The notes below the pieces were generated by a model, which searched no databases, was not told the origin of the DNA, and saw only the letters and a program-made list of their open reading frames with translations. From assembly GCA_002118135.1 (NCBI GenBank), contig BDIU01000103.1:62001-126000 (forward strand): a DNA stretch of 64,000 bases, in the 5' to 3' direction. This stretch comes from Trebouxia sp. TZW2008 (lineage: Eukaryota; Chlorophyta; Trebouxiophyceae; Trebouxiales; Trebouxiaceae). Below are positions 1 through 64,000 of this stretch, one piece after another; the first letter of the stretch is position 1; each line of letters begins with the position of its first letter. The translations under genes and the position numbers were made by a program.

Positions 1-3000
1 CAAGCAGAGCACTCCAAGGGACGCAGCATCACGGGGGGCAGCTGGTGCACACGCCCACTTTGCTGCCAGTCTGCCCAGTGCTTTGGAAGATGATAGCCCT
101 GCAACAGGTTTGTCTGCTCTGCTTTACTGAGTCTTGTCTGTGGGCTGCTTTTCTTCACAAGCAAGCTTGAGTGAGCAGTGGAGAACCTCGTGCGGGATGG
201 CTGGTGCACATGCCCACTTTGATGCAAGTCTGCCAGCTGCTTCAGACGATGAAGGGTCCACACCAGGTCTATCTGGTCTGCACATTTTACTCTTGTGCGC
301 TGACAGCGCTGCTTCACAGTTGTGCATGCAGAATTAATACCCAGAGAGGAGATGGATGAGCAAGCAGGGTTCATGGCTTTGCGGTAATCTACATCTTTTG
401 CATGCAACACATTTGAGTGTTCATGCAGCAAGGCTGTATCGTCATGGCCAGCAAGCAGATAACCCTGCACTGTTAGCTTGTCATGTGTTTGGTCAGACGA
501 TGTTCCTGATGCCCCGCAGGCATTGATATGTCAGCAAGTTTGCAAGTCTGCTTGTCCCTACTTAGGACCCTATACTATGGACTGCATAACTTCTTATACA
601 TGGCAAAGAATTGTTGTCAGCATCCATGCACCATTGTCCCTATGCCTTGGCTGTGTGTCCCTGTTCTGTACTGCAAGATGATGTGCGTGCCCATGCAGCG
701 CCATCAAGGGCAAAACTGGAGAAATCCTCGTCTCTCCCAGCAGCAGAAACAGCCCTCACAGCACCTTGCACGTCGTATCAAGGCTGTTGCTGGCAGATTG
801 TGCACCAATGCTGTTCAACCCAACAGCGTCTATTCATCCTGAAATCTACTGCCAATTGTGATCTTTGCTCATGCAGCGCCGTCGCGGGCTAAGCTCGAGA
901 AGTCTTCTTCACTGCCAGCAGCAGAGTCAGACTCAACAGCGCGCATCATGGCCAGCCTCAGCCGAGCAGCTTCTTCTTCCCACTCCCTTGACTCTTCCTC
1001 CTCAAGCGATGATGCCCCTGGCCCTTCCAGCAAGGCATCCTTTACCTCTCAGAGGTCTGCCAGTCCCTTCACTGCCAAAAGGGACAAGTCCTTCCTGGAT
1101 GTGCAGCGCTTCTTGGGAGACTCACTGTCCAAGTCTGCTAGTAAGGGCAAGTCCTTTGCCAAGCAACTCCAGGTGAGAGGAAACAGTTCTCTGCTGGTGA
1201 GCGCTGACTGGTTGAGGTTGCAGGGTCTGGGCAAAAGAAAAGTTCCTGTGTTTGTAAGCATCATTTGCATTTCTGTTTTCGAGTTGTCATCACCTGTCAA
1301 GATCAGCACTGACAGCTCTTGGTTCCTGAGTGCAATACCCTTCTGAGAACTTTATTGCATGGATAGGTGATGCTGGGGCTGTCAGATCCAGGCAGTAATT
1401 CAACAGCGTCTCCATGTATTCCTGCTTAACCTGACGTGATGATGGCAAGTGACTTGCTTGTTGGGTGTGGTCAGGTGATGATGAAGATGTCCCCTTCAGG
1501 CAGCAAGAGGCATCGCGTCAAGCGCATGTCCACCTTTTCAGGACAGCCTATCTCTGGCATGGACCAAGACGGTACGGCACTACAGTTGACACTCAGTGTG
1601 TAGCATAAATGGCACTGTTCTCATATAGTTCATGTGTATACTGCCTCAGACAAGCGCTGCGCAGAAGGCATGCGTGCACCAGGCAGAAGCTTGCTGAAAG
1701 ACATGATGCTTCCTTACTGTCAATGTTATTCTGTGGCTGGCATGACTAAGCGAGCGCAGCATCCACAAGACTCGTCATTGTAATATCAAGTGCCTGGTGA
1801 CATGTCAGACCTGGGGCTTGTTCTGACTGCAGCATCTGTCAGTACCTGTAAGGCTCAAAGTGCTGCAGTGGACTGCAGATTGGGAGGATCTGCAGACCCT
1901 GAAGTGGGCTCAAACAGTGGACCCTCATCAGTCTGAAGAATGTGAAGTGCTACTAGAGACTTACTCTATGCAGGTGAGTTTGTCGGCTTCCCTTGACTCA
2001 TTGTTGTGCTATCCACTGCAGTTGGTGACAAACCACTTGTGCGGGCAGGGTGGGCGCCGGGTGACGGCGACTGTGACCTTGAAGTGATCAAATGCCATGC
2101 ATGCATCATTGTTAAAGCTGCTTGTGCAATCCAAGATCAACAAAAGCAGCTTGACAAGAACAATGACTGCAAGGCAGACTCACTGCATAAGGCCATGTAC
2201 ACATGCAGGCTGAATTTGCAGTGCATCTCCTCAATAGGTTTGATGCGACTCCTTATGCTTGTTGCTTGGCTACAGCATATTTTCTTCCTTCGGTACCTGT
2301 TTACCAGATGCTTGGTGTTACAGGTTGATTTTCTGATGAGCGGGCTGATGGTGTTGAAAGAGCGCATTGACGCCACAGAGGCCCTCATTGCCATTGACTT
2401 GGACAACCGCAGGAATGAGCTTGTCGCATTCGACTTGGTAATGCTTTCCTCTTGATATCCTCTGCCCGCATGCAGGCAATGTGCCTGAGCAGCCCATCAA
2501 GGTCTTGCAGCACAAAACACAGCCTTGCCTTCTGCAAGATTGCCACCTGCATGTTGCAGCATGAGGAAAAGCGTAGTGATGGCTTATAGGCTTGTGAAAA
2601 TGGTGCTGGCATCATCACCCTCATACCTGCAGCTGCTCATGATGCCTTTCATTGTGTAAAGTTGCTGATTTGAGTGCTGCATCAACTTGGCCAACCATGA
2701 TCAAACACATATCTGGAGCTTTTGCCAATTCTTCCTGGCTATGCAAGACAGTGAGGCGTCACCTGCTGAGGTCGCCATTGTGCTGCAGGTGCTCAGCATT
2801 GTGACAGTTGCTGTTGCTTTTGTGGCAATGGCTGGCAGCATCTTTGGAATGAACTTGTACTTTAATGTACAGACGACGCCTCCAGTAAGTCATCAGGATG
2901 CTAGTGTCGCACTGAGCACTGTCAGTCACATTGACTGCAATTTCGTGTCTGGACTTGACTTGCTCACTATAGCACTGGCAATTTCTCTGGCATGCCCAGG

Positions 3001-3197
3001 CTGCAGATTTTGCATATGCTCTCTCATTTCTGTCAGCACCACTCTGAGTTTGTCAGCAACGCTACGCTGCGCAGGAAGCCTTCTGGGCGTGTGCAACATC
3101 CATAGTCGTAGTGGGACTAGCTATTATGCTGATTATCATGGCTTTTGCCAGGCATAAGAGGCTCCTCTTCATTCCCAAAGCCCACCTGGCACATTGA
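1..3197 (+). CDS. CorA/MRS2-type magnesium transporter, 5' end outside window
   Basis: Exons with consistent phases are 877-1172, 1475-1571, 1843-1973, 2324-2437, 2789-2884 and 3075-3197 (stop TGA). The diagnostic Gly-Met-Asn motif is in the fifth exon (SIFGMNLYF), just after a hydrophobic helix; the last exon gives a second helix and a basic tail (RHKRLLFIPKAHLAH). Upstream come an acidic helix (EECEVLLETYSMQ) and a helix resembling the long CorA/MRS2 stalk. GMN at the end of TM1 is the selectivity loop of this family, which forms pentameric Mg2+ channels in mitochondrial, plastid or vacuolar membranes; which membrane is not shown. The first exon listed is Ser-rich and enters in phase 1, so at least one exon lies upstream. 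Two near-identical candidates end in phase 1 at about 106 and 265. The true start is not in the window. Confidence 0.85.
31..290 (+). repeat. Tandem pair of candidate upstream exons of the CorA gene
   Basis: A stretch around 41-106 recurs around 201-265, offset about 160 bp. Both translate to a similar peptide (GAHAHFAASLP versus GAHAHFDASLP, then an acidic Ser/Asp stretch) and both end in phase 1 before GT. Either could join the exon at 877. A weaker third trace (SDDVPDAP) is near 493-520. Confidence 0.6.
685..945 (+). repeat. Echo of CorA exon acceptor and 5' edge
   Basis: The acceptor and exon edge at 877 (PSRAKLEKSSSLPAAE) occurs 178 bp earlier at 699 with the same acceptor context and the same peptide, followed by loss of similarity. 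The upstream copy does not continue into the rest of the exon, so it is probably intronic or an alternative cassette. Confidence 0.8.
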
Positions 3198-3634
3198 CAT
3201 CGTTTGTATTGGCGATTGTGTTATCAATGCATTTATGGATTGAGATGACACCACACTGTTGTAAGGGTCCATTAAATGGTTGCAACACTCTAGATCTGTG
3301 GTCCATGTCAAACATAATGCAGTGAGCAGCTCAACCAGCACCAGCTGAGACAGAACATGTTGCTACCGCAAATGAGCAGTATTCTTGTGCACATGCCACA
3401 CGTGGAATACTGACTAGCCACTTCACATGCTGGCAGCAGCAGTTAATTCTCAGGTGCCTTTACATCACCTCTGCATTGTATGTTCTGAAACACAGTTTGA
3501 GCAAATCCTGATTTCACTGTCACGAATTGTGCCTAGGAGTCAGGCCTGACAGCACTGAGCCTAAAATGAAACACGCCTAAAATGAAAAACACCCTCCTAA
3601 TGGTCAGTGATTGTCAGCAGTACACAGTACAAGA
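3198..3634. other. Convergent 3' intergenic region, no gene seen
   Basis: This lies between the 3' ends of the CorA gene and the minus-strand membrane protein. A TGTAA, the usual green-algal polyadenylation signal, occurs near 3259, about 60 bp after the CorA stop. No coding signal or RNA gene was recognised. Confidence 0.4.
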
Positions 3635-5138
3635 CTACGCGCCTACAGCTGCCACATTGTCTCCAAAATCATGAGCAAGAGACAAGATGTGATTTTGCAG
3701 CCTAGGGATTGGAAGTGATCGCTCTTGCACAGCTTCCCAAAGAGCACAGGGGAAAGGCATCTGTTGCCGTCTTGCAGCTGCACCCTGCCTGTCCTCCCTG
3801 AGTTGCTTCTGCTGCTGCTCTGCCTGTTTCTGTGCCTCTTCTGCCTCAAGCTTTTCCTGATGCTGTCTGAGAACCAGCAATCTCTGCTGCTCTAACCTTG
3901 CCCCAAAGGCCTGCCCCAAGATAGCTGAGCCTATTGTCAAGAAGATGACAGTCTTTGGCATGCCTATGCCCTGTCTTGTCATTGCCACAAAGGGGATGGT
4001 TGCGTGGACAGCCACAAACCACTCAGGCGAGAACTTTCTGCAGTGCTCGCGCCACATGCCAAAGGGTATGTTCAGCACAGCAGTGCCAGCTCCTAGTGTG
4101 GCTAGCTTGACAGGCAAGGCTTGCGGCCGCAGATCTCTCACTGGCTGAAGTCTAGCTACAGCTGCGCGCCCTGCTACTATGAATCTAGGGCACTGCAGCT
4201 CACCCTTTGCACTCAGCGGTATCAAGCCACCAATGACCTGCAGGCAAAATATACTGTGAAGCCACAAAGCGAAACTTGAAGTGACAGATGCTACGCAGAC
4301 GGTGAGACAGTCTCAGCTGACAGGCAAATGCAGACAGCCAAATACCGTCACAAACAATCGTTTTTCGATCATTGCAGGATTAGCTAGTGAATCTGTACAT
4401 ACCGTAGCGCCTGGAAACTTGCGCAATGGACACTGACCCCCGCTTGACTTTGCTCCTGCAGCTTGTCCAGCCACATGACCTCTAGCGCCAGTTCTACTGT
4501 TAGTTGTGCCTGACCTACTGCTGTTTGCGCCTGGCCGATTGCCTGAGCCTCGCTGACTGCTACTGCGTGAGCCAGAACCGCGCCCAGACTGTGGCTTTTT
4601 CCCAGTTGAACCTCTCTTGCCAAACAACGCATTGGCAAGATGGTGTGGTGTAGGCTGCAGAGAGCAAACCAATCTGAGAACAGATGTCGCCTGAGGCAAG
4701 TGGAGCATACGTAGCGCAGCAATGACAGCTTTGAGAATGAGAAGGACAACTCACAACAAAGCTGAAAGCAGCTGCCATGTTTATGGAGGCGAAAGGAGCA
4801 GCCGAGAGAGGAGAGTGCCGTGCTAGTGATCTGTCATGTGAGTGGCTTGCTGCATTCGAACATTGCTGTGCTTCTGGATTGGCCTGCTCTGAGTTCGCTA
4901 AGCTGGCTGCAACCCTTTTCAAAGGGACGACACCAGTCGGGCCGTGAAACAGGCGCAGCGTCGTCTCGAAGTCGCATGCTTTTTCCTCAAATATCGGTCC
5001 AAAGCCAGCTTTCGAAGCTGATACAGAAGGACGAGTAGCTATTTGTCTAGCATAACCCTCCCCTTGACTGGCAGAAACTTGGTGCAGGAAGGGACACTTG
5101 CTAATTGCGTTGCCAATGGCGTCTCTAGGGCACGTCAT
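3635..5138 (-). CDS. Conserved plant/algal membrane protein of unknown function
   Basis: Three exons (5138-4755, 4654-4403, 4237-3635) join in phase 0 with GT-AG borders and give 412 residues. The N-terminal 130 residues are low in structure and contain a Cys-Pro motif (SKCPFLHQV). The second exon is Gly/Ser/Arg-rich. The conserved part is the third exon, with two hydrophobic stretches (VKLATLGAGTAVLNIPFGMW and VIFLTIGSAILGQAFGARLE) around MWREHCRKFSPEWFVAVHAT, followed by a Gln/Glu-rich coiled coil. I recall similar proteins in land plants but know no assigned function. Three Cys-Pro dipeptides (CPFL, CPLR, CPRF) resemble heme-regulatory motifs, though that is only a resemblance. An organelle location is possible but not shown. 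Confidence 0.72.
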
Positions 5139-5495
5139 GGCGCTGGTCTGAATGTCAGCACAGGCTTGTTGCTGATAGCGCTTGGCACGATGAGCCGCTC
5201 CCGTTATTGAACCTCTTGCTCACGTGATGCGAAAGTACAGCCGTCGACGTCACTCGTCCGACTCTTCTTCAAATGGTGACTCACCACTGGTGAGACAACA
5301 TTGAGCGCCGGTCTTCTTCTTCTCGGGCTATAGCGATGCACATACAGCGCACTACAAATTTTGCAACTTCAACGTGTTAACTGGTGCTTCTTGCCAGGGC
5401 TGACTTCTTGCAAGCGTCAGCACCCCGCGCGTTCATTCAAAGGCATCAAACGCACAGTGCAACATTGATTTCGTCCATCGCGCCGCGATGCAGCT
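5139..5495. promoter_or_regulatory. Divergent promoter region
   Basis: This 357-bp stretch separates the start codons of the minus-strand membrane protein and GET1. It contains a CACGTG G-box at 5221-5226 and an ACGTCA soon after. Both are common plant and algal bZIP/bHLH target motifs. Function is inferred from position only. Confidence 0.4.
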
Positions 5496-6173
5496 ATGAT
5501 CATAGCAGTACTTCTGTTTGGTGCCATATTCCTCTTGGATCTGTTGCGCGCTGTCTTCGTCACCCGCAAGGTGCGCTTGAGTGCACAGGCGTGTTTCAAA
5601 ACGCAGCACTGTGCGATTGAGGTCAATGCTCACAGGTGGTCGAGCTTCAAAAGCAGAAGCGGATTCTGCTAGAAACGTCAGCACACCTCAACAGCGAAGC
5701 GGCGAAGTTGACGTCACCAGCCACATTTGCGCAGTGCGCTAAACTGCAACGCACAGCCATATTCAACGAAAAGCAGGCTGAAAAAATTAGTGCTGAGCAG
5801 GTGATTGCTAGCCTGCTTCTGCGCAGGCAACTGCCGTCATGCGACTTTGCGCGTGCCAGTCAAACCTTCCACGACCAGATCTGAATGCTTGCGTGGAGTG
5901 CTGCAGGCATTGCTTAGAAAGCTTTGGCTGAACAAAACAATTTCCCCACTCAAGCTCCTAATCTGTTTGGCTGTGACCTTGAGTCTGTGGCGCCAACCAA
6001 TAGCCTACAGTGATGCTGTTGATGCCTGGCCACTAGCAAGGTGGTTGTCGGGCTTCACTGCACAGCAGCATTACCCTTTCAGCAGTGTAGCAGCTGCACC
6101 ATACCTTGCTGTCACCCAAGTTGTGAGTCATGCACTCGTAAGAGTGTGTGTACCAGATGCATGGTCGTCATGA
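5496..6173 (+). CDS. GET1: GET1/WRB-type tail-anchored protein insertion receptor
   Basis: Exons 5496-5570, 5636-5800 and 5907-6173 all join in phase 0 and give 168 residues, close to animal WRB. The order matches the family: an N-terminal membrane helix (MIIAVLLFGAIFLLDLLRAV), a cytosolic coiled coil with the conserved segment TSPATFAQCAKLQR, then two C-terminal hydrophobic segments (LLICLAVTLSLW and the last 25 residues). GET1 sits in the ER membrane with GET2/CAML and receives tail-anchored proteins from the GET3 ATPase; the coiled coil is the GET3-binding arm. The ATG is the first in frame and begins directly before the first helix. The last exon could be spliced again near its end, so the final 15 residues are less sure. 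Confidence 0.85.
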
Positions 6174-7390
6174 GTTTGAGATGCGCAGTCTCCATACAGA
6201 AGTCAGATGTAGCGTATCAGTGGCCCCATTACCATCGGCTGGGCTTGCATCCACAACTTGTACTTCTGCCGCTCATCAGTGGTTGGTCTGAACCTCGTTT
6301 GCTGCTTCCCAAGTGCTGGCTGTCTCAATGTCAAGACGCACTGAACTTTTTGATACACTCCCAAGTTTGTTTGTGACAAGGTGCAATGGCTTGTGGGAGT
6401 ACATAGCATAACGCTGCACCGCATGCGCATGCTGTGTACAAGGATGCCAGCTGTAAGCATTGACACTGGGTGCTTGGCTGCTGTTGTACTAACGGTTAGT
6501 CTCTGTCCTAGGAGAGACGACGTAAGCAACTGATGCAGTACTCAGACTCATGGCAGAGACTTATTGTCAATGCAGTTCGCAATATGTGTCAATAAATAGC
6601 AGCACTTGCTTGCCAACACACAGTACATGCAAAACCTAGCAGTAGGCAAGCGCTTCTAGATCTTCACCCTCTACTTGCAACCAAACAGCAGTGCTGCAGC
6701 ATGCACCATGTGTTCAGCAATACGCAAGACACGTTCTGTGCAAGGATTAAGCTGACAACAGCAGACCTACCGGCACTTGGCACCAGTTGCCAATGAGGAC
6801 TGTTGATGAATCAAGAGTGCTGCAGCCTCTAGCACGTCTCACGCAAACTGAACCAATGGGCGTTTCTTCAGCATGATTGCTATGTCCAGGCTATGCTTAA
6901 TGACTGACTACAAATGTCGCAAATGGCCTGTCAGAATCCAACGAATATGGTGCATGCTGGATCAGCGCAAGTGCAGCAAACATACAGTTGGAACGTTATT
7001 TTTGTGAGCACAATTTGCTATGGCGCAAATCCATGGTGAAGCCATGCAATTAGCTGCCTGATAGTCAGGGGACGCCGCGACTACGCATTGCAATCAATCT
7101 AATGACTAAAATAAAGCTGCATTTATCGCCGCAGAAGCAACAGCACGCTTGCTTCAACACTATGTTGTACAGATGTAACCTAGTAAGGAATACATAAACA
7201 AGGCACACACATATGAATGAGATAACTTAAAATTAGGCTCACAAGTGCTCAGGCACAAAATTGCAATGAGGTCAAGTACTCTCTGCCAACAGGACACCAG
7301 TGCATTTGGCTTTTCCCTATCAGCTTCATATGCTTGACACCAAAGACCCCGTGTGCCTCAAAATTTGCGAGCTGTTAGCTTGTATAGTGA
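6174..7390. other. Intergenic region with no recognised gene
   Basis: About 1.2 kb lies between the convergent ends of GET1 and the next gene. The small open frames on both strands lack splice context, motifs or codon pattern. No RNA gene or repeat family was recognised. Confidence 0.4.
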
Positions 7391-9734
7391 TCAACGCTTA
7401 GAGCGTCTCAGGCTTTTCCAGGCCTTCTTGACCTTGATGTGCATGTCAGCACCCCAGAAGATACCTATAAACACCCACAAAAAATGAACAATGGGATAAT
7501 CTTTTTGGTATTTTGTTGCTACATGCAATAAAACAGCAGGCAAGACTCGAGTGTTGCCTGACCTGATCTCAGGAGCAATGCGTTGAGGCAGGGCAAGAAC
7601 ATATGCCTTGCACGGCCATTAAGCAGTGAAATAACGCAGTGCTGCAAAGTAAGCAGCAATGTTGTTCTGATTTCATTCAATACGAGATGAAGTTCCACGA
7701 TGCAAGCAGGCACCAGACCAATTTGCTCATGTACTAAATGGAATCATCAGAACGCCTAGTGGGCAACGAGCAAGCAAGATGGATTCAAAAGACTTAATTT
7801 CAGCACATTTTAGCACAATTCAGCACAGTCTCAAAAAAGCTACATTTGACGGCTAAGCTGCAACTGTGTGCTGTGTAATGTGCGCACAAGTAATTTGGCC
7901 TACCAGTGATCATGCACAGGAAGCCCAAGTAGGTGAAGACAATGGTGAAGAGCCAGCCTGTGAGGCTGAGGCACAGGATGCCGCCCAGGTGACGCTCTGA
8001 GTACTTGCAGTTAGGTTTGTACATAGAGCTGCTAGGCCCCGACCAGATGCCTGAATCTGTAGCAACACAAAATCAATTTGCTTAACCATGTTTGCTGGGG
8101 ATTGCTCTATGTGGTGGCAACCATTGTCAAAAGGAACACTAGCACAGCACAGCACAGCACAGCACAGCACAGCGCAGCGCAGCGCAGCGCAGCACAGCAC
8201 AGCACAGCAGGGCTTGTAGACGGAGCTACTAGGGCCTGACTAAATGCCTAAATCTGCAGCAACATCATATCACCTAACAATACAACACCTTGACAGCTTC
8301 ACACCGCACAGCTGTGCCAACTGGGCAGCACCATTTGCGCTGCCAAGCAGTCCAAAAGCATTTCATAAAGGAACAGTACAGCATGGCACGGTGCGTCCAA
8401 GGGCAAAAGCAGCACTTCTCAAGAGCATGTGTACAACGCTTTGAGCAACCAGAGTGCAGTGGTAAACATGCTGCAGAAGCATAACAAGTATGTGCATCAA
8501 TCCGGACTAAGTCTTGCCGCATCCAGTGCTCAGAGCAAATCAGACGGCTCAGCACATCCAAATCGTGCGGACGTTGGTCTTTGCAGGGTAGCATGCTAGC
8601 GTGTCAAACACGCTACAGAAGGAGATTGGCGACAGACCTTGCAAGACATGGCGAGTCAGGTCTGCCATAACCAAGGGCACAGCCAAGCTCACTAGGTACA
8701 GTGGGCCATACTTCTGCCAATGTGTCCCTCTGCAGAACATCACAACTTTTGCAGACACCACTCCTAAGCAAGAGCTAACATAGTAAAGGACGCATAACAC
8801 TAAAAAGCTTGTAAAACAACACTCCTGTGCAAGAGGTAATATAGTAAAGGACGCAGAACACTAAAAAGCTTGTGAAACAACACTCCTGGACAGAACTACC
8901 ACATTCAAAATAAGGCCCATGTGCATCTTACTTGATCCAAAGGTTCAATTAATGACAGAAAACTTGCCAAATCTTGACACGTAAGCATGCTGGTGATACT
9001 TGCAAAAACAGGTGCACTTGTGTATCATGTGTGATACATGCATGTTCTCACCCGGGCACTGCAATTTTGAAGGCAACATCTTGTGCAAACTTGGCAAGTG
9101 CAGCTGACACCTATGGCAGTTGAGATTTGGGCACTACTATTGATACATGCAGACACGGGTGCACTTGTGCACGACGCATTGATATATGCATGTCCTCACC
9201 CGCGCACTGCAGTTTTCCAGGCTACATATTGTGCAAGATTGGTAAGTGCGGCCAAAGTGAAGCCGAAGCTGATGCTGTGGGAGAAGGACTTTGCTCCTGC
9301 TGTAGCTGAGAGCCCAAGGAACCCAGCTAGCAGGAGAGGCCAACATCAGCTACCCACTGCAGAGTGACATCAAGCTTGTCAGCTGCAAAGCCAAAGTAAG
9401 CCAAAGTGATGGTAGCAGCACAGCAGGCGCGCAGTGCGATTGCACAATCAGCAGAAGTTCGCGCGAAGTGGTGCAGCTTACCGAGAGCGGGCAGAGAGAA
9501 AGCCAGAGTTGCTAAGGAAGCGATTACGCCTTTGTTGTCCGAAGGAGCATCGTCCGCCTCTTCTGGGATACCTCTGTATACACCTGGCTGGCTATACCAA
9601 TCTTGTTGGTGCACGATCTCTCGGGCTGCGCTGCTGCCACCTGGAGCTGCGTGACACGTCAGGGAGTCATTTGATTCATCCTGAGCAGGCAGTAGCGGGT
9701 CGGTTGCGGGGTTCTCCACATCGTGTCGGGCCAT
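7391..9734 (-). CDS. Conserved multi-pass membrane protein, unknown function
   Basis: Five exons (9734-9482, 9326-9200, 8729-8638, 8056-7904, 7464-7391) join with matching phases and GT-AG borders and give 232 residues. The N-terminal 70 residues are polar. Hydrophobic segments follow in exons 1-2, in exon 3 (PLYLVSLAVPLVMADLTRHV) and in exon 4 (WLFTIVFTYLGFLCMITG), then a short basic tail (KVKKAWKSLRRSKR). The motif HW-QKYGP...ADLTRHVLQDSGIW straddles the exon 3/4 join, and that it reads through correctly supports the model. I believe related proteins occur in other algae and protists, but I cannot name a function. Its start codon lies 188 bp from that of the ankyrin gene on the other strand. 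Confidence 0.75.
8009..8275 (-). repeat. Exon 4 5' edge echo flanking a microsatellite
   Basis: The exon 4 acceptor and first codons (8009-8077) are repeated 196 bp away at about 8205-8272, with several substitutions. The intervening stretch is largely a pentamer microsatellite. The outer copy lies in the intron and is out of contact with the exon body. Confidence 0.8.
8141..8209. repeat. CAGCA/CAGCG pentanucleotide microsatellite
   Basis: About 69 bp of uninterrupted 5-bp units are arranged as a block of CAGCA, a block of CAGCG, then CAGCA again. A shorter tract of the same two pentamers (opposite strand) lies at about 36655-36682 in a CDC48B intron. Confidence 0.95.
8760..8889. repeat. 61-bp tandem duplication in intron
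   Basis: Two 61-bp units begin at 8761 and 8822, and a third partial unit starts at 8883. The units differ at a few positions. They lie in intron 2 of the membrane-protein gene next to the exon 3 acceptor side. Confidence 0.85.
9000..9260 (-). repeat. Echo of exon 2 3' end and donor
   Basis: About 100 bp around the exon 2 donor (9150-9255) recurs about 147 bp away at 9003-9110, including the GTGAG donor context. The copy is intronic and is not contiguous with the exon body. Confidence 0.75.
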
Positions 9735-9922
9735 GGTCCTGTGCCAGAGCTTCAGAGCAGCTAAGATTAAGAATGCTGCATTTATAGGACCAGTCGAACG
9801 GGCGAACACACTGGACTGTCGACGACACAAAGTGCACACGACGACACGAACGCTAAAGCGTTATACCCGAGCGTTTTGTCAAAGCGTTAAAGCTTAAACG
9901 CTTGCAAGCACTGATCGCTGCG
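9735..9922. promoter_or_regulatory. Divergent promoter with five AGCGTT/AACGCT hexamers
   Basis: Between the two start codons, the hexamer AGCGTT or its complement AACGCT occurs at 9849-9854, 9857-9862, 9870-9875, 9883-9888 and 9897-9902. The first pair and the last pair are each arranged as imperfect palindromes. Five copies in 54 bp midway between divergent genes suggest a shared control element. The binding factor is unknown. Confidence 0.55.
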
Positions 9923-10856
9923 ATGGTCGAGAAGAACCCGTGGTGGCACAACGTATCCGGCCCATTTCTTGTCTGGCAAGGTCCCGTCGGCGTGAAAGAA
10001 GACGGCGGTGGCTGCACTAGAGGTCATGGCCGGGTTGGGAGCATGCTCGTGCATAGGGCGATCTGCAACAAGGATAAGGAAGGTGGGCCAACGCGACGTA
10101 CCCTTATGCTCCTCTGTTCACCTTGGATATCAATGAGCTGCTGGCTCCTTGAGTTGGCAAGCCTACTTCATAATTTCGGTACTTGATCTGCGTGGTGACA
10201 AGTGATCCGTGCTTTGCAGCGGTTGTGAGGGCTGTCGATCAAGGTGAAAATGTCAACGAGGTGGAAGCGGCTGGCAACACTCCGCTACACAATGCAGCAT
10301 ACGAGGGGTGGATAGAGGGAGCTGAGCTGCTGCTGAGTCTTGGTGCCCAAACTGATGCCAGCAATAATGCTGGTGATAGGCCGTGGCACTGGGCTAGGAA
10401 CATGGGTCATGATGACATGATGAGTATGCTTGAGCAGGTACAGGAGAAATGGATGTCTGTGTGTCAATTTTGACTGGCTCACTGCATGAATACCCAACCT
10501 TGCAGGTGCATTTCCTTGCAAGGATGCGACTTATGATTTCCTCTGTGCAGAATGGTGCAAGCACTGACCAAGGCAAGGTCCTGGTCTCAGATCACATACC
10601 AAAAGTGAAGGTGAGCATCCCTTTACATGGGACACTATCTCTGCAGAATGCAATGATATTTGGCTTTGTCAGACTCAACCTGAGCCCCTCAGCATTGCAT
10701 CTTGAGTTGAAATGGCTTCTGCTTGCTCAGGATTTTTTCCAAAAGGATTGCTGGAGGCATCACCCAAAGCCATATGCAGACTACATGGATCTCAAGAAGA
10801 GACAGGATGAAGAGCTGGCAGCCTCCAAGAAAAAGCTGATTCCAGGCTTGGCATGA
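9923..10856 (+). CDS. Small ankyrin-repeat protein
   Basis: Exons 9923-9980, 10220-10437, 10551-10610 and 10731-10856 keep frame and give 153 residues. Exon 2 holds about two ankyrin repeats: a clear one reads NTPLHNAAYEGWIEGAELLL, and the next contains NNAGDRPWHWARNMGHDDMM. The C-terminus is a charged helix (DYMDLKKRQDEELAASKKK). Ankyrin repeats bind partner proteins and nothing indicates which. Exon 1 (MVEKNPWWHNVSGPFLVWQ) is the least certain part because its donor, GTCCCG, is weak. The stop is followed by the convergent 3' end of PP1. Confidence 0.72.
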
Positions 10857-11349
10857 TGCACCACATTGCATTAAATGCAATATGAGCATCAATTTGATAA
10901 GCCTGCCGCAACTGTTGGAAATACTGAGCTTGGCTGAAGGGCTCCCCATCAGCTGAATGCCAAATGCAATGGACCTGTCTTTTTAGACTGAATCATGCAC
11001 GTCACAATGTTTGGCTGATATTGCGAGTATTGAACGCACCAGGCAGCCTTGCATTTGAGGCGACTGTCATCTCGTATTAAACAACATGTTCAGGATGAGC
11101 AGCTCTGCAAGTCATAAAATACACAGCCAAAACGGTATTTAGTTGAACACAACTGTGTACTAATCTGCTTGCACAATCAGACATGCTGTATTACGTGTTG
11201 CCCAACAGCGTAACATGTACTCAGGTCACCAGCCAGACTGTCAACGACCAGATGGCTGGCCAGCTATTAATCCACATGGCAAACTCATCATAGTCATGTC
11301 TCAGGGCATGCTCAGTCTGAGTGGACTAGACATCTGAAGCAAGGTGTGC
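10857..11349. other. Convergent 3' intergenic region, no gene seen
   Basis: This sits between the stops of the ankyrin protein and PP1. I saw no coding or RNA signal. Confidence 0.4.
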
Positions 11350-14089
11350 TCATGCTTTTGCTGGGACTGTTGTTGGAGCTGCAGGTGCTGCCCCTGCTTT
11401 TGCTCCTGCTCTTGGTGGGGTGCCTGGCCTATTGCCAGCACCAGTCACTGCAAACTTCTGCTTCTTTTCTGCTGGTTTCAATATCTGCAACATCAAACAT
11501 CACATTTGCTCATCAACCCAGTGAGGTGTTGCATGTCAAAAGGATGACCAGATTGCCGTTAAGCATGGATGCTGTACTGGCAAACAGACCGGTACTAGAA
11601 TATCACAACACAGGCACAGAATGCCAACAATCCAAAGGTCATCAAATTGATTGTCCCAGTAAGCAAAGAGAGCAGGCATGCATGTTCGAGAGATCATCAA
11701 ATTGGTTGTCCCAACAAGAAAAGAGAGTAGGCATGCATGTTCAAAGATGACCATAAAGATGATCGCTTGGTAAGGAAAACATATTGCTAAGGGTGTGGAG
11801 ACACTGCAGATGGTGTGTGGCATGCCTGTGCCAGTCAGACTCATTGCATTGCAATCAAATCCATCAGCAAGTTGTCTTCAACACAGCTCGCATTCATGCC
11901 GCAGCAAGCAGATGAGAAGTGCAGCTTATACAGCATAGGGAGGGCAATGTATACCTGGAAAGAGCACATGAGGGTCTCATCAACACTCATCATTGCTCCG
12001 GCATTGTCAAACTCCCCACAGTAGTTGGGCGCTGAAAATATTGTGACAAGCTGCCGCTTGGCAAAGAACTCATAGCCATCCTCGACCACCTGCAACGCAC
12101 AGCAAATACACTCAATGAAAGACAGGAGCTGCAATTGCCGGACTGCAGTGTACACGAGTAGTCATGCTTCAATAAGGTCCAATAAGGCTCAGAGCTGCAA
12201 TGAAGCATGCCTAGCCATGCCATTCGCTTGTTTGACACTGAGCTGCTATATGTTGCAGACAAGATATCCATACAGATCAATGTGCAATAACATGCCAGTG
12301 TTGTCATGACGGCTGAAATGACACAGCATTGCAGCAGATTCAGATGATGGGGCTGGAAGCGCTAGAAATCCAGGCTGGCTCTGCAATGACAGTCGCATTG
12401 TTGTACAAAGTCAGCCATTGCATTGCTCTCCATTGATTACTCAAAGTGAATGCTTAAAGCAGTCTGAAATACCGACCTGATGCGCACGGCAGACCAGGTC
12501 TAGATCATGCTTGGTGAGGAAGTCTGACACACTGTCTGGGCCAAAGGTGTATGACACCCCTCTGTCATTTTCACCCCAGCCCTGAATGTCCTTGTCAGGG
12601 TCTGCCCAAAGCAAGTCACACAGCAGGCCTGTATCTGGCACGTCTGTGGGTCTGGGAATGCGCTTGATCTGTTCTAGGGACTTCAACTCTGGTGACAAAC
12701 CTCCATGCATGCAGAGGATCTGCACAGACAGCTGAGACTTGATTGCAAGAGTTGCTGACCAAGTCCGCTCTTGGGGTTATACAGTTGTGAACGCGTTCAA
12801 ACTGTTCAGCAGACTTGAACTCTGGTGGCAAACATCCATGCACACAGAGAGTCCGCCACACTCAAAACTTGATTGCAAGAATGGCCCACGCAATACAGTT
12901 CAACCCATTCACAACTCTGCACATGATGAAGCTGCACCACATGCTGTTACAGTCATGACTGCTTGCACACCTAGTGATCATGCCTTTGTTGATGACAGCC
13001 AATCAATGAACAGCAAGGCTGCGACAGATGAAAGGCTGCAATAGTCTGGTATGTACAGGCTGTAGACAGTGAATTGAAAAGAATTGAGTGGTCGAGAATG
13101 CGCACCTTCTCATCAACCAAAGCAGCGACTGGCAAACAGTTGAAGCAGTCTGTGAAAGTCTTCCATAGGCGAATGTTATACCGCCGTTTGCACTCGTCAT
13201 AGAACCCATAAATTCTGTTGATGGACGCACACTCATGGTTTCCTCTCAACAGAAAGAAGTTCTCAGGGTACTTGACCTGCATACATTCGTGTGTCTCACA
13301 TGCTTTGTTCAGCAATGCTGCCTAGAGTGCCTGAGTTCAAAAGCGTCTCTGATTCATAGGGTAAGTTCAGGCATATACACATGCAGCCCTGTTCATCACG
13401 GCATGAACGCGGCATTTGACACATGAGATTCTCACACTTGCTCATAGCAACGGAGCATTGACAAGAGACACATTGTCTGCATGCTTCAAGTACAGAGTGC
13501 AACAACTCTTGAGACTTGGCTCCGCAGCCTGAGGTCTCCCATGTGGCAGCTGCAGAGCGCTGGTCCCAGTACAAGACAGTACTGACATGTACCTTGTATG
13601 CAAGCAGCAAGCAGATGGTTTCCAGACTCTGCTTGCCACGGTCAACATAGTCCCCCAAGAACAGATAGTTGGCCTCAGGAGGAAAGCCCCCATACTCAAA
13701 TAATCGCAGCAAGTCTGAGTATTGACCGTGAATGTCACCTAAATAAGAGAAATCAAGTTGACGCAAAGTCGTTATAGGGAGCATAGGCCGGCAAAAACGC
13801 GTTTCTTTACCGCAAATCTTGATAGGGGCTTCGAGCTCGAGCAGGTTGGGCTGACTCATGAAAATCTCTTTCGCTGTCAAACATAGCTGTCGTATCTCCT
13901 GCTCGGTCAGTTGTACTTGCTTGCCTGGCCTGCCGTTTCTGACGTCCAACAGTCGATCGATTATATCGTCCAAGATTGCTTCCTCCTGCAACACACATGT
14001 GCTCTTGACCCTTGGCTGCAATGAGTGCTGTGCCTGCCGATGCATCACTGTAGCCTTGCATGCAGCCTGAAGCCTAGCACACTCACCAT
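11350..14089 (-). CDS. PP1: Serine/threonine protein phosphatase PP1 catalytic subunit
   Basis: Seven exons (14089-14087, 13985-13811, 13738-13593, 13276-13106, 12719-12477, 12089-11955, 11484-11350) close perfectly in frame, giving 335 residues, the usual PP1 length. All metallophosphatase motifs are present in order: GDIHGQY, GDYVDRG, RGNHE, the His in MHGGLSPEL, and [12 protein letters not shown]. These bind the two catalytic metals. The N-terminal PP1 signature ([10 protein letters not shown]) is intact. The C-terminal 40 residues are Ala/Pro/Gly-rich with a TPPR, the site that CDKs phosphorylate in PP1. The start codon is the last three bases of the first exon: ATG directly before a GTGAGT donor. 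PP1 works with regulatory subunits in nucleus and cytosol on cell-cycle and metabolic targets. Confidence 0.95.
11637..11746. repeat. 54-bp tandem duplication in last PP1 intron
   Basis: Two units begin near 11637 and 11691 with a handful of differences. They lie in the intron before the last PP1 exon. No exon sequence is included. Confidence 0.9.
12767..12862 (-). repeat. Degenerate echo of PP1 exon 5 5' edge
   Basis: On the minus strand this reads [20 protein letters not shown], a mutated copy of [20 protein letters not shown] in exon 5, offset about 133 bp upstream. The Gly-to-Cys and Ser-to-Pro changes hit the conserved HGGLSP motif, so it would not make a working phosphatase. It lies in the intron. 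Confidence 0.85.
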
Positions 14090-15326
14090 TGTCTATATAC
14101 AAGAGCCCTTGAGGCTGCAAAAGCCCTGTAAGGTCAACAAAGCTATTGCAGCCTGCAAGGCTGGTTCATATTCGATGAGCCTTCAGTAACAGACATGCAC
14201 AGTTGATGGCAACGCTTGCGGGTGTATTAATCGATCTGATGGTCGCTGGCGCAATAGAGGAACAGCACTCTATTGTGTTCCTGCAAAGTTCCTGCGTGCG
14301 TGCTACCAATTGCGTCATGTGTAACTACGGTTATTGACTACGGTAACGGTATAACGGTTTCATTCATGCCTTCCCTCGTGCTGTATTACATGCATTTAGT
14401 ATCCCTTGAGGGAAACTTGACCTGCACCACAAGACGCTGTCATCATGCCAAGGGCCTGTGCATGAGACGTAGCGCACAGCTTGTTGCAAGCCTACCTTCC
14501 GAGACACACCACAATGTCATGCTTGCACATGCGTGAGACAGCATTTGCTGCCTGACAAGACTCGCTGTTCGCTTTAAATCTAACTCAATGTCTGTCAAGA
14601 TTTGAGCCCGGCAAGATGAGGTGATCAGTCCTGTGTGCTTATTCCTATTGGCAGATGCAAATTCATGGATGCTAAATACTGCCTAATCTGATCACTAATA
14701 ACACAACTTGCAAAGTTCAAGTACATGACACAACACCTCATGCACACATGCAAACGGCTTGAGTTAATCATGATGTATCTAAGGTTTTGGGCATGCAAAC
14801 TCTCATCAGATGAGATCATTAGAATTTTCGTCCTGTTTGGGGCCTATTTCCTGCATAGCATCTGATATCGAAGCGGTTGTGCAGGAACATAACTGCCGTA
14901 GTGGATCACAGCTGTTCTGGCAATGGTACATGTGCTATGTACATACTGGTACATGGTTGGCATGGTAGATGGATGTACAGACTAACTCAATCTGTATGCA
15001 GCCTTGCGAGTGCTGCAGACCATACTTACAAATGGTTGGCTGTGAAAAGCGCCAGTGAGAGTCAAGTCACAGCATTGATGTGCAGGCTGCCTCAAATTGA
15101 AATAAGGGAACAGGGCGTCTTTGCATCGTGCTCAATGATTACTCTCGCCTGCCCCTTGGTTTGCGTCGAGTCTTCACCTGCCCAGAAGTCTCCAAATCAT
15201 TGCTCTTATGCTGTCCATTCATCAAGCCTGTAGAAATGCAAATAAAGTCTGGTGTGAAAGGTGACCCTTTGTTATCGGAACACTCAAGAAATTATCGTCT
15301 TGGTGTAAAGACACTGCACTTGGGCA
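14090..15326. other. Intergenic region, no recognised gene
   Basis: This holds the PP1 promoter side and the 3' flank of the next minus-strand gene. Open frames are short and have no motif. Around 14330-14360 are repeated TACGGT/CGGT words. I saw nothing further. Confidence 0.35.
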
Positions 15327-18300
15327 CTAATGACTGCATTCTGACTGCAGTGGTACCTCTGAGTGAGGGCACACCATGATAGGGACATGTTTTGTGTGAC
15401 CAAAGCAGTTGTTCGAAACAACCATCATTGTGAGCAGCACCAGAACTGTGTACAACAGTGCTGTCTTAAAGACCCTTTGACATGCTTGACTCTTGGGCAA
15501 TGCACAGACTGACATGTCAACACATTGAAAATGAGGAACAACAGGACACAACTCACTAGGGTCTGGCACTGCATTGCTAGTGTGCTGTTGTGACTGCCGA
15601 CTGCCGCTGTGTTCACTTGCTTGTGCTGCTCCTGTTGCAGCCAAATCCTGAGCTGTGCCCTGATCTTGACTTTGTACATCCAAGTTGGCAAGTCTAGTCC
15701 GAACTGCAGCCTCTGCATCAGCAGGAGCAATTGAGGGTGACTGAGTGGTGTCATGCTTGAAGCAGCAATGGTTGGGGTGATGTTGATCTACAAAGAACGT
15801 GCACTGACAGCTGCCATTGTTGTAAGGCAATGACAAGCGTTCAAGCACACCACAGTTGAATCGAGAGGAAGGCATCAGCAGTTGAAGGTGACTGCATGGT
15901 GGCATGCTTGAAGAAGCAATGGTTTGGCTGCTGTGAAGCTGCACATGAACTTGCACTGAAAGCTGCACATGAATTTGCACAAGAAGCTGCAAGAAGCTGC
16001 CCTTTGATGTCAGGCAATGGAACGCTGACATGCCGCTCAGCCATAATCTGTGCACTCACCAACACTGACTACGATAAACGAAGACAAATAAAGCAGATAT
16101 GACAAGCAGCGGCAATGGCAAGCGCTCAGGAACAAAATCCACAGCTGGACAGGAATGATGCCAACAGCTGCCTAGCAAAGGCTGTACCTGAGCTTGAAGA
16201 AGTACCAATGGCACCAGCAGGGGAGGTGTTGGGCTGCACCACAGGGTCAGCATGTGACAGGCTGACTGCTGGCACTGCTCGTGGACCCTGCAACCATACC
16301 ACAAACATGTTGCTCTTGTACAAGCTGACTCTGACGCTGATGAATGTATGATCGAATGACTGACTGACTCACTGTATGAATGTATAAATGGGCAATTGAG
16401 TAAATGCATGACCCTGATCAAGCAGTATGAATATGTACAGTTCAGCACGCGTATCTGCAGCAAGGGCATGTCAGCCAGATGCTGCGTAACATCAAGCAAA
16501 GCCAACACAAGCCTTACACCAAAAGACACAATTGGAAGGCCTCAGATGGAGCATAGTGTCCCTTCTCTGCTTGCATGACAATTGTAATGCGGTGCGAAGC
16601 AGAGCCCACCTGACTTTGACTCTGAGCGGCGGCTAGAATGACATCCAGCGCTTTCTGAGACTCGGTAATGCACTCAGAGAAGGCAGTCACCCAGGTCTGT
16701 ACGTCCTCTTGAGACCACAGCTCATGCAGCAGGTCCTTGTGCCTGTCCATCTCCCGGAATTGTGACTGAGAGCTGTCCCGCATGTCAGTGCCAATGGACA
16801 CATATTCCTGTAGCAGAGCAAGCTAGTCAAGACAATTGCATATATTGGTGCTTGCTGCTTGCATGAAAGATGCACACCTGGAATATGGGTAGTTTCTGCG
16901 CCTGCCAGGCAATGGAAAGCAGACAGAGAATGTAAAATCAACGTGGATATTAGCCTGAAATTGCATTTCTGGTGATACAGTTGGGGTTGCTGGTTACTGG
17001 CATTGCCAAGGGCTTCCTTGCTAGCCGCTATCATTTGCAACTGCTCAAACAGCGCTTGCAGGGAAGAAGCGCAGTCTTTCCCATGTTTTCCTTGAGCTTT
17101 TTCTGGTGGTCTGGCTGATGTTGCTGGTTCTTGGCTGGGTCCTCCTTACTGGCCTCACAAATTTTGATGATGTTCCTTGACATAAATTGCAAACAATCAA
17201 GTGCCTCAGCAAAACATTGGACAGATCTGAAGCTGTCTGAGTGTAGTGCTGTCTACCTTGAGCTTCTTTTGATGGTCCAGCTGATGCTGTTGGTTCTTGG
17301 CTAGGTCCTCCTTACTGGCCTCTATCATTTGTAGGTCACGCCCTGTCTTGATGGCTCTTGACATTTTCTGAGCGACATCCTCTGCCTTTGGACCCAGCTG
17401 CAAACCACAGCAAGAGTTCTTGGCGAGATCCCTGACAAGATCAGCAGATGCTGGAGGTGATAGCAGATGTTTGCTTTCAGCCTCTGCACTCCTGCTTGTA
17501 CAAGCAGTGGGAAGGATGCAATGCCTTTGCACAGATCACAGAGAGCTGCAATGCAGCAGGTGATTACTGACGTGTCACCAAATTTGACTTGACGCTGTGA
17601 TAATCAGCTACAGTACAGACAGTCTGTATGACCTTACACTGGGTCTTTAGTAGAGCACTGGGTCTTTGATAGAGTTTGAATGGTGTCCTGTGGCCCCGCT
17701 GTTGGGTCTATTGAGGGACGATAGTGCAGACAGTATACAGTATCACTGCAACAAGCACATTGCTGATGCTGGGGGGCAACAGGACATGCAATGGGTAGCA
17801 AAGCCCAGCAAAGACAGCAGTTGAGACAGATCCTTATGCCCTCATGTATGTTGCGCACCAAGAGGATGCGGCTTAGACTCTGCAGTGATCGAAATGCGTA
17901 TGCTGAGAATGGCAAGCTGTCTCGAGATGCAGCACACCTCTCGCAGAGTGATGAGCTGTGAGTGCAGAACTCGCTCCAAATTAGTCAAGAAGTACTGGGC
18001 AGCTTCAGACAGCTGCTCCCGGGTGAGGCCCTGGGCTTGCCAACCAGAGGGGCCCTTCTGAGTGCCCTGGCTGCTCATCATGCTGTCTCTGAGGGCATGC
18101 AGGCAGTCCAACTGCTCTGCTGTAGCATGCTGAGTGAAGCCGTTGGTGTGGGCTGCTTGCTGCAAGCAATGGCAGAAGCAGTAAAAAAGCATGCAAGGTA
18201 GCTTTCAGTGAGACAGTCAGGCAGTTCAGCCAGAGGAACTCTTCTGAGAGCCCTGGGTGCTGAGCATGCTGTCTCTGAGGGCATGGAGGCAGTCCAGCTG

Positions 18301-21300
18301 TTCTGAAGTGGCATGTTGAGTGAAGCCATTGGTTTGAGCCACCTGCTGCAAGTAATGACAGAAGTAGTAAGAAAAGCATGCAAAGTAGCGTTCAGTGAGA
18401 CAGGCAGGCAGTTCACCCAGAGGGACTCTTCTGAGAGCCCTTGGTGCTGAGCATGCTGTCTCTGAGGGCATAGAGACAGTCCAGCTGTTCTGGTGCGGCA
18501 CGTTGAGTGAAGCCATTGGTGTGAGCCGCTTGCTGCAAGCTGGCAGGAGAAGTGGCCAGTGAAGTATTGGCTGTGACTGTGTCTCGTTGTTGCTGTTGAC
18601 ATTTTTCTGCTGTTGTAACACTAAAGTCTGACATACTGCTGCTCTTGTCAGGCAGAAGACTGACATATACATACTGACGACAGCACTCTCACATGCAATC
18701 ACTAATTGCTATCAGAGCTAAATGATGCTAGCACAAAGCTGAGGCTGCCATAAGCATGCACATGCTGCCAGCAATAAGCGGCTTGCCGCATGAAGGTGAG
18801 CACTGGTGCGCTGACTTGCGTGTCTAACAGCACAAGAACCATGACAGGTTCAGAACTACACCTTGTGTGCAGCACGCATCTGGTCTTCAAGCTGCCGCGC
18901 TTGCTGCCTCAGCACTTCCAACACCTGCTCACATTCCTGCAGCCAGGCCAGACCGTATCACTCACATGTAGACAAGACAGCACAAGGTTGAATTCACGCA
19001 GTCAGAACAAACTATATATCTCACACCCAACCACAGCAGCACAGCCTTACATTTCTGCAGGGTTTGATGGTATGACTAGTTTCAGACTCATACAAGACAG
19101 CAGGAATCATTCATCTGCGTGCAAGAGTTGACTTGTCACAGTGATGCAGGACCAAGCTATATTATGAGTAGGCCTTATTATCCATGCATTGCCGCCTTAC
19201 AGCTAAGAATACAGCGCAATGTCAGGGAGAGCACATCTTCTGCAGAGTGAAAAGATCGCACGATGCAAAGGCACACCTGAATCTTGCTCCTCATGTTTGC
19301 CAGCTCCTGCGCAGTGACATCATCCCCTCTAGGCTTGTCACCATTGTCAGCTGTGCTCTGCAAACGCAAAGACAACTTCTGCAAACAGACAACAAATGAG
19401 CAAGAAACCTGCAGTAATGACGCATGCATGCACACACGCACTGCATTGAGCAAAGGTAACACCACTAATGACCGCAGGCTCGGCTGTGGTTGAGAATGCT
19501 CAAGTGTGAACGACATCTTTATGTTGCTAATCAGATAACAAGTAGTCAACGCTGCTGAGGAGGCAATGTTCCCGAGACCTTTTGAAATTTGAGCAGTGCC
19601 GTGTTCATGAGTGACAGACATGAGCTGTTGAGAATCATGTGAGAAAAACTGTGGGCTGCAAGGGGTAAACACACCTGAGAGGTGCCGGCTAGGTCCTCCA
19701 AAAGCAGGTCCAGTGCTTGCACAACATGTCCAGCCGCTGTAAATTCTTTCAAGGGAGCTGGCTTGTCTTGGCAGAAGAGCCACAAATGCTCCTTAGACAA
19801 CTCAAAAGCCTTCAGTGCACGGTCCAAGTAGTCCCTACCAGAAGCATCAGGGTCAGAATAGTGAAACAACATCTGGTTACACATACACCCAGTGAATCAC
19901 TACACTCTTCATTCCAGTGATTGATGCTGTAAAATACTTGCGTATTGAGTATTACCTAATGGCCCCAACATATTGCGTATTTCAAGATTTGCACTGCATC
20001 TCAGTGATTCATACTCTGAAATACTGCGCATTGCGTATTACGTATGGTGATCCACTGCATATACCTGTTGAAACTGTTTGAATGGACAGCTAGCAAGCCT
20101 TCAGCGCACGGTCCAATTAGTCCGTGTCAAAAAGGCATGAGCATCAATTTAGTGCAACAACCCTGAAGTGTGTGTAGACTTGTTCAGCTGACTGCGCTCT
20201 GCCAGATTGCTCGTGTGAAGGAAAGTGTCTTATCAAAGACAATCGTGTGTATACCACAGGGCACATTGCATACAAGATGCTGATCACAACAACGGTAGAA
20301 GTCCCACACAGGCGTCCAGCAAACCCTGGGCAAGCAGGAATTGAAGCCGCTGTTGCTCGCTTCCGCAGCCGACACATCACATCATATCCTTGCCAGAACT
20401 GACACAGCCGCTGTGCCATCACTGCATAATGGAAGCAAATTGACATGCTCCATCACACCAGGGAACAACCTGTTTTGACCGGGCCAAAGTAGCAGTTACT
20501 GAGAGCGAAGCGAGCCTGGTCTGAGCAGATCTGAGCATGTGTTTCAAGCAAGCTGTTGACTGTGCAAGTTGTTCAGTGTGAACAGTTCATTTGTTTGATT
20601 ATAAGTGTGTGCTAGACAGGCTCAGCAGGCCCAGCTAGGTACGTACTGGAGCACCCAACTGTCTCTAACCAGGCTGGTCCTGTGCTATTCCTAATGGGTG
20701 GATCAAAGCTTAATTGAAGGCTGATGGAGCTTGTGTGATGAGACCCTTTCCCATGCAGATTTCACTGCTCTCACTGATCTGACCATTGTACGTATGGATC
20801 CAAACATGTTTACAATGCAAGCTTCTGACTATGCAGCTGTCTCAGTATAAATCGCAACTTACTTGGAGGCTGATGGAGCTTGTGTGCTGGGACCCTTCCC
20901 ACGCACAACTCACTGCTCTCACTGATCTGACCATGAAGGTGTAGCTGTGAGCATGTTTACAAAGCAGGCTTCTGACTGTGCAGCTGTCTCAGTATGAATC
21001 ACAACTCACTTGGAGGCTGATGGAGCTTGTGTGCTTAGGCCCTTCCCCATGCAAAACTCACTGCTCTCACTGATCTGACCATGGGATTGCAGCTCTGAAA
21101 GCATGCTTACAAAGCAGGCTTCTGACTGTGCAGCTGTCTTTAGATTACAACTTACTTGGAGGCTGATGGAGCTTGTGTGCTTAGGCCCTTCCCCATGTTG
21201 TCAAGATCTTGTGCCTGTGCAGCAGCCCTATCCGGCACATCTGAGCTGAATGAGTGGTCACTGCTGCCACTGCTGATAGGCTCATTGTCCAGAAGCAGTC

Positions 21301-22153
21301 TGACAGCAGCAGCAAGCAGCGTCTGTGCTCTCTGCTGTGTGCTGTCTTTGCTACTGTTGGCAGAGGCAGGAAGCAGCTTGGTCAGTTGGACAATGGAAGT
21401 CAGCAGTGCATCTAAGGTGTTGCGTCGAGTGAAGTCAGGCTTGGCAGTGGTCAGCAGGGTTGCAAAGTGACTGAGGTCTGATCTTGTGGGGAATGGGGGT
21501 TCCAGACAGCGCTGTACAGTGATCTCGAAAGCTTGGCTGAGAACCAGGACCTGCAGTGGTTTGGCGTTTTTGGAGACGACTCACGTATGCATGGCATTGC
21601 AACGATGCTGTACATGTTGCAAAAAGACTCACATCTCCAAAGGTGCAGCTGCTATCGCCATCAATGAAGGTGTTGCTGTCTTTATCTTCAACCTGCAGAA
21701 GGCAGAGCTGATCACAGCCTGCGCACCAAGCAAAAGCAAGTTCTTGCCTTTGGAGTCAAATCTCGCCTGCTGCTGCCAATGCCTCCACTGCTTGACGCGG
21801 TCAGCGCTTGTACGAAATGTAGTCTGGCTGGCAGCGTTTTCAAGATCAGTGATCCCTTCTGCAATGCCCAGCTGCTTCGCACTGGCAGGAACGGCGGGGT
21901 TGAAACTTGTCATGCTGCCTTTTCTGGAATGTTTTCCCGCAGGCTGGAAACCGTCATCATCTACGGTGTCACTCTCACTAGCATGCGCAGGCTGAACTGC
22001 CGGAGTGTGGACAGCCTCCTCTGTGCCTGACGGAGGCAATGCAGGCGGTGCAGCCTTCTTGCTTTTCTTCGATTTCTTCTTTTTGTTCGCAGACGTAGAT
22101 GATTGTTGCGATTCACCCTCCAGAAGCGCAAAGCTGTTGACGAAAGAAGCCAT
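15327..22153 (-). CDS. Long coiled-coil protein with C-terminal hydrophobic anchor, function unknown
   Basis: The gene is multi-exon and only partly resolved. Supported exons are: first exon from ATG 22153 (ASFVNSFALLEG, then a KKKKSKKSKK basic run) to roughly 21760; 21692-21633; 21550-21156 (a well-formed helical exon, LSQAFEITVQRCLEPPFPTR); about 19870-19685; about 19380-19276; 18940-18866 (heptad-like VLEVLRQQARQLEDQMRAAH); a repeated exon at about 18590-17950; about 17400-17255; 16800-16612; about 16290-16191; 15720-15555; and a last stretch ending at 15327. The end carries one hydrophobic segment (ALLYTVLVLLTMMVV) that could anchor it in a membrane. The first intron needs a GC donor or an unusual join. 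The family was not recognised. It could be two genes, but the strand and coiled-coil style are continuous. Confidence 0.5.
16960..17330 (-). repeat. Three tandem copies of a coiled-coil exon edge
   Basis: Copies around 17304, 17139 and 17011 read ASKEDLAKNQQHQLDHQKKL, ASKEDPAKNQQHQPDHQKKL and a decayed ASKEALGNASNQQPQLYHQK. Spacing is 165 and 128 bp. The first two are open and could both be used. Confidence 0.85.
18030..18600 (-). repeat. Three tandem copies of one exon
   Basis: Anchor words at 18477, 18290 and 18104 give spacings of 187 and 186 bp. Each copy encodes nearly the same peptide, for example EQLDCLHALRDSMLSTQGSQ. The third copy alone continues into GLTREQLSEAAQYFLTNLER. All three stay open, so they might be alternative or serial exons. 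Confidence 0.88.
20085..20155 (-). repeat. Echo of the exon at 19800-19870
   Basis: A copy of the exon segment beginning DPDASGRDYLDRALKAFE lies about 280 bp upstream in the intron, with frame-damaging changes. Confidence 0.65.
20715..21200 (-). repeat. Four tandem copies of an exon 3' end with its donor
   Basis: The exon end and donor at 21156 are repeated at about 21014, 20878 and 20719 (spacing 147, 136 and 159 bp). Each copy keeps about 25 bp of exon edge plus about 115 bp of intron. The outermost copy is the most diverged. The two middle copies keep a GTAAGT or GTGAGT-like donor. Confidence 0.9.
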
Positions 22154-22509
22154 CACACCCAAGTCACGACGAGCAGGCGGAGCGGCAACAAAAGTCAAGC
22201 TCCGTCAGTATGCAGCTTTCCTTTTCGATGGACCTTCGTGCGATTTTATGCTCCAAGGCCTTGCACCGCTCCAGTCACAGGGCAATGGTACATGCATAGC
22301 TAGGAGTCGGGCAGCATGGGCTGCGTGTGTGCGAGGCCAACGGGACTAGGCTATGAACGTGGAGTTCATGCCAACCAGGTCGTCCGGCACAGAGCGCATA
22401 CACTCATTGCTGTGCATACGCACGCAATCGTTGACTGGATCGCTGCAGATCAGCTTGCGGCGGCGTCTCGCGAGGTGCTATGCGTCCTGCGGAAAGGGCA
22501 GCCTGAGGC
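22154..22509. promoter_or_regulatory. Divergent promoter region
   Basis: About 356 bp separate the starts of the coiled-coil gene and the plastid-type GNAT. I saw no specific element. Role is inferred from head-to-head order. Confidence 0.3.
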
Positions 22510-24819
22510 ATGGGGCCCCGCTGCCTTTTCGCCAGCCCCATCTCCTGTAACGTCAAACCAGTCGCTTTTCAGAATTGCAGATACGGCCCCAGAAGGGCGC
22601 ATCATCATAGACGAACCGCTGGTGTTTGGCTCGGTTCGCCTATCGCCTCTACTTTGGTCAGCATCGACAGGCCCCCGGCTGGCAAGCCTAAACTGAACTA
22701 TGTCGGCAGCAGGGCTTCAGGTGCTTATTCCATCTGCGTAGCACTCATGTATGGTCGCTGCGCTTCATATTTGCCAGAGTCAGCCACTGCTGACTTGCTG
22801 ATCACTACCCGTTCACCCTCTTGTAGAGGTGGCAGCGGCAGCGAGGGATGGCATGTGCGCAGACAAAGCTTCTTGGCAGATGACGGTCGATGACAAGGTC
22901 ACCGCCCCTGCACTCACCAAGCAAGACGAAGTCTTCGAAGCTGCTGGTTGCCAGTTTGTTTGGGGAATGGAAGGCTTAACAGTGGAAGACCTAAATGCTT
23001 TGTTCCGAAATGTAAGCTACTTGCTGCAATCTCATGAAGCAAATCTGGCAATCAGCTCAGGGTTACAACTGCACCAACTTTAGGTGGAATCACAGCTGGT
23101 CAAGACCAGCTCAACTGCATGAGCGCAAGCATGGCCTCAGAAAAGCTTCTGGCTGCACAGTGGTGGTACTTGAGCAGAATTATCTGGCAGACCATGCATT
23201 AAGATATTAAACAAATGCAGATAAAATATAGTCCAACAGAGCTAATGCTGTCTTTGCATCTGCTGCATTGTCTGCCACAAACCTTTGAAGCTGCTGCTAT
23301 TGTTGCGCCAAAAGGTTATCTCAGGCTGTCGGCCAAGATCAACTGTGGGCTCACCCTCTCTGAGCCAAAGCACCTGCTTGCAATCAGACCTGCCCTGTCT
23401 GCAATAAGGTCTCAACACATCTGCAGCTAGCAGTAGGACTAACGCTTCATCCGCATTTGCTTCATTGTCTGCCACATACTTTTGAAGCTGCTGCCACTGT
23501 TCAGCCAAAAGCTTTCTGAGGCCATTGTCCAAGGCCAAAGCCAGCTATTTTGCCATGCTTTTTATGCTGCGTAATCTCCTCTCAATTGGATTGCCTTGTC
23601 TGTCAACATGTGGGCTTCTCCCAGAATTACTCCACGTGCCTGCAGCTAGCAGCAGGACTAAAGCTTCATCTGCGTATGCTGCAGTGTCTGCCACAGACTT
23701 CTGCTGCCACTGTTTAGCCAAAAGCCTGTCTGAGGCCACTGGGCTGGGCACAGACCAGCTGTGTTTACATCAATTTTTGTGCTGTGACTTTCCTATGAAT
23801 GCTGTGAGTCTAGCTCCCAGTTAGAATCGCTGTGCCTGCAAACAGGTCGGCTTCCCTCAGAGAGATCCTACGCGCCTGCAGCTAGCCTTGGACAACAGCC
23901 ATTCAGTGCTTTGGATACGAAGCGTGAAGCGCAGCCGATGGGCCAAACAAGGCCAACTGCTGGGGTTTGCGCGTGCCACTAGCGATGGTGCATTGTCAGC
24001 AACCATCTGGGATGTTGCGGTGAGTGACTTGCTCTGCCATGCTTGGCTAAGATGACACCCTGAAATGTTTGACTGAAGCCAAGCACACATGCAGCAAAAG
24101 CGTCCCCAGCTGTTTCTACACGCGATTTGAGCGTGAGCCTGTGAACACACAATTTGCTTTGGCAGCAAGCAGTGTTGCTGCTCATCAACATCTTGCTGCT
24201 GCCATGCATTCCGACTATCATTTGCTTGCAGCACCTGTTTTTTGCCAGCAAAGCGTAAGTCCAATGCATCTGTGCTCATGAGTCTGATCATGTGTACGTC
24301 ACATCTGTTGAGTTCAAAAGTGGTGACAATGCGATTGCAATGCCAGTAGAGGTCATTTGCAGTTCTGCATGATGCCAGCAAACAGCAGGTCCAATGCACC
24401 CGCGCTGTTGTGTTTGATCATGTGTATGCATTGCAACAGGTGGATACTGCATGGCACTGAAGCAACTGCAGTGCCAGTAGCAATCACTGGCAGCTTTGCA
24501 TAATGCCAGCCAACAGCAGCAGGGCTGACACATCTCTGCTGTTGTGTCTGATCATGTGTATGCACTGCAACAGGTGAATCCTGCGTGGCAACGAAGTGGT
24601 CTTGGAAGAGGCTTGGTTGAGCGTCTGACAGCAAAACTTGTCAATGAGGAGATAACCATCATCTCTCTGTATGCTGAGCCCAATGTTGTTGATCTGTACA
24701 ATAGGCTTGGATTTGTTGCAAGTCCTGAGGGAATAAAGGGCATGGCTTTCCAGAAAAATAGCAAACCTGGAAAGGCTTTAGTTGAGCAGGCAGCTACAAC
24801 TGCAGCTGTTGCTGCCTGA
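22510..24819 (+). CDS. Plastid-type GNAT N-acetyltransferase (NSI/SNAT-like)
   Basis: Four exons (22510-22720, 22827-23011, 23846-24019, 24574-24819) close in frame to 271 residues. The first 75 residues are Arg/Ser-rich, consistent with a plastid transit peptide. The catalytic domain has GFARATSDGALSATIWDV, the acetyl-CoA loop RSGLGRG, then LYAEPNVVDLYNRLGF and GIKGMAF, the order seen in plant NSI/SNAT-type GNATs that acetylate plastid protein lysines or N-termini and arylalkylamines. The third exon must begin with VGFPQRDPTRLQ at 23846, not at the nearer acceptor-like CTGCAG, because the family requires this segment. The transit-peptide exon is the least certain part. A different frame over 22316-22696 was set aside. 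Confidence 0.85.
23260..23890 (+). repeat. Two intronic echoes of GNAT exon 3 5' edge
   Basis: The exon 3 start and its preceding intron recur upstream. Shared CTGCAGCTAGC words fall at 23421, 23640 and about 23877, and a GTGGGCTTC copy of the exon start is at 23610. Upstream copies lose the reading frame. Unit size is about 220-236 bp. Confidence 0.8.
24300..24600 (+). repeat. Echo of GNAT exon 4 5' edge
   Basis: The real edge (VNPAWQR at 24574) has a copy at 24440 reading VDTAWH then a stop, preceded by the same acceptor context (GCAACAG). A weaker third copy may be present near 24310. Spacing is 134 bp. Confidence 0.85.
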
Positions 24820-26252
24820 GTTGGGCCTGGGGGATTCTGCTTGTGATTTGCGTGAGTGTTGACCATCTGTGCATTTTGGAGTGACATTGGCATATACGGC
24901 GTGTGAGTTGCTGTTCCTAGCACCCATATATCACTGCTCCTGGCTCTGTGAAAACTCTGAGACGATTTTGATCTGAGTCGCTTTACTTCTGAGTGTTTTT
25001 GCGATGATGCATGTTTCGAGACAGGTTGTTCCTCCTCCACGTGCCTCACTGGCTTGATTGTCCAAGCAATATATGATCAAAATCACAGGCTTTTGCATTT
25101 GAATGCACAGCATACACTCCTTACTGTGGACAGTGTGTTTTCTTGTCGTCGTGTAGATGTAGGTGCAAGTCAAGCACTTGTGTATTTTTGAAAGCATGGT
25201 GTACCATCTGGTTGTGCGAAGTTCGAATACAGGCAGTCAACAGCATGAGTGAGTAGATGCCTGGTGTCCGATTGTGGTTTCAGGCATTCATGTTGCCGTT
25301 ATCAATACCATGAAAGGCATACATAGAGCATTGAGTTTGGCAAGCTGCTTGCTCATACACCGCTGAGTCACTTCTTGCAGAATCTCAGTCAACACTCTTT
25401 GTACGCCTTGCAGCAAATCAGTAAGTCTGGGGACACCGAGGGCAAATGTTTATTTGAAACTTAAGAGCTGTATGTATCACATGTGCCATCTTACTTGTCA
25501 ACATCAAAAGGTGCTTGTGCAGCACACAGCTACAACAAGTGTCACATTATGGTAGAGCAAATGGGCCGGAATAATCCATCACAGAGCAACTAGGCAGGGC
25601 CTTTGCAATGCAAAGTCCATCGAGCGCATTGTCAAGCAGTGATTGTGTCCTGTGGCTGCACTGTAAATGCAACATCGATGGATCAGCTGATGATAGCTAT
25701 TACGGCTGAATGCCAGTGTTTGGACGGATGATTGGTCGCACCATCGCAGATGTCAAAGATATGCCTGGAGGCCCTGTCCTGAGGTGGCCATTGTGCTGCT
25801 GCATCTGGCCAATGCAAGTCGCCTGTCAGACATGACAGCCATCACAGGGCATACACACCACAAATGCAGGCTACAGCTGCTCAGAAAGCCATGAGAATTG
25901 ACTGATGGATCAATGTTGGACATGAATGATGCTGTGTAAGTATAGGACGCTGAGTACAGGAGGCTTCAAAGCTGTCAAGCTTGCAACACCCTGACAGCTG
26001 CTGCTGAAGTGGCGTCGTCTTGTTGAGCTTTCCTGCAATCATAACTAAGCAGATCAGTAGCGTATATGTGCTGGACACCAAACATACATCAGGCTTATTG
26101 TGCCCACACTTTTTGACTTGTGCAAAGCAGTACCTTGTCAAAGCCACACAAGCAAACACTGTTCTTGGGACACAGACCTCCTGTGTCACTGAGGTTTAGC
26201 CTGCATGCCAAAGACTGAAGTATGAACAAATTTGCCACCAATGCTGGAATGG
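24820..26252. other. Intergenic region, no recognised gene
   Basis: About 1.4 kb lies between the ends of the two acetyltransferase genes. I found no convincing exon, RNA gene or repeat. It could hold a last exon of the minus-strand GNAT near 26040. Confidence 0.35.
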
Positions 26253-26765
26253 CTATTGCAATGGCCAATGCACTGCGCATGCCACTTTCGCATTTTGCTT
26301 GATGGCGCATACCTTCCACAGGATCTGATCTACCCTGCCAGGACCTGCAAAGCCTGGCAGCTGCCCTACAACCTGATATGCATGCCGCAAATAGAACTTT
26401 TGTGCAGCCTTATTGTCAACATCTGTCAGCACAAAGCAGCCTCCTGGAGTATTGCTGCAGGCTTTTTCAAAGGCAGCAAGCAGGAGAGCACCAAGTCCCT
26501 TGCTTTGCTGTGAGGGCTCAACGACGATGAGTCGCATGTAGGCGCCTATGACGAAAGTGCCTGAGTGCAGGAACCAGCAAAGCCCCAACATCTTCCCACT
26601 TTGATATGCTGCCAGTAAGCCATCTTCCTCGGACAAAGCGCGTCGCCAGCGTTCTGAAAGTTGAAGTGGATCGTTTTGCGGGCTGAAGAACGGCAAGTGG
26701 GCTACAGCTGCGGCAAAGTCTTCCAGATCGCTTGCCGTCGGTTGCTGAACAGTATAGCCTGACAT
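26253..26765 (-). CDS. GNAT family N-acetyltransferase, compact
   Basis: A 170-residue open frame starts at ATG 26765. The acetyl-CoA binding motif is visible (IVVEPSQQSKGLGALLLAAF, the Q-x-x-x-G-x-G/A type), followed by the C-terminal GNAT strand-helix FVLTDVDNKAAQKFYLRHAY. Substrate is not predictable. The core reads without an intron, unlike its neighbours. A GTATGC donor after LWK (near 26314) may remove the last 22 residues and join a further exon near 26035, so the C-terminus is uncertain. The lack of introns and bacterial-like look could reflect old transfer, but base use does not stand out. Confidence 0.8.
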   Translation of the reverse strand: MSGYTVQQPTASDLEDFAAAVAHLPFFSPQNDPLQLSERWRRALSEEDGLLAAYQSGKMLGLCWFLHSGTFVIGAYMRLIVVEPSQQSKGLGALLLAAFEKACSNTPGGCFVLTDVDNKAAQKFYLRHAYQVVGQLPGFAGPGRVDQILWKVCAIKQNAKVACAVHWPLQ

Positions 26766-27397
26766 GCTTGCAAGTCTCGCGTGACGTTAGCAAGCGCCAG
26801 CGCTCATGCTTTGCCTACTAGATGTAAAATTGCGTGGTTTTCCCAAATGCACGTCAGGCGAGAAACCTCGTTGGCGTCGTCCAGCATCTTCGTATGGGTA
26901 GCGCATCGGCTCAAAGAGGTCGCTCGAGTAACCCCAATCTTGCCTCGCAACTCGAGTCAGTCAGCAACACAGCAGATTTGACAAGAAGGTATTCGCACTG
27001 TTGTCAGGCCATCGCTACAGATCTCAAGTACATTGTCTATTGCAGAGGAAGTTGATCAACAGTGGAGGCGATGGTCATGCTCATATGACCACAGATGGCA
27101 ACATGGACCAGTACTTGTTCTGGGATTGTACTAGCCTGTGACAACCAGACTTATGCGTACTTAGCAGTACTGATCCTGCAGCTTTCTTGCAAGGAAGACT
27201 ACTATCGTTAAAGCTCCAATTTGCCTTGCCAACTTTGTTCTGACCCACTGCTGGAGGTGCATGATATGATTTATCAATGACTACAAGGTGACTGATAAAT
27301 CACAAGACCTGATCGGGTCAACGCAGCTTGGCTATGCCTCTCGTTCTAACTGTGCCTGTTCACGTCGCGCACGTCACCGTTGCACGACAAGGCGCAA
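26766..27397. other. Divergent intergenic region, no specific element seen
   Basis: This lies between the starts of the compact GNAT and the PH-like plastid protein. Short open frames are present but unsupported. Confidence 0.35.
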
Positions 27398-28900
27398 ATG
27401 CAGGCGTCAATTTTGCATGGCCAAGGCGCGCATCATGCTTGCCGTCATGCACTTGCCTCTCCCGGTGCCCCAAATGCAAGTCGTTCAAGTAGAACTAGCA
27501 GGCCGCAACGAACCGTGCGGCAATGCACGCGAATGGCAGCTGAAGGTGAGCTGTTCAAGCAGAAAGCATACGGCGTGTTTGTACAACACGTTTGACACGC
27601 GACAAGAAGGACGTATCGCTTCACACACGATCACTGTTGCTGTGTAGCGTCTAAATACTGCAGAGTTTTACAGCCAAAAGAGATGCAGCAAATGCAAAAT
27701 CACTTCTTTTTGCAGGCACAGATGACAGCGACTTCGACAAGCGATTAGACGCACTGAAAAAAGGCAAGGGCGCAACACCATATGGTAAAAGCAGATCAGA
27801 CAAGCCGGCCCGGCAAAGTGCCAAACCTCAAGGGACAAAGCCGCAAAGTAAGAACTATGTCATATAAGCTTCAAATGCTACAAGGCGTGTGCCTGTGATG
27901 CCTGTGCAATTGTGTTGCCTGTGTTGCTTGTGCACTTATGTTGCCCGTCTTCACGTGTGCTTGTGTCACCTATACAATTCCGTTGCCTGTGTATTTGTGT
28001 GCTTGTGATGCCTGTGTCGCACACAGACTGAAGTGCACATCAAGCAAGCTTCAACTGCTACTGCAAGATTTGCAGTATTGTGCAGCAAACACAGATAGTT
28101 ATGTATTTGCGCCCAGGCAAAAAGTACGACTACTCAAACGAAAAGCTGCATTTCGAGAGCGCGCCTCACCGAGGCGACCTAGCAGTCAATGTAGCATTGG
28201 GAGCGACACTGCTGTGGCTACCACTCACGGCAGCTGCTGTTGGCAGAGGCGCCTTTGTCAAGTACAGAATCACAGATAAGCGCATTTCTGTGATCACAAA
28301 TGCACCATGGAAGAAGGAGCAGCTCGATGCGCCATATCAAGAGGTTGCAGATGTTGTATCAGTTGGGCGTGGAATTGGTCTCTGGGGTGACATGGTAGTG
28401 ACTTTGAAGAATGGAGACAAAGTAGAGATGCGATCGCTGCCCAAGTAAGCTCGATGGAAGCATATTGTTTGTTTCAATGTACAATTTGCATCAGCCGGAA
28501 TGCAAGGAATGTTTGGAGTGCCTGCACAGGAAAGCAGTCTCACATGGTGTGCTGTATATGGACGCTTGATCAAATGTTTGATGCGGCAATGGTTTTAATT
28601 CGTTGTCATCCTTGCTGGGCAATCTATTATGTGTCTGAGCCCAGACATTGCTGGATGCTTGCACAGCTTGCGAACAGTCACATATGTTTTGGCCTCAAGG
28701 CCTCTGCACTTGCTAAAGCAGTTGCTGGCTGACATGAGTTATAAAGCATGTTGCAACCTGGCATACTAGACTTGACATCAATGTTTGGTCTCTACAGGTT
28801 TCAGGAACTAAAGAATTACATACGAGAACGCAGAGATGCTGTGGCAAAAGCGGATGCAGAACAGCCAGTCAAGAAAAAGTCACAAAAGGGTTTCAAATGA
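27398..28900 (+). CDS. Plastid-type protein with a PH-like (bPH2/DUF304-type) domain
   Basis: Exons are 27398-27545 (Arg/Ser/Ala/His-rich, transit-peptide-like), 27716-27847 (DDSDFDKRLDALKKGKG), about 28086-28444 and 28798-28900. The third exon carries the domain: YLRPGKKYDYSNEKLHFES, a hydrophobic stretch, then KYRITDKRISVITNAPWKKE, YQEVADVVSVGRGIGLWGDM and LKNGDKVEMRSLPKFQEL. This is the bacterial-type PH fold found in green-lineage plastid proteins. Function is unknown and probable location is the plastid. The joins 1-2 and 3-4 fit in phase. The 2-3 join does not close with simple GT-AG choices, so a small exon or unusual splice is missed. Confidence 0.75.
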
Positions 28901-30154
28901 TGCTGGCATGATGGACCTGGTCACGTTCACACCAATTTTGCGTCAGCAGGACTTCCCGAAGTGCTGCAGCTTGACATGGTAGCATGGTGCAGCTGCAATG
29001 AGTTGCAACTGTGCATGAATTCAAGTCTGGCCCTTGAGGATCCTTCAGTTGTGGATTTTGCATCTTCTTTCCACATTGCTAATGCTAGCAACCTGTGTGA
29101 GCAGACTGACAGCAATTTGAGTCAATGTGGATAAGCGCCTGCTTCGGCAATCAGGCTGAGCTAGGCTAGTGTGGTTTTCTGCTTGCCAATTTCCAATGCT
29201 GCTGCAGAATTTTGATCTACCTCCGTTTTATGCAAAGCACGCAGCTACTGTGTTGAGGAAGCAGTGCTTGAGATGCTGATGCAAGAAAGGCTGAGTAGGC
29301 CTCACTTTGTCAACAATACAGTTTCGATAGCGTCATGCGTGCTTCTGTAATTGGACTGATGGCAAGAAGGTTGCTTAAGCTCTGCCGCTGCATACCAGCA
29401 GTGAAGAACGCCAAGTAAAATTTTTACATGCATAGAGCATGCCTGCAACAGGAACTGTAGCTTATGCATGTTGTGTTACAGGCCATGACGACCGGAAAGA
29501 CGTTTATTGCGAAACTCAAATGGAACGGTCTGCCTCACATGACTCAAACTCTGCAAGCTTGCGCCATGATAGCTACCTAATGAAATCGTGTAGCCTACCC
29601 TGTCAGCATACTACGTTGCCACAACGTCATCCAGCTGAGCTCACTCAGAGCTTGTGTCAAATAAAACAGCTCTATGCCCCCAAAAACAGTGACTGTCACA
29701 CTATCTGGCACGTCGACAAAACTTGAACCAGTCATATGTTGCTGACAGTACGTACATCATTTGTTCAACCTCATTCTGCTGCGACATCTGCAGCTCAGAC
29801 AGTGCATGCAACTGTATGTCCTCAACATTTGCCAAGCAAACAGAAATGGGCCAGGAGTACAGGACATACACCTGCTTCTGTACATACTGATCACATGCAG
29901 TACCTGCAAACTGCTCACACCTACAAGCTTCTTTATTGGCTGTGTAACCAAATCTGTGACACTGCTGTCAATAACAAAATCAAGTTGACGCCTGCAACAC
30001 CCTCAAAAGGTAGGGTGCAGGTGAATCAGGAGGCTGCATGGCTCATCAGCTTGATGAGAGCTCATGACTGCACCACTGCTTATTGGATCACTTTATTGCA
30101 CACAAAACACTTGTCAATCCTGCTGCTGCTTCTGCCTCTGCTGACACTCAGATG
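28901..30154. other. Intergenic region, no recognised gene
   Basis: About 1.25 kb lies between convergent 3' ends. Short open frames on both strands lack motifs and splice logic. Confidence 0.35.
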
Positions 30155-33100
30155 CTAACGCTTCCAGATCTCTTGGCACAAGACCAGATGGCCACTGCCT
30201 GCTGATTGCAGCCCAGAGGCACCAGCCTGCACCAAGCATGAAATGCAATTTCAAAAGCTGTACGGGATGGCAAGCTCAGCTTTCAGTCTGCATTTCAGCA
30301 AGCATCACTGTCCTTTCAGCAAATACCAGGTGTTTGAAGTTCATAGTAAAGTTGACAGTAAATAACATGCAGAGCTGCCAATCGCTGTGCAGCTTTGAAA
30401 CAATTGCTGGTGCAATCCTCGAGGGTTGAGCACAATGCCAGGTGCTCTGTGTACGCTCAGTTGCTGCACAAGAAGCAAGGCATACCTCAAGAGCATGCAC
30501 GCTGGAGTTGTCACTGCTGCTGCTGTGGCACTCATGCTCTAATTCTGCCACAGAAGCCTTGCCAGTCTCTGAAATGCCCAAAGCTGCAGCTTTGAAGCAC
30601 AGGTCTTCAATGCTCCTCTGCTTTGGCTTGTGCACAGAGACGCTGCTCGACTGAGCTACAAGGGGAGGGGAAATTTCTCTGTCCTGTTGCAGGTCTGTGA
30701 AGGACAGGCTCTTGACAGCTGCAGTTGGGGCAGAGTCTGACTGACGAGACATCCTGGGAGAGTTGGCTGCTCGGACAGGGATGGCAACAGCAGCAGCAGG
30801 GAAGGAATCTACTGTACAATTGACAGACTGCATGAAAGGTGAGGGGAGAGGGGTCTGCCTGACAACAGCTGCAGTAGTGGCAATTTCTTGAGGCCTAGAG
30901 AAGCTTGGAGCTTCACTGCGTAGTCCCTGCATGACAACAAGTCGATGTCAGCACAAGCGTGCTCTGCTCAACAGCAGTGTTCACATGAGCACTCCTGGGA
31001 AGCCTGATGCAGCACGCTGTATGCATGTGCGTTGAGAGGTCTCCGCCATGCACAGACGCTGCGGTGCATTCAGGCTATAAGAGCCAGTCAAGTCATGTGC
31101 AGGGTTCACACATGAGCTCTCAGAAAGCCCCAATGGCAGCAAGCTGCACGCATCTGCCATGCACAGGTGCCACAGTGCTATTTCAGGCTGAAGAGCCGGT
31201 TAAGACAGTGGCCATATGGCACAGATCATGCCAAAGAGATGCAAATGGAGGTGTTGACTGACCTGCACAGGCCCAACAGATGGGTATAGAGGGCTGTGCA
31301 CAGGTCCAGCTGATGATGCACTCTGAGGCCGTGCTGCCAAGCCACCAAAGTGGCTGCGAGCAGAATCAAAAGAGTGACCTCCAACACCAGCTGACCCATG
31401 GCTTCCAGACAAGCCCTGTAGGTTGACCAACAAGTTGAGCTATGAAACAAATTTGGTTGAGCAGGGTGAAGGTTTTAGCAAACAAGCAGCAGTTGGTACT
31501 TACATATAGTTCAGGCAGAGACATCTGTGCCGTGACGAGAGGTGGGCTTCCTTCTCTGCCTGAGTCAAGTTGCGGAGCGAACCTGCATATCACAACTTGG
31601 CTTAGCAAGATGCAGTTAAGCAGCAGCAACGACAGCATGGAACATGTACTTACATCTGCTTGTGCGCCTGTTGTGATTGCAACCTCTGGGACAGCAATGA
31701 GCTGTGATGGGACAGCTGGCTTGGTGCCTGCCATCCTTGACTGGCAGGCAGGCCAAAGCCATTGTTTGCAAGCGGCATACTCAGGCCATTCATGTGACCC
31801 ATGCTGTTGTCCCTGCACGCACAAATATGTACACTCATACAGTGTTAAATAAACTGCTGAGGCCAAGCAGCAGGAACTTTCGCGCGGCTGTTTATGCATT
31901 TTGCCTGTGTCAGCATTGCACCTGGCGCCTCTTGCAGCAGCTATACAGCATAAGTTGAGGGCCGAGCAGAAACAGACTGCTGAAGCAATGCTCACCTTGG
32001 CAGGGCTCCATTCAGGAAGCCAGGCTGGGCAAACGGGAATGGCCGTGGGGGGATAGCAGCGCTGCTTTGCATGCGTTCATGTAGCAGTTGATGCTGCAGA
32101 GGCGTATGCTGAGGTGGAGGGGGCAAGTAAGGCTGCAGATAAGGTGCAAGATGAGGCAGCAGTCCTCCTGGGTGCAGTGATATCTGAGCTATGGCTGCTG
32201 CTGCAGCTGCTGCCGTCAAAGCAGGCATCAACGGTGATGCTGATGTCAGAGCTGAGAAGTCATGGGAGTACCGGCAAGCTGCGCCTCGCGCACAGCGACC
32301 CCTACGGATGTCAGATCTGCCTCAGGTATGGTGTTTTGGCAGAAGCTTGCATGCTTGATCAGCTTGAGCACACGTGATCTTATGTCTTGAGTTTCAAGTC
32401 TCAAACAGACATGCCTGAACATGGTCTGCAATTTGACTGGGTGATGGGTAACAGATTCTGACAGGATTGAAGCATGGAACTCACTTGCTGTAATCATGGC
32501 ATAGTTGAGCCGCATGACTATTGCTGCTGGTGTGCCGTGTGTCATTGATGATGGAGTTGATGTCATGAGAGTATCTGCAATCTGGGCCTCGTGCGCAGAC
32601 TCCCTTGACAAAGTCGTAGCAAATAGGTGCATTGCGCCGACTGCCTCTCTGCGGTACCAAAACAGTCTGTTGACATCAGCAGGTGAGGCCATATGTATAC
32701 AGCTCAAGGAGCTTGCTTGCAAAAGCAATTCACGGCTTTTAAATACCTGACATTGCTGCGCTGCTAGGCTGGACAAGTCATGGCTGAATCTGCAGAGCAG
32801 GCCCCGATGACATTGACCACGCAAGAAGTCAAAGCATATCCCACGCTCCTGGCTGTTGACGCTGACAATGAGAGCCACGTCATGGGAAAACTTGCAGCTG
32901 CTGCCTCTGGTGCAGACACCTTTGGTGAAGTCAAAGCATATCTGTGTTTTGGGATCATTGCCAGCTGCCTTTGTCACTGCTGTCCCTATCTGATAATCTG
33001 TTGAGGGCTGACCCAGCAAAGCAGAAGGTGGAGATGTGCTTGCAGAGGATGATGAGGACGCGTGCAGCTCAGTTGGTGGTATAGACAGCTCTGGTGTGCC

Positions 33101-33641
33101 GACTGCATTGTTGGCGTCAAGCAAAACACCAGCTGCGCTAGACATTGGCTTGTTTGACATGTCCACCAAACTGCTGATGCTGTCTCTGCTTGAGGTGTCA
33201 TCCTGCTCCTTTGCTGTCCAAAGCTTGGCAACCTGCAAGATCAACAAGCTTGTCATCTGAAAGGATTCGCGGAGGGAACCGGTCGTCACGTTGCAGTCGT
33301 TACGCTAAAGTCATTTCAATACGCTGCAGACGTCAAATGCTGTTTGCGGCACAGCGATCTGGCAAGATCCGCCAAACAGTATGGCAGCCACAAGCACCCT
33401 TGTGACGAGCTGTCAAGGCGGCGACTTTGCCATACCAACGCTATAGACCAAGCAAAACGACAGCAGCTGCACTGATATGGTAAACAAACACCTGAGTCTG
33501 GAAGGCTTGCAGTTCCCGGACAGCAACGACATCAGTGCTCGACTTTCTCTTCAAATCCTTAGAACTCAAGTCTTTGATGATGCTCTGGTTCTCTTTGTTC
33601 TCTGCAGTGCTCAGGTCCAAACGAAGCTTTGGACGTGCCAT
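30155..33641 (-). CDS. CCCH-type zinc-finger RNA-binding protein with four fingers
   Basis: Nine exons (33641-33492, 33232-32747, 32648-32485, 32316-31996, 31812-31654, 31582-31504, 31415-31263, 30926-30486, 30226-30155) close in frame to 674 residues. Finger 1 is CFDFTKGVCTRGSSCKFSH, finger 2 CFDFLRGQCHRGLLCRFSH, finger 3 CYDFVKGVCARGPDCRYSH, all C-x7-C-x5-C-x3-H. Finger 4 is split by an intron and reads CHDYSKSDIRRGRC then ARGAACRYSH, with twelve residues instead of seven between the first cysteines. Such tandem CCCH proteins bind RNA in splicing or mRNA control. The rest is low-complexity (Pro/Gln/Ser/Ala-rich). The short N-terminal exon (MARPKLRLDLSTAENKENQ) has a KEN box. The last exon is a plausible but weaker call; without it the frame would stop at 30276. 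Confidence 0.82.
31040..31235. repeat. About 105-bp tandem duplication in CCCH gene intron
   Basis: The segment with CCGCCATGCACAG (31046 on) recurs from about 31155 with substitutions. It lies between exons 7 and 8. Confidence 0.7.
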
Positions 33642-34271
33642 GGTCCCGCTAGCGCTTAGCACACGGTCTGATTCCGCTCCTCACAAACACTACTATCAGT
33701 GACTCGTCGAGTGAAGGTACGCACGCTACAACTCGATTGCGTCGTCTGCAGATCAGAAGTAGGGAACTTTCGTGTTGCCGGGCGCGCCATGACAAGCGAC
33801 CAGCTATACTGCAATATCAAAATAAAGTCAATCAGCTTAGGCCACTGTCGGTTCGAATTCGCGCCAGAAGTTTAACGCCAAGTCTTGCCGCCACTCCAGT
33901 CGAGAATCCTGCCTTTTTGCCTTTTGAGTCCCATCGAAGACGAACAACACGCCACATCAAGAGCTGCAATTCTGCAGAGAATGGCATGTTCACCAGTGCT
34001 GTTGGGAAGCGTCCATTTCGATGCGACGATAGCTTGTGAGTGGCTGACGCCTTGTAGGCAGCCGTGCATCTAAAAGATCGGCCGAGTCGCTGCCGCGGTC
34101 CCCAATGATCTGTTGCAGGGTAAAAGACTCCTGGATTCCACGCAGCGTAGAACATGCTATACACCACTTGTTTGATGCATCGAACGAAATACAGAATACT
34201 CTTGCAGCTACGCATCGAACTCAAGCTACCCGAACAAGTTGACAGACGCATGCCGGTTCTCACCATCAAGG
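33642..34271. promoter_or_regulatory. Divergent promoter region
   Basis: About 630 bp lie between the starts of the CCCH protein and CDC48B. I saw no specific motif. The role comes from head-to-head order. Confidence 0.35.
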
Positions 34272-43842
<9,571 letters not shown>

Positions 43843-44892
43843 GCAGTACATCCGGGACATGAATGCCTGAATTCAATTGGCAAGAATATATCAGGAGCAG
43901 AGGCTGCGCAAACAAAATGCATCAGGGCTGCATGTCAATGAACCCAAGTCTTAGTTTGATTAGCGCAGCGTGGGCCTTAGGGCCTGTCCAGCATCTTGCT
44001 TGGCAATACACCAAAGCCTGCGGCTCAGGAAGACAACGGGCACTGCAAGGCATGATGAAGTGTCGCATAAGTTATTAATTGAGTTCCAGCGCTTCAGTGG
44101 GAGTTGAAAATGAGCTTTGTATGCGTCGACGTCTGTAGTCATTCAAGTGTGAGCAACAGCAAGAAACGATTGCATTGCTGATGACTTTGGCAAGCACAAC
44201 GTTATGACATCATGTTGTGCACGGACCCTTCTGCTACTCAGTGGCATGACTGATCAGAGTTGTTTGGATGAGCACATGCACGTCCAGTGACCTCCAAGTA
44301 CACCGCAGCTTGCTGAACACGATGTTTACAAAGCAGATTTTGCCATTTTTTGGCACACAGAAGAGACGAAGGACTACTACTAGCAAAACAAGAGGTGTAT
44401 AGTTTGCAATAGCAAAGGCGGGCCTACACAACACTAGTCTCTGGTACAGTCACAGGATACTGCAAAATGCTTGCAGTGCACAGTACAACACTACACACAC
44501 ACCTAAGTGTGGCACGTACCACAGAAGCTTCATGCATGAAGCGCTCTTTGCTCAAACTGCCTAGTCCTTCATCTAGGAGAGAAGCCTAAGCTCGCAATGG
44601 CTTCAGAACATGAGTTCATTCAGCGCAACAGAAACAAGAACATGGGTTGCAATGCAACACTTTCTGGCCGGTGTGACCACCTCGATGCATTGACCAACAG
44701 CGCAACCTACTGTACAGAAAAGAGGTTGAAAGGCTTCAGTTTGTGGGATGCCAGGTAGCGACACAGCATCCTCTTATTGGAAGGGAGCTCATCTGGCTGA
44801 CATCTTTTGGGAAACGACTGCAGTTTGGGCTGACAATACATATACAGCATCTGCCAAGCCACGTGCTTGACAGACAGCATATGGGGGCGTGC
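43843..44892. other. Convergent 3' intergenic region, no recognised gene
   Basis: About 1 kb lies between the stops of CDC48B and the PH-domain gene. I saw no coding or RNA signal. Confidence 0.4.
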
Positions 44893-46988
44893 TTAGATGG
44901 CAATTTTCCTTGCCCAGTATGTGCTGTATGGCATACAAGAGCGTGGGGCAGCTCGACACCGGATCTTGCTCAAAGGGCCGTCCATTGCGCTGAGGCTTTC
45001 GTTTGAACCACGGCTGCGCTTTTCCATTAGCTGACCGACGCGCAAAGCCTGCAAAAACAGAAGATGGAATGATGCATGCAATCATTTGTAGGCACAGCAT
45101 GATGATCAAGGCAGAGTCACACAGAACCAAAACATGTGCAAACACTCTGTCACAAGCAAACTACAGTTTCGCATTCATATTATTTGTGTGACTACGCTAT
45201 TACATGCATTCTCACTTCACCATTTTCAAGTCTTGAAGTGGTCTAAACAGACTCAACTTAGGCCAGCAGGTCAATGCATGCGAGTCGCACAATGCCTGCT
45301 TTACCTGTTCAACATCCTTGATCTGCATGCTGTACTTGTGCACAAAAGTGACCCACTCCTCAGCCAGAAGGTTGCCTGTGTCCCGATGCATGATGCTCTC
45401 AATCTTGGCATCAGCTTCAATCACCAACGCCTCTGCCTGCTGCAGCCACTTCTCACAGGCATCCAGGACCTTCTTGTCTTCCTCTGCAAATCAGCAGACA
45501 ACTTGCAGCTGTCAGCCCAAAAAGGTACTGGGTATACAGGCATTGCATGTCAATCTGTCATCACAATTATTCTTTTGCAGAAGCAGCAGGACAATGCTAC
45601 GATGGTAGAGCTGCACACAGTGATTTCTGGGTTTTGAGCTATTCATTTGCAAATGTAGCCAGCATCTGGGTGTTGCGCTTAAGAGTCGACTCATGCTGGA
45701 GTGTGCAGATCTGCATCCATCGTTCCTGATGTGCATGCAAACAAGCAACATGCGAATTCTTTGACAGAACATGCTGAGGATGTCTCAACTGAGGGTGCCA
45801 ACAACTGAGTCAGCATGCAGCCTTGCGTCACTCACCCCATTCTTCTGGAGACAGCTTGTCTTGCAAGACCGAGTGCTCACGTATTTGCTTGCACATGTCC
45901 ATCAGCAATGTGTGGAGATCCCAGAGCTGGTGCTGAGCAGCTTTGCCTTCATCCCTCAAGCGTCCCATGTTGTACAGACCTGCACCCATTCAGAGGACAA
46001 TGAGTGATGAGCGGTTGAACATGGGTGTCAGAAAAGTTAGCAGCATCAAAAGCATGTTGTGGCTGCTGTACCTTGCTCAAGCGTGCGCCTGATATCTTTG
46101 AACCTCTTGAGCAGAGCCTCTCCACCCTCCCTCCCAGGCCCACACAATCGGTAAGCAACAATTGGGCTGGGGCCTGCGCAAGGCAATCGTGCTCAGAGCG
46201 GTACAAAACCTAGCTGTACGCTGTGTGCTTTGCATAAACTGCGCATGCATAAGCTGACAAACTGTGAAAGCTTTTTTACAGGGCAGAAAGGCCATAGCAA
46301 CGTCCTGAGCGCTTACCCAAGGAACAGCTGCTGATACTTCTGCCACTGTCACTTGACCTGTCATCATCAGAAGCAGCGCGGCCAGCTGTCACAGTGCCTC
46401 GTATCAAGTGCTCTGCAGAGAAAACTGCTGTCAAGCCATGGGTCTGCGAGCCTGGCAAGTAGCGAAGTCGCTAGACTTACTGTGCCATGACAAGTGTTGC
46501 TTTTCGCTCTCGGCAGCAAACCAAACTCGCTGCAAGCGCTGTGCTTTGTCCTGATCTGAGTCGGGCTGACATGACAGCAGTCCCTGCGTCTCTTCGGAGT
46601 CGCTGTCTGCTTCTGTGCGAGGAAGCTTCAAGGTCACAGCTTTGCTGTGTCGTTTGTTCCGAGCTTCAGCTTCGCTCAAGCTGTCCTCGCTCGGCGCACT
46701 GCCGGGATGCAGTCTGAAAGCCTCCGAGGGCTCTTGTTCCTGTAACAGTGTAGAGATCAAGCTCAGAAGACCTGTCGCAGTTAAATCTCAAAGCGAACAA
46801 GGCGCGAAAACCCAGGCATGTTTCAAAGGGAGGCAAAGCACCTTGTCATCAGGAAAAACCACCAACAACGAGCCTTTGACGACTATCCAATGCCTTGTCC
46901 ATGTACCCTGTCGGCCTGCTCGCTTCCAGAGCCAGCCATGCTTGTCGCATCGCGCCCAAAGATGTGGTTTGCCCTTGATGTGCAGCAT
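44893..46988 (-). CDS. PH-domain protein with C-terminal coiled coil
   Basis: Exons are 46988-46842, 46739-46481, 46412-46318, one ending at 46072, 45979-45836, 45483-45305 and 45048-44893. The N-terminus starts a pleckstrin-homology fold (KHGWLWKRAGRQGTWTRHWI, then VVKGSLLVVFPDDK), followed by an acidic Ser/Glu loop. The C-terminal PH helix is seen in RVWFAAESEKQHLSW. Later exons form coiled coil (LLKRFKDIRRTLEQ; WDLHTLLMDMCKQIREH; LDACEKWLQQAEALVIEADA) and the tail is basic. PH folds bind phosphoinositides or proteins, and the long loop splitting this one is unusual. Family and partner were not recognised. The joins at exon 4 do not close in frame with the acceptors I tried, and a short exon upstream of the given ATG is possible. 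Confidence 0.65.
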
Positions 46989-47534
46989 CTCAACCCCAGC
47001 AGCGGCCTCAACAAGCTAGACAGAGGTAGTCTGACAGCTGCTGACCAGATCGGGCGCGATTGCTGGGCTGGGGGTAGACCTGGCAAGCTTTGCCTCAGCA
47101 ATCAGGCAACAGCAGCAGCAAAGGAAGCAGGCATGGAAGAAGGCAGACTCAGAGTCTTAAGCACTGCCACGTGCGCCGTTGCCACTTGGAATTAATCATC
47201 ACTGGCTGTTCAACTTCATTACGCAAAATCTGAACCATCTTTCCCAGCTGCGGAAGCTGACTTCAAATTTTGGTGTTGACGTCCTTGCAATGGGTGCATG
47301 TTGCGTTTCGGCGCAGAGGGCCCAACACCAGCCCAAAAGGGCCGTTAGGCACAACTTTGCACGCTGTCCAAGCACAGTTGCTTGAGCTTTACGCACAATG
47401 CCTCTAGCCCTCGCGCATGATCATGAATAGAAACTATTTTGCATAATGAGAAAGGTCAAGAGAATCTCACCCTCTGTTGTTGTACTTTCTGTACTGTAAG
47501 CATTCAAGCAAGAATGACACAAGCCAAGTTTTGC
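46989..47534. other. Short intergenic region between two minus-strand genes
   Basis: This holds the promoter side of the PH-domain gene and the 3' flank of the SNM1 gene. A 65-residue minus frame at 47199-47396 has no motif. A first exon of the PH gene could lie here. Confidence 0.35.
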
Positions 47535-50500
47535 TCAATTAGTTGCTGCACCACAGCTTCTGAGCAATGACACCATGTTTGCTGCTTTTGGGCCATGATT
47601 GTCATTGCCCACACTCGGAACTATGCGCCTGGGCCGAAGCCAGCTCACAAACTCCTGCAGTTCTGGAAAGCTACTGTGTTCTGAGTACGGAACCTGCAGA
47701 AGCATTGCATGATGTTGAGTGATGTGCCATGCTTACCGTATGTTTTGTGAGATGATGAAGAGACCTCTCTACTTGAGGCCACAGTAAGGGCCACATGGTC
47801 GCTTGACATACTTGTGAAAGGTGGAGAGGACTGTAAAGCCAGCGCCAAACATGACTTGTGCTTGCAGCATGTGCAGTGCGTCAGTCCAACATGCTGGCTG
47901 CTTATAACATGAGCTTGAATGCCTCTGTAACAGCAGTTGACTCATGCAAGTCTGCAAACAGCACCTGGTAGGTGATGAGGGTGCCCTTCTGTTTCCTACG
48001 GCCCTGACCAGTGCGCCCCCTATCTGCAAATCCCAACCAGTCTGATCATCAACTGACTGTCAAAAACATTTCTTGATTCAGCCATACATGCTGTACTATA
48101 TTGTGATGGAGGAATTGCATGCTGTAAATGCACAGCAATATCTGGGCCAACTATATGCCGAGTCAACAGGTTGCTTAGCTTGCAGGGTCGGGTGCATCTG
48201 ACAACTTCACAAACCGTGACGATCAACGTTCATGCTGGGCCACATGAGAGCTGACCAACACAAGGATGGACTAGTGCAAATGTCAAATCATAGCAGGGCA
48301 GCAATGTGATCGTGCACCTTGCTGCCCATTGGGCTGAACCCCACAATGGTGGTGTAGCGGCCTTTGTACAAGTCAAGCAGAGGGCAGACAAATGTCACTG
48401 TAAGAGGGAGGTCACAGCAGAGTCGCAGCGCCACTGTGCACCTTGTTTCTGAGTCCAGCCAGTGGGCTGGAAACCCACTATGGTGGTGTAGCGCCCCCTG
48501 TAGTGCTTCAGCAGGCGTTTCATGCTCTTCAAGGTGACAGACCACAGCGGCACAGCATGCAGGTGGGTCTCCCTGTCATTGCTGGTCAGCAGGGCTAATG
48601 TCTCTGCAGGCAACTCTATGCACTCCAGGATCTTCCGTTTGGCCACGCTCACATACATCTGCATGATGGACACACTTTTGATACATGCCAGTGATTCATC
48701 TGATGGCTTGAAGCAAAATTGCTTCCTATCTGCGCATTTTGACACAATTGCAGACATGCAGGTGAAAGAGCCAACTGGAATCTGTTGATGCAGCTCACAG
48801 TCAACACAAATCACAAGACCATGCCGCTCAACTCATGCTGATGCTGTTACTGAAGCGTCAATGTCGTCTCCTGTATGCATCCACTATTACTTCACCATCA
48901 GCAGTGCTGCAACACACCTTCTGCCTAAGGGCAGCTGCCACTTCAAGGAAAAGCTTCTCCTTGCCAATGGTATACGAGCCAAACAGGAACAGGGTGCGCT
49001 TCTCATTAAAGGACTCTGCCCTCACAGCATCCAGCACAAATCTCAGCACCTGTTCATCACCAGCACAGACCTTATCATGGGCAGAAAGTGAGCCATGCCT
49101 AACACAGAAACAACTTCTCCTCGCCAACAGTATATGACCCAAACAGGAACAGATTGCGTATGTCGTCAAAGGACTCTGCCCTCACAGCATCCAACAGAGT
49201 GCGCTTCTCAACGAAGGACTCTGCTATTGCAGCGTCCAGCACGAAACGCAATCCCTACGCACATCAGCACATAAGCCAGGACTGCATCTATGCACGCACC
49301 ATGGAACTGCTGCGCATGGCAGCAACCCTTCAGAATCTGTCTATTGGCAGCAACCCTTCAGAATCTGTCCTTTGGACACACAATGCTAAATGGTGCAAAC
49401 CTTTTGCTTTCATTTGGTGCAGAACAGATGCGAAACGGATGTGCATGTGCAGGTTCAGATGTTGACGCAGAGATGCAGAGATATCTGGATGCTGATGCAA
49501 ATGCTCAGTAGGCAACATGCAGAAAAGCCAGCCATACCTCTTGTTGCTTGGGGAACACGTATTGTGGCTGGCAGTAGGTGGTATCTAGGACCAGATCCAC
49601 AGCGCCCCTCACTCTCTGGAGACACTCTTCTTCATGCATGCCTGTGTGGCACCTGCAGAGCGTATTACAAAATCAATGTATGCATTGCTTGCAGAGTGTT
49701 AGACAAGTTCGTGGTTTCAGACGCAATGCTGCCGAGTCGTTGCTCTAGCAATGACAAGCTCGATTGGCACAGGACTGACATGTTGATGCCATTTGTTGTG
49801 TTTCACACACAGTCTGTGAGTGCAGATCAGACACCCTGATGCATTGGCATATGAATGACAAATGGATGCTATCTGTCACACCCTACACTCTGTCCTACAG
49901 GCTCCTATGCAATTAGTGGCTAGCACTGCGGCATTGATTGACGCTTGCTTCTGCCTGGCCTGAGAGGGACTGTGACCACTCTGAAAGCCTCAGCCGTTTT
50001 GATTGAAGGAGGGGCTAGCTTCAATGGCAAATCCTTTCCAACAAGTCTGAAATATGTAGCAGGCATTGTCAGTTCAACATGGGAGCACACGCCAGTCACA
50101 TTCCAGTCCCAGCAGCCAGTTGATTTGCAACAATGTCATTGCCATGTTAGGTCAGCTTGAGTGACAAGACTGACCTGCAGTCTCCTGTGTGCAGCAGCGG
50201 CAAGCGGCCAGGAGCCTCAAACAGGATCATGACAGCTCCTGGGCAGTGGTGGGCATCCACAAAGGTGACTGTCACCCCAGCCACCTGGAAAGGGCTGTGC
50301 AGGGGGACCACTTGAAGACGACCCAAGGGCACTTTCAGGCGCTGGTGAACCAGCCGCGCTGTGATAGGAGAGCAATAGATGGTGCCTGCAAGCAATAAAG
50401 ATGCTTTGTCAAGACCGCTTGCAGCTACTGCTGAGTCTGATCAGACAAGCTGGTGTTGCTTTTGGGTGCTGGGTGGCCTAGCTAGAGGGTGCAACCACAC

Positions 50501-53060
50501 CTGCAAGTACAGTCATTTCAGTCTGTAGGCCTGTGTTGCTTCAAGCAGCAAGATAGGCAGACAAGCCACCGGCCTAAGCTTGACAGTCTCTGTACTGCTT
50601 GCAGAAGCATCACAGAATCTCAGCATAGTCATCAGCAGGTCACATGAAAGCAAAGGGTTGCTGTCAGCCCTCAGGTCATACAAGGCTCAATGACAGCTAC
50701 GGTTTGGAAATCAGTGACAGCTTTCAAATGATAGCAGGCAAGTACAGGGTCAGTAAAGTAATCGCTCTCGAGTCAGGAAAGAGTAAGCAAGACTTGTTTA
50801 GTCTGTAAGGGCTAGTAAGAGCTCTCAGACTACTAGGGTGCCAGCACCAGCGTTCAACTCAGTACCAAGCTCTATGCACTTGACAGCTCACACATGACCA
50901 GAACATCAGCAACATTAAAAGTTGACCTTGTTTGAAGCGCCCAGAGAGGCCCCCATAGTGGTCAGCATGGAAATGGGTCAGGAACCAGTGCTTGGCCTGA
51001 GGCGCTGCCTCATACGCTTTGTTGCCAAACTTGTCCACCACAAACTGTGTGCCAGGCACTAGCTGCCATTCAGGCAGCCGCAGGGGCCCTGATCTGTTTG
51101 CCCCCTGCCCTGGCCTGTAGGCCCTGCCACTGCAGCCAAAAAGGATTTGTTTTAGCAGTTGTACTGAGTCCATGCCACCAGCATGCCCGTTAGCTGCTGA
51201 ATGTGCATCAGCCTGCTCTCACTCATCAGCACTTCCATTTGAGGCTAGGCATTAGCACTGCTTGGCTTGAACGGCCACAATGAACTACGGTCGTTGACAA
51301 CAAACTCATGCGTCTGCATGCTGACAGATAGCAGCGGCAGTCAAGGTGCCATGTAAAGCTTAGAGTACTCAGCAGACATACCTAGAGGTGGACGGGGCTG
51401 GAGCAGTGCCAAGGTGCCCTGCCCTTGCTTGCTGCATCAGGAAGGTCAGGGCGTCAGGGGCAGGCTGGGCCTTCTGCCCTGCCGCATTGCTGCTGCCAGC
51501 TTTGTTCTGTTCCTGCTTTGCCTGCTGCATGAGCAGTGTGAAGGCATTCTTGCCTTGCTGAGCTGCTGCAGTGCTGTCACCAACCTGAAGCAGGCATTAT
51601 GCAGAATCAGCTTTGCACGCTGTAACTGGCTCATTGCCTGAAGATATGGATCTTTCATGAGTGTACACATGGCACATATTCCTAACAATGTGCGTGCAGT
51701 ACACATACCTTGATGCACAGTGCCGTCACTGTTACCCAGTGAGTGATTTTGCATCAGCTCTACACATATACAAAATTACCTTGTCCAAGTCTGACTGTCG
51801 CAGCATGGGCGGCTGCAAATCCCCAAGGCTGCTGTGTGAGCCATTGCAGTTTGCAGCCAGCTTGCTTGCTGCAGCAAGGATCTTGCGCCTTGGACCCAAA
51901 GCAGCAATGCCCATCTGCTTCAAGTCAGCGTCTGTCAGGCAAGGTATCAAGTCCAAATCCACTTCAGCCTGACTGAACGCTGCAGCATAGGCTGAAAGGC
52001 CATGCTGCTGCAGCCATGACAGGACGGCTTGCTCTGACTGCATGGCTTGGGTCTTTAGCTCAGCACAATCGTCATCAGAGGCGTCATCTGAGTCTGAGTC
52101 TGATGCGTCAAGTATGATGAAGTTGCCAGGAAGGGGCGACGGTGACAATGAAGTTGCCTTGGACTGCTTACTAGTTGAAGCAACAAATATTGTGGGGTCA
52201 TGCTGGAGAGTCTGTGTAAGTCCTGTATTCATAGTTGAGGATGGTTTCAGTGAACTGTCTTGCATGTTGCATGAAAGGGAGACTGTAGCTGAAGGCCGTT
52301 GCTGAGGACGCTCCATGGCTTGTGCTGCCTGCAGGTTGGGGTGGCAGTGAAATGAGGCATCTGCCTGCTGCACAGCATCTGGCTGTTGCTGTTGAGAGCT
52401 GGGAAGAGTGCTGCGGGCAGCGTCTGGCTTCTGCAAGTTTACCTGTGCAGACAATGCTGGCGTTGCTGCACTTGGAAGGTGCTGCGCATCAGGTTGGCTG
52501 AATGGGTCAATATGTTCAGGAATGGCTGGCAGGACTCGACTATGCCATGTCTGTCTGCCCCTAGACTTTGTGAAAAAAGCCCTTACAGGAAGGTTGCAAG
52601 CTGCAGCTGTGCCAAAGTGAGTGACTGAAGTGGATGCCTCTGGACGATGCTGCTGTGCTGCCAATACTGCAGGTGCTGGCAACATCAGACAAGCCTTTTG
52701 GGGGCAGCTTGTGCGCGAGCTAGGCTGTGTGGTTGCCTTTTGCTGTTCATGCTGAAGTGACGCTGCAGGTGCCACGTTTTCTTTGCCTTTACTGGTTGCA
52801 TGGCGAACTTTGAGGGCGGCAGGCTGATCTAATGCCGGAGTGGTGTTGGTCGGATGCAGCTTGCAGGCTGTCTTTTGCCGTTTCGTTGGTTGAAAGTCTT
52901 GATCATCGATGAATAAAGCAGGCTGCATGTCGTGGAAATTGCTCTCATAGTCTGCGCGGCAATACCATGGCCTGCAATCACAACAACGCAGCAATCTACT
53001 GATGGCCAAGCTGAACACTTGAAGCACGAGGGTACGGTATGCTTCGTGAGCGCTTGCCAT
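47535..53060 (-). CDS. SNM1: SAM-domain SNM1/PSO2-type DNA crosslink repair nuclease
   Basis: Nine exons (53060-51780, 51584-51382, 51129-50927, 50385-50175, 49652-49538, 49049-48918, 48658-48442, 48023-47965, 47693-47535) close in frame to 859 residues. After a 330-residue disordered N-terminus comes a SAM domain (VLSWLQQHGLSAYAAAFSQA, LIPCLTDADLKQMGIAALGP). The metallo-beta-lactamase/beta-CASP nuclease follows: HFHADHYGG (motif 2), DAHHCPGAV (motif 3), HTGDCR (motif 4), DTTYCQP, then the DRMBL region ending in VPYSEHSSFPELQEFV. SNM1 enzymes are 5'-3' exonucleases that digest past interstrand crosslinks; SAM plus SNM1 is a plant architecture (Arabidopsis At2g45700 type). Two short repeats, NAFTLLMQQA and DALTFLMQQA, sit between SAM and nuclease. 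The first 30 residues are hydrophobic/basic and might be a targeting signal or a misread start. Confidence 0.92.
48290..48410 (-). repeat. Echo of SNM1 exon 7 3' edge
   Basis: The copy reads YKGRYTTIVGFSPMGSK then GTGCAC, against YRGRYTTIVGFQPTGWTQKQ and the same GTGCAC donor in exon 7. Offset is 124 bp downstream. The copy is open and has a usable-looking donor. Confidence 0.88.
49095..49255 (-). repeat. Two echoes of SNM1 exon 6
   Basis: Parts of the exon 6 segment coding LDAVRAESFNEKRTLFLFGS recur upstream at about 49110-49195 and 49195-49252, with frame damage. Confidence 0.8.
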
Positions 53061-53278
53061 CAGCTAGAGTTGCAGGTCAGCGTTGACTCAATTGCTGGAT
53101 TCTGGCTACAAGCTCTCCATACGAGTTGCTGCGCAAACCATAGGGCGTTGTTTGTGCGGAATCGGAGGGGCTGCTTTGCGACCACGCGCAGACGCAGACA
53201 CGCAGTGAGCGATCTTGTAGAGCTGCGCCGGCTCAAGCTCCTGAAGAGACAATTTTTTCGAGTCTGAAACCCGGCAAC
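53061..53278. promoter_or_regulatory. Short divergent promoter
   Basis: Only 218 bp separate the SNM1 start from the start of the plus-strand gene, so the two almost certainly share promoter DNA. A TTGACTCAAT word is at about 53083-53092; whether it matters is unknown. Confidence 0.45.
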
Positions 53279-56200
53279 ATGGCGATGAACGCTGGCACAT
53301 ACAAAGCGCCAATCACAGGGAACACGAAGAAGAAGGCTTTCTTTACCGCAAAGACTCCTAAGGGAGCAGGCGATCATATGGAAGCGCCATTTGTAAGCTT
53401 TCACTTGCAGCTACCCGTTTAAGCTTGCAAGCCAGTCCTTGAGCGGAAGTGTGAGGTCGACTTGCGTTGCCGCAGTTGTTTCCTGATCGTTTCGAGGCTC
53501 CTGTGGCGTCGGTACATTTCAACAGCCTCGGTAAGCGCAACTGTCCATTCTGTGCCAGCCTTGCTACTGCCTGCCTATGCTCAAGTAAGTCATGGACTTA
53601 TGCTGACAGCTGGGGAGGTCCTCTCAGCAGGACATTGCAGAGCTGTATAGTGCTGCGTCAGGCGACTGTACCACCTATGTGATGCACTCTGTGCTGCTGG
53701 CATCACTTCGCCCTTTCTTTGCAGGGGAACCTGTGTATGGAATGCCTGACAGGCCGATGCAGACAAGTGTAAGGTAGCAGCAGCTCACCACAAGCAAATC
53801 ACCCAACCTCTCATACCTGCGATGCATGCACATCTGGGCAAGCAGTCTCAGCACCGCCCTTGCTTGACTTGTTTGACGAGCAGCATCAATGCCACTTGCA
53901 ATAGGTTCAGCGTTTTGCCCTGGGGATGTAAGTTGCAGCCACACCTGGTGTCCTGGAATCTGCAGTGTTTAGCTGCCATTTCATCGGAACTGTCTTCTTG
54001 TTTGTTTGTTAAATACGCCTAACCCAACAAAATAACTACTTTGGCTTTGAGACTGCTGCCCAGTACTGGCATGATGTGGACGTAGTCTGGCTTTTCTGTT
54101 TCTTCATGCAATACAGGTGTATGTATCTTTGCTGTTGAGCAGGCACATTTTTGAGAAGCAGAAGGCAGACGAGAATGAGCGAGCAGCAAAGCGCATGATG
54201 GACAAGCCTGGTGGGCGCAGGCATGACGCCTTCACTGATTACCACCAGCGCATCCAGATGGGAGATGAAGTCCATGGCTATGACGCTGAGGCTGTGAGTC
54301 TCTTCATCGTCCCTTGTAGCAAATGCCTTTGGTTGCCAGACACCTCAACCTGTGCTTTCAGGCCAGGAAGGCCAATGAATCACATCTGGCTCCCCACCCC
54401 GGACTGTGAATTATGTTGACCAGCAATGAAATTCTCATGGTTTCTGAGTCTACGTGCTGTGTTGACAGTCACAGCGCCGTGCATGAAAATAAAGGTTACC
54501 GTCATTGCAGGCTTGTTGTCCTGATGCTGTGTGACGTCAGTGTGTGACTTACAGAACTAGTGCTTGTCAAGCACTAGTCAGGAACGCAAGTGCATCTTTG
54601 CAGCACTTGTAGTTGCAATTGCCTGTTGTCTCATGGATGCGTTCCTTGCAACGACAAAGCTTGGTTTTGCTGGAAGAGGAGAGGTCTTGCAAGGGTAAAG
54701 CGTACATTGTGATTGCAATTGCCTGCCGTCTCATGAAGGCTTTCTTCAGATGACAAGCTTTGCCATGCTTACAGAGGAGAGGCATTGCAAGGATGCTGTG
54801 CAGATTGTGATTGCAATCGCCTGTGGTCTGATGAGCGCTTTCCTTGCAATAACAAATTTTGATGTGCTTGCAGAGAAGAGGCATTGCAAGGATACAGCGC
54901 ACGCACCACCCAATCTTTGCCGGCAGCTTGGAGACAACCACTTTCCGTCCTGTGGCAGGGGCTTCTGAGCCTGAAGGCCCTCCAGCTGCTGCACAAATGG
55001 TCCCTGCCCCTCAAATGGAACCATCTGCAGAAGCAGTGGCACAGGTACAACATGAGCTGACTGCGCCTTGCATGACCGCAAGCAAGCACACATCACTATA
55101 TTACCTGATGGCTATGTCTCAGTCAATATTCTCATAGTCAATCAGTCTGCTGATCACCTGTATGACCTGACACAGCAGCAACTGCTGTCTAATGTAATTG
55201 CCAGCTGCGTGGGCATCATTACACTGATGAGTTGTGCCAAATTTGCATGCACTCCTGCATCTTACAGCTGTCAATGCATTGTAAAGCAAACTTTACATAT
55301 ATGTTAGGGCTTGTGCTACCCGCATTTGCTGCTCTTGAGCTGACAGATGTCAATTTGCATGTCAGTCATTGCAGTGCATGCAGATGTGCTAAGCACGTTG
55401 AATTACTCATGCATACCAAGAAAGCACACTTGCAGAATCATGTACAGTGACTGCATACACGTATGCAATTGTTGCTTCAGGCCAACAACCCAGTGAGGAG
55501 CAGAGCGCATGACAATGCAACCGGCACCATAGCAAGCGGCCTAGACATGTGGCATGATGCCCACGGCACCTCCAATGCTGCGCGGTTTGCCTCACATTCA
55601 GCCTGGGAAGTGCAGCATGACCAGTCAATTGTACTAGAACAGGCCAGGCAAGCTCTCTGGCGCTTGTTGTATAGTGCGCAGCTGCAGAATCAGTTTGCTG
55701 AACACACAGCATTGACTATGCATGTGATGCAGGTTTGTAGCTCTGGTTTTGTCCAAGGCCCACCCGTCTGCACCCCATGCTGCTGTGTGCAAAACATGTC
55801 TTAATCATAGCCATGTCTGGCAGGTCTTCACTCTGTGCTGTGATGTGACATCAGCCACTGTGTGTGCCTTATGATAGTTGGCAAATCTCAGCCGTTCAAG
55901 GACTGCAACAGCAAGTCTGGGAAAGCAATGTCGAGCTGCTGATGGTGTTGAATACAAGATCAGTATGATTAGTGCCTAGTTATTATCAAACTAGGTCATT
56001 CTGTCATGGCACTTCCTTGATCAGAAAGTGGCATTTTCTTTTTTGCAGGGTGGAGGCAAAGGCACATAAGTTGGACCAATACAGAAGGGAAGCACATGGT
56101 GTCAGGCAATTGGAACAGGACCTCAGCCTGGAATATCCTCATGGATTGCCGGTAAGCATGTGCATTGTCAGCAAGTAGCCTTGTTCCAAAGTACTCTCAT

Positions 56201-56591
56201 GCAATTCTGCCAGAGTGAGAGTGCATCATGGTGCTTGCAATGTCTTGGAGTTGAATGCTTCGTGTTGTTCAATCTGGTGTACTCCAGCTCACTCCATGTA
56301 GCTCTGATGGCGTCAAAGCGTGTGAGATAGCAAACTAGTCTTGGTTGACCTGTGCAGAGGGACAGGTTGCGTTGCAAATATCTCAAATCATGCCATGCTG
56401 ACAGTGTATTGCAGCGTACTGCTGATTACACTGTGCTTTTGCAGGCTGGCCGCCTACGCGAGGCGCGTGACTTGGGCATCAAGCTTGGAGGGCTTGGATT
56501 TGGCTTCCCAAGCAGCATGACAGATCAGCACACCAGCATCATGCGCCCCTTAGTCAAACCGAAAGGCGCAGCTTCTTTCAGAATAGGCTGA
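53279..56591 (+). CDS. Unknown protein, eight exons
   Basis: Exons are 53279-53392, 53476-53530, 53725-53773, 54143-54293, 54874-55044, 55481-55732, one ending at about 56151, and 56445-56591. Phases fit from exon 1 through 6 and from 7 to 8; the 6-7 join is unresolved. The start reads MAMNAGTYKAPITGNTKKKA, exon 4 has a charged helix (FEKQKADENERAAKRMMDKP), exon 6 is helical (VQHDQSIVLEQARQALWRLL), exon 7 is charged (HKLDQYRREAHGVRQLEQDL), and the end is Gly-rich. No domain was recognised. Overall it looks like a soluble helical structural or scaffold protein. The choice of 54874 for exon 5 is set by phase and explains the repeats before it. Confidence 0.62.
54590..54905 (+). repeat. Three tandem copies of exon 5 5' edge
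   Basis: Acceptor and edge copies start at 54676, 54775 and 54874 (spacing 99 and 99 bp), reading RRGLARVKR, RRGIARMLCR and the functional RRGIARIQR. About 90 bp of upstream intron is copied with each. Confidence 0.9.
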
Positions 56592-56650
56592 TGTCTTTCA
56601 GAGTGTTGTGTGCCATGAGGCGCAGCTTCTTTCAGAATAGGCTGATGTCA
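56565..56650 (+). repeat. Duplicated stop-codon segment
   Basis: About 30 bp including the stop (GCGCAGCTTCTTTCAGAATA then GGCTGATGTC) occurs at about 56566 and again at 56620. The second copy lies in the 3' UTR or flank. Confidence 0.9.
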
Positions 56651-56855
56651 TCTTAGATTGTTGTGTGCTGTGCAAAGCGCTTAGGATAGCGTCAAATCAC
56701 TGATGCTCAGGTTCCAAGGTGCATGCGGTGATTTTTACATGTGTCAGCTGCTGCAACTGTTACAAAGGCCCAGAATAATGGTAGCCTGAATAGACATGAT
56801 GTCAAACCCATCTGCCAAAATTTCCAAACAAGGGGTGACGAGTAATCTGGCCATG

Positions 56856-56885
56856 GTTCCCACCGACCCGTCGGTCGGTGGGAAC
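56856..56885. repeat. Perfect 12-bp inverted repeat, 6-bp loop
   Basis: Arms GTTCCCACCGAC (56856-56867) and GTCGGTGGGAAC (56874-56885) are exact complements, with CCGTCG between. It lies about 195 bp before the start codon of the next gene. It could be a terminator-like hairpin, a dimeric factor site or a remnant terminal repeat. Confidence 0.9.
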
Positions 56886-57079
56886 GCCGGCTAATGATGC
56901 GATCAACTTTACAAAAGCTTGGCACAGTTCTCGTATGGACACAGAACACGCAGCTCACCAAGCGCCTGCGGTCGACATGCGTCTTGGATGCGCACAGAGG
57001 CAGGCTTGCTTGAGCTGCTACATATTGTGACAACTACAAGTTGAAACGCAAATATACTACTCTATATGCAATTTTGAGC

Positions 57080-60000
57080 ATGGCTGGTCGCCAGTTTTTT
57101 CCAGGCTTTGGCAACAACTTTCAGCCAGCTCCGGACTTTAGCTCAGGCTATGGAAATGCTTTCACCGGCATTCCAAATAACATCTTCATGCCTGGACCCC
57201 ACGCAGGTAGTTGTGTTTTAATCTCGCTGGCTGCAAGTCGCGCTTTGCTGTTCGCTTAATGCGATAGCGTCATCGAGCTTTGTCTCAGTGCGTAACTTCT
57301 TGTTCACAGTGCCGGGGCAGCAGCTGGGAGGTCATCCGTCTGGTTTGCGCTTGCCTTTCAGCAGCCAGCAAGCTGAAGATCCTGCTTTGTTTGTCAATTT
57401 TGATGATGATGACGAGGATTTTGCCATGAACAGCCGGGCTGCGGTTGCAAGAAATCAGGCAATGAACGTCAGGCGACCTGCGCCCCAGATGCAAGCGAGT
57501 ATGCAGCCACCTAACGTGAGCAGGCAGCAACAGATGGGAGGGAGCGACGCTACACTTCCTATGCATTCATGTAACTCACACCCATCGCGCAATATGTCTG
57601 CTGCTGAGCAAGAACTTGAGGATCTCAAGCGCCGTATTGCCGAAAAGGAAAGACAGATGAAAGCTAAGCGTCAGGGCAGTCAAGGTTTTGGCGGCATGCC
57701 AGCAAGGTCCAGGCCAAACCCTGCACATGGCCCAATCTTGCGTGGTTTGCATCGTAAGCCACCTATTGACCCGCCTTCACAAGTATCCAAGGAAGCTGAC
57801 CTTTTTTTGAAAAACATGGCGGCTGAACTTCCCACAAGCAGCACAGGTGTGAAATTCTGGCCCTACTTCAGCATGGATGGCATGTGTGGTGTTGGCGTTT
57901 GACATCAGGCTTTGCCAAACTCACTTGTGATTGCCATCATGGACAGGTCCTCCAGAATTGTTGTTGATGTCACTGACTGTATGGAACAACATAAACTTAT
58001 AAGCTACACTGCCTACGCACTGTCCAGTGTTTCTAGTTTTGAACATCGCGGGTGGGGCTGAGAGTGACAGCTGTGCAGTGACTGAGTTTTTGTCATTGAG
58101 CTTACAATGTTACTGTGTTGGCAGCAATCAGCTGTATGTTTGTTTGATTCATGACTACGACGATGCATGCTGTGGCATTGTCTGGTTTGATTCTGTGTGT
58201 CGTGTCTCAGGTCCACCAGCTGCTAGTCAAAGGGCACAAGCAGCAGCTGGTACCCAACAGACATCTAAGGTTACAGCATCTCAGGGACGCCAGCCTACAG
58301 TGCAAGCTACCAAGACAGCGTCTGCACCAGCTGCTAAGGTACACCAGAGCTACTTGAACACTTGCAGCAAAATGATTTCAGGTTGCCTTGAAGACACATA
58401 TCTAAGATGAAGAGCATATGAAAGTGGTCAACCTTCGATGTCACTTCATGCCTTGCTCTCGGTAGTGACACTGCAATATACAAAACGTGAGTTGTGATAT
58501 GCAGGGCGTGACAAGCACAGCTGAGCACAAAACTGCTGGTTCTGCTGTTGCTTCAAAGCAGCAAAAGGGGACAGCAGCAAAGCAAACAGCAAAGCAGCCT
58601 GCTGATAGTCAGCCAGCTGCAGCTGCACCCAAAGCAACTCAGACTTCTATAGTTGTGCCCAAGCCCTCTCAGACTGCTGCAATTGCACACAAGTCATCTC
58701 GGCCTGCTAAGACTACGCAGCCTCCGCTTTCTAGCACAGCACCAGCTTCTGCAAAGCCCTTGCTACCAGCTCGAGTTTCACCTGCTGCACAAAAGGCTGC
58801 TGTCAAGCCTCAGGCATCTGCATCAGCAGCAGTCAAGCCTGCAAAGCAGTCACCCACCAGAACCACCCCTGATCTGACTGTGCAACAGGCACGTACCAAC
58901 AGCGAGACTCCCCTCACGGGCCAGGCCGCTACAGCTAATACCAGTAAGCTGCCAAGCAAGCCCTCAGCCACTGATAAGCCTGGCGGTCACACTCAGTCAA
59001 CAAAAGCGGGTCAGACTGACAAAGGTGCACCCAGCAATGCTTTGCCATCCAAAGTGGCTGCACCACCTGATGTGATATCTGCTGAGCCTTCAGCAGAATG
59101 GGAGACAGACCCAGGCGTCCCTGTGCAGTCTGGCTACGCCATGTCAGATTCCCCCTTGCCTGAAGAAGAGGACTACATGCGTGAGGGCGAAGTTGCTGAT
59201 ATTGTTGCGGAAGCTAACAGAGCAACTACTCAGCTGACAAGCATACTCAGTGTTCCAAAGGCTGACAGGCAGCAAAAGCAAGACAAAGCTGGAAAGCGAG
59301 AACGGTCTAAGCTTGCATCAGCACCAAGGGAAGCTGCAGCTTCAGAGACCAAAACAGCTGTGCAATCTGAAGCTGCTCCCTTGGCTCAGAAGCCTACAGC
59401 TTTATCGGCTCCAGCTCCAGCAAGCGCCCAAATTGCAACCCAGGGTGCAGCTTCAGCTCTGCCCTCTTCGGCAGATGCAAAAGGCGCTTCTGTTGCTGCA
59501 CCTGGTGGCAAAGTCACCCCTCGCAAGATACCTAGCAAGGTTGATGTGCCAGCTGATGCAAAGAAGAGTGAGGCAAAGGAATCAGTAGCACCCCCATCTG
59601 CAAGCAAAGCTACAGCAGACAGGAGATCGTCTGACGCTTGTAAGGCGGACACGCCCAGTCATTCCACCAAGCAGCCTTCTTCAGCACCTCAGGCTGCTGC
59701 AAAGGTACAAGCTCACACACCTCACGGAAAGTTGTCAAGTCCAGACTCAGCTAAGAAGCACAGCCAAGTTGCTATTGACACAGCCAAGGCATCTAACAAC
59801 AAGCTGCCAACACCCACAGGCTCAAAGGTCAGCGCTGGCAAAGCTCCCTTTGTTGCTGCTGATTTGCCAGCCAGAGATAAGGGTGTCAAGGCTGCAGAAG
59901 CAATGCCTCTAGCTGCAGCTGCATCAATTGCTGCACTGTCAGAAGCTGCCCATCCTGAGTTTGTGTCTTACAGTGCCACCAATGGCACGTTGTCAAAGGC

Positions 60001-63000
60001 TAGCACACCAGCAGCAGTTGCACAGGGCCAACTTAACACGCAGCCTGCAGCAGCTCAGCAAAAGGCTGCTGCTCAGTCTGAGCCGCCAGCTAGCACCAAA
60101 GCAGCTGTCACAACAAAGCCAGCTGCTGCAAGCAAACAAGATGCAGGGCATAGCACAGCTGTTGCTCAAAGCAGTTCCTTGTCAGGCAAGGTTGATAGGC
60201 AGGCAGCCCCTGTTGCACCACTGCGTGAAGTCACCCCGCCATTACTGAGCAGTGCCAGCAAGGGTCGGCCCCACAGCGTCAAGGCACGAAACCCAATCCC
60301 TGGTCTAGGATCTCCTGACCTCTCTGCTTCAGACGAGGACGTGCCCAGTAGCTCAAAGGGCCAAGCTGCAGCCCTTTCTGCAAGCGACCAGAGACCGAGG
60401 CCACTGTCAGTCTTGAACAGTGCAGCCCCACCTCCTCCACCAACGCTGTCTGCTCCATCTCTCCAAGCCACTGCTGATCCTTTGCCTCCTGAGCCATCCA
60501 GCCCCAAGCCCTTGCCCATTGCATCCTCAGGCAGGGACCACCTTGCCAATGCCCAAGCTGGGCTGCAAAAGGGCTTCAGCAGCCGTTCGTATTCTGGTGA
60601 GGACATGGACATTGATGAGGAGCCTGCTAGAGAACCGCTACCCCCACTGCCCACTGAGCCTTTCCCCACAGGCTTGGAGCTGGCCACCATTGACACCAGT
60701 CAGCAGCTTGCAACCATCTCTGCAGAGGATAGAGATACCCTGATGGAGGAGCTGTCAGGCATCAACGTAAGCTTTGCCTGTAATTGCTACAGTTTGCAAA
60801 GCGCCACAGCTGCCCATTTTGTCATTTTGCATCCTCTGTGCACCTGCAACATAGCCATTGCTTTGCCCCTTCAAAGCTGTCAAGGCATGTTCAGACCTGC
60901 AAACGTCCCTGTCGGTATGCTGTGTGTGAGGAAACTGCTTGGGCTCAGAATGTACTTGGGACATGTTGTGTTGGCACTCTTACACAAGACTGGTCTTTGT
61001 GCGCTCTAGCTGCATAGCTGAGCGTCGGCAACAGCTGACTCACCGTTCATCCACGCTGTGTAAGTAGCTACATCGATGCAATCTAAGTCAACGCAGCCTA
61101 CTATTGTTTTGCTTGATCTGACCCTGCATGCTGATGACTACAGCAAGGTATCCAAAACATGCAGAACGCTCATAAATAAAACACACTCTTAAGGTCCTGT
61201 ACAGATTTCCTGGCTAGGGGCTTCTCAGTTTGAACATGCAGCTACTGCGCCTATACTCTCTGTGCTGATGCAGGCACGTACGGACGAGCTGCGCATCCAG
61301 AAGCACTTTCTAAACGACATGTTTGCAAGAGTGAAGCAGGAGTACCTTGAGCGGCGCCTTAGGCAGCAGCAGATTGAGCAGCTGCTGGGCTATAAGCCTC
61401 ACATGGCTGCTTTACCAAGCACAGCTGCTGATGCGCCAGGACCCTCAAGTGCCCTTGCTTTACGTCAAGCTTCTGAAGGGCCTTCAGAGCCTCAACAGGC
61501 TTCCCCTGGTAAGGCTGGCTCAACCCTTTGAGCTGCTGCATTATGGCTGCAGTGTCTGAATTGAATGCTGATACCTAGACGCAAGACGTTGTTGCTTTCT
61601 CAGGCTGCTTGTACTGCAACTGGAATCAGTTCCTGAATGTGCTGCAGAATGTACGCAGTGTCTGTGCGTTTACCATTCTGTTGTGCAACATGCAGCTCTG
61701 CATATCTGCTGGTCCTGATTAGTGCCTTACCCATTTCAAGGTTGATGTTTGTGTTGCATCACAAGCCTTGAGAAGGTTGTGCAGATGTCTCTGGTAAGAC
61801 GACAGGAAGCTTCCCTGATCAGCATTTGCTTATCTGTTTGGTTTGTAAAGCCTGACCATGCTGGTTGCGCAGGTGATCACAAGCAGAGCAGAAAGGCTGA
61901 GCTGCAGTCACGTGCTGAGCTGCACAAGGCTCGCCTAGACGCGCTGCAGGCCAAGCAGCGTCAGGGCGCTGTCACTGCTGCTGACACCGCTCCCCAGATA
62001 GGCATGTCACCCATGACTTCAAAGGCTATTGTGGACCTGACAGCAAAGCAGTCCCCACTTGCCAGGCAGTCTACAGCAACAGTAGCTCCTGCCCCTGCAC
62101 CATTTGCTTCAGCTGCGCACAAGGCAACTGCTGGAGCCCGTCAAGCAACAGCTGCAGCAGGAAGTGCAGCAGCCAAGGCTGCATCTGCAAAAGCAACTCC
62201 TGCACAAGGCGCTGCAGCAGCCAAGCCTGCACCTGCACCTGCACAAGCAGCTTCTGCTGTTGTTAGCTTGCAGCCTACACAGCATCAGTCAGCAGTTGGT
62301 CAGTCAAAGGCAGCAGCTCAAGGGCTTGTGAAGCAGCCTGTTGGCCAGTCAGTGACAGCGGCTCAAAAGCTTGAGAAGCAAGCAGACAGCCAGGCAAGGG
62401 GCCAATTAGTGACAGCAGCTCAAGGGCTTGAGAGGCAGGCTGTCAACCAGTCAGTAGCAGCAGCTCAGAAGGCTGAGAAGCAGGCAGACAGCCAAGGGAA
62501 GGGTGCAGCAAGCGTGGGCACCAGTCAGCTGCTGCCCAAAAGGAAGCGCTCCAGGTCCAGGTCTCCAACAGGCACAGTTGATGATGGCAGAGCCAGGGTT
62601 GGCAGCCAGAGGCAAGCTGCCAGCTCTTCTCATCGGCGGGCTACCAGGTGAGAAGCGTCACAGCTGTGCACTTGGTCTGAGACTTCACAACTTGCAATGC
62701 ACTTATGATTTACTGCAAAAGATGAAGCACTGCATGAAGCTTTTAATGTTTGCAGCAATTCTCTTGCTCTGCTGGCACTGCCATCAACAGAATTCCATGC
62801 ACTGCAGCTATAAACGTCTTTGACTGACCTGTCGTTCAAGACTTCAGAAGTAATGATGCACAGGCTGTTGCATGGCAGCAATGCCTGAGCTACAGTCCAG
62901 GCTTATGGCAAGCCTTGGTGAGCCTATGCCATTACCTTGAGGCATGTTGAATGATAGCACTCGCCAGACGCATGTTTTGGCCTCAAGCGTTTGCTGTATT

Positions 63001-64000
63001 CAAACCTGCCTCAAGGATGTAGCACAGGAGTAACAATGCATGCCATAAGCCATACATGTGTTTCAAGCTCTGGAACTGGCTGCAGAAACTCTCAAAGATG
63101 GCTTCGCCCATGTTGCCAAGGTCTTGCCAGTCGACTGTCTTGCAATGACAAGGTCACCTGTCACAAGGAGGTCATGAAGGCTTTCATTGGTGTTGCTGAG
63201 CTGTTCATAGTTGACTCTCTTGACAAGTCAACTTCACCTGTGACAAGAAGATCACGGTCACCACCCTCCACGAGGGATTGTTAATTTTACTGGGATGTTG
63301 AGTGCCTTGTCAGGTCAAGCTCGCCTGTCACCAAGGGGCCAATGTCATCATCTGCCAAAATCTATGTCAATGTAATGAGGTGTTGGCTTATTTGTCAGGT
63401 CCAAATCACCAGTCACAAGAAGGTCCAGGTCGCCACCTGCCAAGAGGCCTCGTCAGCAGCAAGCACCTGCCAGAAGCCGGCAACGCAGCATGAGTACCAC
63501 CTCTTCTTCTTCCCTGTCTCCTAAGCGCCGCCGCCGTCGGCACTCTTCCTCTTCATCTCCATCTCCAGTCAGGCATGGGTACAGGCACAGCAGGCGGTCT
63601 CCCCCTAGGCACAGGGTCCGCAGAAGCCCTTCCCCAAGGGGCAGATCCAGAAGGCACAGCCCTGCCAGGAAGCCCAGCACCAGAAGGAGCCCTTCTCCGT
63701 TGGCCCAAAGGCGAAGGGCAAGCAGTCCCAGTCGGCTTGTGTTGAAAGGCGGACCCAGAGGCAGCCCAGTGTCTAGGTCCAGGCCAGAAAAGCGTCACAC
63801 AGGGAGGGCCAGGTCACCCTCAACCAGCAGAACGCCTTCGCCCACCAAGAGGCAGACTGCAGCTGTGCAACCTGCCCAGCAGAGACGGCATGACTCCCCT
63901 CAGAAGGCAGTAATGCGGCAATCATCCCCTGTTGCAAAACCTAAGGCTGACACAGGCAGACTTGCCTCAGGATCTGTAGCTGCAGCCAAGTCTGATGCAC
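57080..64000 (+). CDS. Large Ser/Arg-rich nuclear protein, 3' end outside window
   Basis: Exons 57080-57206, 57310-57846, 58211-58338, 58505-60766, 61274-61508, 61873-62647 and 63399 onward keep phase throughout (over 1500 residues so far). The start is Gly/Phe/Asn-rich (MAGRQFFPGFGNNFQPAPDF), then an acidic patch (FVNFDDDDEDF) and a short coiled coil (LEDLKRRIAEKERQMKAKRQ). The 754-residue fourth exon is almost all Ala/Ser/Pro/Lys/Gln. Exons 5 and 6 add helical pieces (RVKQEYLERRLRQQQIEQLL; AELHKARLDALQAKQRQG). The last exon is an RS domain (RRSPSPRGRSRRHSPARKPS). This composition fits a nuclear-speckle or exosome-adaptor scaffold; the N-terminal acidic style slightly recalls ZFC3H1-type proteins, but no zinc finger is visible in this window. 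Not assigned to a family. Confidence 0.78.
63130..63420 (+). repeat. Three upstream echoes of the RS-domain exon start
   Basis: The RS exon edge at 63399 (SKSPVTRRSRSPPAKR) has copies near 63154 (RSPVTRRS), 63235 (TSPVTRRSRSPPSTRD, then stop) and 63321 (SSPVTKG). Spacing is about 81-86 bp, the shortest of the exon-edge echo series in this window. Confidence 0.88.

What the first reader, a model, noticed from the sequence alone, without database searches (positions are those of the whole stretch)
1..64000. Pervasive tandem 'echo' duplication of exon edges into introns
In nearly all spliced genes here, a splice site with a piece of exon and of intron has been copied in direct tandem. The copy touching the exon body is always the one that encodes the conserved protein. 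Acceptor-side echoes lie upstream of the exon, donor-side echoes downstream, on either strand. I count more than 20 sites in 64 kb and saw no inverted exon-edge copies. Offsets measured here include 160, 178, 196, 147, 133, 187, 186, 165, 128, 134, 150, 121, 163, 179, 167, 193, 144, 174 and 124 bp, so most fall near 120-200 bp. Introns have clearly grown by this route. I know of no description of a whole genome with splice-site-centred echoes at this density. A nucleosome-sized replication or repair unit is one possible cause (inference).
Basis: partly seen in the sequence, partly recalled or inferred. Interest (0 to 1): 0.92.

Follow-up and report, generated by a model that had tools for sequence, protein, structure and literature searches.

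The report
Exon-edge echo duplications in algal introns
In this green-alga genome, short stretches of about 150 bases that straddle the ends of exons have often been copied head-to-tail into the neighbouring intron, where the extra copies decay like junk DNA; this happens more often than chance placement would give, and shows one way introns can grow.

Summary
Confirmed, with caveats. The window (part of a 68.5 Mb photosynthetic genome) is full of short, local, direct duplications. So are 17 fixed-position 10-kb stretches elsewhere: together 86 clusters in 234 kb, smallest copy spacing 55-289 bp in 85 of them. Copies are mostly 70-90% identical; near-identical long ones are missing.

I built a self-trained gene model and a full simulation null. 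Of 78 events, 57 overlap an exon edge, 17 are noncoding and 4 lie within exons. The null gives 36-44% edge events; 57 of 74 (77%) are seen. Outside the window it is 42 edge to 10 noncoding. The excess survives the detection models that fit best; extreme erosion models could largely absorb it.

Echo copies look neutral. The exon copy is constrained (mismatch by codon position 0.129/0.098/0.251), and echo splice dinucleotides survive at about the neutral rate (GT 36 of 47, AG 33 of 44).

Most likely: DNA-level duplication of roughly 100-220 bp during repair or replication, mostly in the past, preferentially made or kept at exon edges. Local duplications including splice sites are known; in nine paper searches I found none described with this density and edge bias. 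No related species or RNA data could be tested.

The parts
41..281 (+). Donor-side echo: exon copy 41-122 (predicted exon 27-107), echo 200-281, offset 159
688..925 (+). Acceptor-side echo: echo 688-747, exon copy 866-925 (exon 877-1172), offset 178; the 118-bp spacer is not alignable to the flanks
8994..9252 (-). Donor-side echo of predicted exon 9200-9299, offset 147
12653..12880 (-). Acceptor-side echo of predicted exon 12495-12719, offset 133
17084..17322 (-). Donor-side echo 17084-17156 of predicted exon 17257-17397, offset 166; by eye the echo's donor GT is lost
18041..18553 (-). Acceptor-side array (2.7 copies, period about 187) upstream of predicted exon 17938-18159
19806..20161 (-). 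Acceptor-side echo of predicted exon 19675-19834, offset 289; a dispersed repeat of about 156 bp (19890-20045) lies in the spacer
20699..21197 (-). Donor-side array (3.3 copies, period about 147) downstream of predicted exon 21156-21550
35281..35578 (+). AAA-ATPase (AFG2/CDC48/NVL type) exon end 35281-35428 and its downstream echo 35431-35578, offset 150; the frame is open through both copies, so which donor is used is uncertain
36279..36470 (+). Acceptor-side echo 36279-36349 of predicted exon 36412-36583, offset 121; the echo has a stop codon
37607..38652 (+). Array (period about 166-197, five or more copies) leading into the AAA exon near 38566-38731; counted as noncoding because under 10% of it is predicted exon
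38846..39218 (+). Array downstream of the same AAA exon (period 163; peptides resembling LLHGPPG by eye); counted as noncoding by the gene model
41096..41375 (+). Acceptor-side echo 41096-41217 of predicted exon 41289-41477, offset 158
41402..41802 (+). Donor-side echo 41624-41802 of the same predicted exon, offset 222
42543..43077 (+). Three acceptor-side echoes (acceptors near 42553, 42682, 42831, by eye) of AAA exon 42999-43264, each keeping CAG at the acceptor; the gene model wrongly takes 42553-42891 as an exon
48946..49245 (-). Upstream echo 49106-49196 of predicted exon 48918-49049, offset 160 (the aligned part stops 13 bp inside the predicted exon end), plus a partial third copy 49193-49245
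54607..54902 (+). Array (period 98-100, 2.9 copies) ending in predicted exon 54874-55044
62311..62503 (+). Repeat of 102 bp (34 codons) wholly inside a predicted exon, in frame
8755..8888 (.). Duplication not at a predicted exon (61 bp); others of this kind: 15726-15966, 23256-23784, 24243-24596, 39656-40093

Best explanation
The genome carries a population of old, short, local direct duplications, each made at DNA level by copying a segment of roughly 100-220 bp next to itself. When the segment overlaps an exon end, the copy still joined to the exon body stays under selection and the displaced copy becomes intron and decays neutrally, seen as an echo. Exon-edge events exceed random placement 6.8-fold in raw rate per bp and, by my reckoning, about 2-6-fold after correction for visibility. 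SHOWN: directness, locality, size range, spread over the sampled stretches, neutral-looking echo, constrained exon copy, edge excess under most nulls tried. INFERRED: the copying step. I favour fill-in and joining of staggered breaks, or ligation of unprocessed replication flaps, because the copies are direct, local, mostly capped in size and unselective between donors and acceptors. INFERRED: the excess at edges reflects preferential retention (recombination back to one copy would often put echo mutations into the exon) together with some preference in origin. INFERRED: activity peaked in the past, since near-identical copies are absent.
For: Direct local copies in the window and 17 other stretches: 163 direct matches in 234 kb, 121 within 300 bp and 5 beyond 1 kb. 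Edge excess: 57 of 74 versus 136 of 382 and 87 of 197 in simulation with re-annotation; 42 of 52 outside the window. Two other locus sets lean the same way without significance: 8 edge to 3 noncoding, p=0.06; 4 to 2, p=0.16. Among doublets aligned over 0.75-1.3 of their offset, 16 edge to 5 noncoding. Exon-versus-echo mismatch by codon position 146/1130, 111/1132, 282/1125, and intron columns of contiguous events 0.21, all fitting about 0.11 substitutions per site per lineage with one free copy; the same without the loci picked for echoes. Echo splice sites kept at about the neutral rate. Offset modulo 3 even in edge events (23/27/19). Only 2 of 78 duplicated stretches match any other sampled locus.
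Against: About 40% of edge events align over less than 60% of their offset; simple abutting duplication at the fitted age predicts 1-9% unless large indels are common. Of 29 spaced events, 8 spacers show some similarity to a flank (z of 3.5 or more) and the rest little or none, so some events may be spaced rather than tandem. Only 4 of 20 homology-anchored kinase exons are touched, versus 17.9% of equal-length noncoding segments. Some erosion settings reach edge:noncoding ratios of 2.2 and 2.6. Gene models are ab initio, without RNA, and at least one echo stretch is miscalled as exon (42553-42891). Nothing tests the molecular step.
Confidence: 0.6

Rival explanations
1. Pure ascertainment: duplications strike anywhere at random, but in noncoding DNA both copies decay so they vanish, while exon-edge ones stay visible because one copy is under selection.
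For: Edge events are more identical (median 81.0%) than noncoding ones (75.3%) at what looks like a similar age. Strong-erosion settings reach edge:noncoding ratios of 1.4-2.2 and 2.6 in 1 of 16 settings; a 5-fold visibility advantage would make 57 of 74 unremarkable (p=0.16).
Against: Settings that fit identity and aligned fraction best give ratios of 0.57-0.94 (older ones 1.1-1.6) against 3.35 observed. Among matches of at least 86% identity the split is still 11 edge to 3 noncoding. Among doublets aligned over most of their unit, where erosion is not limiting, it is 16 to 5.
Confidence: 0.22
2. Splice- or exon-targeted origin: breaks, nicks or replication-fragment junctions are positioned at exon edges (exon-bound nucleosomes, R-loops, transcription), so duplications are born there.
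For: Edge excess of 6.8-fold per bp raw; 45 edge doublets to 6 noncoding doublets; sizes near a nucleosome repeat (recalled).
Against: No data on chromatin or breaks; donor and acceptor sides about equally hit (47 and 44 site alignments); the aligned exon part has about the length random placement gives (median 59 versus 65-80).
Confidence: 0.3
3. Echoes are functional: alternative exons, decoy splice sites or recursive splicing sites kept by selection.
For: About three quarters of echo splice sites keep GT or AG; at 688-925 the echo peptide is unchanged by eye.
Against: That retention is close to the neutral expectation of about 79% that I compute from 0.11 changes per site; mismatches at codon positions 1 and 2 are what one free copy gives; echoes contain stops (9 in 1080 codons) and gaps; offsets are not biased to multiples of three.
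Confidence: 0.06
4. Assembly artefact.
For: Runs of N occur in two stretches (gaps or withheld letters), and absence of near-identical copies could reflect collapse of such repeats.
Against: Copies differ at 10-30% of sites with a coding pattern of substitution, which misassembly does not create.
Confidence: 0.03
5. A mobile element family (introner-like) that spreads copies.
For: A dispersed repeat of about 156 bp lies inside one echo pair.
Against: Only 2 of 78 duplicated stretches match another sampled locus, one of them through that repeat (the sample is well under 1% of the genome). Units at 18041 and 20699 had no match in a genome-wide search, although only 39 of 2199 candidates were scored.
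Confidence: 0.03

Closest known systems
Repair-mediated duplications (Pace et al. 2009, PMC2671141; abstract, part 1 of 3 of the Results and passages read)
   Same: Local duplications, proximal ones with mean 162 bp and median 147 bp, some including splice sites; declining activity over time; two duplicated exons without evidence of constraint.
   Different: There 4 of 824 donors were partial exon/intron, spacing had an apparent peak near 1.2 kb (which the authors say may be an artefact), one exon copy was in opposite orientation, and pairs within 50 bp were excluded. Here most events touch exon edges, spacing is mostly under about 220 bp and direct.
[quoted passage not shown] Lehmann 2010 PMC2891723, passages)
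   Same: Tandem duplication including splice signals; the potato RdRp case duplicated an intron-exon structure.
   Different: Those make new introns or sequence; here existing introns lengthen and the mRNA is presumed unchanged.
Small tandem duplications from CST/Pol alpha-primase fill-in at staggered breaks (PMC8355091, passages)
   Same: Direct small tandem duplications produced by DNA repair.
   Different: Shown in mouse and human cells at induced breaks; no exon preference in the passages I saw.
Flap products of FEN1-independent Okazaki fragment maturation, including duplications with an internal sequence between units (PMC12633238, passages)
   Same: Tandem and spaced local duplications, like the contiguous and spaced classes here.
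   Different: Yeast mutants and treated mammalian cells; size and exon preference not in the passages I saw.

Membership tests
Local direct (tandem) duplications | Two copies in the same orientation, close together | tested here: met
   121 of 163 direct matches within 300 bp, 5 beyond 1 kb
Local direct (tandem) duplications | Copies abut, unit length equals offset | tested here: inconclusive
   67 of 96 events align over at least 65% of the offset; 29 do not
Repair-mediated duplication (SDSA type) | Breakpoints with microhomology, filler or deletion against an empty site | not testable with these tools
   No related genome held; copies too diverged for exact breakpoints
Tandem-duplication intron gain | New intron bounded by duplicated AGGT, offset equal to intron length | not tested
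   Considered by eye for 36279 only (echo not next to the upstream predicted exon); not counted
Introner-like element | Same sequence at many unlinked sites | tested here: not met
   2 of 78 duplicated stretches match another sampled locus; units at 18041 and 20699 unmatched (not exhaustive)
Mutually exclusive or alternative exons | Both copies under coding constraint | tested here: not met
   Pooled codon-position rates and stops fit one free copy; single events could differ

The most novel reading that the evidence does not exclude
A duplication process that is born preferentially at exon edges (through exon-positioned nucleosomes, replication-fragment ends or transcription) has rewritten the introns of a whole algal genome, leaving about one echo event per five exons and forcing the splicing machinery to ignore many intact decoy sites.
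Probability: 0.3. Interest if true: 0.82.

Novelty: new variant of a known kind. Interest (0 to 1): 0.58.

Why it matters
How introns lengthen and where cryptic splice sites come from are open questions. A genome in which roughly one exon in five carries a decaying copy of its own edge (57 edge events for 298 predicted exons in the sample) gives a countable record of one route, and many natural tests of how splicing tells a true site from a neighbouring near-copy with intact GT or AG. If origin rather than retention explains the bias, it ties a mutation process to exon structure.

Tried and rejected
Ab initio gene models: the first two versions over-fitted (thousands of tiny exons) and were discarded; one search is used throughout. 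The shift nulls (50 of 86 versus 36 +/- 4; 69 of 97 versus 50.8 +/- 4.5) also show excess but treat copies less properly. An early split suggested no excess among young matches (9 of 23 at 85% or more span a predicted splice site). Of the 14 others, 7 are under 50 bp and 4 overlap an exon without containing a site by the margin used; counting exon overlap with length 50 or more gave 14 of 18 (all loci). I suspected that echoes were constrained because some lacked gaps; counting rejected it (34 gap openings per 539 mismatches in exon columns, 66 per 697 in noncoding events). I suspected that spacers were inserted elements; 5 of 29 had other matches in the sampled loci. RNA families and tRNAs in the window: none found. 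One protein search gave one relative over 8% of the query. Contraction-protection as the cause of retention is my own idea, untested.

No control eukaryote was available, so unusual density is judged only against simulation and recalled knowledge. Paper searches behind 'not found described': (open-licence library only).

Rows dropped: L001 (overlaps the window) from all counts; L021, L022 (picked because their kinase matches already hinted at echoes) and L032 (lies within L020, no event in either) from one set and from the recount (65 edge, 20 noncoding, 5 exon-exon; codon rates 0.129/0.096/0.254; GT 34 of 45, AG 30 of 40). include L021 and L022. Edge events with more than 30% exon in both copies were left out (54 used). 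Splice sites aligned to another predicted site of the same kind were left out of the tallies (6 donor, 18 acceptor alignments).
Full report
What the window is. It lies in a 68.5 Mb, 527-contig assembly. Light-harvesting protein exons are present (47 matches), and the best solved-structure match of one such exon is a CP26 protein, so it is a chlorophyll a/b phototroph; green alga is my inference and the species is unknown. One window gene is an AAA ATPase resembling AFG2, CDC48 and NVL proteins.

The observation. Self-comparison of the window gave 45 near direct matches, none far, and 7 inverted matches. Together, 234 kb hold 86 clusters covering 29.7 kb; the smallest offset in a cluster is 55-289 bp in 85 of 86. 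Of 163 direct matches 121 lie within 300 bp, 37 at 300-1000 bp and 5 beyond 1 kb. Identity lies mostly at 70-90%; of 78 events of 50 bp or more, 3 are at 90-95% and none above 95%. The phenomenon is therefore spread over the sampled genome, direct, local and old.

Gene models. A self-trained model converged on donor CAG|GT(A/G)AG and a T-rich acceptor TGCAG|G, with 392 exons in 284 kb, median exon about 137 bp and intron 348 bp. Two earlier attempts failed. That most exons touched by duplications are real is supported by the codon signal: mismatches between exon copy and echo are 146/1130, 111/1132 and 282/1125 at positions 1, 2 and 3.

Is it centred on exon edges? Of 78 events of 50 bp or more in the 234 kb, 57 are edge events (at least 10% exon in one copy, not over 90% in both), 17 are noncoding and 4 lie within exons. 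I inserted simulated duplications at random, let them decay with the exon copy constrained, re-ran detection and gene prediction, and classified them the same way. This gave 136 edge to 246 noncoding at a younger age and 87 to 110 at an older one, so 36-44% against 77% observed. Noncoding inserts were miscalled as edges in 10 of 234 and 4 of 94 cases, so annotation bias is small. Per bp of target the raw ratio is 6.8 in all 234 kb, 8.7 without the window, 4.1 in the window, and 3.2 in each of two gene-targeted sets that are not significant alone (p=0.06 and 0.16).

Visibility. Edge duplications stay visible longer. I varied age, indel rate, indel size and synonymous rate in 11 settings and simpler ones in 16. 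The two that best match observed identity and aligned fraction give edge:noncoding ratios of 0.57 and 0.94; two older ones with a low synonymous rate, which sits badly with the codon pattern, give 1.1 and 1.6; observed 3.35. Extreme settings reach 2.15 (misfits the aligned fraction) and 2.6 (1 of 16, misfits identity). If the visibility advantage were 3-fold the excess would still have p=0.001, at 4-fold 0.03, at 5-fold 0.16. Among doublets aligned over 0.75-1.3 of their offset, where erosion matters least, 16 are edge and 5 noncoding. A homology-anchored check found 4 of 20 kinase exons touched, against 17.9% of equal-length noncoding segments. This does not separate the hypotheses, because noncoding segments count both copies while verified exons count only one; the 4 in 20 agrees with 57 events per 298 predicted exons.

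What happens to the copies. In contiguous events the echo has about 0.11 changes per site (codon positions 1 and 2) and intron columns differ at 0.21, about twice that, as expected when one exon copy is constrained and everything else is free. Echo codons include 9 stops in 1080. Echo donor GT is kept in 36 of 47 and acceptor AG in 33 of 44 non-ambiguous alignments, close to the 79% I expect with no selection. Offsets in edge events are spread evenly modulo 3 (23/27/19). Leaving out the loci picked for echoes changes little. So there is no pooled sign that echoes are used, and no sign that selection removes their splice sites; single echoes could differ.

A loose end. In 29 of 96 events the alignment covers under 65% of the offset, often exon plus a few intron bases. 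Of these spacers 8 show some similarity to a flank and the rest little or none (eight examples). Frequent large indels can reproduce this, and one case (19806-20161) holds a dispersed repeat in the gap. Spaced copying by repair remains possible; FEN1-related work describes duplications with an internal sequence between the units (PMC12633238 passages).

Mechanism. Direct orientation, short range, a ceiling near 220 bp (41 of 45 edge doublets lie at 100-222), arrays in noncoding DNA, and similar donor and acceptor frequency argue for a DNA-level process rather than splicing intermediates or mobile elements. Fill-in joining of staggered breaks (PMC8355091 passages) and flap ligation are candidates; size also resembles a nucleosome repeat (recalled knowledge). 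Whether edges are favoured in origin or in retention is open.

Precedent. In human, 824 proximal repair-mediated duplications (mean 162 bp) included 4 partial exon/intron donors (PMC2671141). Tandem duplication creating introns is known (PMC3443670, PMC4974935, PMC2891723; passages). In nine paper searches I found no description of exon-edge duplications at this density. I file it as a new variant of a known kind.

Noticed in passing
window 19890-20045: A dispersed repeat of about 156 bp with more than 30 other copies at 76-89% identity in the genome, on both strands (a capped list); no tRNA or Rfam match.
   Followed up: partly
window 40278-40444 and 62900-63051: Long imperfect palindromes (about 150-167 bp); similar ones occur in L002, L005, L009 and L012.
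   Followed up: no
the 234 kb sampled: No tandem copies over 95% identical among 78 events of 50 bp or more, which suggests a past burst or collapse of young repeats in the assembly.
   Followed up: partly
L024 1716-2650: A kinase gene with several downstream copies of its DFG-to-APE exon, some frame-shifted (seen by eye in the translations).
   Followed up: no
window 35281-35578: The exon copy is followed by GC while its echo is followed by GT, and the frame is open through both; the true exon end may be the echo's donor.
   Followed up: no
window 14656-14848: A stretch of about 190 bp with 80-89% matches at two other loci (C49, C354).
   Followed up: no
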